A stretch of DNA of 64,000 bases. Source: Owenia fusiformis. Its lineage: Eukaryota > Annelida > Polychaeta > Sabellida > Oweniidae. Positions 1 to 64,000 of this stretch are shown here, in pieces. The position numbers were made by a program, and so were the translations under genes. The stretch spans positions 3,527,169 through 3,591,168 of the forward strand of contig CAIIXF020000010.1 of assembly GCA_903813345.2 (NCBI GenBank), in the 5' to 3' direction. Under the pieces are notes generated by a model. That model was not told where the DNA came from. It made no database searches and saw nothing but the letters and a program-made list of their open reading frames with translations. How positions within the stretch are numbered: position 1 is the stretch's first letter; each line of letters starts with the position of its first letter.

Positions 1-1582
1 TTGCTTTAAATATGTTATGCACAAGTGACAACGGGAACGTACCAAAATGGTTACAAATCACTACCAGAAAACGAAAATATCTAAAAGTGCACCAGTCAAA
101 AGGAAAACAAATCCAAACTATCCCAAATTATAATCAATCGTGTGCAGAAACAGTATCTTATATCCCCACCTTCAAGTATCAGTATCACAAATCGAGACCA
201 TAGCACCATTTCATTCATACTGAAGTCATTACACATATTATGTTGGGAAATAACTTTAAAATTGATAGCACATACATTCAAATATTTGAAAATTAACATT
301 CTTTTCGAAAAATGAATCAAAATCTATTGATGATGCCTTATACGCTCCTTCTCCCACCATTCAAGATTATATATCACATTCCAAGACCATAACAAAAAGG
401 GACATCTCATGCATACTGAAGTCATTACAATACGCGTTGAAAAAACGTAAAATTGATCCTGTACTCGTTTCATAAACATCCTAGATATAGTATTCATACA
501 ATATAGAACAATGAGCCTCAAATGATGTGTGGGATAGACAAAATTCAATCTAGACAATATCACAATATCTTACACTGGTCATTAGGAGAAAACTATGGCT
601 GGTTTCGATCTCTATTTTTCAATCAATAATGCCACAGCCGGGAGCCACCTAGAAAAATGCCAAGTGAAAACTTAACACCCCCAAGCATATTAAGTGGCAA
701 ACATGAAACTATAGCTTGTGACTTGAACTTTCAGCAAAGCCTCGAAAGTATTTCTTTAGCTTTTACAATTCGGATTAGGGGGTCACTAAATTAGTTAATC
801 TGAAAACATAGGATCAAATCCTATGCTAAGGGCTGATGTGAAAAAGACACTCCACCCTGGTGGGAATCACTAAAATAGGGGGTCACTAAAATATTATGTT
901 GTGGCTTTAAATCTAAATATTTTGAGCATGCCCTTCTATTTCTAATAAAGCTGGGATAAACAGACCCCATGTTCAATTGAATATTGAAATCCAAATGTGG
1001 AAAATTAACAATCGACGTTGTCTCTTTAATCATATACTAGCAACTAATAATATACGCTATTGTTTAGTTTTATGTTAATTAGAAGGACAAGGTGCGCTCG
1101 TATTCGATTCTTTATGGTATTTTTCAACTCTACATGTAGCTCAATAGGGTATATCTCACTTACACAATCTTTGAATTTAGAGTTGTCTTTGTTTCACAGA
1201 TCATCTTCACATTTTAGCGTGTATAATGTAAATAACTTTGATTCATGAAATCTAGTTTTATCTTTCATCATCAGTTTTATGTTCATAAAAAATTAGAAAA
1301 ATAGAATCGATTCAATATTTAATCATGCCACTTATCATGTTTACCCTCCTATATCTGGTGATATGACAATGCAGTGATTAAATAATCCATCGATTTGAGA
1401 AAAAGGATATACTCCCTGAGGTTAATCCAAATATCCGAGGAGGAGGGGTACATGTCGTCACGAACTTGATTGTTGAATCAACAAAGATAAGAGAGGATTT
1501 CACCCTATAATGACAACGCCGCAAAGTGCCTCACTAATACCACGGAGCCTCAACGGATCGGTGATATTTCCTGGCAAGTAAA
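1..1582. other. 5' flank of gene A, part of a tandem duplication
   Basis: I see no gene here. Several stretches (about 270-330, 380-600 and 1040-1600) are near-identical to 11,555-12,590 upstream of gene B, at an offset of about 11.0-11.3 kb. The promoter side of the gene was therefore copied together with the coding exons. Within the flank, a motif around 195-250 is itself repeated around 385-440. No TATA box or other core promoter element can be named with confidence. Confidence 0.6.
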
Positions 1583-1603
1583 ATGATGTATTGGAGCATA
1601 ATG
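1583..1603 (+). CDS. Gene A exon 1 (start codon)
   Basis: Two adjacent ATG codons begin a 7-codon segment (MMYWSIM) that ends at a strong donor (ATG|gtaagt), phase 0. Joined to 2027-2081 it forms a hydrophobic signal peptide. Gene B has the same segment at 12568-12588. The start is inferred from this join; no transcript evidence is available. Confidence 0.5.
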
Positions 1604-4600
1604 GTAAGTGAAATACTGATTTTACTGAGATTACTTTGATTGTAGTGGTCCTAAAAAAACTAAAGATATATTAGATACGTAACCAAAATCCATTGAAGAA
1701 ATAATGCTAATGAATTGAATATTTTAATAGATATATAAGTACTAGTGCCAAAGGGAAGGGACAAAAAGTTGTAATGTAAAGCAAACTCTAAATGCATACT
1801 ATTCAAGAAAAGCAAACCCCATATAGCCCAAAACCATGATATAATGTCTAATACCCCCTTTCAACCACAAGGATAAACTAGGATTAAACTAGGAAAGTTC
1901 AATTAAAAAGATCCTTTGGCCATTTTTTATCTTATTTACTGTCTGTTTTAACTGACATGATATGATCAGTTAAACACAAGAAAATCAAAATCAAATTTGG
2001 TCATCCCTCGACTTCCTATTTTCCAGATTTCAATTGTATACTGCTTTTTGGACCTCGGAACCATTGTGGCATATGGACAAGGTAAGAAGCTTATGGCTGT
2101 AGATGTTCAACCCCTCAATATGTGACAATGTAAAACATAAATTGACAAGTTGCACAAGAATACTCGTAAATGGGTCTCTACCATATGTATGGTATATGTA
2201 GAATGAGTGAAACAAAAGAGTGATTTAGGTTCATCTCTAGATTTATATCAATATTCAACAAAATTTCAAATATACTCCTACATGTAGGTAACGTTGACCT
2301 CGATTCTTTTTTTCTGAAAATCCAATACTTTGTTGGAGGCGTAATTGAATAATGTCTACAACAATACCACCATTATTGAAATCAGACAAGCAGTTTTTAA
2401 TCGCCAGGAGGACCTTGCGACTTCGTAATATAAATAAACGTTGCAGACATGAAGGTTCACCCTCATATTAAACACCAGTTAAAGGACAACTGAAATAGCT
2501 TTTCTCAACTTGCAGCTACAAAAATGCGGTTTTCTCCATTGTAAGCCCAACGTAGAGTTCTTGTGATAGCCATTATAAAATAATTGTTAGATAACTGCTA
2601 ACGATCATAAGTAACGAAATATAACTAACTGATCAATCAAATTGGCCCCCACGTGATAAGTAACGTCATATACAAAATATAGCTTTGGTTTATTGGTACC
2701 TTAGTAATCACAACGTCACGGCAACCATAGGATTGTAGTGTAAACCAAAACAAAACATTTTGGCATTATGACGTTATGGGCCACGTGGGGACCAGTGAGA
2801 GATCACGTGGGGGCCAATAACCGTCACAACCAATTCGAATATTGCTTATTAAGCAGCTATAACGATCGTTAGAGTGAAATAGTTTTCGCACTACTGATGA
2901 GAAAACATGTCCAAATACATTTATCAAAAAATTATAGGGATTCCTTTAGGTTAAAAATACCATTTCATATCTGCTTTAAATATATAAATAAAATCCAATA
3001 ATCTGTTTTCTAATTTATGTATGTGGAATGATATCATAAATTGAAATTGGAACCTTTGTTTTCTTGTAAAGATAGAAGCTAAAACTGACATCAGGGGTGT
3101 CGTGAGTGACCAAAAGTAAAAAAAGAAAATTCCTGAACTTCCCTTCACGCTGCAGTCACAACTGCACTCAATATGCTTGCCTGAATCATTATCAATTCAT
3201 TTGATAGTAATACTTTGCATGGTAGTTAATTAAAACGATAAAGTATTATCGGTGATTAGTGGGCTAAACTTGTCTAAATTCACCTCTTTTGAAGGTGCCA
3301 AAGTTCAAATTTCCACAATTTGAAAATCAGCAGTGGATAATTTTTTAGTTGATCATGACACCTCTGGTGTCAACTTTAGGCTCCAACTCCGCAAGTAAAC
3401 TACGTGATAAGATTAGAGATAGGTTGATTATCGTAAATGTATACAGCACTGAATACTGCATATGACATGTATCCCTGGTCAATTTAACTTTTCAAGGAAT
3501 TTTCGACAACAATATTCAGATTTGGCTCAAGAATAACTTTGATTTATGGCCCGTCAAAACTGCCGTGGTGACATGACTTAAAAAACTACATAACTATGGT
3601 GTTGCTCAAAAGTGAATCATGGCTAAAATGGCAGAAGATAAAAAAATGGGCCAAAATTGAATTTCGCAAGACAAAAATTGTGACTATTTTGAAAATAGGC
3701 AAGCTTTTGAAAAGTTTTCTGTATTGATGTTGAACAAAAGTAACTTAAAACAGGAATCCTATCGACAGAGGTTTTAAGGCAAATGGTCCAAAAGTGGATT
3801 TCGCGAGACATATTGACAAATCAATGTTAACCAAAATGGCTGAAAATAAGAAAATGGATATAACTTTTTGCCGTTTTTTTGTAACAAAGTATTTCATACA
3901 ACTATTTCTTACAATGACATGGATTTTTACAATGCAAGACACCTGAAATTATTTGTAAAGCTAGGAAATGGGCCAAAGGTGAATTTTGAAAATGGCGACC
4001 ATTTTGAAAATAGGCGAGCCTTTGAACCAGGAGTGATAGAGGAGTTTTCTATACTGATGTTGGACAAAATAACTTAGAATGGGAATCCTATTGACAGAGG
4101 TGTTAAATCAAATGGTCCAAAAGTGGATTTCGCGAGATAGGTGGACAAATCAATGTTAACTAAAATGGCTGAAAATAAAGATAACGGATTTTTTACCGAT
4201 TTTTTTGTAACAAAATTATTCCATATAACTACTCAGTAACATGGCTTTTTACAATGCAGGACACCTGAAATTATTTGTAAAGCTAGGAATGGGCCAAAGT
4301 GAATTTCGTGAGACGAAAATGGCGACCATTTTGAAAATAGGCGAGCCTTTGAACCAGGAGTCATAAGGGAGTTTTCTGTATTGATGTTGAACAAATATAA
4401 CTTAAAGTGTCTCACATATTCGATCAAAATTTGCCATGCAAACATGTTAGTCTACTTTACTGGCCCCCCTTGCTATAACAAGGAACAGAAAACACATTAA
4501 AACGTAAACATAAACCAATTAGTCACTTCACTATGAAAGTGAGGGGTGTTAGTGTATTAGCAGTGGTCATTTACTGTGTCAACTTAGTAACCCTTGCATA

Positions 4601-7600
4601 TCGTGCTCACTCAAGTATTGAATATTTTTTATGATCTAAATGATTGTGGTTTATCAAAAAAGTGATATATTTTAGTTAGAAATACATTAATAAATATATT
4701 CATTCAAATAGCACTAGAATGCGGGAAGAAAGAGCAATGATGACAAAATGCAGACAGAATTTTCCGTAAGGGTTTCAAACATTTCTGGACACAATCATAA
4801 ATGTACTTCATGTGTACTGTTATTTTTAGTGCTGTATTTATAGATATAATTTCACGTATTAAAATCATATTTTCCAGCAATGACTTCAAATTCGGAACCA
4901 CACCCATATCACATTTTCTTCAATAACTCCAAACATGTGTAAACATTGACCATGTGCATATAAATTCAGATTTCACGAGCTCTTTCCTATTCGAGTACCT
5001 CATACACCCCTGCATGGATTTGAGTTGGATTCGCCTTTACATTCGCCGGTACACATCGCAAACGCTGATTGGATAAAGATTGCGAGAATCTTTAAAACGG
5101 GAATCCTATCGACACAGGTTTTAAAGCAAATGGTCAAAAAAAGAATTTCGCGGAACAAAAATGGCGACCATTTTGAAAATAGGAGAGCTTTTGAACCAAG
5201 AGTCTTAGGTTTTTTTCTATATTGATGTTGAGCAAAACCAACTTAAAACGGGAATCTTGTTGACAGAGGTTTTAAAACTGGCCATATTCATACCAGGGGG
5301 TGTTATAAGTACAGTCGGTTTAAATCGAGAAAACAAAAAACTCGAATCCAGGAAGTTCATCCATTTTGTTACAGCGTCATTCCATCAAAGTATCTATTTG
5401 TGGAACAGTGATACATATTACAAGACCATGCATCGATTCTATTCCAGTAATCTGTCCAATTCAGAAGATCCCTGCAAGAACACAACGTTCGCCATGGCCA
5501 AACGGCAGTGGATGGGAATTTGCTTACAAGTTGCAAAATTACAACGTGGAAAGAGATTACCTATATTCCGTTGTTTCTTTTGGCGAAGTGACCGAATCTG
5601 TTAAGGTACTAATATCATTTAAGGATTTAAGCCCTGGACTCAGTGCATTGTTCGCTAAATCATACCCTAAAGGTGTTGTTTCCAAATCTTTATTGAATGC
5701 AAAGTTTAGGAAAAACACTTTAGTGGAATGATCGCAGGTACAATGCATGGAGTCTTGGGCTTAAATTCTTTCACACATTGCAAAATATTTTCTGCAAAAT
5801 CACCCAAAATATACAAAATCACTAAAAGAACATATTTCCACTGACACTTTTTGCAAGGGTCAAGTATTGGGAAAGCATTAATTAAACTCCTCACCTTGAC
5901 AACCATACAAAACAAATGAGTTTTTGATTATTTCATGCACTGCTGCTGTCATGTGTAATACTGTGTTTGGACTGGCTGGAATCGGACATACTTTGCCTAG
6001 CGATATGTGGATGTATTTTCAAATATACAGTTTAGGTCACGTTTGATCGGGCATATCGTAATCCACAGATACAAAAGATTGTAAGCCACGTTTAATCTGG
6101 AGTGTCTTAGTTTTGAAACAGAACATTTTAGTTCACGTTTCACCTGAGTATTATAGTTCACATATCAATCAAATTACGGGTCACGTTGGAAGGTACATTG
6201 AAGGTACCATTCGATCTGGCAATCTGGCATATGATATAGACCACGTGCATAAAATCATTTGTACATTAGGTTTAATCAGACATATCATGAAAATATCTTT
6301 CAAGTATATCTTGAACTGTGATCAAACGTGATGTGCAATCAAATATGACGAATAGTATACTGACTAAGGGGACTATAATTCACCAAATCAAATGTGTTCT
6401 ACAATGTACTGAACAGATGGACTATGAAATGGCAGATGAAACTGGACCTACGATGTATTTTAAGATTTATGGACTATGATGACCATGACATGTAAAACGT
6501 TCTACTATGAACTATACCTGTGGATTTTAAAACTCATTACTTTATTTTAGTGGATTAGTGAGGTAGAAGTTACCAGATGCAATGAGGGCAGAGACTATGT
6601 TGTAAAGTACAAATTCTATCCAGAATACTACAAGGCTGGAACTGATCTAGACATTGAGGTTCATCCTATTACTCTACTCGAGAGCACTGCTAACAACTTG
6701 AACATCACACAAACATTTTTATGTTCTCCTTATCAAAGCTCTCTAGATCTCGAAGTTTGTGACGCTGTCAGTAAGTCATAATTTGTATTGACACAATGAC
6801 TTGGAATATAATATCATTATTATAAGCATACACTATTACTGCAGATAACAATTAAATATATTGATCTCTATCAATATTTCGGGCCCTCTAAGAGATTTTA
6901 CAATTGTGTATTCCCTTAGGAAAAAACAACCATTTTTTCCGAATTTCAACCGTTAAAAACCATTGCGTAACTATTAAAAATCATTGCGTAACCATTGGTA
7001 CAACCATTTGAAATGGTTTCCAACCATTACATTTCAACCATTAAAATTTGGTTGAAAATTTTGGTTGCATATCATTGAAATTATGGAATCATTTGCAACC
7101 ATTACAAACCATTGATAGTTTAAGTTGCATTTTACCAAATGGTTGCAACTATTTTCAACCATATTATGGAAAGTATTTAGTTTAAGAATGAGAATGAGTT
7201 AAAAACATGAAGAACATACAAATGAATTGAATGCATGATTATGTTTCAAAATACAGCAGTTCATGTTTAATGGCATATTATTTCTAATTAATTGAAGAGA
7301 ATAAGGTTTATTCATTTTAGGCACTAGGAATGACTTCAAGTCATTTTCATGGGCATATTATTTCTATAAAGAATAAGGTTTATTCATTTTTGGTACTGAA
7401 TATTGCTTCAAGGTCATGTTCATAGAGATATTATTTCTATTTTATTGAAGAGAATCTAGTGTATTCATTTTTGGCCCTGGTCATTCTTGTAATTTATTTG
7501 GAAACTCTTTCTTGATTCATTCATTTTTACTGAACAATACAGCAAAACTATCTGTGGAATTTTTCTATTTTTCTCCTGTCTCAACAAAAAATGTTCCTGA

Positions 7601-10600
7601 CTAAAAATACACAGATATTATGAAACATCAAAGATTGTATTTCCTGCCTATTGTTTATGATTTGGATTAAGCTAGTGCCGAAATAACTGCCTCTTCAATA
7701 TCAAAGAAGTCTCATGACAACAATTAAGTAGATTAAACTGAAAATGTTTTCAATACATGATTTTGAAACATCAACATCCTTGTATTTATGCTTTGGATTA
7801 AGCAAGAGCCGGATTGACTGTCTTTTCTTCAATATCATTTACAAATCGAAAAATGTTAATTACTATTGGATTAAATTCAAGATCAGCAACCAACTTTATC
7901 AATATCAGTGTTTGAGTTACAGAAGAGATACCTTCAGGTTCAGTAATCAGATCATCTTGCTTCATCGAGCTTCGGACCTATCTTCAGATAGAATGTAGTG
8001 ATTGAGCGTGGGAACATGTACCTATCATTAGATGTACAATTGAGTCAACTTTAATCATAATGAATGAAAGGGAAATATCTTTGACACTTGAATAGATGAT
8101 ATTTCCTTTTACTAGACATGGTTTTATGCCTATGAGCATGAACTTGAAGTCATATTCAGTGCCAATTGCATTTCCATTATTCTCTTCAATAAAATCATGA
8201 ACTTGAAGTCATGAGTACACCTTCTTCCCTTCAATTAATTAGAAATAATATGCATATGAGCATGAACTTGAAGTCCTAACCAGGGCCAAAAATGAATACA
8301 CCTCATCACCTCTACAATCCAATGAAAATAATCAAATATAAATAATTTGGGTATGGATATCTATGGTATAGAATATGGATATGTCTCAAAATTGTATTAT
8401 GAACTTCTGAATTAAGTATTGGTTTAAAAATCTTAATGTGAATCTCATCTTATTTACTATGATTGTGTCATTATTATGGGAGGGGGAATTCAAAAATAAA
8501 TTATTCAGACAAAAATAATTCTTAAGAAGACATAATTTGTAATGATTTTATTATACTATCAAAACAAAACTTTATCTAATTGGCTGTTCAAGGGTTATAA
8601 TTAGCATTTCAATGGTTATAATTAGCTTTTCAATGGTTATAATTAGCATTTCAACCGTTGCCGCTCTGTCTGTGTAACTGTTGCTGCTCGGTCTTGGTAC
8701 CTTATCTGAATTCAATAATGTAAAATCTTAACTTGTATTTTTACAATTTTCTAAATGAAAATAAGCCTGCAAAATTAAACAAAATTGAATTGAAACAAAA
8801 AAGAATATGTATTTTCTTATAAGATTCCATCATTATTCATTCTCCTTAAGCTTATATGGTATATACAAATAAGTGAATGTTTTTTTGTTGTTCTGGAAGT
8901 GACACCAGACTTATTATTGGGAAAAAGATCCGAGACACACAAAGTCCAAAAATAAATTCTTTAATGAGAGAATAGTGCGATAGACTGCAGACTTCAGACA
9001 TACATGTATACTAACTTATAAACATACTAATAATATCATAATAACAGATTAGACTTCCTAATAATTATGTACATACATGTAGTTAGAATTGTTTCATACA
9101 TGATTTGTCTAAAGATGCTAGCAAAATGGGAAATAAAGAGACATAATCAAGTATATTTGACTTGAAGCTAGATATAATGTTTAGAGATCGGATTTGAAAT
9201 GCTCCTTAAAGGCAGAATCTGATCTATAGGGGGTGACAAAATTACAAGCAACATGCATAATTTACCTACCAATTCATTCCTTACAATATCAAATACAATA
9301 TCTCCCAAAAGATTCACAATATGTTATAAATTGATTCAAAGTGCAAAAATGAGTGAAAAATGTTTAAATTCAGTTTTCACCATATCACTTCTCAAGTGAT
9401 TTTGGCCATTTCTTGGGCCATATTTATCAAATGTGAATTCCCTTGTAAATTTTTCAAAAGTGCAAAAGCTGGCTACGCGTCTACCCATGAGTGTTGATTT
9501 CGAGGATTAATGGTTGCAATAGTTGCAGTTCCCCATCAATCGTTGCAATCAATTGTAACTGTTTTTTCAATGGGTAATGGTTGTAATGGTTTTGCAATGG
9601 TTTCTCAAAAATGGTTGCGTAACCATTGCAACTTTATGTAAAAAGGGTTGAAAAGATTGGGTGAAGTAATGGTTACGCAATGGTATTTAAAGGTTGAAAT
9701 AATGATTTTTCCTTTGATCTTCAAGGTTGAAATGATGGCTACATGATATGCAATGAAACCATTGAATTTCGGAAAAAATGGTTGTTTTTTTATAAGGGTG
9801 GTTTATTTACTATTACTTATTTCTCAATATTTTTCATTTGCTTCCGTGATTTTTTATTAAATGCATTTCCCCTTGGAATATTTCTAATCAGTGAGTCCCC
9901 GATAAGTTTCACATAACATTTTCGCAACCGAGCCTCTGGGTTGGTTGAACTTAGAATTTAGAATTGTAATAGACAAACTGATGTTTTTCTTAATGCTAAT
10001 GAAATTGCCGATCAAAAATATTTACTAACAAATCCTCATATTTCGGGCCACTGAATTATTAGAGCATAATGGTAACATTGGAGTTGTTTCACCTATTCCT
10101 ACGATTTGGAATACTCCGATAAGGTTCAACTTATTGAACACGTCAAAAACATGTTTAAAACACTGGAAATTGTAATGTACTCAGATGAAAATAATGTGGT
10201 AAAAAGGATACAATACAATAACTAATAACTGATACTTGCTCATAACTTCAATACTCTTATTTCAGACATTTTTCTGGCTTCTCAAATGTCACATGGCAAT
10301 ATTACCACCACACTGTCTATCACAGACACCGTACCTGCCTCTACAGTCACCACCACAATCGGAATAATAACAAGTCATGATTACAATATTACAGATTTTT
10401 CTCAAATATCCGCAATTTCAAATCAGAATGTATCTTTGGCCGCGACAACGGAGGGAGCTTCGAGCGAAATACAAATCACAGTCATTGATACAATTATTTC
10501 AGAAACAGTATTGAATAATTCATCGCACGACACGACATTCAGTGATCCTGCGACCCGAGCTCCTGACACAACTTCGAGTGATCCTACATCTTCTGAAACA

Positions 10601-11237
10601 ACATCCAGTGGTCCGATATCTCTTGAAACAACTTCCAGTGATCCGGCATCTCTTGGAACATCTTCAACTGAACCACCGACTCCAGAATATTTTTTCAATG
10701 ATTCGATCCCAACAGACACAGCAATCAATTTAACCTCGAAATTCCCCGAAAATGCCATCATATTTTTTAACAATGCCGATGTGAAGCTAGAAGGAACAGC
10801 TAGTATTAAAGCTGAATCATTTGATAGACTCCCAGATGAGGCACCTGGAGCTACAGCGATGGGATCTACAGTTGGGGACAAAAATAAATTACAGGTCGAT
10901 TTTCGATCACCATTTCCTAATTATGGTGGTCTGAAAGCCCATAATTAAAATATTGTCTGGATATATATCCCTTAAAGTTTGTATATTTTACATTTTGTAT
11001 AATCTCATCCACTGATGTATGGCCTCTTGTAAATTCTCTTATTTTTAACATGGGAAATCCTCACTTCAGCAAATCCACCTGTCATTTAGTTATGTCCCCA
11101 ACTGTATCTGGATGATCATTCTGGTGGGATTTGTGATGTTGATCGTTTTAGCAGATATGAGAAACCTCATTAGAGATATTAGGAAACGAGGCCTCGCAAA
11201 TTGCAAGTCTTTTTTACTATGTTCAAAATATGTATAG
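1583..11237 (+). CDS. Gene A: mucin-stalked surface protein, membrane anchor separated by a MITE
   Basis: Unrecognised family, inferred from agreement between paralogues A, B and C. Exons are 1583-1603, 2027-2081, 5448-5605, 6551-6770 and 10266-10948, all with GT/AG borders and compatible phases (0, 1, 0, 1). The product of about 378 residues has a signal peptide (about 25 residues), a four-cysteine ectodomain (about 125 residues) and a Ser/Thr-rich stalk with several N-glycosylation sites (NIT, NVS, NNS, NLT). In B the reading frame runs on into a transmembrane helix. In A a 236-bp insertion at 10869 adds a short foreign tail and a stop at 10946-10948. The helix and basic tail still exist at 11107-11237 but are out of reach unless the insertion is spliced out. 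A therefore encodes a secreted protein or is a young pseudogene. Confidence 0.6.
2027..2081 (+). CDS. Gene A signal-peptide exon
   Basis: This 55-bp exon lies between a ttttccag acceptor and a gtaaga donor and ends in phase 1. It encodes a hydrophobic run ending in AYGQ, followed by G or V across the junction, as expected for a signal peptide and cleavage region. It is conserved at 12861-12915 (B) and 33495-33543 (C). Confidence 0.6.
2483..2965. mobile_element. A-specific palindromic MITE-like insertion
   Basis: The flanks (to about 2480 and from about 2967) align with contiguous sequence in the same intron of gene B near 16,795-16,825. The roughly 480-bp block is therefore an insertion in A, or a loss in B. 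It has inverted halves sharing the GGCCCCCACGTGAT motif and contains several CACGTG palindromes. It has no ORF. Exact ends and target duplication are not resolved. Confidence 0.5.
3601..4400. repeat. Tandem array, about 320-bp unit, three copies
   Basis: The marker ATTTTGAAAATAGG occurs at about 3684, 4003 and 4328, giving a period of about 320 bp. The surrounding sequence is shared too (ATGGCTGAAAATAA, GGAATCCTATYGACAGAGG). Units are diverged by point changes and small indels. Short ORFs in it are by-products of the repeat. It lies between exon 2 and exon 3 of gene A. Confidence 0.75.
5098..5262. repeat. Detached partial unit of the 320-bp repeat
   Basis: This stretch matches the 3601-4400 array: GGAATCCTATCGACA, ATGGCGACCATTTTG, TATTGATGTTG and a second GGGAATC start. 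It is separated from the array by about 700 bp without the repeat, which suggests a broken array or a dispersed element with tandem copies. Confidence 0.65.
5448..5605 (+). CDS. Gene A ectodomain exon 1
   Basis: This 158-bp exon encodes about 52 residues beginning ICPIQKIP and ending VVSFGEVTESVK. It enters in phase 1 and leaves in phase 0. It aligns closely with 20645-20802 (B) and more distantly with 40793-40947 (C). Conserved features are the single Cys, the DYxY(S/A) block and VSF...TESV. It carries the first of the four conserved ectodomain cysteines. Confidence 0.75.
6551..6770 (+). CDS. Gene A ectodomain exon 2
   Basis: This 220-bp exon encodes about 73 residues with three cysteines (in RCNEG, FLC and EVC). 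It has alternating hydrophobic strands that look like a beta-sandwich half, plus an NIT glycosylation site. Acceptor ttttag and donor gtaagt are clear, with phase 0 in and phase 1 out. Its equivalents are 21415-21634 in B and 41532-41745 in C. Confidence 0.75.
6913..9798. mobile_element. Non-autonomous 2.9-kb DNA transposon with AACCATT-rich ends
   Basis: Both ends carry inverted termini sharing AAAACAACCATTTTTTCCG. The left begins CCCTTAGG and the right complement begins CCCTTATA. Next to each end are many copies of AACCATT(GCG) or its complement. The interior has three roughly 80-bp direct repeats (about 7262-7480) mirrored as inverted copies at about 8110-8310, so the element can fold back. 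No transposase ORF is present. The corresponding intron of gene B (near 21,780) lacks it, which confirms insertion. The target duplication is not clear. Confidence 0.8.
10266..10948 (+). CDS. Gene A stalk exon, truncated by MITE
   Basis: This terminal exon follows a ttatttcag acceptor. It encodes IFLASQMSHG, then a Thr/Ser-rich stalk with SSDP/SSETT repeats, then the juxtamembrane block conserved in B (NNADVKLE...KAESFD...PDEAPGAT). Frame is lost into the MITE at 10869, and the last 26 or so codons up to the stop are transposon sequence. Relative to B it lacks a 17-residue segment early in the stalk and one repeat unit. Confidence 0.7.
10869..11104. mobile_element. 236-bp MITE with TA target duplication inside gene A
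   Basis: It begins CAGTTGGGGACA and ends TGTCCCCAACTG, with the inverted similarity running about 23 bp. It is flanked by TA on both sides (10867-10868 and 11105-11106). Genes B (22,911-22,924) and B' carry the uninterrupted site with a single TA. This is the signature of a Tc1/mariner-type non-autonomous element. It has no coding capacity of its own apart from the accidental tail it adds to gene A. Confidence 0.93.
11107..11237 (+). pseudogene. Stranded transmembrane and tail coding segment of gene A
   Basis: The reading frame downstream of the MITE encodes a helix (WMIILVGFVMLIVLAD) and a basic tail with two cysteines, ending at TAG 11235-11237. It is homologous to 22,917-23,035 of gene B and still open, so the insertion is recent. 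It has no known way to be expressed unless the MITE is removed from the mRNA. Confidence 0.7.
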
Positions 11238-11387
11238 ATGGCAACAGAGTACATTTCATATGAAATATATACATAAAATGCTGTAAATTACTCGAACTAA
11301 AATTATCGTGGGTCATTGTGTTTCATTTTCATGCAAAAAGAGTGTTACAGACTTTGTTTGTAGTAGTATATCTAGGACCCTAAAATC

Positions 11388-11465
11388 AATAAAAAATGTA
11401 TAACATCTTCTTTTCTTTAAATATCAGTGCTTAAAATTATTGATTACATTTTGAAATTAAATAAA
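11388..11465 (+). promoter_or_regulatory. Candidate polyadenylation signals of gene A
   Basis: AATAAA hexamers occur at 11388-11393 and 11460-11465, 150-230 bp after the ancestral stop codon and before the B-type 5' flank begins at about 11,550. Confidence 0.4.
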
Positions 11466-12567
11466 GTTTTCCCATGTTTTTTTGTTTATTCTGCCTGTTC
11501 TTCAAAACAAATTCTACAAATCCTAAAAAATATTTCGCTAAAATGGCGGTAATTCAAATATTTGAAAATTAATATTCTTTTCGAAAAATTAATCAAAATC
11601 TATTGATAATGAAAAGTAAAAAGTATCTAACTTCTGATATGTATGCGCCCAATGGGAAGTGCCAACATAGCACTGCAAGAAAAAGTAAGGAAAACAGACT
11701 CCAACAATATTTGTCTAATACTCTCCTCCTCCCACCATTCAAGTACCAATATCAAAATCCAAGACCATAACACCAAGGGACATTTCATGCACACTGAAGT
11801 CATCGCAATACACGTTGAAGAACAAATTTAAAATTGATAACCTGTACTCTTACTCATGACATAAAAACTAGTTTTAGATCCTTGTATTCATACACTATAG
11901 AACAATAAGCGTCAAATGATGTGGGACAGACAAAATCCAATCTTGAAGTTCATAAGCATACATAAGGGTCAACAACTGCAAAGACACCATAATCCATAAG
12001 GCAATGTCTTACAATGGTCATTAGGTGAAAACTATGGCTGGTTTCGATCCCTATTTTTTAACCAATAATGCCATGGCCATATAACACTATATGGTATTGT
12101 TTAGTTTTATATTAATTAGAAGGTCAAGGCGCGCTCTTGTTTGATTAATATATCTATTTCTTTTTCAACCCTAGCTCGATAAGGTATCGAGTTTTGAATT
12201 TAGGGTTGTCTTAGTTTAACAGGCCATCTTCATATTTCATCTGTTTTATTTAAATAACCTTGATCTATGAAATCTAGTTTTATCTTTCTTCACACTTTGT
12301 AAAAAAATCGAAATCATGTCACTTATCCTGTTTACCGAGTTATAACTGGAGATCCGACAACGCGGTGATTAGATAATCCATGATTTGAGAAAGGGATATG
12401 CTTCCTGAGGTTCATCCCAAAATCTGACATGGAGAGGTGCATGTCGTCATTGAAGAACTTGATTTTTGAATCAACAGAGATAAGAGAGGACTCATTCTAT
12501 GTTGATAACACCGCATAGTGCTTCACTGATACCACAGAACGTCAACGGATATTTCCTGGCAAGTAGA

Positions 12568-12588
12568 ATGATGTATTGAAGCATAATG
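12568..12588 (+). CDS. Gene B exon 1 with in-frame stop and rescue ATG
   Basis: It aligns with 1583-1603 of gene A, but the fourth codon is TGA where A has TGG. The last codon of the exon (12586-12588) is ATG, directly before gtaagt, and joins in frame to the signal-peptide exon. A signal peptide starting MILIV is still possible. Confidence 0.5.
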
Positions 12589-15500
12589 GTAAGTCAAATA
12601 CGGATTTTACGGGGGTCACTTTGATTGCAGTGGCCCTAGAAAAAACTATAGATTAGATAAACATAATCCATTTGAGAAATAATGCTAATGAATTGAATAT
12701 TTAAATAGAATAGTTTAATTAAATGGATCACTTGGCCACTTTTTATTTCTTTTTCATATACAATTTAATATGTAGACAGTCTGTGTTAACTGTATATGAT
12801 CAGTTAAACACAAGAAAATCAAATCAAAATGGGATCATCCCTCGACTCATTATTTTCCAGATTTTAATTGTTCACTTCTACCTGGACCTCAAAAGCATTG
12901 TGGTGCATGGACAAGGTAAGAAGCTTATAGCTGTAAGTGTTTAATCACTCAAATATGTGACAATTAAAAACATAAATAGACAAAAAAGTTGTACCGGGAT
13001 ACTTGTAAATGGGTCTCTATGTCGAATGAGTGAAACATCATTCACCTAGGTCGTTCTGTTTTATGATTTATATCAATATTCAACAACAAAATGTTCAATA
13101 CTTACACCCCTACGGTAACGTCGCCTAGGTAACGTCGACCTCGCTTTGAAATTTGTTAATGTCCCCGTCTAAAGTTTGAAAATATTTTTTTATCATTCAT
13201 TTACTATTTGTCAGGACTTAAAAAGTGATTTAAGAGAATTTTGAACAAAAAAAAGTTGTGAGCATTTCATTTCTCAAACATTCAAATTTCCCGCCATTTT
13301 TCAAATAAAGTTGAAATTTCCTAATCATCAAATATTTCTTAATGCATTTCAAAAAAGATTATCTTTTTAACACCAATGCAAAGATTGATTTAAGGACACA
13401 CTATTTCAATAATAAAATGCCATATTTAATGGGCCACTTCAATGTTTTAGCATATCAAAAATATTTTGAAACATTTTTTTTTTATAATTTTTTTTTATTT
13501 CAAAGAATAAGCATGTTAAAGCAATTGCAAAAAACAATTACAGTACAGTTACATGGTAAACCTACATTTAACAATTTTACAATACAGTACAGTGGTTAAA
13601 TATTTCGTCTTAAGAGACGTTATACCATTGGCATTTTTTTTATTTATTTAAAGGAAAAAATCATCAGTTTCATTTGTTTAATTTTGTTTCCATGATTTTC
13701 CACTTATCGCCTCTGCCAACCCGTTTGTCCATAATAAAATATTCCTTCACATTACTTATAAAACCTTTAAGTGTTGGTTTTAGCATAGAATATTTGCACA
13801 AATAAACATACCTTTTAAAAATACATAGCATATTATTTAAGATGATTGTCTTCTCATTTATACTCTCAGGTCCTATCAATACATTTTGTTTAGTGCATAG
13901 CAATGTGAGCTCTAAAGGAAGCCATTGTTTAATGTCATTTAATACGGCATTTACAATAGTATTCATACAGAAGATGGCAAATCGTTTCAGGATTTGCTTT
14001 ACAGAAAGTGCAAATGTTTGACTCTACGAGTCCACACATTTTTAGGTATGTATTAGTTGCTAAAAATATGTGAAGGACTTTATAAGTGAAGGATGATAAC
14101 TTAGGTTCATAGTTACTCAGTTTGTTAAGTTTATTTATCTTCTTCCAATCATTTTGATTGAGTGACAAATTCAGATCTTTATTCCATCCTTCTATATATT
14201 TTGAATTCTTTTCTAAATTCTGAACAAATTCCCAGTATATTATTTTACTAATCTTTGACTGAGTAAGGAACTTTTGTACGTGTGCTTTATTTCTTTCATA
14301 ATCAGTGATATTCTGATTATTCTCCATGACGTCTCTTAGCCAAGATTTTGGAATAGTGTTTTTTAGACTCAAATAGTCTAAAAAATTAATATTACTGTGG
14401 AATTTGTCATTGAATTCTAAAAGCGTTAGAAGTCTTTTTGAATTATGAAATACATCTTGTAGTACAATTACTTCATTGTTAACCTTTGTATTTTGCAGTA
14501 TATATTGAACATTTTGATTTTTGGTATGTTTCCCCCATGTATTACACATAGCTTGTTCAGCTCTCAGTTTAGTATTATGTTCAGCTTCTTTTTCTTTCTG
14601 TTGTGTGTAAATTCTCAGAACATGAACAAAATCTCTCCAGAAATTATTCGAAATTTTTTCCTCAATTTTTTGAATTGATTTTGAATCATACATAAAAAGC
14701 TCGTTTCTTGATCTTACATTGATGATTTTTAAAGCAGTTTCTTGCCAAGAGCCATCTCTAAGAAGTTTTTCCATCCATGTAAGTTTGAGGGATTGTTCAA
14801 AGAGCGTTGGTTCAATCATTCTCAAACCTCCATCTTCAACATTTTGAACTAATTGTGAGAAGCTTACTTTTGCTACTGTGGAATTCCATATAAAAGAAGT
14901 AAACAGTTGTTTTATTCTTTTATGATTTGCACATGACAATTTGGGTAACACTAGAAATAAATGTACTACTTTAGGCAAAACAAATGATTTAAGTACCGTT
15001 ATTTTTCCTAGTATTGATAAGTTTCTTTTTTTATATCTACTTATTACAGTTTGCATTTCCTGAATTTTATTTTCAAAATTAATGGATTCAATATTTTGAA
15101 GATCTGATGTTAAATTCAACCCGAGTAACCTAAACTTAGATTCCCATGTGAGTGGAATGTCTTCACACATTTTTTCTGAGTTTTGTTTACTTCCTAACCA
15201 TATTGCTGATGTTTTTTCTTTATTAAGTTTTAACCCTGATGTTTCATGAAACTTGTCAAAAATGTACATACAATGTCTCAAGGAAGACGGAGTTCCATCT
15301 AGGAAGATAAACGTATCATCTGCATACATGCCAACCTTTATCTCTTTATCGAATATTTTGACCCCTTTAACTTCTACATCTTCTTTAATTTTTGAACATA
15401 AAGGCTCTAGAGCTAAGATGAATGCGTAGCAAGAGAGCGAATCTCCCTGCCTGCAACCTCTCTTTAATTTGAAAAAACTTGAAAAGAAACCGTTGTTTAT

Positions 15501-18500
15501 TACGCAACTTTCGCTTCCATTGTATAAAATCTTAAACCATTTCAAGAAGCTATCTCCAAAATTGATTTTTTAGACATTTTTCCAAGTAGACCCATTCGAT
15601 ACTGTCGAAGGCTTTCTCAAAATCTGCTAAAAGTAAAAGACCCTTTTGCTCGTTTCTATTAAGATAGTCCATAACGTCATACACAAGTCTTGTATTTTCA
15701 GCCATCTCTCGACCCGTTAAATATGCTTTCTGTTCCACGGAAATTATATGTGGCAAAACTGATTTCATCCTTGTTGCTAAAGCTGATGAGAGAAGTTTAT
15801 AGTCCGCATTCAATAAAGATATCGGTCGCCAGTTCTTAAAGTATTTTCTAATTTTGTTTAATTTTGGTAAACAAGTAATAACGCCTTGCTTCTGTGTGAT
15901 TGATAGTTCACCTAAAGTATAAGCCGCGTTTAGAGATTTGAGTAGGTACTTACCAATATCCCTATAGAAGATATATTTATAAAAGTCTACAGAAAAGCCG
16001 TCTGATCCAGGGGATTTACCATTTTTGCATTTTTTAATTCAAAGATTAATTCTTTTTCCGTTAAAATACCCTCACAAGACTGTTTTTGTTCTTCGTTTAG
16101 TGATTTGATATTATTATCAATAAGGAAAAGGTCTATATTTTCATCAGCACAATTTACTAAGGTAACAAAAACTTTTTTTAATTTTTTTCGCTGTCAATCT
16201 TTTCTAAATATGCTAAACTTTCATAAAAAACTATGTTGATTGTCGAACCAGGTTAAAAGGAAGAATAAATTATGTTTTAGATATCATTGTACCATTGGTT
16301 TCTATGAGAACTAAAATTTTGAAATGCATTTTTCTCAGAACCATTTGCATGCACTGATAAGTTCATTTCTTGCTTATTTATGAACCTATTTTCTTAATTT
16401 TTTCGGCAAAAAACATGGGAGGATGAACGCTATGCATTGGTATGAATTGTGGCTAATTAGAAGATATTAGTGACCTCTAAAAGTTGGTTTTAAATAAATT
16501 GACAAATTTTGGAACAAAAAGTCTATCAAAAACCACTTTTTGAAATTTAAAAAAAAAGTTTCACATATCACACTTTGATAACATTGGGTAAGACTACAAT
16601 ATAAGCCAAAGTGGTTTAAACTTTATATGGGGCCTTTAAACATTTTATTCTGAAAATCCAATACTTGGAGGCGTAATTGAACAAGGTCTACAACAATACC
16701 GTCATTACTGAAATCAGACAAGCCGTTTTCAATCGCCATGAGGACCGTGCGACTTTGTGTCATAAAGAAAGGTTGCAGACATGAGGGTTCAACCTCATAT
16801 GAAACACCAGTGAAAATATGTGCACATATAAATAAAATTCAATAATTATTTTCTAATTTAAGTATGTAGAATGATATCATCAATTAAAAAAAAAGTTAAG
16901 CCCAAGACTCAACTCATTGTTTGCTGAACCATACCATGAAGGTGTTGTTTACAAACCTTTGCATGACCGCGCATCGGGAATGCAAAGTTTAGGAAACAAC
17001 GCCTGAGTGGTATGAAGCAGCTACAATGCATTGAGTCTTGGACTTAACTTCTTTTAACACATTGCATTTTTTTCTATAAAATCATCTTAAAGGAACGAAA
17101 TCACTAACACCCCAGTCACATTTCTTACGGCGACCGTGCGGTCTATCATCTCTTCGGTCAGATACATTTCTGCTCTCGCCGTAGAATTTCTGCGGTCGGA
17201 TACTTTTGCAGTCACATTTCCTACGGCAGCCGCACGGTGATTTTTGCATTTTTGTTGAATAATGTTAATTTTTCTTTTTATTTAATCGACATCAGTACAA
17301 AATGTAGTTTGTAGTGCTAGGATATAGTATCGAATAAAACGTACAAGTGAAATATAAGTTGCTGTGGTATCAGTGACCTTACATCAAACAGTATGTATTG
17401 TGTTGTGTTTACAGCAAATAAGACCGAAAACAAATCAAATCCCGAATGGGAAAAGCTGACCACTGTTTGACTAGCGACCTTGCATGTGTTATTGATATTT
17501 CACACACTGTACATTATGTGAATACTCTGTTGGGATTGGCTGGAATCGACACACCTTGCCTAGCTATGTGTGGATACAGTTTTAAAGATGAATGATTCAT
17601 ATAATATATCTTAAACCACGTCATGCATTATACATTATTTTAAAGATAAATCATTCCTTATTATATGACAGCATCCGATTGAAAACCTTTGTTTTTTGTA
17701 AAGTTAGAAGCTAAAATTGACATCAGGGGAGTCGTGAGTGACCAAAATGAAAAAAATGAAAATTCCCTTCACACTGCAGTCACAGTATGCTTGCCTGAAT
17801 CATTATTAATTTATTTAATAGTAAAACACAATCATTCCTTATTAATAATTAAAACGGTAAAAGTATTATTGGTGATTTTTGCACTAAACTTGTCTGAATG
17901 GACCTCTTTTGAATCCCTCCATTTTCCACAATTTGAAAATCCGCAGTGGATAATTTTTTAGTCGTAGCCTCTAACTCCGCAAGTAAACAATGGGTTTTCT
18001 ATCGAGTGATGTCAACGTGTTAGCAAATGATTTATCTATAAACTGATATATGATACATTTAACCATTCTGATACTCATGGCATCTTTCTGTTTCACCTTA
18101 AGGGATCCAACACCTTACAAAACTTCTTAACGGAGAGGAATAAGGGAAAATGCTTGCCGGATTCTGAATCGGTGTATTTTTTAATGATTTTTCACCGTCT
18201 TAGAATTTCAATTTTTTTCCTTTGAAAAAATGAGATTTGTATTGTTTTCCAATTAGGAAAATGAGTAAACATGAAGAGCTCGAAATCTAACGGTGAGATT
18301 TTGTTTTAAAAAATCATGGATATCAAGGCTAAATATAGCTATACAGTAAACATAAAAAAGCAATGCTTGGACTCTTCATATTCACACAAAAAATTAATTA
18401 GTAAATGAGGTTTGATATTTGTGAGAATAAGTTGTACGAGGTACAATGCTCTACAAACACCAGACTACAGGGTGGATTAGGATCAATGACACACATAAAA

Positions 18501-21500
18501 ATTAATTTAAAAATATTTCATGATAATTATCTGAAACAAAAGCAGTTGGCGAAGGATACGTTTCATTACACTCAATAAATAGTTATCACTTTTGACTATA
18601 TAATACATATCTCATGGGAATGTATTTCCATCTGCTCAAGATATTCTTTTTAGCTTCGAAAATCACAATCGTTGGATAATACATTTGTCTCAGAATGATA
18701 GGCCACCCTGTAGCAATGTAGCTTTCACTTGAAGTGTACCCTTGAGAATAATGAACTTACTTTCAAATTGGTCTTGCTTTTGTGGTGTATGTGGCTTTTT
18801 AGCAAATCTGCCACGCTCATTTCTTTCCAGAAACATCATCTTGTTCAAATGTATCACTATACGCGCATGTATAGACAGATGACATAGATATACATAATTA
18901 TAAATTATATATTGCACCTGTATTTACTTACATGGGAATATATTCCCTTTGGAAAAATGCAAATGCTCGAACATATATTTTCATCTTATATATGACTTCA
19001 AGCTAACATATTATTTCATATTTATATTTTCATAGTTAGTTTAACATGAATAATAGATCCATGAGAAAAATATTCTTTTTTTTAAATTGATGGGTTTACT
19101 GTGAATTCAATAAATTACAAATTGCAAAGGGTAAGTATACTGTATTAGCTAGCTAGTTTTATGTTAGGCCAGGGTAATTAAATTAGTTGTTTCTCTTTCT
19201 TCTATTTTTCAAAATTGATACGGGAATGACGGTTTTTATATTACCTTTTTTGTTTATCTAAAATGCTGATGAGGGACGGGATGATTTTTTTCTTTAAGAT
19301 AACCGTAAAAACAAATAACTAATTTTGAAGGAAATAAACTGAGTTTATGTTGAATTTATATGTTGATATTAGCCTACTTTACTGGTATATTTGATCATAT
19401 ATCAGTACCACGATATTGTCAATTATCCTGATCCATAAAAAGTAAAAAAAAGTGTTTCACACGCCATGGATGCGCGCGAGGTACGGTGTTTTTTCTCAGA
19501 AATGGCAGAAAAAAGGTGGAGGGGGGATTGGGCCACACGCGGGCAAGAATGAGAAACAACTAATTTAATTACCCTAACCTTAGTTCATCCAGTAGTACGT
19601 TTTTACTGCAAAGTAGTGTTTTTATATGCAGCTTAATAGCATAGAATATGTTTAATGAAGCATATGGTGTGGATTAGTCGTGTGACACACAAACTGACCA
19701 ATACATGAGGGTATTAGCTACTTTTCACATAAACCAAAGGAGGACAGTGCTTTTATTTCAACTGGGAGCTTACCTCCACACGACTGATCATGTGACCATG
19801 GTGGTGGTCCCCTTTAAACATGCTCTGATATTATGAGGCATATTCTGTGATCTGAGCACATCAGATAGGAAGAGTAGTTGTAACTGTCAATAAATTGTGT
19901 TAGGTAGCATTAACTTAATGTCAATACATTACATAAATGTATTTAACAGCAGATATTAGATCAGGCACAGGTGCACAAGTGTTATGACCCTAATTAGATG
20001 AAATATGATCTTCGATAAAATATCTCAAATATCCTCAATTTAGGCTCTCCAGGTTCGCCAAATCCTAGCTCATTATATCATGACGTCGATGGGCTGAGAA
20101 GAAATGAGATGTCATGGTTTATCATGATGTGATTTAATATATATAATATGATAGTCATTTTTAAACGAGGGTATTATTTCTTTGGCCCACCCTGTATATA
20201 TGTATTACACCACACCATTAAAATGTGATAGTTTTGGCCAGCGACGTAATGTGTTTATAATACATACATTCATTTTGAAATTGTGTTTGTAAATAAAATT
20301 ACAATTCATGTATAGTTCCTCGCCTCTGTTACATTGACAAAACTCTTATTTAATCTTAAATATCATCAATTTTACTTCGACGTCGACGTCAATGTAACAA
20401 AAGTGATAAACTAAATGTATGAATTACGGCTTCATATAAAAATCCTTTCCAAAGTGAAGCCTTCTTTTAAAGCTAGACTTCGTTGTCTTAAATGCCAATC
20501 TGCGAATTGTCTTCTTATAAGTGTAGCAGGTTTAAATCGAGAAAACAAAAAACTCGTATCGAGGAAGTTCATCCATTTTGTTACAGTGACGTTTTGTCAA
20601 AGTATCTAAATGTGGAACAATGATACGTATGTATTTTATTCCAGGAATCTGTCCCATTCAGAAGATCCCTATTAAAACCACAGGTTCGCCATGGCCAGAA
20701 GGCAATGGGTGGGAGTTTGCTTACAAATTAAACAATTACAACGTAGACGAAGATTACCAATATTCCGTTGTATCTTTTGGCGAAGTGACCGAATCTGTTA
20801 AGGTACTAATATTATTGTTTTTTCAAATATACAGTTTAGGTCACATATGATCGGGCATATCATAATGCCCTGGGGGGTTCACCTTATATACATGACCTAC
20901 GTGAATTATGAACAAACGTGCTGTGCAACCAAATGTGACTCATATTATACTGACCAGTCGCAGGCCTCCTAGACTTCCAATCTTGTAATTGTACAGAGGA
21001 AAGTTTGGTTGATTTTAAAAAAGTATCTTGTTAATAAAATATTTATCGTGATTTTTTTATCTATTTTGGGGGGTTTTGTTCTAAGTTTGTGCATTTATTT
21101 TGTAAAATCAACCAACATTTCCATTGTATAACTGTAATATTGAGAAAATGTTGTATGCTATTTTGTTCCAACATGGTTCGGAAAGACATTTTATTTCATT
21201 CTCAAGAATTGGTAGAAAGGAACAAAAATAATTGAACTAAAAAAAACAAAATGTTTTCAATAATTGGTTTAAGAGAAAAACATTGTTGAATTCAGTTTAC
21301 CATATCGATACCTATGAGGGTTGCAGCAAAATTCCGAACATGCACCCGGACATTGAATGTTCTACAATGCACTTTACCTGTGGATTTCAATAACTCATTA
21401 CTTTTTTATTTTAGTGGATTAGTGAGCTAGAAGTCACCAGGTGCAATGAGGGCAGAGATTATGTTGTAACGTACAAATTCTATCCAGAATACTACAAGGC

Positions 21501-23035
21501 TGGCACTGATCTAGACATTGAGGTCCATCCAGTTACCCTACTTGAGAGCACTGCTAACAACTTGAACATCACTCAGACATTTTTATGTCCCCCTTATCAG
21601 AGCTATCTAAATCTCGAAGTTTGTGCCGATGTCAGTAAGTCATAATTTGTATTGACACAATGAATTGGAATATAATATCATCATATAGACATACACTCTA
21701 CATATACTGCAGAGAACATATTAAATATACTGATCTTTATCATTATTTCGGCCCCTCTAAGAGATTTTACAATTGTGTATGATTGATATACTATTACTTA
21801 TTTCTCAATATTTCTCATTTGCTTCCGTGATTTTTTACTAAATGCATTTTTCCCTTGGAATATTTCTAATAAGTGAGTCCCCGATAAGTTTCACATAACA
21901 TTTTCGCCACCGAGCCTCTGGATTGGTTGAACCTAACATTTAGAATTGTAATAGATAAACTGATGCTTTTCTTAATGCTAATGAAACTGCCGATCAAAAA
22001 TATTTACAAACAAATCCTCATACTTTGAGCCACTGAATTGGAGCATAATGGTAACATTGGAGTTGTTTCACCTATTCCTACGATTTGGAATACTCCGATA
22101 AGGTTCAACTTATTGAACACGTCAAAAACATGTTAAAAACTGAAAACTGTAATGTACTCAGATGAAAATAATGTGGTAAAAGGATACAATACAATAACTT
22201 ATAACTGATACTTGCTCATAACTTCAATACTCTTATTTCAGACATTTTTCTGGCTTCTCAAATGTCACATGGCAATATTACCACCACACTGTCTATCACA
22301 GACACCGTACCTGCCTCTACAGAGTTCGCGTTTACTGTTAATCAAACAGAGTCACCACCACTAAATGCCACCACAATCGGAATAATAACAAGTCATGATT
22401 ACAATATTACAGATTTTTCTCAAATATCCGCAATTTCAAATCAGAATGTATCTTTGGCCACGACAACGGAGGGAGCTTCGAGCGAAATACAAACAACAGT
22501 CATTGATACAATTATTTCAGAAACAATATTGAATAATTCAACGCACGACACGACATCCAGTGATCCTGCGACCCTAGCTTCTGACACAACGTCCAGTGAT
22601 CCTACATCTTCTGAAACCACATCCAGTGATCCTACATCTTCGGAAACAACATACACTGGTCCCATATCTCTTGAAACAACTTCCAGTGATCCGGCATCTC
22701 TTGGAACATCTTCAACTGAACCACCGACTCCCGAATATCTTTTCAATGATTCGATCCCAACAGACACAACAATCAATTTAACCTCGAAATTCCCCGACAA
22801 TGCCATCATATTTTTTAACAATGCTGATGTGAAGCTAGAAGCAACAACTAGTATTAAAGCTGAATCATTTGACAAACTTCCAGATGAGGCACCTGGAGCT
22901 ACAGCGATAGGATCTATCTGGATGATCATTCTGGTGGGATTTGTGATGCTAATCGTTTTAGCAGATATGAGAAACCTCGTTAGAGATATCAAAAAACGAT
23001 GCCTCGCAAATTGCAAGTCATTTTTACTGCGTTAA
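12568..23035 (+). CDS. Gene B: mucin-stalked single-pass membrane protein
   Basis: This is the intact tandem paralogue of A. Exons are 12568-12588 (or start at 12586), 12861-12915, 20645-20802, 21415-21634 and 22242-23035, with splice borders and phases as in A. The product is about 410 residues: signal peptide, four-cysteine ectodomain, Ser/Thr-rich stalk, one transmembrane helix, and a cytoplasmic tail rich in Arg/Lys with two Cys. No enzyme motif is visible; a cell-surface receptor, adhesion or mucin-like role is an inference. The first two ATGs are cut off by TGA at 12577-12579, so the usable start is the ATG ending the exon. Intron 2 has absorbed about 3.5 kb of transposon sequence. Confidence 0.7.
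12861..12915 (+). CDS. Gene B signal-peptide exon
   Basis: This 55-bp exon (acceptor ttttccag, donor gtaaga) encodes ILIVHFYLDLKSIVVHGQ. It ends in phase 1 and joins to GICPIQ of the next exon. It is less hydrophobic in the middle than its counterpart in A. Confidence 0.6.
13144..16640. mobile_element. 3.5-kb composite insertion in intron 2 of gene B
   Basis: The sequence before 13143 and after about 16,640 is contiguous in gene A (around 2300-2315), so the whole block was inserted in B. The L1-like retrotransposon occupies most of it. The outer parts (13,144-13,470 and 16,200-16,640) may be an older host element. Their ends share a weak inverted match (GTCCCCGTCTAAAGTTT near 13,161 against GGCCCCATATAAAGTTT on the complement near 16,630). 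Confidence 0.6.
13475..16200 (-). mobile_element. Decayed L1/Tx1-like non-LTR retrotransposon
   Basis: Reverse-transcriptase coding on the - strand runs from about 16,190 down to 13,670. The piece at 15,813-15,550 has RPISLLNADYKLLSSALATR and the DFEKAFDSIEW active-site block. The piece at 15,545-13,935 (536 aa) has KRGCRQGDSLSCYAF and the MYADDT catalytic box, a long thumb/connection region, and a C-terminal CTFC...H...C zinc-knuckle-like motif. A frameshift near 15,547 and further breaks show it is dead. It is 5' truncated with no endonuclease seen. T-rich sequence at 13,475-13,500 reads as an A-rich 3' tail. Confidence 0.85.
17105..17235. repeat. GC-richer direct repeat in gene B intron
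   Basis: AGTCACATTTC(T/C)TACGGC followed by CCG.(A/G)CGGT appears at about 17,112 and again at about 17,211, with CGGTC/CCGTA motifs between. It stands out against the AT-rich intron and is probably part of a small transposon. Confidence 0.45.
18474..18711. mobile_element. Possible small CAGGGTGG-ended element
   Basis: TA-CAGGGTGG at 18,472-18,481 faces CCACCCTG-TA at about 18,704-18,713. The same eight terminal bases end the long mariner-like element at 25,734 and occur again at about 20,190 (GGCCCACCCTGTA). Inverted similarity beyond the first eight bases is weak, so pairing of these ends is uncertain. Confidence 0.35.
19167..19579. mobile_element. 413-bp MITE with TTA target duplication
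   Basis: Inverted termini share AGGGTAATTAAATTAGTTG and TTTCTC (left GGCCAGGG, right complement GGTTAGGG), followed on both sides by TTA. The interior carries no ORF. The 3-bp TTA duplication and terminal length fit a PIF/Harbinger- or ISL2EU-type non-autonomous element. Confidence 0.85.
20645..20802 (+). CDS. Gene B ectodomain exon 1
   Basis: This 158-bp exon starts after tattccag and ends at AAG|gtacta. It encodes GICPIQKIP...GNGWEFAYKL...DEDYQYSVVSF...TESVK. It is very similar to 5448-5605 of gene A, and the intron sequence just upstream is also conserved, showing that the exons were copied with their introns. Confidence 0.75.
20982..21142. repeat. 160-bp hairpin element, copy 1
   Basis: The left arm (AATTGTACAGAGGAAAGTTT and GGTTGATTTTA) is complemented by the right arm (TAAAATCAACCAACATTTCC, then ATTGTATAACTG). 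The centre contains ATCTATTTTGGGGGG. A second copy lies at 30,130-30,290. Confidence 0.6.
21415..21634 (+). CDS. Gene B ectodomain exon 2
   Basis: This 220-bp exon follows ttttatttttag and precedes gtaagt. It encodes WISELEVTRCNEGRDY...YYKAGTDLDIEVHP, with Cys residues at RCN, FLC and EVC and an NIT site. Phase 0 in, phase 1 out, as in A and C. Confidence 0.75.
22242..23035 (+). CDS. Gene B stalk, transmembrane and tail exon
   Basis: This terminal exon of 264 codons starts after tcttatttcag. The N-terminal FLASQMSHG is shared with A. The stalk is made of Thr/Ser/Pro repeats around SSDPTSSETT, with one more unit than A. The conserved block KAESFDKLPDEAPGATAIGS leads into a helix (WMIILVGFVMLIVLAD), and the tail RNLVRDIKKRC...CKSFLLR ends at TAA 23033-23035. 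The two tail cysteines next to basic residues are possible lipidation sites (inference). Confidence 0.75.
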
Positions 23036-23217
23036 AATGATATAAAGATGGAACCACAGATTTCTGCATTTGATAAGTACAATATTGTATATTGGTTTGA
23101 ACTGAAATTATTGGAGATCAGCAAAAAGAGTGTTACCGATTTTTTCTTTTGAACAAATTTGGTTATATGGTACTGTGAATTCAATCTTCCAGATACGGTA
23201 ACACGCAATTTTGGTCC

Positions 23218-23560
23218 ACCCGTTTAGCTCAGCTGTAGCGCATGTATTTCTCATACCCTTTGCATTCGTTTGATTTCACTTCTTAAAGAGAGCTTCTTCT
23301 TCATAGTTTAACTAGACTCTGCACGCAGGGTATATTTCTCACGCAATAGGTCCAGGATTCGATCCCCGGTTCAGGCAAGACTTAATTTGCTTATTTGCGT
23401 AAAATACTCCAGGGTGATTAATTGAGTGGTCCACTACTCGTACTTGTATTTTTTATGTATATTAGTGCACATAAAAGAACACAGTGTTCATTCAAAGAGG
23501 GGTTTCTGGGTCTATCTTCAAGGTTAATTACGTAAATTACGGGGTATACCCAAGAGGTAT
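23218..23560 (+). mobile_element. tRNA-derived SINE (copy in unit 1)
   Basis: TTAGCTCAGCTGTAG near 23,224 resembles a pol III A box and GGATTCGATCCC at 23,355-23,366 resembles a B box. They lie further apart than in a tRNA gene, and no full cloverleaf can be drawn. Downstream sequence (CACATAAAAGAACACAGTG...GGGTTTCTGGGTCTAT) recurs in diverged form at about 34,890-34,980, as expected for a SINE body. Confidence 0.6.
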
Positions 23561-23605
23561 TGCTCACCTTAATTGGTGGTAAACAAAATACAATACTGAG
23601 CTATT

Positions 23606-23704
23606 ATGTCCCTATTAGCTTCGGCCTGTCATGAGATAGCCCTCGCAAGCTCGGACTATATTGATGACAGGCCTCGGGAATATATGCAATGGTACGGACA
23701 TAAT
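23606..23704. repeat. Nested hairpin (TTATGTCC / GGCCTGTCAT)
   Basis: A perfect 10-bp inverted pair, GGCCTGTCAT (23,623-23,632) and ATGACAGGCC (23,664-23,673), is nested in an outer pair TTATGTCC/GGACATAA. It may be a tiny MITE. An identical copy lies 1,314 bp further on. Confidence 0.6.
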
Positions 23705-23915
23705 TGTTGTATTACATACCTTTATTTCATGGCTACGTTATGTTAATGACGCCACGTGTATGTGCGATAGAAATTATGAAGAAATGAAACATGACGTCGT
23801 AAGATTGTCATGGTAAAAAGTTTGGCGGCCATACAGGAATATATAGCGGAACTTCAGTTTCATTGACTTCAATACAAATGTGTCGCTAGGTATGTTACAA
23901 TACAGTACTCACCAA

Positions 23916-23970
23916 ATTAGATACGGCACGCAAATTAGATATGGCACGCAAATTAGATATGACACGCAAC
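23916..23970. repeat. 18-bp tandem repeat, three copies
   Basis: CAAATTAGATAYGGCACG is repeated three times with one or two changes. The second duplication unit carries the same array at about 25,230-25,284. Confidence 0.8.
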
Positions 23971-24057
23971 AACCAAAAGTCATCATTCATGATTAATTGT
24001 GTAATTTAAAATGCAACCCTTATACTAATTGTCCAAGTAATTTATAGAAAATGTACT

Positions 24058-24349
24058 CAATGATTCGATCCCAACAGACACAACAATCAATTTAACCTCG
24101 AAATTCCCCGACAATGCCATCATATTTTTTAACAATGTTGATGTGAAGCTAGAAGCAACAACTAGTATTAAAGCTGAATCATTTGACAATCTTCCAGATG
24201 AGGCACCTGGAGCTACAGCGATAGGATCTATCTGGATGATCATTCTGGTGGGATTTGTGATGCTAATCGTTTTAGCAGATATGAGAAACCTCGTTAGAGA
24301 TATCAAAAAACGATGCCTCGCAAATTGCAAGTCATTTTTACTGCGTTAA
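24058..24349 (+). pseudogene. Duplicated tail-exon fragment of gene B (B')
   Basis: It carries the last part of the stalk, the juxtamembrane block, the helix and the tail, in frame to a TAA at 24,347-24,349. It has no splice acceptor, start exon or signal peptide. Two changes alter the protein slightly (A to V before DVKLE, and K to N in SFDKLP). It could act only as a reserve exon or as recombination substrate; I treat it as a gene fragment. Confidence 0.8.
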
Positions 24350-24531
24350 AATGATATAAAGATGGAACCACAGATTTCTGCATTTGATAAGTACAATATT
24401 GTATATTGGTTTGAACTGAAATTATTGAAGATCAGCAAAAAGAGTGTTACCGATTTTTTCTTTTGAACAAATTTGGTTATATGGTACTGTGAATTCAATC
24501 TTCCAGATACGGTAACACGCAATTTTGGTCC

Positions 24532-24874
24532 ACCCGTTTAGCTCAGCTGTAGCGCATGTATTTCTCATACCCTTTGCATTCGTTTGATTTCACTTCTTAA
24601 AGAGAGCTTCGTCTTCATAGTTTAACTAGACTCTGCACGCAGGGTATATTTCTCACGCAATAGGTCCAGGATTCGATCCCCGGTTCAGGCAAGACTTAAT
24701 TTGCTTATTTGCGTAAAATACTCCAGGGTGATTAACTGAGTGGTCCACTACTCGTACTTGTATTTTTTATGTATATTAGTGCACATAAAAGAACACAGTG
24801 TTCATTCAAAGAGGGGTTTCTGGGTCTATCTTCAAGGTTAATTACGTAAATTACGGGGTATACCCAAGAGGTAT
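24532..24874 (+). mobile_element. tRNA-derived SINE (copy in unit 2)
   Basis: This is the duplicate of the 23,218-23,560 SINE, created by the 1,314-bp tandem duplication and not by a separate insertion. The A-box-like and B-box-like motifs are retained. Confidence 0.6.
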
Positions 24875-25733
24875 TGCTCACCTTAATTGGTGGTAAACAA
24901 AATACAATACTTAGCTATTATGTCCCTATTAGCTTCGGCCTGTCATGAGATAGCCCTCGCAAGCTCGGACTATATTGATGACAGGCCTCGGGAATATATG
25001 CAATGGTACGGACATAATTGTTGTATTACATACCTTTATTTCATGGCTACGTTATGTTAATGACGCCACGTGTATGTGCGATAGAAATTATGAAGAAATG
25101 AAACATGACGTCGTAAGATTGTCATGGTAAAAAGTTTGGCGGCCATACAGGAATATATAGCGGAACTTCAGTTTCATTGACTTCAATACAAATGTGTCGC
25201 TAGGTATGTTACAATACAGTACTCACCAAATTAGATACGGCACGCAAATTAGATATGGCACGCAAATTAGATATGACACGCAACAACCAAAAGTCATCAT
25301 TCATGATTAATTGTGTAATTTAAAATGCAACCCTTATACTAATTGTCCAAGTAATTGATAGAAAATGTACTATCTATAATTTTGGTAAAATCTGAACACT
25401 AGCATTTTTATCTTAATATGCAATAGAGGAGTTTCTAGATATACATGTAGCTTTAAAATCTTATTTAAGTAAATATTCTAAGCCAAAATCAGGATTAATG
25501 ATGTAAATCCAGTTTTTATTTAGAGAATCTAGTTCCTGTTATCATTGTGAAAAAACATGGCCTCCAAAAAAGGAGTGATATCGTATATGAGAACTTCTTG
25601 AACACACGTTTCTCTTAAACCAGTCATTAAAAATCTAGAAATTTAACACATCGTCAATTTAATACTAGGCATCTTTTGAATGGTAACAATATAATTTGAA
25701 AATATACTAAATACTTTCATCTACAGGGTGGTC

Positions 25734-26720
25734 CAAAAAAAGTGAACCCCTGCAACTGGCCATATTTCCCTTATTACTCGCAGGAATTCTTTTATATTTT
25801 CACATGTTGTAGAGGAAGGTCTAAAATTTATGTTGGTACCATTCATTTTTCTTAGTCATGAAATTTGCAGAAATTATAAGCCTTAACCAAACATTACTAA
25901 AAATGGACAAATTGTGATTTTCAATATCCGCGATTCTTCAACTCTTTAACACCTTTCCCCTGAGAATTTTTTAAGCTGCAGTCTTAAAGAACTAATCTTT
26001 TCTGACTTTGTTCAATTTTAAATCCTGCACATTATGGCTTAAAACTAGCATCCTACATTTGTTAGTTGCAAAGTTATTGTGATCCAAAGAGATGTGCTAA
26101 GCTTCCACAGATGAAAACATTTTCCAGTGAAATCATGAACATACCTCTATATGATCTTGAAATGTCAATATCTTCATAAGTCATGGACCAATTCTAATGA
26201 TATATGCCTCAAAACATTGAATATTGGATTTTCTTTTGATTTTTTAAAGATATTTGATGAAGGGGTTATCAGATTCCTGGTCACAGGGGGAAACGTCCTT
26301 CCATAAGAGGCTTTCCTCTAACTGTTGGTGTAGGTAACATACCCCTGAACCGTTGAACAGTTAAAAATACTTCAAAATGATCAATGAAAGTGTGAAATGT
26401 GTTTTCTGCTTGAATAGTGTCCCTTTTGTCATATGGTAGGGTTTTAAACTTGTATCTCTAACTGAAAGCTGTTTAAGATCATCCAATGTGTTTCAACAAT
26501 TTCCGTGAATCACATTTGTTAAAATTTTGTACAATATCTAATTTCCAGGCATGTTTGTTAAACGCTTGTAATTTCTTCAAAATTTAAGGCTGAGAATAAA
26601 TTATGGCATCAACCAAAGTTTTAGACCTTTCTCTACAACATGTGATAATATGAGCCAATTCATGCATGTATTATGAAAAATGTAGCCTGTTGCAGGGGTT
26701 CACTTTTTTGGACCACCCTG
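25734..26720. mobile_element. Mariner-like element with long inverted termini
   Basis: It begins CAGGGTGGTCCAAAAAA and ends with its complement, flanked by TA at 25,732-25,733 and 26,721-26,722. About 32 bp match almost perfectly. A looser inverted similarity continues for nearly 200 bp (for example CACATGTTGTAGAG and AAGGTCTAAAA on both arms). There is no ORF of useful length, so it is non-autonomous. The TIR sequence and TA site fit the Tc1/mariner superfamily. Confidence 0.92.
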
Positions 26721-26842
26721 TATATTGTTTTAGAAAACACATCAAACACTTGTTTTGTTCTTGGTATCATGTTTCCAGAGTGAAATGAAACATCTTTCCG
26801 AACCTCATTGGAACAAAACGACATAAACACAACATGTTTAGG

Positions 26843-29800
26843 TTAGTTAGTTAGTTAGTAAAATATTTATTAAAGTCTCACACTGTAAACAATATACATA
26901 CTAAAATAGCAATAATTAACAGTCCCGCCGGCTTCGGCGTATGAGAGACTCAAGAAAGCAATGTAAAAATATATCAAAAGTATGCTCAGATGTAAAAGTT
27001 TTAAATATCATATTCTCTTCTATTGCACATTATTTTATGTATAGTTTTTGCCAATGGTCTTTGTAAAATAGAATTGTTCATAATTGAGCAGTATTTAGCT
27101 AGACTAGATAATGTATTAAAGTCAGTTATTTCATTTTTGCAAAGTTCAATAAAATCCCTTCGTGCACAAGTATGAAGATCACAGTCAATGAGGATATGCA
27201 TTTCATCTTCGACCCCTTGTTGACACATGCATAATCTTTCTTGAAGGGGAATACCTTGAAACCTGCCTGTTTCAACCTTCAGCGGTAAAGTTCCTGAGCG
27301 TAATCTTGCTAAGTTGCTGCGCTCGTGTTTATGCATGGAAATAGTTACATAGTGTTCTGGGTGTGAAGCATGGATTTTATGAAGCCGGTATACTCGTAGC
27401 TTATTACCATTTACAGGGTTACGGTTATCGTTCCACAATGCAGTATACCATGACTCGTGTTCTTTTGCAACGAGAATTTCTTTGAATTGTTTCAATTGTA
27501 TTTTTATGTTTCTTGTTTCAAGATGAAAAAGATGTTCCGCTCCATAAGATTGCAGCATATTGAGGGTAGCTTCCTCCCATGAACTTCGCTTACGATAAGA
27601 GAATAGGTGGATTTTCTTCATCACTCTAGAATTGTCCATATTTTGTAGCCGACACCATGTACGTGCTATTTCGACTTTTAGCGTCGCTGATATGGGTGTC
27701 CAGGCCATGTCACCTTCCGTGGCTACATTAGGAGCATGCTGGCATACTCCTAAGAAAAACCGCCTTGCTTTATTGGTCACGACGGTGGCTGGCATTGTTG
27801 CGGATTTGGTAATTGCCCAGATAGCCGCAGCATACGTGATCACTGGTATTACAAGCGAGTTATACACATGCGTGTAGACTACGTAGCTAAAGCCACCCAT
27901 GGCACGGGACTTTGTCATGATTGCACCTAGTGCTCTGGATCCTGACTGTGCTAAAATAGTTGCTGTCTTAGTCATGTCTAAATGTTCATTCAGTGTTAAT
28001 CCAAGATATTTATAAGATTGTGCATAATCCAAATTGACAGGTCCACAATGAAATTGATGATTTGATCTTGGGGTTGATAATGGCCTATGATGAATGATTT
28101 TTGTCTTAAGTGCATTTACCGTCATGCGCCATTTGGTGCACCAAGTGTGTAGGGTATCTAGCATTCGTTGCAGGTTGTCCTCTGTGTCCGAAATCAGCGC
28201 TATGTCATCAGCATATAACAATATACCAACATTGGTGTCGCCAATCTGTATCCCGCATTCCAAGGCTGTTATCTCGCGTGCAAGATCGTTAATATAGAGG
28301 GCGAAAATCGAAGTAGACAACTTACAGCCCTGTTTTAGACCCGTGTCGACGCTAAACCACTCAGTCAGCGTGCCATTAATCCTCACTGCATATTGGACAT
28401 CAACATATAGGGACTGTATAGCATGCAGTATGCGTCCTTTAACGCCTGATATCATGAGTTTGTAATACATGCATTGACGGTTGATAGTATCGAAGGCACG
28501 GCGCCCGTCGACGTACGCAACAAACGTTGATTGTCGAGCATTCTTGCGGTCCCTAATGATTGACGTCAGGGAGTAGATGTGATCAATACAGTTGCGGTCA
28601 GTTCTGAATCCGTTTTGAAGATCAGACAGTTTACCGTTCGCTTCAAGCCACTTTAACAGTCTCGTGTTGAGGATGGTGCAATATATTTTGCATGGTACCG
28701 AAATTAGGCAGATACCTCTGTAATTCGTAGGGATTTTCTGGTCACCAGATTTGTGGATGGGATTGATAATTCCTTTATTCCATGAACTTGGAACTCGACC
28801 AAGATTGAAGCTTGTGGTGATTATTTTGTAGAGTAAATCAATACACGTTCGGTTTTTTAGTGTCTCAGCTGGTATCCCGTCAAAACCTGCCGCTTTCCGT
28901 ACTTTTGCAGCGTATACAGCTTTTGCTACCTCTCCATGCGTTATATCACGGTTAAGTTCTGGGTTAAGGTCATTTGGCTCATCAGAATTGGTAGAATCCA
29001 TAAATGTTTTAATGTTATCAAGATGGTTTTGATCAAAATTCGGGTCATTGTTATCATTATACATTTTTTCAAAATCGTTTTTCCATGTATTTAACACTAT
29101 TTTCTTGTCGTTTGTTGTATTTCCGTCTGGCATTGTAACTTCCATAGGTATTTTTGTAGTTCGATCATTTGACATTCCAATTTTCCCAAAGTCTTCCCAA
29201 AACGATCGTTGGTCATATTTGTTGCTAAAAAGTTCCAGTAAATGTTCTTGCTCTCGTAATTGATATCGTCTTTTATGCTTTCGTAACATTTTGTCGAACA
29301 GTTTACGTTCTTGGTTGTACTCGGTTTTTAGTTGTCGTGCGAATCGTGTTCCACGTTGTTTACATTTAAGCCATAACTTTTCTTTTTGTGATACAATGTT
29401 CCATTTTTCTTGAAGTTCATTGCACCAGTATGGTTTTACCATGTGTTTCGTTCTTTTACTCTGGTTTGTTTTTATCTTTGGGAGCTTATTGTCCATTTCA
29501 GTTTTGACGAGCATTTCAAATTCAATATACGCAGAATCTAAAGTTTCAGAATCTTGGAGTTTTTGTTCAATGACATTAATAGCCTCGTTCAACTTGGGCA
29601 GTATTTGTTCATTATCCATAAACGATTCGTCTATTTTACGTAGATTGTATCTGGTTGTTCTGGGCGTGATTAGTTGATCGGGTGTGACATTGGGGGAGGG
29701 GGAGTGGGAGTGGGAGGGGGCCGAGATGGCTTCATTACGTTGTAGCCGGCACTCGAGTATAGAGTGATCGGGCTTTACGTTTGGTGGGTACGTGGCTAAT

Positions 29801-30121
29801 ACTGGGTGTTCATCGAGAATATGAGCCATCGTACGTACACTGAAGTCACTCCATAGGTCAAGCTGCTCATGTGGGACGATTACGTAATCCACGACCGCTT
29901 TCCCTTTGTGTGAGATTGAAGTAAATTCACTGGGTCCGAATCGTCCGTTCAGCATACAAAGGTTAGCAGTGGTCAGAAAATCGCTTAGCTGGTCACCATA
30001 GCTGTTTTTTGTAAAATCAGTGACAAGACGCGTTCTGATGTTATCAACACCTTCAATATAATCCAATGTGTCGCCACAGCGGGAGTTCAAGTCTCCACAT
30101 ATACGGTCTCTACGGTTTAGG
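26843..30121 (-). mobile_element. Near-intact, 5'-truncated non-LTR retrotransposon
   Basis: One open frame of 1,029 codons (30,090-27,001) extends upstream without a stop to about 30,120. It starts inside an apurinic/apyrimidinic endonuclease domain (GDLNSRCGD and, about 110 residues on, PDHSIL). It continues through a reverse transcriptase (GLKQGCKLSTSIFALYINDL and LLYADDIALIS) and ends in a C-terminal CMCQQG...H...C motif. The tail is (CTAA)n at 26,843-26,860. A possible 7-bp target duplication GTTTAGG sits at 26,836-26,842 and 30,115-30,121. The clade cannot be fixed by eye. Confidence 0.92.
27001..30090 (-). CDS. Endonuclease-reverse transcriptase ORF of retrotransposon
   Basis: This 1,029-residue product has, in order: the C-terminal half of an APE-like endonuclease (residues about 1-115), a linker with basic and coiled-coil-like stretches (about 130-320), and a reverse transcriptase (about 390-670, catalytic YADD near residue 620). 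A thumb/connection region follows, then a Cys/His motif (CMC...H...CDLHTC) near the C-terminus. It is intact to the stop at 27,001-27,003, showing recent insertion. The missing 5' part means this copy cannot move alone. The ATG used here is internal to the ancestral protein. Confidence 0.85.
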   Translation of the reverse strand: MNSRCGDTLDYIEGVDNIRTRLVTDFTKNSYGDQLSDFLTTANLCMLNGRFGPSEFTSISHKGKAVVDYVIVPHEQLDLWSDFSVRTMAHILDEHPVLATYPPNVKPDHSILECRLQRNEAISAPSHSHSPSPNVTPDQLITPRTTRYNLRKIDESFMDNEQILPKLNEAINVIEQKLQDSETLDSAYIEFEMLVKTEMDNKLPKIKTNQSKRTKHMVKPYWCNELQEKWNIVSQKEKLWLKCKQRGTRFARQLKTEYNQERKLFDKMLRKHKRRYQLREQEHLLELFSNKYDQRSFWEDFGKIGMSNDRTTKIPMEVTMPDGNTTNDKKIVLNTWKNDFEKMYNDNNDPNFDQNHLDNIKTFMDSTNSDEPNDLNPELNRDITHGEVAKAVYAAKVRKAAGFDGIPAETLKNRTCIDLLYKIITTSFNLGRVPSSWNKGIINPIHKSGDQKIPTNYRGICLISVPCKIYCTILNTRLLKWLEANGKLSDLQNGFRTDRNCIDHIYSLTSIIRDRKNARQSTFVAYVDGRRAFDTINRQCMYYKLMISGVKGRILHAIQSLYVDVQYAVRINGTLTEWFSVDTGLKQGCKLSTSIFALYINDLAREITALECGIQIGDTNVGILLYADDIALISDTEDNLQRMLDTLHTWCTKWRMTVNALKTKIIHHRPLSTPRSNHQFHCGPVNLDYAQSYKYLGLTLNEHLDMTKTATILAQSGSRALGAIMTKSRAMGGFSYVVYTHVYNSLVIPVITYAAAIWAITKSATMPATVVTNKARRFFLGVCQHAPNVATEGDMAWTPISATLKVEIARTWCRLQNMDNSRVMKKIHLFSYRKRSSWEEATLNMLQSYGAEHLFHLETRNIKIQLKQFKEILVAKEHESWYTALWNDNRNPVNGNKLRVYRLHKIHASHPEHYVTISMHKHERSNLARLRSGTLPLKVETGRFQGIPLQERLCMCQQGVEDEMHILIDCDLHTCARRDFIELCKNEITDFNTLSSLAKYCSIMNNSILQRPLAKTIHKIMCNRREYDI

Positions 30122-30129
30122 TCTCTTAA

Positions 30130-30290
30130 TATTGTAATTGTACAAAGGAAATGTTGGTTGATTTCAAAAAGTATCTTGTTAATGAAATAAAAGGTTTATC
30201 TTGATTTTTATCTATTTTGGGGGGATTTGTTCAAATTTTTTGAAATTTTTTTTAATCAACCAATAATTCCTTTGTATAAGTATAATATTT
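30130..30290. repeat. 160-bp hairpin element, copy 2
   Basis: It matches 20,982-21,142 through both arms and the ATCTATTTTGGGGGG centre. The retrotransposon at 26,843-30,121 ends directly beside it. Confidence 0.6.
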
Positions 30291-31287
30291 TTTATTTTTT
30301 ATTTATTTTTTTGCATATTAAAAAGTGATTACATGTCATACAATCTTACTTTAATGGCAGTATACAATTTAACTAAAAATCGCTTTGACCAAGCATCAAC
30401 TTTTCTGTATTGAGAGAAAGGATGAATACCTGTCTCTATCATTCCTTAACATGACACCATCTAACCCATTCTTTGTGAAAATTGACTGAATATTAGAGAA
30501 AAATTTCCATGAGATTTCATTATTATTGTGATATAGATCAGATAAATCATTAAAGATGTCTTTGTGCAGACCTTGTGGCATATCGTACTTTAAATAGGCA
30601 TAATAACCAATCTATCTTTTATCAATCAAGCTTAAAATGGGTTTCCACCCAAAATCACCTATCAGTGCTTCCCTTGCTGGGTTACACTTTAGTTGAAGGA
30701 TGTCTATACCCATATTATATTGCATTGAGGAGAACGCTTTGGAAGACGACTCACTCAGAACAAACACTCCACATCACTGGTGATCCGCTCGATTACGCTG
30801 GTTACCGAAACGGTTCGTTTTGGTAACAAAATGTCGGAACGTCGAAGGTACGATTTTTCTTTTTTCCTTATTTCACGCGTTGTAGGCAGAATCCAAAACG
30901 ACGTTTTTTCTCACAAATGTGTATCAGCATCATATATGTTTTAGAAAAAGTACATGTTTGAGAAAAATAGCTCAGAAGACAACAGAATCGTTGATTTAAT
31001 TCCTCACTTAAGTTACATAAACGGTTTGGGTTAAAGTGCAGATCTTAACTGTTTTTCTAAATAATTGTCGCATTAAATTGTTGTCAATAAGTCAACATTA
31101 CATAAAATACCGTGTTTTTTACAGAATGTTTTCAATGATTTTTCAATGGTTTAAGAGAAAACATTGTTGAATCCAGTTCTCCATATCGATACCACTCCTT
31201 TCTTGCAACTGATTTTCAAAATGATACACAGTTCCCTCCATAACTCGTATTTTTGCAAGGACTCGGATGGATGGATATTCTGTCGTA

Positions 31288-32072
31288 ATCACACCAAACT
31301 AGACAGTAGTTCTTACCCGTTCTTGCCAGTCCTACGAAAACGTCGTAAAACGGGCTCAATCTGACTGTGGTCGGGAAATATGTCTAAAATAATTAGCTAC
31401 TTCGTTCATAAACAGTCTTCAATACGTCCATCTCATTCGCAGTTCGTTCAGGGCGCACCACGTCGGTGTGCAACGTCGTATAAACGCGTCCCTTAGTCTA
31501 GAAGGTAATCATGACCTGATTACAGAACGGTATGGTCGCCATCTAGTTTTGAATCGATTCAAAATTCTAAATCACATTCCCCGTCCGGGAAAGTCCATGA
31601 AGTTCGCAAACAGACCGTAGAACGTTGTAGCTACGTTCATCCGTTCGCACAGAGTTTAAAATCAGTTTTGAAGAACGCAGTGGCAACTTGCTTGGTGTGA
31701 TAGCTATATTTTTGCTAACTCGTTTTTAGATACGTTCTTAATCAGTTTTAACCCGTTTGCAATTAGTTCTACCTCGTTCTCAATACGTCCTCAGACAGTT
31801 CAACTCGTTGTAAAAACGTCCCTAGTAGGGTTGAAGTACGACGGTTCCGATCGTAGTACGTCCAGCTCGTCGTTAGCAGGTTAAGTTGTCACTCGTTCTA
31901 ATTGTGGAAGGTGAACATTTGAGCATGTTCTAAGTTCTACAGGACCTACCCGTCCGAGTACGTTCGATGAAGTTTGTTTATAGACCCCAAACGGTTCTAA
32001 GTACGTCCAGTTCGTTCGTACACAGTTGAAGCACGTTTTCGAGAACGTAGTGAGAACTAGTTTGGTGTGATA
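31288..32072. mobile_element. CpG-rich foldback/tandem element
   Basis: TCACACCAAACTAG at the left end is complemented by CTAGTTTGGTGTGA at the right end, and CTTGGTGTGATAG recurs internally at about 31,690. Between lie two diverged direct copies of about 370-400 bp (31,330-31,705 and 31,720-32,072). They are packed with ACGTTC, TACGTCC and TTCGTT motifs, far more CpG than the surroundings. No ORF is present. Confidence 0.7.
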
Positions 32073-32940
32073 GAAGGGTTACGTGGTAATGTCGATTTTC
32101 AAAATTTCATCAAATTATCATCAATTTTTGACTTATTGTAATTGAGGAAAAAAAATTGGAGGTATTAGAAATAAAGTCAAATTACGTTTTCATCAATAGT
32201 GTAAGTATTTTCATCGCAGGTTAAGTAAGTAAATATTCAAAGGTAAAGAGGCTTTAACACGTAGTTCAATGGTGGAGCTAAGGTTGCCAAACTTATGGAG
32301 GGGAGTGTATATCCATGGATCAGCTGTTTTGGCACTTAAACCCATCTTAATAGAAAGGCAAGGCTATTTTCTTGAGAAGTATTTCTTGAAATCCTCTAAA
32401 TTCCTTGAGTGTGGCTTTAATGCAGAGAGATGTAGTATGGCAATTAAAAATAATTCAATGTTTTAAATGCTTAGTACAACTTGCACACAACATAAATATA
32501 GAAACTGTCATCCTGGTACTCATCACACTTTTCTGTTCTTCAATACATGTATGTTAATATTAAAAAAGAAACTAATAGAAAGCCATAGTGTCTCCTCATT
32601 AGGCTAAAAGACTGCACAGGGTCATCAATCATATGGCGAAAACGTTCAACGGTCTATTTTCAAACAATATCGTTCCAAAATTATATTAGAAATTCATATC
32701 ACTGTTAAATTGACTGTGTTAACCAGAGGACAAAGGGAAGAATATATACTATTTATATAGGAGAGACTTGCATTACAAACCTTAGCAATCGATAGTCATT
32801 ATCAATGTAAACCATGGAGAGATGTACATGTATCCCGAAACATCGCGCCAATTGCTTTGTCAATAACGATTCAAACAACACAAATATTATTCGACGATGG
32901 ATTAGTTAGATAATTATATTTTGGCAAACAGAAGCGGAGC

Positions 32941-33494
32941 ATGTCGAAATTGGTAAGTTGAATATGTACATAAAATATACTGAATAAGGCTAAACTTTAA
33001 GAAACTCGTTAGTCATAAAATTCGATTCAAGTATTTATCTCTCTGCAAAAAAATTAATATTATTTAAAATAGGTCAGTCCGATATTTAACAAAGAAGATT
33101 GTTTTAAGGTCCTACTGAATCACATTCTATTAATGAACCTTTTCATTCTGGACTAATGAACCTTTTCATTCTCAACATACATTGCTTGCACGGAGTATCA
33201 TGTAACTGGTGGGACCCCCTCTAAAAACTTGACACCACTAACTTGACCAGGTGGAAATCTGTTTAACATTCAAATGAACAGAAATGACGTTATCTAAGTG
33301 AAGTCAGGATGATCTTTTGGAGTGTTAATTATGATATTTCGTTTTCATAGGGCGATAACGATGCATTGAAGTTTGATAAAAAATTGGCGAAACAGATTTC
33401 CGAACTTTCCGAGCAATTAGGTGCGATTTGTGTGAGAACAAATCGAGCGTTGCATTTTTATATCACCCATGCATTGTTATACTTTAATTTTCAG
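32941..33494 (+). other. Possible alternative 5' exons of gene C
   Basis: ATG at 32,941 plus three codons ends at a strong donor (TTG|gtaagt). An acceptor at 33,350 opens a frame in phase 0 that encodes a charged, helix-like stretch (DALKFDKKLAKQISELSEQ). It then runs without a stop into the signal-peptide exon at 33,495. It could be a different N-terminus or an unrelated small gene. A and B have nothing similar, and no transcript evidence is available. Confidence 0.3.
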
Positions 33495-33543
33495 ATGTGT
33501 ATAGTGTATTTGGTCCAAGAAATCATTGTGATATACGGACAGG
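33495..33543 (+). CDS. Gene C signal-peptide exon
   Basis: This 49-bp exon after ttttcag encodes [16 protein letters not shown] and ends phase 1 at gtaaga. ATG is its first codon, at the same relative place where gene B must start. Confidence 0.55.
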
Positions 33544-36500
33544 GTAAGATAACTTTTTCGTACATTTACTCGTTCTTTCCCTCCCTAAATTGTGGCTTCT
33601 CCAAACTGACATTTGTGACCAGCTCTGTATACCTCGAATGTAGAAGGTCGATACGGACAAAATAAAGCTCCTCATCGGTCAGTCCGTGCATGGACGCACA
33701 ACTCCCTGGTCTATCTGTATGTGTCCATAAATTCGTCCGTCCTTCCGTAAGGCAATAGAGAGAGATTTAGCTCGTACGGAGACACACAACCTATTGATCC
33801 TTCCGCCGAGTGGGAAGACGAATAGATGGCATCACAAAAACAAAAATATAGTCCAGTTATTGTAATTACATTAGCATCACCAGTGGTTTGATTTTGGTAA
33901 GTACATGAATGAAAAAGTGTATGTATGGACCAACTCTAACACATGATTTGATGTGATTAAGGTGCATTTTCTTTAACAAATTTGACCTTTTTGACCTGCC
34001 TCCATCTGTCAAAAGCAGAATGACATTTTTTGACATTTTCTATAGATGGCGTCTTCAACAGGTGAGATCTTTTGATTTTCGTGGGGAATTTTGATTCAAA
34101 CTTTTTTGACTGACAGAGGACATACTGGGGTATGATGGAATGATAGCAAAACATGTCCACAAATCTTAGTTTTCTCTGGAAGACAGATCGTTTGTATGGG
34201 AATACGAATGTTATAACAATTAGTTGAGTTAACCCTACATGAAAGCACAGCTTATGTTTATGCGTATAGCCATACTCTACGTTATATAAGTAAACGTGAA
34301 TAGAAATTTGGGGTATCGCAAAAATATTATTTCTACAATCAATGCTAATATTCTTTTCAAGAACAAATAAATATAATGGTTATTTATAAACACTTTTAAA
34401 AGTGCGTTGCGAAATCTCTCTAAAAACTCACCGAAAGTCAAAAATCTGTGATTTTCTGTAGAAAAACATATAATAGACACAAAATGTATGTTCCAATAAA
34501 ACAATTGTAAGTTAACTGTTTCAGCTCGAGAGTCAACCATAAATATCATAATGTTTACTTCAATGTCATCAATGAGAGCCCATCGTTCATCACCGGGCAA
34601 CTAGAATAAGAAAATAACTTCGCAGAGCTTGTCAAATTGCGTCAAACATAACATTTCTGTGTTTGTGATAAAGAATTTTATTACAAATTCCCAGAAAGAA
34701 TGATAAAAAATAATGGCAATTTTGAAAATATTTTGTCCAACACGATAACGCCATCATGAGTACTCAATGTCGACGCAGTTTCTATCGTTTCGTCCGTCCC
34801 GCATCATATTAGTTTGTGCGTTATCAAATTTTGAGTGTTTGCCTGAGTCTGGTCCACAACTCATATGAAAGGATGTGGTGTGAACTTGTTGTATATGTAC
34901 CACTGCATATAAAATAACACAGGACTCCTTCAAGTAGGCGTTTTTGGCTCTATTTTCTAGTGTTAATACCTAAAATACGGAATTGGCTATACCAATGAAC
35001 AGTCAAGCCAAGTAACTAAGTCAACATTCGAAAATAAAAATCTCAAAAATCGTCCATCTTTGATTTCCAAAATAATTTTTGAGGTGGTTTTTAAGATGAT
35101 AATACATCTTTTAACGTATTAATTTTGAGTACATCTTGAATCCATTCTCAACAAAGCGTTGTCGAAATAAGGATTCGAAATATTTGAGTTCGGGATGATA
35201 AAAGTACGTTAAGATATACCGCTCCTTAACAAACTCCTTTGGGAACAAGATATAGAATCAAATGCAAATTCTTCTTATTTACTCCCTGACACATGGCAAC
35301 GAATGTTACATCAGTTAATATCTCCGTTTTAAATAATTTTGTAAAACGTTGTTCTCTACAGGTGCCATTTTTACAATTGAAAAACAAAATTAAACATTTT
35401 GCATTTCTAAATTGATAAGTTTCTTGGAATACAACTTAACTGTTAACGATTTAAGTCATTAAGAATATTTCCCTCAGTGATCCCATGCTAAATAGACAGT
35501 AACTAGGTTATTATTTTGTGTTCGACCTTGTTTTCGTGACTTTTAAACATGAGTCGACAATTATGTAGGAAATTTCAATTCCAAATGTAAGCGTGTCAAC
35601 TCCTGTTTTTGCACAGAATTTAGCCTTTTATAAAGATAGATCGCCAAAATCTGCATGTACCTCTCAATGAGGCGACACATTTTTAAATTTATAGATGCTA
35701 AGCTCTAAACTCAAACAAAAATTCAAACCACCCGCTATTATTTTGATTACATAAGACGAAATTTCCTCTCCCGGGGAGCACTGTGGTAACACTTTGAAGG
35801 AGGATTCTTGAAAAATCGTTCGAATTTTCACAAAAGGTTTCACGCAGTTTTATTGCTTTGTTTAAGCCTCGACTAAAATCATACTCAAATCCGATACCAT
35901 AATTATAAATTAAAATAAACCATTAAACTCAGGTCAGGTTATATAATAAACCGTTTCGAGAATTGATTATTTGAGTTAACTGTGTATATTCAAATAAATG
36001 AAAGTCGGCATGTATTCGACAGTTAATGTAGACACATGATGTATGCATCCATGTGTGACTTAAATATCGATTCATGACTATCATATTTGGCTTTCAAAAA
36101 TTAAGTTGGAAGTTACAGTGGTTGGAGATTAACGAAAATGTCAATCATATCCGAATATCCGAACGACGTCAAGTATTAGCAATATCCTTTTTGTGCATCT
36201 CGAACAAGGCAAGGTTCTGTGATCCAGCAATGTGCATTCCGAAAGAAATAATTCACAAATATCAACAAATTTCATTGAGTTGGATATTACATTCGAAATC
36301 ACAACTTTCGAAATGTTTGTTTTAAACAAGAATTGTAAGAACTTAAAACATGTTGTTAGTTTTTTAAACCGCATATCCTCATTTACGTTCTTTGACAAGG
36401 ATGAATTCATTTGAAAACATGGATTTTCTTGATTATTCTTCAAAACTACCCTTGAAATATGTGTGTGGGATATTACAGTGTAAATTGACACGCATTTGTG

Positions 36501-39500
36501 TCCTCCATATCATGAAAAAATAAATGCAGTACCATCTTTCAATATTTGAAAACAAAAAGTTCATTCTGTATGTAAACAAGAAAAAATACATTTATGGTTG
36601 ATTCATAATGAAAAATGACAAATAACATACATGTTTTTAAGTAGGGGTATACAGGGACATAGTGGAAATTCAGAAATTTAGGCCATATCCCAAAGACTGC
36701 TTCACCAATATGTAACAGAACGTCAAATTTATCATTTACACGTTTGCTGATAGGTTTATTGAAAATTATTAAACAGAGGTTTACTTCAATTGTGGCACCA
36801 TTCTTAGTTAAGATTGATGGACATACGAATATCGAATGTTGACTAAGTTACTTGGCTTGACCGTGAAAAGTACTGTTCACCGAAATATGGCGGAAACCAA
36901 AATACAATAGAAAAAACATATTGTGTGTAGCACCTATACTTGCATGTCATTTTAAATGTTAAAAATATACACAAAATGTTGATGTACTAGATGCTACTCA
37001 AAATAATCAAATTCTACACGAATACTTGCAAATATTGGCATTCATAGACTACCAGATACAAAGCGTAACAAACGAAAATAATTAAGGAAACTAAATAATA
37101 GGAATTTATATATACGGAGATATGAATAATCCATAGTTTATATTAACGGGTTGCATTATCTGAGTAGTGACAGCTGACATCGAAAAAACGATTGATTACG
37201 CATGTTCGTGTATTATCCTCATGTCCGATTACTACTTCTAAATATACACGTGGGTTATGTTATGGGAGGTTTTGGATTTGGATATGGGGTATATCCTAAG
37301 GGAATTATAGATATCATACATGTATTTCCCGAGGGAGATTCCCAATATTCAAAACCGAGCATTACATAACTAATTCATCTTATGGCTAATGAGGTTAAAC
37401 ACGTGATATCCGGGTTTGTTTTCTTAAAAGTGTTCTCATTCTCATTACTTTTTTAAAAATCCATCGATATTTAGGCCAAGAAAATTTGTATCGTCTGTTG
37501 CATTCATTTTGCTTTAGCATGATATTCGAGCAATACACTGGCAATACACTGGGAATATGTCAGCGGGGGATACACAGCGAGAGATATGTCCCGCTTCCCG
37601 AAAGATATACAGAGATTATCCTATATGAGGTTCGGGATATTGGGATTATCCCGAGGCTAATATCATATATATGCCTGAGGTCTCTCGAGAGGTACAAATA
37701 CTTCCCTTGGGAAAAACCCTGTATCCAATACCTCCCAGTAGATAACGCTTATATATCACGCTGATAACTGAAACCTTAATTGTCATAGGACAAATGGGGC
37801 TTATGCACTGGGATGTTTTGGATACAGGAATTGTTCCGGGGCCCGAATAGACCAAGATAAGATATGTTGTATCCCAAAGGATATTTCCTGTATCAAAACC
37901 GACCGTGTATAAAAGTTGTATTCCATGCATGGTGAGATTTTGAAATAATAAGCATGTCTCTCATATGGTGATGATGTTTAACAGTAGACCTTGAACTAGA
38001 ATGTATCCATTCTAAAACTTGGATGTCTTCTGTTTAGTTCCATGCTGAAATAGTTATGACGGGAATTTCCAGGGTGGGATGTAAGCCATTTTATCCCACT
38101 TGGACGTGTTACAGGTACATAAAGCCGGTTTGTAAAAACTTATATTTTCATCAGCGGGCAGATATAGCTTTACGTTCCACTCCAGTGGGCAGATATAATA
38201 TATCTACCCGCTACGTCATAATCGCCGCTCGCATATTTGTTCATAATTTGTAACGTTCGCGTAATGACTGTAAACGACAATGGGGAAAAAACAGACAATC
38301 GGGATCTGTTTGGTGGTTTAAAAAAGGGAAGGAGCATCCACTTAATCAATCAAAAATTCGAGAAAATAAATGTGGGAATATTTGAGAGAACAGGAAAATC
38401 CACCCGGTGTGAAAGAAATGATGGTCCCCGAGTGATTATGGTCCCCTTTCTTAACGGCCGTTACTGGCCCTGATTGTGTATAAGATAATGAGGGAAAGAG
38501 TTGTATTTAGGTCACCATATAAATCAATGGAGAGTAGGACCATAATTTCGCCTTCTTAATGACACCTTATCTTTCAAATAGGGGAATACAAGTACGGGTA
38601 AACAATAGTTTATCCAAATGGTCAAAAGATCGGGAACAGCGTAATGCCAATTTTGATCCTAGCCATAATGGTAGTCATAATTTTACCATAAATGCGGGTG
38701 TGCCGCAGGGGTCTGTTTTGGGACCCCTATTATTTCTAATTTATATTAACGACTTACCCGACAATCTCAACTCAAAAACTTTTATTTATGCTGACGACAC
38801 TTCACTGTATGATGCGTATGATAAAAATGAAGTCTTTTTGAACATTAATCAGCCATTACAAGATGACCTTGACACTTTTCACCAATGGTCATTACTATGG
38901 AGAATGAAATTTAAAGCTCAAAAGAGTGCTCACATAACTTTCTCGGGACAACGCACCCAGAATATTAACCAATCTCCCCTAACTTTGGGAGGTGCATAAA
39001 CATCTTGGACTAGTCCTGGATTGTAAACTTAATTTCAATGCCCATATAGATCAATTAATTGGTAAAATAACCTCCCTAATTAGACCCTTGAAAGCTCTCT
39101 GTAAATATTTACCAGGTAAGCACCTTGAAAAAATCTATAATGCCTATTTTTTACCACACTTTGACTACTGTGACATAATCTATAATAAAGCCTCCTTAGC
39201 AAAACTACAAGCTCTCGACAGACTGCATTACAGAGCAGCATGACTGTTGTCTGGTGCTATCCATGGGTCAAGTACCGACAAAGTACTTTCCTCTATTAAT
39301 TGGAAAACCCTCTCCTCGAGAAGAGATGAACATTTAAAAATTTTCTTATTCAAAGCTCGCTTCAACTGTTTCCCATCCTTTATTTGTGACCTAGTTCGTA
39401 CATATGAAATCACTCATACCAGAGACCTCAGATTCCAGCATGACTATAGAATTCCGAACCATTTCACTGTTTGAGTTCATCTTGTGGTAAATCCACTATT

Positions 39501-42500
39501 TTTAATTCCATGAAGGTTTGGAATAAACTGCCAGCAGCTATTAGAGTTGGTCAACCCATTTCAAGGTTTAAAAGGTCAGTGAGAGAATACACGAGCCTTG
39601 TCTCTGTATCAACTACTAAAATGACTAGGTGCATACCAAGGCAAATATAAATCAAATTTAATAGACTAAGAGCTGGTCTACTTTTGAACAGTCACTTTTA
39701 TTCTCATAATTTCCTGTCGGTAACAGATCCCAAATGTCAATGTGGTGAAAAATTCCAAACCACTGAACACTTTTTAATCAAGTGTCCACTGCTACTTAAT
39801 GAACGTGAAGTTCTTCTTGCAGGACTATCAGACTTGGACTGCTAACGAGATTTTGAACCATACTCAATTCAAAGGAAAACACATTTTCTATTAAATGGAG
39901 ATGAACATTTGGACTTTGAAACAAATGAAAAACTGATTGAAATCACTACTCACTATACTTTTCAAGCTATACAAAGTCTGGGACAGGGTTATTTTTAACA
40001 GTTGAGCTTGATACCACAACTTGGTACTGGGGAACAAGCAAACCAAACAACAACAACAACAAAAAAAGAAAAAGCTTCTCTGAACATTTTGTGTATTTCT
40101 GAATATCAAATTTTTCTTTATCAAAATTGTTTCAATTGCCGATAATGTTGTCCTGTCAACAATGGCAATTTGTAAAAATGTAACCGATTGATTTTTAGAA
40201 ATAAATATGAAGTATGTATTAAAAAACAAAAAAAAACATAATTTGATAGGACCTCCTACCCTTTTACACCTGGGCCAAGAAAACAAAACTGTACATGAAT
40301 ATTCTAAAATATTTACACGATTGAACAATGTGAACCAGATGACCAAGATCGGTATGGGATAAACATATTATCCTATAGTCGGGCCTCGGGAAGATATATT
40401 ATATTTGCCTCGGGATAATCCCAATATCCTGAACCTCATATAGGATAATCTATATGTATATTCCGTAGAACGGCTTGAGCGGGATATATAATTTATATAT
40501 AATGGATCCTCGTTCAACGACATATGTCTCTGAAACATCATCATGTATAGAATACTTACCTGTTTCTACACGACACGTTTTGTTGGTCGAATACCGAGGT
40601 ATGGATTCATGGGTTCAACACCCACTGTGACTGAGGCTGAGGTGGACTGGGTGATCAACCCTCAGTTGTTCACATTTCACATCTTGATTATATTGGATGA
40701 CTTCATTGTTGTAAGCCAAAGTTGTTTGTACCTATCATTCTACACGGTAACAGTAAGATAGCAGTCACACTTAGTTTTGTATTATTTTTCAGAAAAATGT
40801 CCAAGTCAACAGGTTCCACCTAGAGATGGCCTTATTTGGAGAGAAAGCACTGGGTATAAATCTGCTTACGAGTTATTGGGATACACAGTGGACAGAGATT
40901 ATCAATATGCTATTGTATCTTTTAGTGACGCCACGGAATCTGTAACCGTAAATAACATACACCATTATTTTTCAAATATCAGTTGTAATTAAATGATTAG
41001 TTTGCCTGTTTGTATACTGCATTTGATAAGTTCTGATAAAAGTGCGATTTGTGTATTGTTCTGTTTTCCATTGCGTAACATTTCAAACATTTTAGTAATT
41101 TCACATTATGAAATAACAGTTGCCTATTAAAGCTGTAGTTCCTGTAGCCTAAATGCTTGCCCGTAGCCAGCTTTTACCAGGAGGGGGAGCTTTTTTCCAG
41201 GGGGGGGGGGGCTTTTTCTCAATTTGGGCTAAAAATCATGCGAAAAATTCTCAGAATGGTGAAAAACTGTATGATTTTGAAAGAATTTCTGGCCTGGGGG
41301 GGGGGAGCTTCTGCTCCACCAGCTCCCCCTCTGGCTACGGGCATGAAATGTCATACTAGATTGACAGAGATGACGATATGGATGTACGAAATGGTTGTCT
41401 TGGAATAGTATACCGTATCCCGGGTTTTGAATATACCGAAGACACAGTTTTCTTGCTGTGCTGCACTTCAGCAGCAGCATGTGTGATGATCTTTGAGAAA
41501 AACACCTTACTGATTCTTCAATCCATTTTAGATGTATAGTGACGACGAGATCCTCAGATGCAATGCGGGCAACGATTACTTAATAAAGTATAGACACTGG
41601 CCAAACTACTATAAGACTGGAATGAATCTAGATACTAACATCCAGCCTATAACCCTCTTGGAGAGCACACAGACGACCTTGGTTGTCACCTTAACGTTCT
41701 TTTGTAACCGTCATCAAAACCCCATAACAGATTGCACAACCGTCAGTAAGATGATAATCAATTTATATTTAGATGAAAATTAGCTTGGATTCAACTAATA
41801 AATACAGCATCTCTTTAATACCTATATGAACCTCAGTTGATAATAAATTCAAACAAAGCTAGGCAATGTGTGTCCAATTCCAGCCAATCAGAATACGTTA
41901 TTTCATATTACTGCATTGCATTATATAACCAACAACCAATTCAAGGTTATTTTAGATTATAGTGAACCGATCTATAAACTGATCATTTTATAGTTGAGCA
42001 AATATCTATAAGTAGTATCATGGGGATTAACAAACCATGTGTTTATTCAAGTCAAAATAAAGATTTTGAATAATTTAAATTTAAAAGGTTAACCGGAAGT
42101 CATATCATTATTTCGATATCAGATTCGGAATCCAAAACAAATGTCCTGAATCGATAGACATGTTTTTGTGGACTTATTTTTGGGACACTATATCTCAAAA
42201 TTCGAGTAATCAAAAATGGACGGCACACTATTAAAAGGTCTCTTTCTGAGCTACACGATGAAAAAATCAAGAAAAATAGTAAACCATAACAAAGATAATT
42301 GACAAATTATTAATTTTACCTCGATTTTGACTTTTGACCTAGATACAAAATTGACCTAATGTTTGAATAAGCCAGTCACATACCCTCACTGACGATTAGA
42401 TAGATTTACCTAACGTGAAAAGAATAATAATAAGATTTTAGGCAAAACCAATCGACTCGATTTTCAATCTGGAGTCTGAATAATGGGTATGTTTTTATCC

Positions 42501-44544
42501 TTTTATTTCTGCGTTCGAGGCCGTGTCCTATGCATAGGCTTACATTTAATTGTTCCATAATAATCTCAGAATCGAATCCATGATTATTTCTTGAAATGTT
42601 CAATGTGATAATAGAATAATTATTACGTACTAGTAAATCATACAGCTGTTATAAAAACGAATTAGCGAAAATATGAACTCAAACATATAAAAAATCAAGA
42701 AATATTTTGATTCCAGATAGTTTTCTGGCATCTCAATTGCCCACGACTTACGAAACAACCCGATTCAGTGAAACTACGACTCCAGAAACAACAACAGTCA
42801 TTGAAACTACGACTCCAGAAACAACAACAGTCAGTGAAACTACGACTCAAAAAACCAGCGCTCCTATCACGCCAACCACGACACCTGCTCCCACAACAGC
42901 AACAACAACTGTAACAACTGTTGCCACAACAACAATTCCTGACACAGGTAATCAATCAGATCGTTATTAATGATTATTGCTGCCTACTTAGTATTTATTC
43001 CAGTTATAAATATCTGCAAAATCCAGAAATGGGGTATAATTTCTCCTTATACACTTAATACATATTTGCGTAATACGTAATACGTAATATATATTTGCAG
43101 GATGTCCGTTCGCTCTGCAGAAGACCACCTCTGCCAATCGTTATGGGGGATCCCATGTGGCAAATGCTACAACAGAAGAAGCATGCAAGCTGTACTGTCT
43201 CATTACACCCTCTTGCGAGGTACTTCCAGTCACAATATATCATATTAAAGGGTCTCCAAGCTAGAAACACAACCAACCTTCTTTTCCAATGAAAAACTGA
43301 GCAACGACATGCATTTTTTCCCAATATTGTGAATAACACAATTGTACTTCCAGGCTGTCGACTTTAATATACAGCGGAATATGTGTTACCAACACGCAAC
43401 AAATGGAACTGCCTCCAGCAACGCCTGTTGCAACCACTACGCCAAGACAAGCTGTCTCTGTAAGTTTCTAAAATCCACAGAGAAATCATACAAGAAAAAA
43501 ATGTTAAACGAATCATTGTTATCAGAAAAAACATCTAATATAATTATTTAATCTGTTTTGGTGTTAGTTCATGAGTTTTTCGTGAAAGCCCATGGCAAGA
43601 TTGTTCTAGCTTTAGACCTCAAGAAAGTTTTAGTCCACTCATATTGTAAAAGAACAAATGTAATTATTGTAGCTACCAATACTGTTGCTCCAACCACCAC
43701 AAACGCTACCACAACATCTATGTCCACTGTTACAGCTACGACATCTGCAACACCTGCCACCACTCGAGAAATAACAAAAGTCATTGAAACTACGACTCAA
43801 GAGATAACCACACTAGGCGAAACTACAACTCCAGAAACAACAACAGCAGTCATTGACCCTTCGAATTTAGAAACAGCAACACTCAGTGGCATTGGGAGTT
43901 CGGAAACAACAGTCGGCGATTCTATGACTTCAGAAACAGAATTAATGATTGATTCTTCGACTTTTGAAACAACAACAGTCAGTGCCACTACGAGTTTAGA
44001 AGCAACAGTCGATGATTGGACGACATTAGAAGCAACTTCGAAAACAGTCGGTGATTCTACGACATTAGAAACAAAAACTTTCAGTGATTTTATGACTTCT
44101 GAAACAGTCGATAATTCTACAATTGCAGAAACAGCAACATTTAGTACTTCTACGACTTCCGAATTAATATATAGTGATACTACGACACCCAGAATGACCA
44201 TCGGTGATTCTATAACTCCTGAAAACTCCATCGGTGATTCTTTGACTACTGAAACACAATTATTTAATACTACTACTCCGACATTAGCTGTAAAAACAAA
44301 TGCAGATCTCGATAAGATCCCTGCCATATTATTCAATCAAGAAGAAATCAAATCGGCTGAATCATTTGACATTATCCCAGAGGAAGCAGCTGGCGCTGTT
44401 TATATTGGGTCTGCATGGATGTTCGTCTTGATTGGATGTTTCTTAGCCATAGTTTTACTAGATATAGGAATTCTCACTAGAGATATAAGACGAGGTCTCA
44501 CAAATATCAAGTCGTGTGTGTGTTACCTATATGAAACAAGATGA
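33495..44544 (+). CDS. Gene C: stalked membrane protein with inserted PAN/apple-like module
   Basis: Third paralogue, more diverged. Exons are 33495-33543, 40793-40947, 41532-41745, 42717-42947, 43101-43219, 43354-43459 and 43673-44544. All join in frame and predict about 580 residues. Order: signal peptide (starting at the ATG that opens the first exon, or further upstream), the four-cysteine ectodomain, a Thr-rich stalk part 1, a cysteine-rich module of about 75 residues, a long Ser/Thr stalk part 2, the conserved juxtamembrane block, one helix, and a basic tail with two Cys. Introns around the module are both phase 1. Intron 1 (7.2 kb) contains a SINE relic and a dead LINE. The function is not recognised. 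Confidence 0.7.
34855..34995 (+). mobile_element. Diverged SINE body fragment
   Basis: Sequence such as GGTCCACAACTC, CATATAAAATAACACAGGA, TAGGCGTTTTTGGCTCTAT and AAAATACGGAATTGG aligns with the body of the SINE at 23,430-23,560. No tRNA-like head is recognisable. Confidence 0.5.
35000..37570. other. Intron 1 of gene C, no recognised feature
   Basis: AT-rich sequence with scattered short ORFs on both strands, none with a family resemblance or convincing splice context. Nothing further is visible here. Confidence 0.5.
37578..37680. repeat. Left arm of a long inverted repeat
   Basis: The sequence around ATTATCCTATATGAGGTTC and GGATATTGGGATTATCCCGA matches the complement of 40,385-40,490 over about 100 bp with few mismatches. 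The two arms bracket about 2.7 kb that holds a dead LINE. Confidence 0.8.
38545..40065 (+). mobile_element. Dead Jockey/CR1-like retrotransposon fragment
   Basis: The frame at 38,559-38,999 has [20 protein letters not shown] and [10 protein letters not shown] (reverse transcriptase). It continues after a frameshift at 38,992-39,240 ([16 protein letters not shown]) and further broken pieces ([11 protein letters not shown], then [18 protein letters not shown]). It is 5' truncated before the palm, with several stops and frameshifts. The 3' end is marked by an (ACA)n/A-rich tail at about 40,045-40,072. Confidence 0.85.
40385..40490. repeat. Right arm of the long inverted repeat
   Basis: Complement of 37,578-37,680, sharing GGATAATCCCAATATCC and the CCTCATATAGGATAATC block. 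It probably marks the other end of an element later interrupted by the LINE. Confidence 0.8.
40793..40947 (+). CDS. Gene C ectodomain exon 1
   Basis: 155-bp exon, attatttttcag acceptor, ending ACC|gtaaat. It encodes [13 protein letters not shown]...[19 protein letters not shown]...TESVT. It shares the Cys, the DYQY block and the VSF..ATESV end with A and B, with a phase 1 to phase 0 layout. Confidence 0.75.
41157..41342. mobile_element. MITE with GCCCGTAGCCAG termini
   Basis: GCCCGTAGCCAG near the left end is matched by CTGGCTACGGGC at the right end, followed inward by G-rich (left) and C-rich (right) tracts. Related G-run sequences beside CGTAGCCAG or CGTAACCAG occur at about 54,810 and 55,455, and a looser one near 56,765. 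It sits in the intron between the two ectodomain exons of gene C. Confidence 0.75.
41532..41745 (+). CDS. Gene C ectodomain exon 2
   Basis: 214-bp exon after ccattttag, donor gtaaga, phase 0 in and 1 out. It encodes ...[33 protein letters not shown] and ...FFCNR...DCTTV. The three cysteines and the LLEST core are conserved with A and B although much of the rest has changed. Confidence 0.75.
42717..42947 (+). CDS. Gene C stalk exon 1
   Basis: 231-bp exon after attccag. It begins [13 protein letters not shown], which lines up with NIFLASQMSHG of A and B, then Thr-rich repeats ([10 protein letters not shown]). It ends DTG across a phase-1 junction (gtaatc). Unlike A and B, it does not carry on to the membrane anchor. 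Confidence 0.75.
43101..43219 (+). CDS. Gene C PAN/apple-like module, first half
   Basis: 119-bp exon (acceptor tttgcag, donor gtactt). It encodes [17 protein letters not shown] followed by [15 protein letters not shown], entering in phase 1 and leaving in phase 0. The spacing of EACxxxC...PxC and the hand-over to AVDFN in the next exon resemble PAN/apple domains. Assignment is by pattern only. Confidence 0.65.
43354..43459 (+). CDS. Gene C PAN/apple-like module, second half
   Basis: 106-bp exon after cttccag. It encodes [14 protein letters not shown], then [12 protein letters not shown], phase 0 in and phase 1 out. With the previous exon the module has eight cysteines and phase 1 at both outer borders, the usual form of a shuffled extracellular domain. 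Confidence 0.65.
43673..44544 (+). CDS. Gene C stalk exon 2, transmembrane and tail
   Basis: Terminal exon after attattgtag. It encodes a long Thr/Ser stalk with irregular repeats around DSTTLET and TTSETV. The juxtamembrane block [19 protein letters not shown] is equivalent to that of A and B. A helix follows ([17 protein letters not shown]), then a tail with RDIRRGL and two Cys, ending at TGA 44,542-44,544. The open frame extends upstream into the intron to 43,558, but the acceptor and phase favour 43,673. Confidence 0.75.
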
Positions 44545-44762
44545 TATACATTTTTACTCATATTTATAACCAGAAAAATAACATGATTTCAGTGTACGGA
44601 TTCGCTGGTGTCGCGTACGGTTTCAGTTCATAAAATATTATAAACGTCCCCCTTAGCTTACTGGTCCGCACCCTTTACTGCACAGCTGTGACTTTGGTGG
44701 AAAAAGAGGTTTGGGAATGTTGAATTAACATGTAAAAAATTCTAAAAACTCAAAGACGACCA

Positions 44763-44768
44763 AATAAA
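44763..44768 (+). promoter_or_regulatory. Candidate polyadenylation signal of gene C
   Basis: AATAAA lies 219 bp after the stop codon. It is the first such hexamer downstream that I see. Confidence 0.4.
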
Positions 44769-45282
44769 ACTACACCTACTGATTTTTGAATAAAATGGTA
44801 GTTTTTTTCAATTTATTTATATTTCCTTGATATTAATATACATACAAATGTATGCCTTTGTTAACTGAATAACATTAGCGGCAAAGTAAAAATTAAAAAT
44901 ATAATACAGGAATTTACACAATTAAAAAACCACGTAGTATATTCATGTATGCTTGTATGCTTGTAAGTATGCTTGCTCCCCTTCCCACCCATAAGGTTCC
45001 GAAAGGATTTTAGAATGTTTCACTGGCTGGTCAATACTGAAATTGCTGTTGAGACATAGTGAGCCACGATTTCAATAATTTTGCCATTCATCACATCACT
45101 AAGGTTGCTGAAATAAAATGGTAGTTTTCGTAGTGTACATTTATTTCCTAGTGTACTACTCGACGAAAATACTCTGCGCGTTTCCATCACCTGATTAGTT
45201 CCTTTCTGTCAAACGGGTCGAGTGATGAATTGAAGGTGAAAAGATTAAACATGGAATCTTCAGCATTTGTTTATAAAAGTGT

Positions 45283-45368
45283 TGTATTGTATTGAGTTGT
45301 ATTAGATTGTATTGTATTGTATTGTATTGTATTGTATTGTGTTGTATTGCATTGTATTGCATTGCAGT
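45283..45368. repeat. (ATTGT)n microsatellite
   Basis: The pentamer GTATT is repeated about sixteen times with a few substitutions (GTGTT, GCATT). ORFs on either strand here are products of the repeat. Confidence 0.9.
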
Positions 45369-45905
45369 GTAATTTGATTGTAAATAAATTGTATTCAAAT
45401 AATATCCCTATCAAGAGTTTGAAAATATGTTTTGTTTCATGCTGTAATCTTGCTGTTTTTTGTTGTAATGTTGTAGTGTACAGGATAAGAATTTGTCTTG
45501 CTAAAACAAGTCAATCAAGTACAATTGTTAATTCAGCAATCACTGTTAATAATATAATTTATAAACCTTTTCCCGTAGTCCTTTCATTCAATGTAATTGA
45601 CAACATGCATACAGTATTTCCGTTTCACCTTCTCGATCTGCCGGGCTTTTGGGCGTCTTAGGGTCGACGGGTTGATCGTCTCAAAATTGTCTTTTGTAGT
45701 TTGACTATTATCAGGTTTTGGCCTTAACTCTTTCGGAATATTGCTAGTCCTCTCTGGAGTGGTTGCCAAATCTCACCTTCCTTGGAATATTATAAGATTG
45801 AGGCGGACTGTGAAATGCTACATCTCAAGATAACCAAAATGTGCCACACATTGTATCGAAAACGGAATGTGTAGATACACATTAATTTTACATAAAAGTG
45901 ACATC

Positions 45906-45993
45906 ATGTGGCTATATAGTCCTCTGATACTTGTTTATATCTGCGTAATGACAAGCCAGGCAGCATACAACCAAAACAGTAAAGAATGCCTAG
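45906..45993 (+). CDS. Candidate signal-peptide first exon of an unidentified gene
   Basis: ATG at 45,906 opens MWLYSPLILVYICVMTSQAA followed by YNQNSKECL, a good signal-peptide profile. A possible phase-1 donor lies at 45,994 (CTAG|gtcaca). It is on the same strand as A-C, 1.4 kb beyond gene C. Downstream exons are not recognisable, because GC-rich palindromic sequence and a LINE fragment follow. It may be a remnant. Confidence 0.3.
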
Positions 45994-46235
45994 GTCACAT
46001 AGGCGCCGGGCGCCGGCCAATGAGTAGTCATCGGCCGATTTCTAAATCGACCGGGTGTCGGTGACTTTTCCCCGATGTCTCGATTTCGCCATGAGTATGG
46101 TCACATTAGAACAGACACCGTACGGCGCCCGCAAACAACTAAAACTATAGGACATCGCACGAGTATCGCAAGGCTATCTCCCGATGACCATACGGCACCC
46201 GCCAGAACATCGGTCGGTCTAGAGCTAGGACACCA
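45988..46235. mobile_element. GC-rich palindromic insert, probable small element
   Basis: It stands out as GC-rich (GGCGCCGGGCGCCGG, CGACCGGGTGTCGG, CATACGGCACCCG) in AT-rich surroundings. CTAGGTCACATAGG at the left faces CTAGAGCTAGG at the right. Termini and target duplication are not certain. Confidence 0.35.
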
Positions 46236-46379
46236 GAGAGCCTCTACAGCTATACATATATTCAAAAAAAAGTTTCTTTCATTTCAGTTTCCAAAATCAA
46301 TCATTCTGCATTGACTAAAGACATGTCTTTGTGAGCTTTACATACAGGTATACACATTCTATAATATTATGATACGCCG

Positions 46380-47495
46380 AACCATTTCAGAGGTTAAAGG
46401 TGAAATAATTTGGAATAACAAATCAAATCTAATGAATGATAAGGAGGTGATAATATATCATGGAAAGGGGAGTCATTTATATTGATGGGGAGCATACGAT
46501 TGTTCAACAGTTTGCAATAATGTATTTAACAGAGCTCAAAGATATTTTGCTGGAGTTCATAAATTTGTACCACTTGATGCATTGCATGGTGATTTTGCTT
46601 GGACTCCCTTAGAAATTGAAAAAGATCTGGAGATTATTCGAACCTTTAATAGAATAATAATGATGCCAGATAATAGAATTACCAAACAAATATTTAAATG
46701 GGATAAAACTGTAAATAGTAAATGGAGTCAAGAGCTCCAAAATTTTTTAAATAGATGTGATTGTCAAGATAATTTTGAGAATTTAGAGTATTGTTATATA
46801 GAAAAAGTCAAAAAGAAACTACTGCTTACATATGAAACAACTTGGAATGATTTAGTACACAAGAAACCAAAATTAAGAACGTATGTCAAATTCAAAACCT
46901 CATACAAAACTGATCGAGTCATATTTATTGCTAAATTTATCTAAGTTGGAACGATCTTTAATTGCACAATTACGTATGGGAATTTTACCACTGGAAATTG
47001 AAACAGGCAGATTTAGAAATGAAAAATTGGAAAATAGAAAATGTACTTTATGTAAATCTGGCAACATTGAGGATGAGGAACATTTTATTTTTAATTGTAC
47101 ATTTTATAAGGAAATAAGGAAAACATATTTACAAAATCACCAAATTTTTGAAGAAACAGAATCAACTACGGATCAAAAGTTTCAGTATTTATTTGAAAAA
47201 ATGCCTAGGCAAGCTGCTCATTTTGTTAAACTTTGTTATTTTAAAAGAAGAAATGCCATTTATAATAATAATATAATATGTAAATTGAATTTTACTGCAT
47301 GTATGTGTCTAAGAAATTCATGCTAGTATTTTTAAAACTGTTTGTTATGAATCTAATTGTAATTTTTAACATTAGTGGTTGATAAGCCCAAGTGGGCTGG
47401 GTTGCTTTTTATTACTTTTCTTTTGTATTGTACTGTATTGCATTGTATTGAACCTACCATTGTAAATAACAATAAAACTAAACTAAACTAAACTA
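46380..47495 (+). mobile_element. LINE 3' fragment related to the 26.8-30.1 kb element
   Basis: Two overlapping frames (46,582-46,944 and 46,883-47,326) encode the C-terminal part of a non-LTR polyprotein: LHGDFAWTPL, LRMGILPLEIETGRF and CTLCKSG..EDEEHF(I)FNC. The same order occurs in the 27-30 kb element (GDMAWTPI, LRSGTLPLKVETGRF, CMCQQG..DEMHILIDC). One frameshift separates the frames. It ends in an (AACTA)n tail at about 47,472-47,495. Confidence 0.85.
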
Positions 47496-47499
47496 GACC

Positions 47500-49100
47500 T
47501 CTTTAGCAAGAATGGATTTTTTAAAACTACAATGAGTTTAAGACTAAGTATAATATTGATATCAACTTTCTTGAGTATTTTTTTTATTTATTCACAATTG
47601 GGATGAGACGCAATTTGAAAAAGTATGTTCTTATATGTACCGGAACTTAAAAGTATGACTGTTGCAAATGTCTGATTGAATGGAGGTGGTGTGAAAAATA
47701 TCTGAATTGTTTTTTTAATATTGTACCTGTCATGTTTGAATAAAGAAATAAAAAACAAAATAATTTTTTGGTGGATTTCAATGTTCAGTTGAAAGTTAAT
47801 ATTTAAAAAACGACATAGGCCTATGACGTCATGTACTGTAGACAGCTGCTTTTAAAACCGTTTTTTTAAATTGACTTGTATGTATGTATCATTGAAAAAG
47901 TCCATACATTGTATGTACAGTATATTGGCAGACCCGCGAGACTCTATTGATACCCGTAGTTGATTAGCAGCCCTAGTTTGTTTAACCCGTGCAGCTATAC
48001 GTCATACTGCCATAATTTTTGGTGTCTTTCCCAGTCGCCCGCCTCTTGACTCATCCTTGAAATGCATGTGAATTGTTGTTCAGCTTTAATGGCCCATAAG
48101 ATGTCTGTTTGGGCCTCCGCATGTTGGGGCGACACCTTTTCACATAATCTCCGACCATTTCAATAGAACTGAGTTCATGACCCTTGAAGTAAGTATGATC
48201 TCTTGTATTTAATGAGTGGCCAGTTGCTGTATTACATCAAAATTGTAACGGTGGCAGCATGACCCCAAAGGCATATCAACCTTTTTAAACATTAACTTTC
48301 AAGTCCCCATTTATATTCACGAAAAATGCTGCCATTTTTGAACAAATATGAGACAAAATGATGAATTATGAATTAACGTCACTCAAACTATGAACGCCTA
48401 AAATATTTATAGATTAAGAGAAGTTCCTTAAATATTTTTTTATGTCGGAATTTAACTCCTGATTTCAAATATGTAATTGGTTTTTGAAAATACTGAAAAT
48501 TAAAAAAGTTATTAAAGAAAAAGTGACCCTTGAAAACTTCTGTCAGGGCTACTACATATATTTATTATCCAACTGAACGAAGTTCGTCGGGATATTGAGA
48601 AGCCGCCTGTCCGTTTGTTCGTCCATCCGTGTGTCTGGGCCATAACTCAAATACTGGTTGATGGATTTGGTTAACATTTTATAGGCTTCTGCCTTATGGG
48701 TAAAGGACCTCTGCTCAAGAAAGAATTTTTATCTTAATATGGCCACTCAATTCAAAATGGCTTAATTTTTCGGAAAAGATTGACACCTTATTGCTATCCC
48801 TCATCTTGCCGTCTTGTTCCCAGAATTCCCAGCGGTCGGCCAGCTTTATTTCTGACGGAAAGTGAGCAAAGATACCCCTTGAGCCTGGATCTCATTCATG
48901 AGCAGAGGTTTCTCTTGCGAAGTGACTACTGCCCAAGCAGTAGTTACTCAAGAGCCTGGACCCCTTCTGATAGACAGTGTTAGTGCGATTACTCCTGAGA
49001 CGAGGCGACTCCTTGAGAATCCAGAGCGAAGAATTGTTCATAAACCCTGACAATTGTATAGACGTCCAAATTTTATATGATTTCTAGATGATCGAGTTTT
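47500..49100. other. Intergenic region between gene C side and transporter
   Basis: No convincing coding sequence. Around 48,585-48,680 a CCGTTTGTTCGTCCATCCGT stretch followed by GGGCCATAACTC looks like a dispersed repeat. At 48,880-48,965 CTACTGCCCAAGCAGTAG and flanking AGAGCCTGGA form a hairpin. AATAAA on the - strand at 48,845-48,850 could end the transporter transcript. Confidence 0.5.
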
Positions 49101-49125
49101 GTTGCAAATTCCATTCGTCGTTTTT

Positions 49126-49337
49126 CTACTCTTCGTTGTTTTCAAAATGTACAATATAAATGTCAAGAAAGGACGGTCTCTTTATAAGTTTGTTACCATT
49201 CTCTAAATCATATGTTCTTCTATCATGCCATCTTGCAATTCTGCGCAGAGGGGTGCATATCACTCCTGCTAAGGCTACGGTTGACCCGGCAACGTAAAAT
49301 GATATGGTGTAATTTCCAGTAACATCAAATAAAAATC
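49126..49337 (-). CDS. Transporter exon 7 (last helix and C-terminus)
   Basis: Encodes GFLFDVTGNYTISFYVAG..., the last transmembrane helix, and a tail RRIARWHDRRTYDLENG... ending ENNEE at a TAG (49,126-49,128). The acceptor is tttcag, phase 1. The tail is hydrophilic and basic, then acidic at the end. Confidence 0.88.
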
Positions 49338-52300
49338 CTGAAATTTAAATCAAAATGTATTGATAAAATTCCACTGCCGAACAATATTCTAAATGTAGGC
49401 TAGGGTATTTAATGTAGGTATGGCGGCTGGAAGCTTAAAGGTCTCGAGCGAGCCACCTACCAGAAAATGTTTTCTCCTTTTGTGGGGGTATGATCGGCAT
49501 TTAAAAATGAGATAACTTTGGTATCGATTTTTATGATTATATATCTTTAGTAAAATTGGTTTTCTTTATTGAGGTTGAATTAAAATTGATACAAGAATTC
49601 CTATCAAGAGATGTTTTTATACAGAACTGGTTTCTTTTTGAAGGTCAAATCCTAAATCTAAATCTGGACTTTTGAACGAAAATCGGGAAGGTTATCATTT
49701 AAATCGGGAGTTTTTACCGAAAATCGGAATGTCTCGTTAACAAATCGGCAGTTATGAACACAAAATCGGGATATTTTACAAAAAATGGTGATAAAAATCT
49801 GGATTTTGAAAAAAAATCTGGATGAGCAATACTTTCTCCCGATTTAAACCGGGATTTGACAGTTGAGCTAAAGTCAAATATTATGTCCTGGATGGGGTAT
49901 TGAAAGATTAAATTTTAAGCAAGTTGTGATTCATGACCTTGAAAAATAGTGAGATTTGACAGTTTTTCTAAAATGGAAAACCCTCTAAAAATTAGAGCCC
50001 TTCCTAGGATGTGGCTATATAAAGAGACACAGAGAAACATACCGGCTATTGGTGCTCCAATAAAAGATGATAGGCCCTGACAAAGCGTGACCAAGCCAAA
50101 TGAATTGGTCAATCTCTCGCGGCCAATCAATTCAACCATTATGACGGAACGTAACGAAACAAACACAGCTGAAAAAGGAAAATGTTTTGGATATATGAAA
50201 AAACATCAATTTGTGTTTTTTCTGAAATGATTTCAAAACACCTTTCCTCTTCATGAATTGTATTAGAATTGAGAGTGTAATATAATGTATATTAATACAA
50301 CAGGAAAATTTACATTAAAATTATAATTTTATTAGATATCTTACCGATTCCAAGCCCAAATACGACTGAGTATGTTGCTAGCAGCCCATAATGGAGGAAA
50401 AATGGTAGAACTATTGTGATACTTCCACCACAGACCAAGGCAATGTTGTTGATAACGAGACAGTCTGCCCATGGCTGATCCGACACCCAACCACACATGA
50501 CGCGACCAATAGTGTTGGCTATTCCTAATATAGAGATGAGGAACGCCGCCTGTTCTTTACTGACACCCATAGCTTGGGCGTAATCCGGAAGATAAATGAA
50601 TGGCACAAAGAAACCTGCAAAACAACGTTTATTATTAGTAAAGAATAAAGGTAATATTGCCAAAATCATAAAAGTATGAATAGCGTCTAGAGTCTATCAC
50701 TTATAATCTTAGAACTTGAAGTCTTAAGATTAAAACCTTGATACCGAGATGTCATTCTCAAAAATATCCCTTGAATTTGGGGAATAGGCCTTTCAAATAA
50801 ATCCTGGCACCTTTTGGTACATCAAGGAAGCTATGATATATGTATGTTAATGTAGATGCTAAATATTAATTCATTCAGAGTATTTATGAGAGAAATAGTC
50901 AATTTTGAATCTAAATAAGAGGATCCCAAAAAGGGCATGTTATAAGATGAGATGGCCTATGATATTTGATTTAATGCGACTTTAGATAAATGAATTAATA
51001 TGCTGTTATGGACAACACATTCAGCGGTTGTACACTACATTTCGACTCCCAACCTCCCAGGCCCTTGTTACGGGGCCTGGGAGTTTATTGCTAATATGCC
51101 CTTTGGAATACTTATAAGAGGCATAAATCAAGAATAACAAAATGTCTCTCAATTATAATAATAATGCCCCATGGTCATCCTTTGAAACTGGAAAAGGTGA
51201 TAAGGTGATTGCCAGATAAAGGAATCCTTCATAAATGAAATCAAGTTCAAATTGTCAATTATATGAATTGATAAGCATCATATGTATATATTATATGGTC
51301 TATGTTCCCAGATTGGAATGGCTGCTAATAAAGCAGTTGTCATCTTCATGACAGGCGATAAACAGATTACAGAGATTTACCAAGAAAACCATGTCTCTAC
51401 GTATAAATCACAACATCCTTGCAAAATAGAACATATTGAGGGCTCACCTGTCATACAAAGGAAACAACTCAGTCCATACAGCACAAAAACAGGATTTTTC
51501 ATCAGTGAGAAATCAAATATTGCTTTGAATATATCAATGGTTGATCCAAAAATATTTCCACACTTGGTCCTATCGTTTCGTCCTTCACTTGGAACATTTG
51601 TAATACTTTTTTGGTATGCCTTTGGATCTTCCTTTAATGCCTGTAAATGAATTATCACTGCGTGAAATATGGGATTCCAACTCTTGACACGTCTAGAAAC
51701 TGGTCTTTACACGCCGGGTTTCTAGACGTGCCAATTATTTACACCTCTTGACACAAGTACGCGATGAATTCAACTCTTTACACCTCTTTGCACTTCTTGG
51801 CACACGCAGTGCAAAGACGTGTAAAGACCATGTCAAAAAGTCTTTACACGCCCTGTGACAATTAATGGAATCTCTTGACACGCTCTTGGCACACTGAACA
51901 ACATAATTATGTGTAAACAACTAACCTAATTACCAATAGCAATACATACAGTATTTTAACGATTGCAAGTATTTTCTCTGATACTTTTAATTGATATATT
52001 TTTTAACCATTCTTTCGCAGACTGTTTGGAACAAGTACATGTAGCAAATATTAAACAGACTATTTTGTATGTACGCTGACACATTGACTTATTTAAACAT
52101 TTTGGCAATTTCATGCCGCCTTTTGAAAATATAAATCAGTTACAGGCAATGCTAATCGACGCATTGATCCTAAGTGAAGGAAATACATATCATGATAAGA
52201 AAAAGAAAGGCGTTTCAAGGATAAAACGTGCAATAAACTTTGAAAACACTGATACATCAGGCCTATTTATATATTTATTTTGTATTAGCTTAATATAAAG

Positions 52301-55300
52301 ATAACCTTACTTTTCGATGAGTATTTGGATTTCGGAGTAATTTGTTTCAAGTTAAGTCAATACAAATTATCGCCGACTTAACTTGTGACCATACATATGA
52401 TAAATGAGGGGCATTTTAATACACAATTGGGCAAAACAAGCATATTCAATCGAATGTACCATTCTCTCTGCTGTTCTTTCCCAGCCTATCCATAAACAGA
52501 CAGGTACAAGTTCCCATAGTTTTCGCAACATCTAATTCTATGATCAATTGCTAGACACAGCAAATATACTAATTAATTGTCTGATTGTGATTCGGGAACG
52601 TAGGGTTTTTACATAAACAGGATACTTGGCTGTACATAGCCTGAGAACACTGGATTGACCCCCCCAATCGACGCCTAGGCGCTGCTTATGTTTTAATAAG
52701 AAACATTCCCTTGTAAAGAATTATCGGGATATGAATTGATACAAGGTCAAGTATTCTGCCCCTTTTGTGTGATAAAAATATGTATTTAATTGGTGCTTTA
52801 ACTTTTTGAACAAAGAAATGAAATAATCGCACTGAATGTCTCAACATAAATCAGTGATGTTTAATTAATAAATGACACTATTATGTCAGTCTACGCACTT
52901 ATTGGACATGGACGGGGGGGGGGGGTGAGTTACCCATTCTAAAATGGTTAAATTTTGTATTAAAGAGTAATCAATAGGTCGTGAACTCCGATTGATAACC
53001 AACTGTAGCATACTGCTTAATTTGTTTGACTATTGATATTAAAAAGGAGTGAATTTATGATATTGATAGAGGTACATTGTATTGGTATTAATATAATAAT
53101 GATATTGGGGACCATAAACCACTTTGTTTCGCAAGTAGCTTTAGGATCGCGGTTTTATCTTCACATGTTGCCCTTTGTGCAATTCGAAAATGAAATATTT
53201 AAATCTATAATTTATATATCATTTGCAAAATAAATGTAATTAAGAGACATGGGGGAGGGGGGGGGGGTTAACGGCCAGAATTTGGAATGAATTTAGGAAT
53301 ATCAAGGATTGATTCACTAAATGTTGTTCACTGGAGTCGATACACACACCTGCATAACAATCGGAGACAAAACTGACTTAATCTGATATGATAACAAAAG
53401 ATTAATAACTTAGTCTATGTTTTTGTTTTTATAATTGCGGAAGTGTACCAAAACCACCTTGATTACAGAAGATATCGTCTAGGCTTTAGATTTAATGAAT
53501 AGATTTTTTTGCCCTAGTCTCATTTAATAAAACAGGCTATTTGCGTATTTAATTAATATTTGTGACAAAATATTTCAGTTAGACTCAAAATCAAAACGAA
53601 TTTCTCCATTATAGCCCCCCTTGCAACTGTCCCGAGTCTGCATCTGTTTTTCATGCTTCCGATCCACCTTTGGGATAGAGAGAATAGATGTAGATTTTTA
53701 ATTTGGGGGGGGGGGGGTGGCATTAAATGTGTTCTCATACAAACTAAACTAAACCCCAAAAAGCCATATCAAATGTCCAAACACAAGACCAATGCCATGT
53801 CAAACATCCAAATATAGAACCAATGCCATACCCCCGGGTACCAAATATCCAGAATATAAGACCAAGGCCATTCGAAATATCGAATGCCCCGAGAAAAAGG
53901 CAGATCTTTGAGTAAAATGATCATAAAACAACCTCAAATGAAGGATATGTGTAACAACTAGACCAATGCCCCGGGACCAATGCCGTGCCACAATTGAGGG
54001 GTAACATATTTTCCACACCGATTCTTATACCTGAATATCTGTCTTAAAATGTGGGTCCATTATATTGGCTTGACATACCAAATGTAAAAAACGTACCCCA
54101 CCTGAGCCGAGTGTGAACCCCCGGGGTGAATGGTGAACACACGGGGCAAGGAATTCTTCGATTTTGATTCAAGTAATTTTTTTATAAAATTCATACTCAT
54201 GTTAATAGCGGACGCCTTGGCCAAATAATCTTTCAAATCATGCACTTTCCAAGTGATTTTGTAGCAAAATTGTGATAATATATGAACCCCTTGGAATTAT
54301 TCAAAGACGGACCCCCGCCAGCCCATCCCCCATTCTTACCTATGCTAAACACTAAGATAAACATATAGAATGGTATCTTACACTTTTTTCTAAATGTTGA
54401 TATCCAAAAAACATATCTTTTTGGTTTATCAACACATACCGCTCACAATATAACAAGTATACAGATTGTAACATAGATAAGCGAATTGGGGAAAATTACA
54501 ATCCCTTTGATCAAATTATTATAAGATTTAATCTCCAGCTGAGGTGCAATCAAAATGTTGATACACATAATTAGCAGTCAGAAAGATGCTCTTACCACTG
54601 TAGTTTTCAATATTCCCTTTGTTGTAACATCTTATTTCAAAAGAATGGATATTGATGGTTGTATGGAAGTATTCATATCAAACATTCACATTATAGTTTA
54701 CAGTGGAATTCCCTCCATAAATGCAACATATTTACCATTTAAGATTTCATATTGGACTTTCCGCATAATGATAAAATGTTGACGATATAGTTTTCGATAA
54801 AACCCCAGGGCCGTAGCCAGCTTTCAGTCGGGGGGAGGGGTGATGCAATCACCAAAATATTTTAGGTTTTCAGTCGGGGGGTGCGATCGTGACATAAATG
54901 AGGCAAAAATATTTGTTTTGAATTTTTACGAAAATGATGCAACTTCCTTCAAACCTGAGCTAGAAGCTTCAAACAAAAAATCAATTTAATGCTATTTTCT
55001 TCCTCTACCTTACGGTACCTTTTATTGCTTGTAGGAGGGGGTGCGAACCCACCGCTTCTCCTCGTTACGCTTATAGACCCAATAACGTATTCCCAAGGAA
55101 TCGACTTTATTAATTTATATGTGAAAAATGAGCTTGCATGTACAAATTGCATCGTATGCAAACCTTCCCCTGACCGACCCGGTCATGTTTATGTCTTTTG
55201 AATGATGTCTACCCCTTGATGCATGTATCCTTTAATAAGTGGTGTTAAGAATATTGGTGTAGGCCCTGGTGAAGGGATATGTCATAAAGATTTCACGTTA

Positions 55301-58300
55301 TCCCGATATACATGTAGCCGCGTCCCCTTTGTCTTTATCCTTCCAAACGCAAACGGCAGATAAGAGGGGTTCTTAGTGATTGATCTGATGCTTAATAAGC
55401 CACTTACAAGATACAGTTTTAAATATTGATATTGTGTAAAGTTTTAACACATAGGCGTAACCAGGGGGGGGGGGGGGGGGGGTGCGATTCTTGAATGATC
55501 GCACCCCCCCCCCCTGCTTAACCAATAGAGAAGGAAGAAGCTAAGAAAGGAGCTTTGAATGGCTTTCATTTGAAACTTCTAGTTCAATTTTGAAGGAATT
55601 TGCAATGTCTGGTTCACATTTGCTCAAATTCATCCTCCGGCCTCCGGCCGATTGAGTATTTTGTTTAGAATTGTTTTCATGTTTGAAAAAACACTCAATC
55701 GGCCGGCCCCCGCCCAATGAATCGGAGCAAATATGACCCAGGCATATGAGGGGCAACATTTTAGATATAGTATTGTTTGAAATCCTGGGAAAATGCACTC
55801 CCCCAATTTTGCAAATCTGGTCTGCGGTGCTAATGAAGCCTCTAATTTGTTTTCGTTTACATGAGCAACTAACAGATATGTTTATTCTCATTCTGTCTCA
55901 GCTTGATTTTAATTAAATTTTACGTCGAACTTCGAACGTCTTTGTCTCTCTCATTTTTGCAACCCTACATTCAGTTTCTTTTTAAACCAAATCAAGAAAT
56001 ATCCGTCCACATATCAGATATTAAACCAATAGTTGTTCATTATAAGAACAACCATATATTATATTTATAGATCATAAGCTATTTTTAATTTCAGCTATAA
56101 AATTAGTCCTCTCTCCCCTCCTCTACAGGTATCTCTAGATACGCAGAGTTTCTAGACCGGCTAAGCACGTCTAAAAATTACTAGAAATTCCACAATTTAT
56201 ACAGTGATATGGATTTCATGTTTCTATTGAATCCCTTATTTTGAAGTCTAGCTGAATAATAGAGTTTGATTTTAAACGTTTTCGGGGATCCGGGCAGAAC
56301 TCAGGATATAGTACTTGAGTACATTTGCATTCAAAATAATTCAAAATTCAAAATTGCAAATATCATGGAAGTTGATTGCAATTATGTTCGATGATCGTCA
56401 ACATGAAAGAACAATATGTCTGAATAATTAGCTATCTCAAATCTTCCCAGCCCTTGATTTTTGAGATCTTTCATCCCAGCTCATATTTCATCTAATTGGG
56501 GTCATAAAACTTGTGTAACTGTGCCTGTTGCATCCTCGCTGGAAGGGTATTTTACAAGTATAAATGAAGTCCTTTGAAGAAGGATGTGCCTGTTGTTAAA
56601 TACATGTACAATGCCTTACTACATTATGTAATGTATTGACATTAAGGTAGATGATTACATGATAACAATCACACTTATTGACATTCATAACTCTTCCCAT
56701 CTGATATGCTCAGATCACAGAATATGCCTCATTATATCAGAGCATGTTTCAGGCGTTTCAGACCCATAGCCAGGATTTGCCAAGGGGTGGGTTACTTTTT
56801 TAAGAAATTCCAGGGGGAGTTTACTTTTGGCAATGTTCGTTCAAAAATGAGCAAAATAATTTAAAAGATGCTCAGTATGGGGTAAAAAATGCAATTTTGG
56901 TCACGGAGGGGGGGGGGGGGGTCGCTAGAACCAATCTATCCCCCCTGTATTCGGGCCTGCATGTGCTATCTACATATTTGACAATTTGATTGACACGGTT
57001 CAAAGTGGACTTTGTTAATTATTCAAACTGTTTTAATATCTAGGAATATGCGTCCAAGTTAAAATCACTCGAAATCAGGGTAGATAAACCTAAGAAAAAC
57101 ACATTTCTTGTTTTCATTTGATCTTTAACATGATCCTGTAAAAATGTCAGATTTAGCAAAATACATAGGCGATCTCCATCTGCACACATCTACTCATTTC
57201 GACTAAGCTATTGCCTATACTTACACGCACACGCATACTTTTAAATTAATTTTATTTTGATAATGATTTAAAAAACACAAATTATTATTTACACGAAATT
57301 AAAATGATTGTTATATTCCAATCCTAGTAAAGTATAATTAAGCGCGACTATAGGGCATAACAACATATGGCCGGTCTAATTATACTGTTTGTTTTGATAA
57401 GGCTGTGCAAAGAGATATCAAAACTCTTGACACGCTCTTTACACGCGAGGTCTTTGCACCTCTTGACATGTCTTGGAATCTCTAGATACGCGGAGTTCCT
57501 AGACTATCTTTGCACGTCTAGAAATTGCTTGGAATTTCACATTTGACGCAGTGTATACTACTGATATAGAAAATATTCTTTGTGTACATAGATTTATTAC
57601 TTATATGTTTTTTATTGGATTTTTAGCTTCCCGTTTATGATAAGTAGTTCAAAAATGCAGTCAGTCCTTTTACTAAAACCTTTTTTGGTCAATTTTTGTC
57701 TTTATGTTACCATAGAGTTTACTTTATTGTGATGAAAATGGATGATTATTAATTACAATTATTTTCGTTTCATCAGAGCCGGTTTGATATGGAAACCAGA
57801 AGTGAAATATGAGGTATGAGGTTCCATATCCATCCGCCAAAAGGAATATAGTCCATTTAAAACCTGTAGTATTGTTCTAAATAACACCATTGTTGGCTTC
57901 TAGGGTACCTAGTATGCCACTATTTGGAATCAAAATAAAGAGGAGGAGTTCAACTCTCATTTGAATTACGAAAATAGCGATGTAGGTCAAAATAGTTCCG
58001 ACGTGAGCATGTTTACTACGCGTTTGTCCGTCATCTCAGAATCTCAGAGGATATGGTAGCAAACGCGAGTTACAATAAATGGACGCTGATATCTATTTTT
58101 TCGTTCTGCGTAGGCCAAACAATGATTTAAAATCACTTCCAACCCTTCTGTGAGTATAAGAATGGTCATAAGAGGCCCCTGAAGGGTCATGAATGAAAAA
58201 GAGCCCTCTGAAATTCCGTCAAATTGCAGGTTATTTCTTCATTTTTTGCTAAAAATACATGATTTTGAGGGCCCATATCTCACTGAAATTGCTACAATGT

Positions 58301-60448
58301 AGCGATTTTTCATTTTCACAGTCTAGATACACGTGTCAGGTCAACAGAAACAGTGAGCATGTGTGATTTTTAAATTCCTACATTGTAGCAATATTTATTT
58401 CAAAATACAGCTGTGGGGGAAACTTCTATTTACTTAGATTTGGGCGAAAATGGCCAAATTTCAGTCAAAATCCTCGGGACATAGGGCCTTTGTCGTAGAT
58501 TTAGTCAATGAAGCAACTCTTAGTAGAAGGTGTGCCATTAGTTTGTTTGATTTCCACCCTCATTTCCCTGTTTTACCACAAGATCTGCCGCGTCTCCTCC
58601 AAACTCACCGTGTCGAGTTGAGGTTTTTTCCTCCTAGGAGGATTTTCAAGAGGGCGGAATAATGCTCCTACTACTACTCCATTCAACACAATTCCCGATA
58701 TGATCCACGTAGCACCTTTCCAAGTATACGTGTCGATAAGAAACCGACACAAAGGGGCAAATACAAATGCTCCGATACCACTGCCACATACAGCGATTCC
58801 AGTTGCCAGAGCACGTCTTTTCTCAAAATAGAACCCAACCATCACAATTGCTGGCAAGTACATCAGTCCGAATCCAGCACCTGATAATTAAAATAAGTTT
58901 AATAAAATCTGATTTAAATGTATATGTACTGGAACAAATTACAGATATATGAACATCATTTTGCATATAGTTTATGTGTTTGAAATTACAGATTCTGTGT
59001 GAAGCAAAAACATATTATTTTTCTAATAACTTTGCATGTGAAAATTTTGACATATTTCTCAGTTGCACATTGCGTTGAACGACATCTGGCGTTTAAAATA
59101 TGATTCATATAATGACTTAAATGCAGAATCAGGAAGTAACAAAATTGCAAGCAACATATAGTTAGAGTATCCATGTATTTCTTACGATCCCAAATAAAAC
59201 CTCAAAAGATCCATGATATGTTATTAAGGATTAAAAATGCAAAAATGGGAGAAAACATTTAAATTCTCCGAGATAATGAATGTGCTAACCATATTTATGC
59301 AAATATTAATGTGCTTATTGTAAAAATCGTTAGTTTTCCTCAAATAAAGTATACACTTTGGGGATTTTTAGAAAATAAAAGAGCAAGCAGGGCTCATTGA
59401 CATATATTCTAGTATATCGAAGTAAATTCTACCTCCGAGGCCACCGTAGAGAACAATTAATGCGTCAACATTCGGTGAAAAGGTGCTAGCAAAGAACGAT
59501 GCTGCTGCCAACAGGCTACCTGCTATTGAAACTGCCCTACATCCAAATTTTTTAACTAAGCCTCCTGCTACCGGACCTATAAATAAGCAATATATGTTTT
59601 CAAAGATGGATTAAATACGGCAAAAACTGTTTAATCGATATAAAATTAAAATGAAATGAAGAAATTATGGAATTCTGAAATCTTAAATAGAGTCATTAAA
59701 TCTCGTTTTTAAATAAAAATATAAGTAAGAACGAAGAACAACTTAATTTATAGTACTCACTCACAGGTAAATATGTACCATTCAATGTGGTTACCATCAG
59801 TATGTGAATTGTACTCACTAACATATAATACCATTCGATGCACCGACGTAGCTACCACTAATATGTTAATTGTACATACTCACTCACAGCTAAATATATA
59901 CCATTCAATGTGGTTACCATCAATATGTGAATTGTATGTACTCACTAACATATAATACCATTCAATTCACCGACGTAGCTACCACTAATATGTTAATTGT
60001 ACATACTCACCCACAGCTGAATATATACCATTCAATGTGGTTACCATCAATATGTGAATTGTATGTACTCACTAACATATAATACCATTCAATGCACCGA
60101 CGTAGCTACCACTAATATTTTAATTGTACATACTCACCCACAGCTGAATAAATACCATTCAATGTAGCTGCCACCAATATGTAAGTTGCACTCACCCATA
60201 GTAAGATACATGCCATTCAGTGTTGACCCAACCCATGCAGTCTTTCCTTTGCTTTCTCTGTAATTATCCAGGAATTCAAGGTAGAATATCCCTGCTGAGA
60301 AACATACCCCATCAATTAAGAAGTTCGTGATGAATGACGAGAATACAATTACCCAGCCCCACCCACCATCAGGAGGAACTAATGGACTAATAACGTCATC
60401 TGTAGCTTTTTTATCATCATCATCGCTGCATTGACTCTTGTTCTGCAT
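49126..60448 (-). CDS. Monocarboxylate transporter-like protein (SLC16 family)
   Basis: Coding exons in gene order are 60448-60196, 59576-59433, 58880-58609, 51640-51448, 50614-50345, 50168-50043 and 49337-49126. Together they make 1,470 bp, or 489 residues plus stop. All introns are phase 1 except the fourth junction (58,609/51,640), which is phase 0. The N-terminus is acidic, followed by the family signature PPDGGWGWVIVF at the first helix. Six helices follow, then a short charged loop, then six more with PFIYLPDYA and GRVMCGWVSD, and a cytoplasmic C-terminus. The family carries monocarboxylates or related solutes with protons across membranes; the substrate of this member is unknown. An acceptor lies directly upstream of the start, so a 5' untranslated exon exists. 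Confidence 0.9.
50043..50168 (-). CDS. Transporter exon 6
   Basis: 126-bp exon encoding AVFVSLRSVIMVELIG, then LTNSFGLVTLCQGLSSFIGA and PIAG. It matches the region of helices 10-11 in SLC16 proteins (VELIG...FG...QGL...GPPIAG). Phase 1 at both borders. Confidence 0.9.
50345..50614 (-). CDS. Transporter exon 5
   Basis: 270-bp exon beginning GFFVPFIYLPDYAQAMGVS and including ANTIGRVMCGWVSDQPW, the conserved helix 8 region and following loop, then two further helices ending VVFGLGIG. Phase 1 at both borders. Confidence 0.92.
51448..51640 (-). CDS. Transporter exon 4 (loop and helix 7)
   Basis: 193-bp exon beginning ALKEDPKAYQKS, the central cytoplasmic loop, then FDFSLMKNPVFVLYGLSC, the start of the second half. 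Phase 0 at its start, phase 1 at its end (ACAG|gtgagc). A transposon-like sequence starts only about 14 bp before its acceptor. Confidence 0.88.
54808..55075. mobile_element. G-run element (CGTAGCCAG family)
   Basis: GGGCCGTAGCCAGC followed by GGGGGGAGGGG at the left, and GGAGGGGGTGCGAACCC with CTCGTTACGCTTATAG at the right. It is of the same type as 41,157-41,342 but with poorly matching ends. Confidence 0.4.
55450..55522. repeat. G-tract/C-tract hairpin
   Basis: A run of about 20 G (after GGCGTAACCA) is followed by TGCGATTCTTGAATGATCGC and a run of 12-13 C, then TGCTTAACC. The arms are complementary, giving a very stable hairpin. Other long G runs occur at about 41,202, 52,914, 53,259, 53,705 and 56,908. 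Confidence 0.8.
58609..58880 (-). CDS. Transporter exon 3 (helices 4-6)
   Basis: 272-bp exon encoding GAGFGLMYLPAIVMVGFYFE, KRRALATGIAVCGSGIG and the TWKGATWIISG helix, ending PQLDT at a consensus donor (ACG|gtgagt), phase 0. The open frame continues to 58,573, but only the 58,609 donor joins exon 4 in frame. Confidence 0.88.
59433..59576 (-). CDS. Transporter exon 2 (helices 2-3)
   Basis: 144-bp exon encoding GPVAGGLVKKFGCRAVSIAG, then the helix AASFFASTF and ALIVLYGGLGG. Too short and frame-split to appear as a long ORF, but the family pattern is clear. Phase 1 at both borders. Confidence 0.9.
59755..60185 (-). repeat. Tandem array of exon-end-plus-donor copies
   Basis: Seven units of about 60-65 bp, in two alternating versions, lie directly beside the exon 1 donor. 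Each contains (read on the - strand) TTGAATGGTAT...GTGAGT, like the true exon end CTGAATGGCATGTATCT and its gtgagt donor at 60,195-60,190. The better-preserved version would encode TLNGIYSAVG against the real STLNGMYLTMG. Confidence 0.88.
60196..60448 (-). CDS. Transporter exon 1 (start, helix 1)
   Basis: Starts MQNKSQCSDDDDKK, then VPPDGGWGWVIVFSSFITNF (the SLC16 signature), a loop, and GSTLNGMYLTM, ending in phase 1 at gtgagt. The ATG at 60,446-60,448 follows a ttttatttag acceptor by six bases. Confidence 0.9.
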
Positions 60449-60709
60449 ACTTTCCTAAATAAAAGGAAAGATACATTGACGTATACGTTGTTGTCGATCA
60501 TATAAAACGATTCCTGTAACCCTACTTTCACACGAAACAAGTTCTCAATACATTGTCGAAAAATCTGTGTACGAACAGATTGTGGACGTACTGACAAACA
60601 CTACAAGTTAAGACGAGTTCAAATCTTGACTATGATTATTTTTAAGTGGACGTACTCAAACTTAGAGCATGCTTACAATTTTTTGGTGATCGTCACATTC
60701 TGCAATGAG

Positions 60710-61306
60710 ACTGGCCAGTATCATGCAAAGGTAACGGCCGTAACCTTCGCATCTAAGATGGCGGATGGTAATTGTCAATTTCGATATTTTTCGTTTTCAT
60801 CGAATTAATCAACTTTATAGTTTACGTTATGCTTTGATATTTGAACCAAATCAGGCTTATATGTCTTGGAAACTATGGAGTATAATAATTTGTTTATATC
60901 ATGCGTGGGTGGCCAGTTCAATGATATCGTCAACCGCTTAAGGGAAGGTAACTGGAAATTTATGATACGGCAACGGTTATGTACATTTTAATACACGTTA
61001 ACTGGATACCTTAGCTCTCAATTAAACTCTCCTAACGACCGCATGTATCCGTTATCTTGTCGTCTGTAAAACCCAAATCCCAGTTACCTTCCCTTAAACA
61101 GTGGAAGATATCGTTGAACTGTGGTGCCTACCAATGTTATATGAACAAATGATACTCCACAGTTTCCATGTCATATGTACCTGGTATAGTTCAAATATAA
61201 TAGCGTTACGTCAACTATAAAAAAATAGTTGTCGAAATCGAAACTTACCGTCCGCCATCTTTGATGCGAAGGTTATTGCCGTTATCTTCGCTTGATACTG
61301 ACCAGT
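60710..61306. repeat. 597-bp palindromic (foldback) element upstream of transporter
   Basis: ACTGGCCAGTATCATGC at the left is complemented by the right end ACTGGTCAGTATCAAGC (read in complement). Inverted matching continues through CCTTCGCATC, AAGATGGCGGA and on towards the centre near 61,010 (GGGAAGGTAACTGG / CCAGTTACCTTCCC). It has no ORF of note. Confidence 0.85.
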
Positions 61307-61309
61307 GAA

Positions 61310-62585
61310 TGAGAACGAATGTCAACGTTCTTTAAAGATGCGCTTTAACTGCTTCGATCAGAACTTTCGTACTACAACCCTACTGGGGACATATTGGGAA
61401 AGAGGTTGAATAGATTGCAAAAGGTTTAAACTGATCAATGTAATTGAACTGTTTAGTTACATTCTGTAGACCGAAAAGATATTGCTTATGGACGAGTTTG
61501 CAAGATGTGGTGTGTCGTTTAAAGTATAACACATGTTAAGGGTTTCTTTATTTGTTATATGATTCCTGAAAATGCTTAAATGAGCCAGGCCACATGAAAA
61601 GGGGTCTTGTCACAGATTTTTTCAATATTCTGATTTTTTGTTTATCTTAAAAAGCACAAAGAAACCTTTCAAATGAGCCATGGCTTATGTCTTAACCATT
61701 TCCTTGCATATATAGACCAAAAAGTCGGATCTGAATTTAGCACATTTTTCTCTTAATCGTGGGCATATTTTTGGCTCTGTGTAGCATAATTTTAATTTTT
61801 GTGATAAGACCGGTTTTCCTATGGCCAGGCTCAAATATCATCATGACTCATCATGTTGATTGTTTATTTATCCAACATTAATGTGGGTCGTTGATTTGGT
61901 GTGTCCTTTCTTTGATTGACAACTGCAATGTTTAGGTACATCCAGTATGAAATGTATTTCATTCATGCTGTACCTTCATTTCACACACTTTATTTTTAAA
62001 ACTCAAATGTTACTCACACGTAAACAAAAAAGCAAACTGATTAGGGCAAGGGCATTGCACTTCTTTTTTTTATAACATAGCAGGGATTCATCAAGGCGCC
62101 ATGTGAAAAAGTGTTCGTTTAAGCAAATCAACCATCCCATTGAAAACTCCATCCTTTAGAATTGCAAGTTGTGAAAATCCAATCTTCAAAATCAATGATT
62201 TTATTTATCATAGGGCCAGCAAACACCATGTAGGCGTATAATATAGCAAATATTAAAAACATTTGCATCTGTTTTACGGAGGTTTTTGATTAATTATCAC
62301 CGGGTTTGATAAAGAAAAAATTATATTTTCGATTGGTTACTTCAAATAAGACCGAGACCTTATATGCGTCTATTATTTTTAAAAGCAAACAGGAAAACAT
62401 AGGACAGAAATAAAATTTTAGGACGACTAGAAATGTATTAAACTCGATAATATTTTGATACCATATTTGTCTCAGACTTAACAATTGACATAATAGTAGT
62501 ATTCGCTAAGTATTTCATATCATTTGCCGTTTACCATTCGATCACAGTAATGAGCCATTAACTTAATTTCGCAATAAAACTGTTC
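61310..62585. other. No feature recognised
   Basis: AT-rich sequence without convincing ORFs, repeats or splice-bounded coding stretches. Confidence 0.5.
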
Positions 62586-62589
62586 CGAT

Positions 62590-63920
62590 TAAATATCGCT
62601 CTGTCACCGTTTTAAACACAATATCTAAACTATATGAAAGAATTATTCAAAAACAACTTCTTATCCATCTCATTGAAAAGAATATTCTCTTTATAAAACC
62701 AGCCAGGGTTAAATCAGGTCACAGTACTGATCTTCAACTATATAATTATTGAGCATCACACATAGGCCAAACTGCCCTAATTCACGTCACCATACTAGTC
62801 AATGGGCAAAAGGGCAAACGCCTGACTTTTTATCTCGAGTTATGGATTTATGTGTTCTCACTGGCCTATCTGAGGTTCTAAACCTATGTCTAAGCTACAT
62901 TTTGACACTAAACTCAACAGGGGCCAAACATCTACTTTTTAAAATAATTGGTCAATTGTGACACTACCCCCTCTCTCTGCCGACAGTAATTGAAATTCAC
63001 AAAAATGAAGGCAAAATTAATACGCCACTTGATTCGAAATTTTCCTTCAGATAACTCAAGTGAACGCATTTTCAGAAGAAATGGCATGTTGTCATTGCAA
63101 AAAGATGACAACTGTGCCTACATACTAGCTTACTGACTCGTCATGATCACAATTGTGTTGGGACTACATTCATTTTTGAAAACTACTTTTTTCTATTCAG
63201 CGGAAGTGACGTATTAGGACATTTGGGCCATCTTATCATTGCAGCAAGTCTGCGCAACTCTTCTAGCCATAGAATCTACGTTTGATAAAGTTCCCCACTC
63301 ACTGCTTTTACACAAAATCGAAGCACACGGAATTGAACACAATTTTTTTTAAACTTTTTACTTCATATCTCTATGGTAGAAGGGTCAAGGCAAACTTCAA
63401 CTCAGAGCTTTCACCTTCGCTACAAACAGCCTTAATAAATTGCGGGGTGCCATGAGGATCAATTTTAGGACCAATTTTCTTCTTGCTTACATTAATGACC
63501 TTCCCGATGAAATAGAATCTCAATAATTCATTTATGCAGATGATACATCTTTTCATGTTAGTGTTACACCTAATACAGGTGTACACAATTCTCTTTTTTA
63601 AAATACAAAATGATAACTTCAATAAAATGTTTGACTAGTCAAAAGTATGGAAAAATCAATTTAGGGTTCTACACTTTTCCTAGATCCATTTGAGCGTGTC
63701 AATAGTCACAAACACCCGGTTGTAATCATAGAGGCACATTTGAAAATTGAAGAGCACATCAATAACATTGTAAATAAAGAAAGTAAAATGCTCAATCCAT
63801 TAAGTTTTCTGGAAGTTTAATTAGCATCTAAACATTTAGAACGAATGCACATTTCTTATATTTTGCCTAATCTAATTTTTTACTGTCTTAAAATTTCAAC
63901 TTGATTAAATATATACTTTG
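62590..63920 (+). mobile_element. Heavily decayed LINE reverse transcriptase
   Basis: Recognisable fragments in shifting frames, in the right order for a Jockey/CR1-like enzyme: KPARVKSGHSTDLQLYN (about 62,697), AIESTFDKVPHSLLLHKIEA (about 63,267), then [20 protein letters not shown] (about 63,531) and LKIEEHINNIVNKESKM (about 63,741). Many stops and frameshifts; a pseudogene of a retrotransposon. Confidence 0.75.
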
Positions 63921-64000
63921 AGTGTCTATTAAATGGATTTTGGACGGACCTTCAATACCTTATTGTAGGCCTAATGATTCACGACCTAAGACCCGATCTT

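Follow-up and report, generated by a model that had tools for sequence, protein, structure and literature searches.

What do the three tandem genes in this stretch of the Owenia fusiformis genome encode, and how far does their family extend? The window, i.e., the whole 64,000-nucleotide stretch analyzed here, carries three paralogous units on the + strand, at 5.4–11.2, 20.6–23.0 and 40.8–44.5 kb, with the following parts:

5448–5605, + strand: copy 1 exon A, first half of the four-Cys ectodomain (80% identity to copy 2 exon A)
6551–6770, + strand: copy 1 exon B, second half of the ectodomain (90% identity to copy 2)
10266–10866, + strand: copy 1 exon C as far as the insertion, Ser/Thr stalk and juxtamembrane block, ending ...GATAMGS
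10867–11106, + strand: non-autonomous DNA element inside the transmembrane (TM) exon of copy 1, with inverted arms and further copies in the genome
11106–11234, + strand: detached TM helix and tail of copy 1 (IWMIILV...LLCSKYV)
20645–20802, + strand: copy 2 exon A (GT-AG borders, phase 1/0)
21415–21634, + strand: copy 2 exon B (GT-AG borders, phase 0/1)
22242–23032, + strand: copy 2 exon C, stalk, juxtamembrane block, TM and tail, then stop
22829–23032, + strand: copy 2 anchor module (juxtamembrane, TM, tail), genome search query with 48 matches at E ≤10
24041–24346, + strand: partial fourth copy, anchor module only, from a tandem duplication
40793–40947, + strand: copy 3 exon A (51% identity)
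41532–41745, + strand: copy 3 exon B (47% identity)
42717–42947, + strand: copy 3 exon C, first part of the Thr-rich stalk
43101–43219, + strand: copy 3 exon D, first half of a PAN-like domain (PAN_1 match below cut-off)
43354–43459, + strand: copy 3 exon E, second half of the PAN-like domain (PAN_1 match below cut-off)
43673–44541, + strand: copy 3 exon F, second part of the stalk, juxtamembrane block, TM and tail
44353–44517, + strand: copy 3 anchor module (55% identity to the copy 2 module, E 2.6e-10)

A first-pass annotation had described these units as paralogues with common splice phases, four ectodomain cysteines, a Ser/Thr stalk, a juxtamembrane block, a TM helix and a basic two-Cys tail, and we found all of these elements again. 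The listed exons of the three copies have GT-AG borders. In copies 2 and 3, exon A is entered in phase 1, the A/B junction is in phase 0 and the B/C junction in phase 1, and the exon borders of copy 1 match this pattern. Of the four ectodomain cysteines of every copy, exon A carries one and exon B the other three. The stalks contain 35%, 38% and 44% Ser+Thr in copies 1, 2 and 3, respectively, and are probably O-glycosylated; that of copy 2 comprises 203 residues with nine N-glycosylation sequons. An exon order common to all copies, as had also been claimed, does not hold: copy 3 splits its stalk across exons C and F and has two extra PAN-like exons, flanked as a pair by phase-1 introns, whereas in copies 1 and 2 exon B is followed by the stalk, with no such exons seen in between. 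Likewise, one TM helix per copy applies to copies 2 and 3, but the TM exon of copy 1 is interrupted by a 236-bp element.

The first coding exon of these genes was not found in heuristic scans upstream of exon A for an ATG, a hydrophobic stretch and a phase-1 donor, nor did these scans yield a signal-peptide exon common to the copies. A first exon had been proposed at 1583 (MMYWSIMV...), and copy 2 has a stop codon at the corresponding position. We also rejected as signal exon a block at 2307–2483 and 16643–16815 (86% alike), as it does not read like one. Apart from the missing first exon, copies 2 and 3 look intact. Taken together, the gene models support mucin-stalked, single-pass type I surface proteins.

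The ectodomain had been called unrecognised, and this stands: it had no accepted Pfam match (best E values of 0.072 and 0.08, well short of the cut-offs) and no PDB match by sequence, and L004, a distant relative, had no Pfam match at E ≤0.01. A predicted structure had been suggested as a check; exon B, modelled alone, gave four strands at a mean pLDDT of 54, too poor for a fold search. Exons D and E of copy 3, scanned singly, had no Pfam match at E ≤0.01; when joined, they resembled PAN_1 with E 7.6e-4 and 19.7 bits, below the Pfam cut-off of 21.4.

How far the family extends depends on which part is searched for. The four-Cys ectodomain was found at four places in the genome, whereas the juxtamembrane-TM-tail module of about 60 residues was matched at 98 places, spread over all 12 large contigs. 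The first-pass annotation, with its tandem array of an unrecognised family, understated this reach. Four module queries gave 48 matches (E ≤10) and 65, 53 and 16 matches (E ≤1), which merged into 92 loci on 12 contigs; two further queries gave 30 and 44 matches and added six new places. The reversed L021 block, one of the six queries and the sole reversal control, gave 0 matches at E ≤10. When the 92 loci were fetched and read, 91 showed the module and one (C8:15492046, L100) did not. Some matches contain stop codons, i.e., one each at C1:49462067, C2:9722043, C2:9309639 and C2:2663994 and two at C7:29108068; in addition, L106 is truncated within the TM. Some of these loci may therefore be dead, or else the match overruns the exon. 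With 45 module sequences searched against Pfam, no family was matched by more than two of the 45 at E ≤0.1 (best single match, E 0.0048), and the PDB contained no match to the module helix by Foldseek and none of note by sequence profile (best E 0.91). A mobile-element origin of the module is not favoured; the different ectodomains and the single TM register speak for genes. Nearly a hundred surface-protein genes of this genome appear to share one so far unnamed anchoring helix, and the window's three tandem genes are a small branch of this family.

We aligned 90 module rows, including those of copies 2 and 3 and of the 24-kb fragment and leaving out the split copy 1; the rows were gathered by similarity, such that conservation is inflated at heavily weighted positions, and were fitted to a profile built from 45 of them. 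All 90 rows have a small-xxx-small pattern at the outer TM end, with Ala in 80, Ser in nine and Gly in one at column 24 and Gly in 83 and Ala in seven at column 28. An Asp follows at column 46 in 89 of 89 rows, at the inner TM end and 18 residues past the second small residue. This G-to-D spacing is 19 residues inclusive in 89/90 rows, the remaining one being the truncated L106. Asp, Glu, Lys and Arg together account for 0.2% of TM columns 29–45, i.e., a basic residue inside the TM helix is not a feature of the module. Just outside the membrane the net charge is zero or negative (86/89), inside it is positive (87/89), and a basic tail with a median length of 34 residues follows.

Conservation along the module is periodic. 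Over columns 20–61, it peaked at 99 degrees per residue, a value reached by 1 of 5000 shuffles, or by 6 when the strongest columns were capped; columns 29–63 gave 4/5000, the TM alone 87/5000 and the tail alone 80/5000. AlphaFold modelled a 76-residue stretch with the copy 2 module as a single helix from residue 32 to 75, with 44 residues at pLDDT ≥90. A peak at 99 degrees per residue implies constraint on one side of an unbroken helix, and this analysis shows the conserved residues to share one face of a predicted continuous helix, about 40 residues long, that runs through membrane and tail.

We propose that these are type I proteins in which a four-Cys ectodomain, joined by a PAN-like domain in copy 3, would sit on a Ser/Thr stalk and a C-terminal anchor module. 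The constrained helix face would be a packing surface, through which members may associate with copies of themselves, with other members or with a single partner chain common to them all, and the shared membrane part would display and couple exchangeable recognition domains. Since no tyrosine signalling motif is common to the tails, a signal would have to arise through the partner or through clustering; with an ITIM-like pattern in 5/79 tails, tyrosine signalling of the ITIM type is not favoured. That the ectodomains of the window genes are carried on an anchor whose constrained face packs with itself or with a shared partner has, in our estimate, a probability of about 0.5. Against packing counts that TM conservation on one side may equally stem from lipid contacts or from binding to a sorting receptor.

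It is possible, although we doubt it, that membrane mucins and lectins have expanded in this lineage in an ordinary way, with the module acting merely as an anchor or sorting signal (topology, ER exit, apical delivery) that has neither dimer nor receptor partner. The Thr-rich stalks in many of the flanks examined fit such an expansion, as do a charge pattern that is standard for type I anchors and short tails without a common tyrosine motif (YxxPhi in 37/79). For plain anchoring, however, hydrophobicity would suffice, yet the module keeps a fixed register, an invariant Asp, the small-xxx-small pattern in every row and a periodicity that runs into the tail. A further proposal, that the module is a release device, seems improbable to us. 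Proprotein convertases would then cut a dibasic site about a dozen residues outside the membrane and shed the ectodomain, and a dibasic pair does occur at columns 12–13 in 57/79 rows. The full R-x-K/R-R furin pattern is confined to a minority (19/79), such that furin release is not favoured as a general function; moreover, the window's copies have KAESFD or SAESFD at this position, without a dibasic pair, and shedding would leave the conserved TM face unexplained.

Returning to the packing anchor, we asked which ectodomains accompany the module. Long flanks were fetched at 20 of the 92 loci, chosen for variety and long frames and not at random. In these, the module is preceded by Sushi arrays, C-type lectin, CBM_14, LamG or unassigned domains, with weaker PAN and WSC matches also upstream. 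Above-cut-off Sushi or CBM_14 domains share one uninterrupted frame with the module at six loci (L053, L054, L055, L062, L069 and L010). At other loci, Lectin_C, Laminin_G_3 and Sushi exons lie upstream of a module to which they were assigned by proximity and strand alone. Matches to PAN, WSC, SUEL and PLAT, as well as the LamG of L068, stayed below the Pfam cut-off. L060, L064 and L070 had looked lectin-like by eye and had no significant Pfam support (best E 0.85), and above-cut-off matches of GSu_C4xC__C2xCH and Staphylcoagulse on the repetitive L066 frame were discounted as artefacts of the repeats. In 21 module or stalk frames tested, the acceptor that looked best close to the frame's start was in phase 1 in 17, in phase 2 in three and in phase 0 in one, a count of little weight as the AG triplets of Thr-rich repeats fall in one frame. 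The flanks examined show, at the level of predicted domains, that the module follows several unrelated ectodomain types. This company suggests glycan or microbe binding at cell surfaces, and a recognition or adhesion role would fit the Sushi, C-type lectin, CBM_14 and LamG domains and the PAN- and WSC-like ones below cut-off.

A more far-reaching reading, which we think rather unlikely, is that of an unrecognised receptor superfamily, in which nearly a hundred ectodomains would be mounted on a standardised helix pairing with a common partner, so that an animal that lacks antibodies would have combinatorial recognition feeding one shared output. It would encompass at least six domain types, i.e., Sushi, C-type lectin, CBM_14 and LamG by Pfam cut-offs and two unassigned ones, and PAN and WSC would join if the weaker matches hold. 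If it is true, the window's four-Cys domain and that of L056/L057 would be recognition folds discovered via their anchor. Surface families usually take their names from their outer domains, and one united by its membrane part is missed by annotation; as many as 98 loci here would be entered as lectins, Sushi proteins and mucins with no relation to each other. Should the helix face bind one partner, this partner would open up the whole recognition repertoire from a single point, and the conserved anchor would be a tag for finding unrecognised recognition domains.

SEA-type transmembrane mucins have a Ser/Thr-rich stalk, one TM helix and a short tail. The window proteins are alike in all three and differ in that the Pfam scan found no SEA domain in them. 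Immunoreceptors coupled to adaptors such as DAP12 or FcR-gamma have variable ectodomains, and the conserved charge of their membrane part is a Lys or Arg within the helix. The module resembles them in its variable ectodomains, its conserved charged membrane residue and tails without a common signal motif, but its charge is an Asp at the inner edge, and a common ITIM is absent. With PAN/Apple proteins (PF00024), the likeness lies in the below-cut-off D+E exons of copy 3. Invertebrate transmembrane C-type-lectin and Sushi repertoires, which are lineage-specific expansions, likewise have many genes, glycan-binding-type ectodomains and a single TM. They are defined by their ectodomains, whereas here the membrane module is constant and the ectodomains change. 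The available part of a C-type lectin study (PMC10140915) describes a large expansion in bivalves, with TM domains annotated in its trees, and large differences between annelid species; this part makes no mention of a shared anchor. No shared juxtamembrane/TM module of this kind is described in the literature searched, including the available parts of PMC10140915, PMC9977687, PMC11371463 and PMC10192322.

Coding constraint differs along the window's genes. Ka/Ks of exons A+B is 0.25 between copies 1 and 2 and 0.37 between copies 2 and 3, the latter a rough value with Ks >1; at 0.55 (copies 2 and 3), the anchor module is under weaker constraint. The first-pass annotation had seen a fast-changing stalk beside a constant juxtamembrane block. 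This is true of copy 3 against the others and fails for copies 1 and 2, where Ks is 0.067 in exon C and 0.325 in exons A+B, and exon C differs in length by 14 and 10 residues. We give little credence to a decaying array, in which copy 1 and the 24-kb fragment would be pseudogenes and copies 2 and 3 on their way there, since against the element insertion, the TM-only fragment and the lack of a shared signal exon stand these low exon A+B ratios, intact listed splice sites and frames of copies 2 and 3 that are open through TM and tail.

The TM-only fragment results from a 1314-bp tandem duplication (units at about 22733–24046 and 24047–25360, 99.5% alike); fragment, duplication and genome-wide family had all been missing from the earlier description. 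The element in copy 1 consists of 236 bp plus TA flanks, with 36-nt terminal inverted repeats, and splits the TM exon between GS and IWM. If unspliced, the frame of copy 1 enters the element and stops ahead of any TM helix, and the product is probably truncated or secreted. The uninterrupted insertion site can be read in copy 2. With 40 of 1400 candidate copies scored, the genome contains at least 42 full-length copies of this element, that of copy 1 included, and the others are 96–97% identical to it.

The anchor module, i.e., the roughly 60 residues of juxtamembrane block, TM helix and basic tail, deserves a name rather than the three window genes. The assembly searched comprises 498,259,871 bases in 525 contigs with TTAGGG repeats present, and its twelve large contigs (C1–C12) of 31.9–62.2 Mb each sum to about 477 Mb; the published Owenia fusiformis assembly is described in PMC9977687 as 505.8 Mb in 12 chromosome-scale scaffolds. 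The juxtamembrane-TM-tail sequence of copy 2 gave 48 genome matches at E up to 10, and three more member-derived queries gave 65, 53 and 16 matches at E up to 1. The query from module locus L021, the only one reversed, found zero matches at E up to 10 in this orientation. Merging the four queries resulted in 93 pieces, i.e., 92 loci because copy 1 was counted twice, spread over all of C1–C12, with a best E of ≤0.01 for at least 61 pieces, ≤0.1 for at least 75 and ≤1 for at least 90. Two further queries (30 and 44 matches) added six places, 98 in total. When the original 92 loci were fetched and read, 91 contained the module; the only one without it was L100 (C8:15492046). Stops inside a few module matches and a truncation in the TM of L106 suggest that part of the loci may be dead. 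At G000:C2:2778838-2782023 (minus strand), three near-identical module exons (L081–L083) are spaced by about 1.5 kb; here the anchor exon was recently amplified in tandem. More tandem clusters lie at G000:C4:9436864-9505098, C9:11502221-11629121 and C11:3727414-3795164; the single member examined in the C4 cluster (L065) has PAN-like frames upstream, that in the C11 cluster (L067) a Sushi array.

We aligned 90 module rows, with copy 2 added by hand; excluded were copy 1, which is split, L100, which has no match, and the L005 row, which covers the same stretch as L006. Column 46 was Asp in 89/89 rows, column 24 Ala in 80, Ser in 9 and Gly in 1, and column 28 Gly in 83 and Ala in 7; column 20 was Glu in 70/90 and column 60 Asn in 59/85. 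The Gly-to-Asp spacing was 19 residues, inclusive, in 89/90 rows, the remaining row being cut short. Charged residues made up 0.2% of columns 29–45, net charge was zero or negative just outside in 86/89 and positive inside in 87/89, and the tail beyond the Asp had a median of 34 residues (79 rows counted). For 45 members, AlphaFold predicted a single helix at residues 32–75 (mean pLDDT 83.7 overall, 44 residues ≥90), and Foldseek found no PDB match for this helix model. Among 45 module sequences no Pfam family was matched by more than two at E up to 0.1, a PDB profile search gave a best E of 0.91 (a connexin), and no description of such a shared module was found in the portions of the literature searched.

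Per-column conservation over columns 20–61 had a Fourier peak at 99° per residue, and its power at 95–105° was reached by 1/5000 column shuffles. This became 6/5000 with the strongest columns capped and 4/5000 for columns 29–63 only; the TM alone peaked at 97° (87/5000) and the tail alone at 102° (80/5000). From the periodicity at about 99° we conclude that one side of a continuous membrane-plus-tail helix is constrained, and this side takes in the small-xxx-small pair and the Asp. One-sided helix conservation usually reflects helix packing, as in GxxxG-type contacts. A plain anchoring or sorting role is the main rival explanation. Most likely, the module serves as a standard membrane helix that has a packing face and carries exchangeable, often glycan-binding-type ectodomains; the face would pair with itself or with a common partner.

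Ectodomains accompanying the module were analyzed in long flanks of 20/92 loci, picked for variety and long frames, by Pfam scans of 38 frames, nine of them rescanned together with L010. In one uninterrupted frame with the module, Sushi was above cut-off in L053 (17 stretches), L054 (12), L055 (4), L069 (1) and L010 (1), as was CBM_14 in L062. Upstream frames held, above cut-off, Sushi (L055, 17; L066, 16; L067, 10), Lectin_C (L059, L062, L063) and Laminin_G_3 (L069). Below cut-off were PAN_1 (L062, L065), WSC (L072), SUEL with Laminin_G_3 (L068) and PLAT (L058). L060, L064 and L070 were C-type-lectin-like by eye only, with a Pfam E of 0.85 for L064 and none for the other two. The Pfam scan found no domain in L056 and L057, whose ectodomains (sense 2239–2787 and 1523–2056, respectively), encoded upstream of the modules, are 38% identical over 175 aa (E 8e-38); a PDB sequence search with that of L056 found no match. 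This ectodomain looks lamin-tail-like. Between its LamG and Sushi frames, L069 has another open frame (sense 2994–4058) with a tandem protein repeat (IDEIIFKDYIIQAKDILDEFIQYTGMCNI...).

In a module tree (62 columns, 90 rows, many forks unresolved), Sushi arrays fell into two starred groups, with L021 (99/94) and with L027 (100/97), and C-type-lectin types occurred at at least three places (L063; L015, the L059 locus; L062). The L056 and L057 modules (rows L045 and L012) fell into separate groups despite their common ectodomain. At minimum, seven changes of ectodomain type were needed for the 19 labelled rows, some labelled by eye. The pattern is compatible with ectodomains and module having been joined repeatedly, at dates that the tree does not give. 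A relative at C10:27.13 Mb grouped with copies 2 and 3 and with the duplicated fragment of copy 2 (92/80, not starred).

Self-comparison of the window yielded three related units, as the first-pass annotation had claimed, each with exon A (ectodomain start), exon B (ectodomain remainder), Ser/Thr-rich stalk, juxtamembrane block, TM helix and basic tail. The claimed splice phases were confirmed for exons A and B, with GT-AG borders and equal phases across copies; the claimed common exon order held for these exons but not for copy 3, where the stalk is split and two additional exons encode a PAN_1-like domain below the Pfam curated cut-off. The first exon proposed at 1583 had to be dropped, as copy 2 has a stop codon at the corresponding position, and scans of the window sequence did not find the true first exon. 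A 1314-bp tandem duplication (99.5% identical) left a TM-only fragment at 24041–24346. Other features of the window are:

10867–11106, non-autonomous DNA element in copy 1, 236 bp, 36-nt terminal inverted repeats, TA flanks
13935–16038, minus strand, reverse-transcriptase frame or fragment (RVT_1 in 13935–15569), retrotransposon remains between copies
27001–30195, minus strand, reverse-transcriptase frame or fragment (RVT_1, Pfam), retrotransposon remains between copies
38538–38999, plus strand, reverse-transcriptase frame or fragment (RVT_1, Pfam), retrotransposon remains between copies
49900–60500, minus strand, major-facilitator transporter exons (MFS_1 at 50310–50693 and 58573–58887), monocarboxylate-transporter-like by eye

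The window ectodomain, described earlier as unrecognised, indeed had no usable Pfam match (best E 0.072), and a PDB sequence search gave none (best E 0.36). Genome searches with exon A found three matches, every one inside the window, and with exon B four, i.e., the window's three and C10:27128874, about 1.5 kb ahead of a module in a Thr-rich frame. Exon B alone was modelled with four strands at low confidence; the ectodomain is small, without an assigned family and possibly all-beta. Ka/Ks ratios of exons A+B were 0.25 for copies 1 and 2 (Ka 0.082, Ks 0.325) and 0.37 for copies 2 and 3, where Ks exceeds 1 and is saturating; the ectodomain is hence under purifying selection. For the module of copies 2 and 3, Ka/Ks was 0.55. 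In exon C of copies 1 and 2 (10266–10866 vs 22242–22916; ratio 0.56), Ks was 0.067 compared with 0.325 for A+B, which suggests local gene conversion of the stalk exon. The fast-changing stalk of the first-pass annotation thus applies against copy 3 but not between copies 1 and 2.

The 236-bp element splits the coding TM exon of copy 1, and the element-free site is legible in copy 2. Among the matches listed are 41 other full-length copies, 96–97% identical (40/1400 candidates scored). The direct reading frame of copy 1 stops within the element, ahead of any TM helix. Sites resembling a donor (CAG|GT) and an acceptor (CAG) occur inside the element; in principle, splicing might use them.
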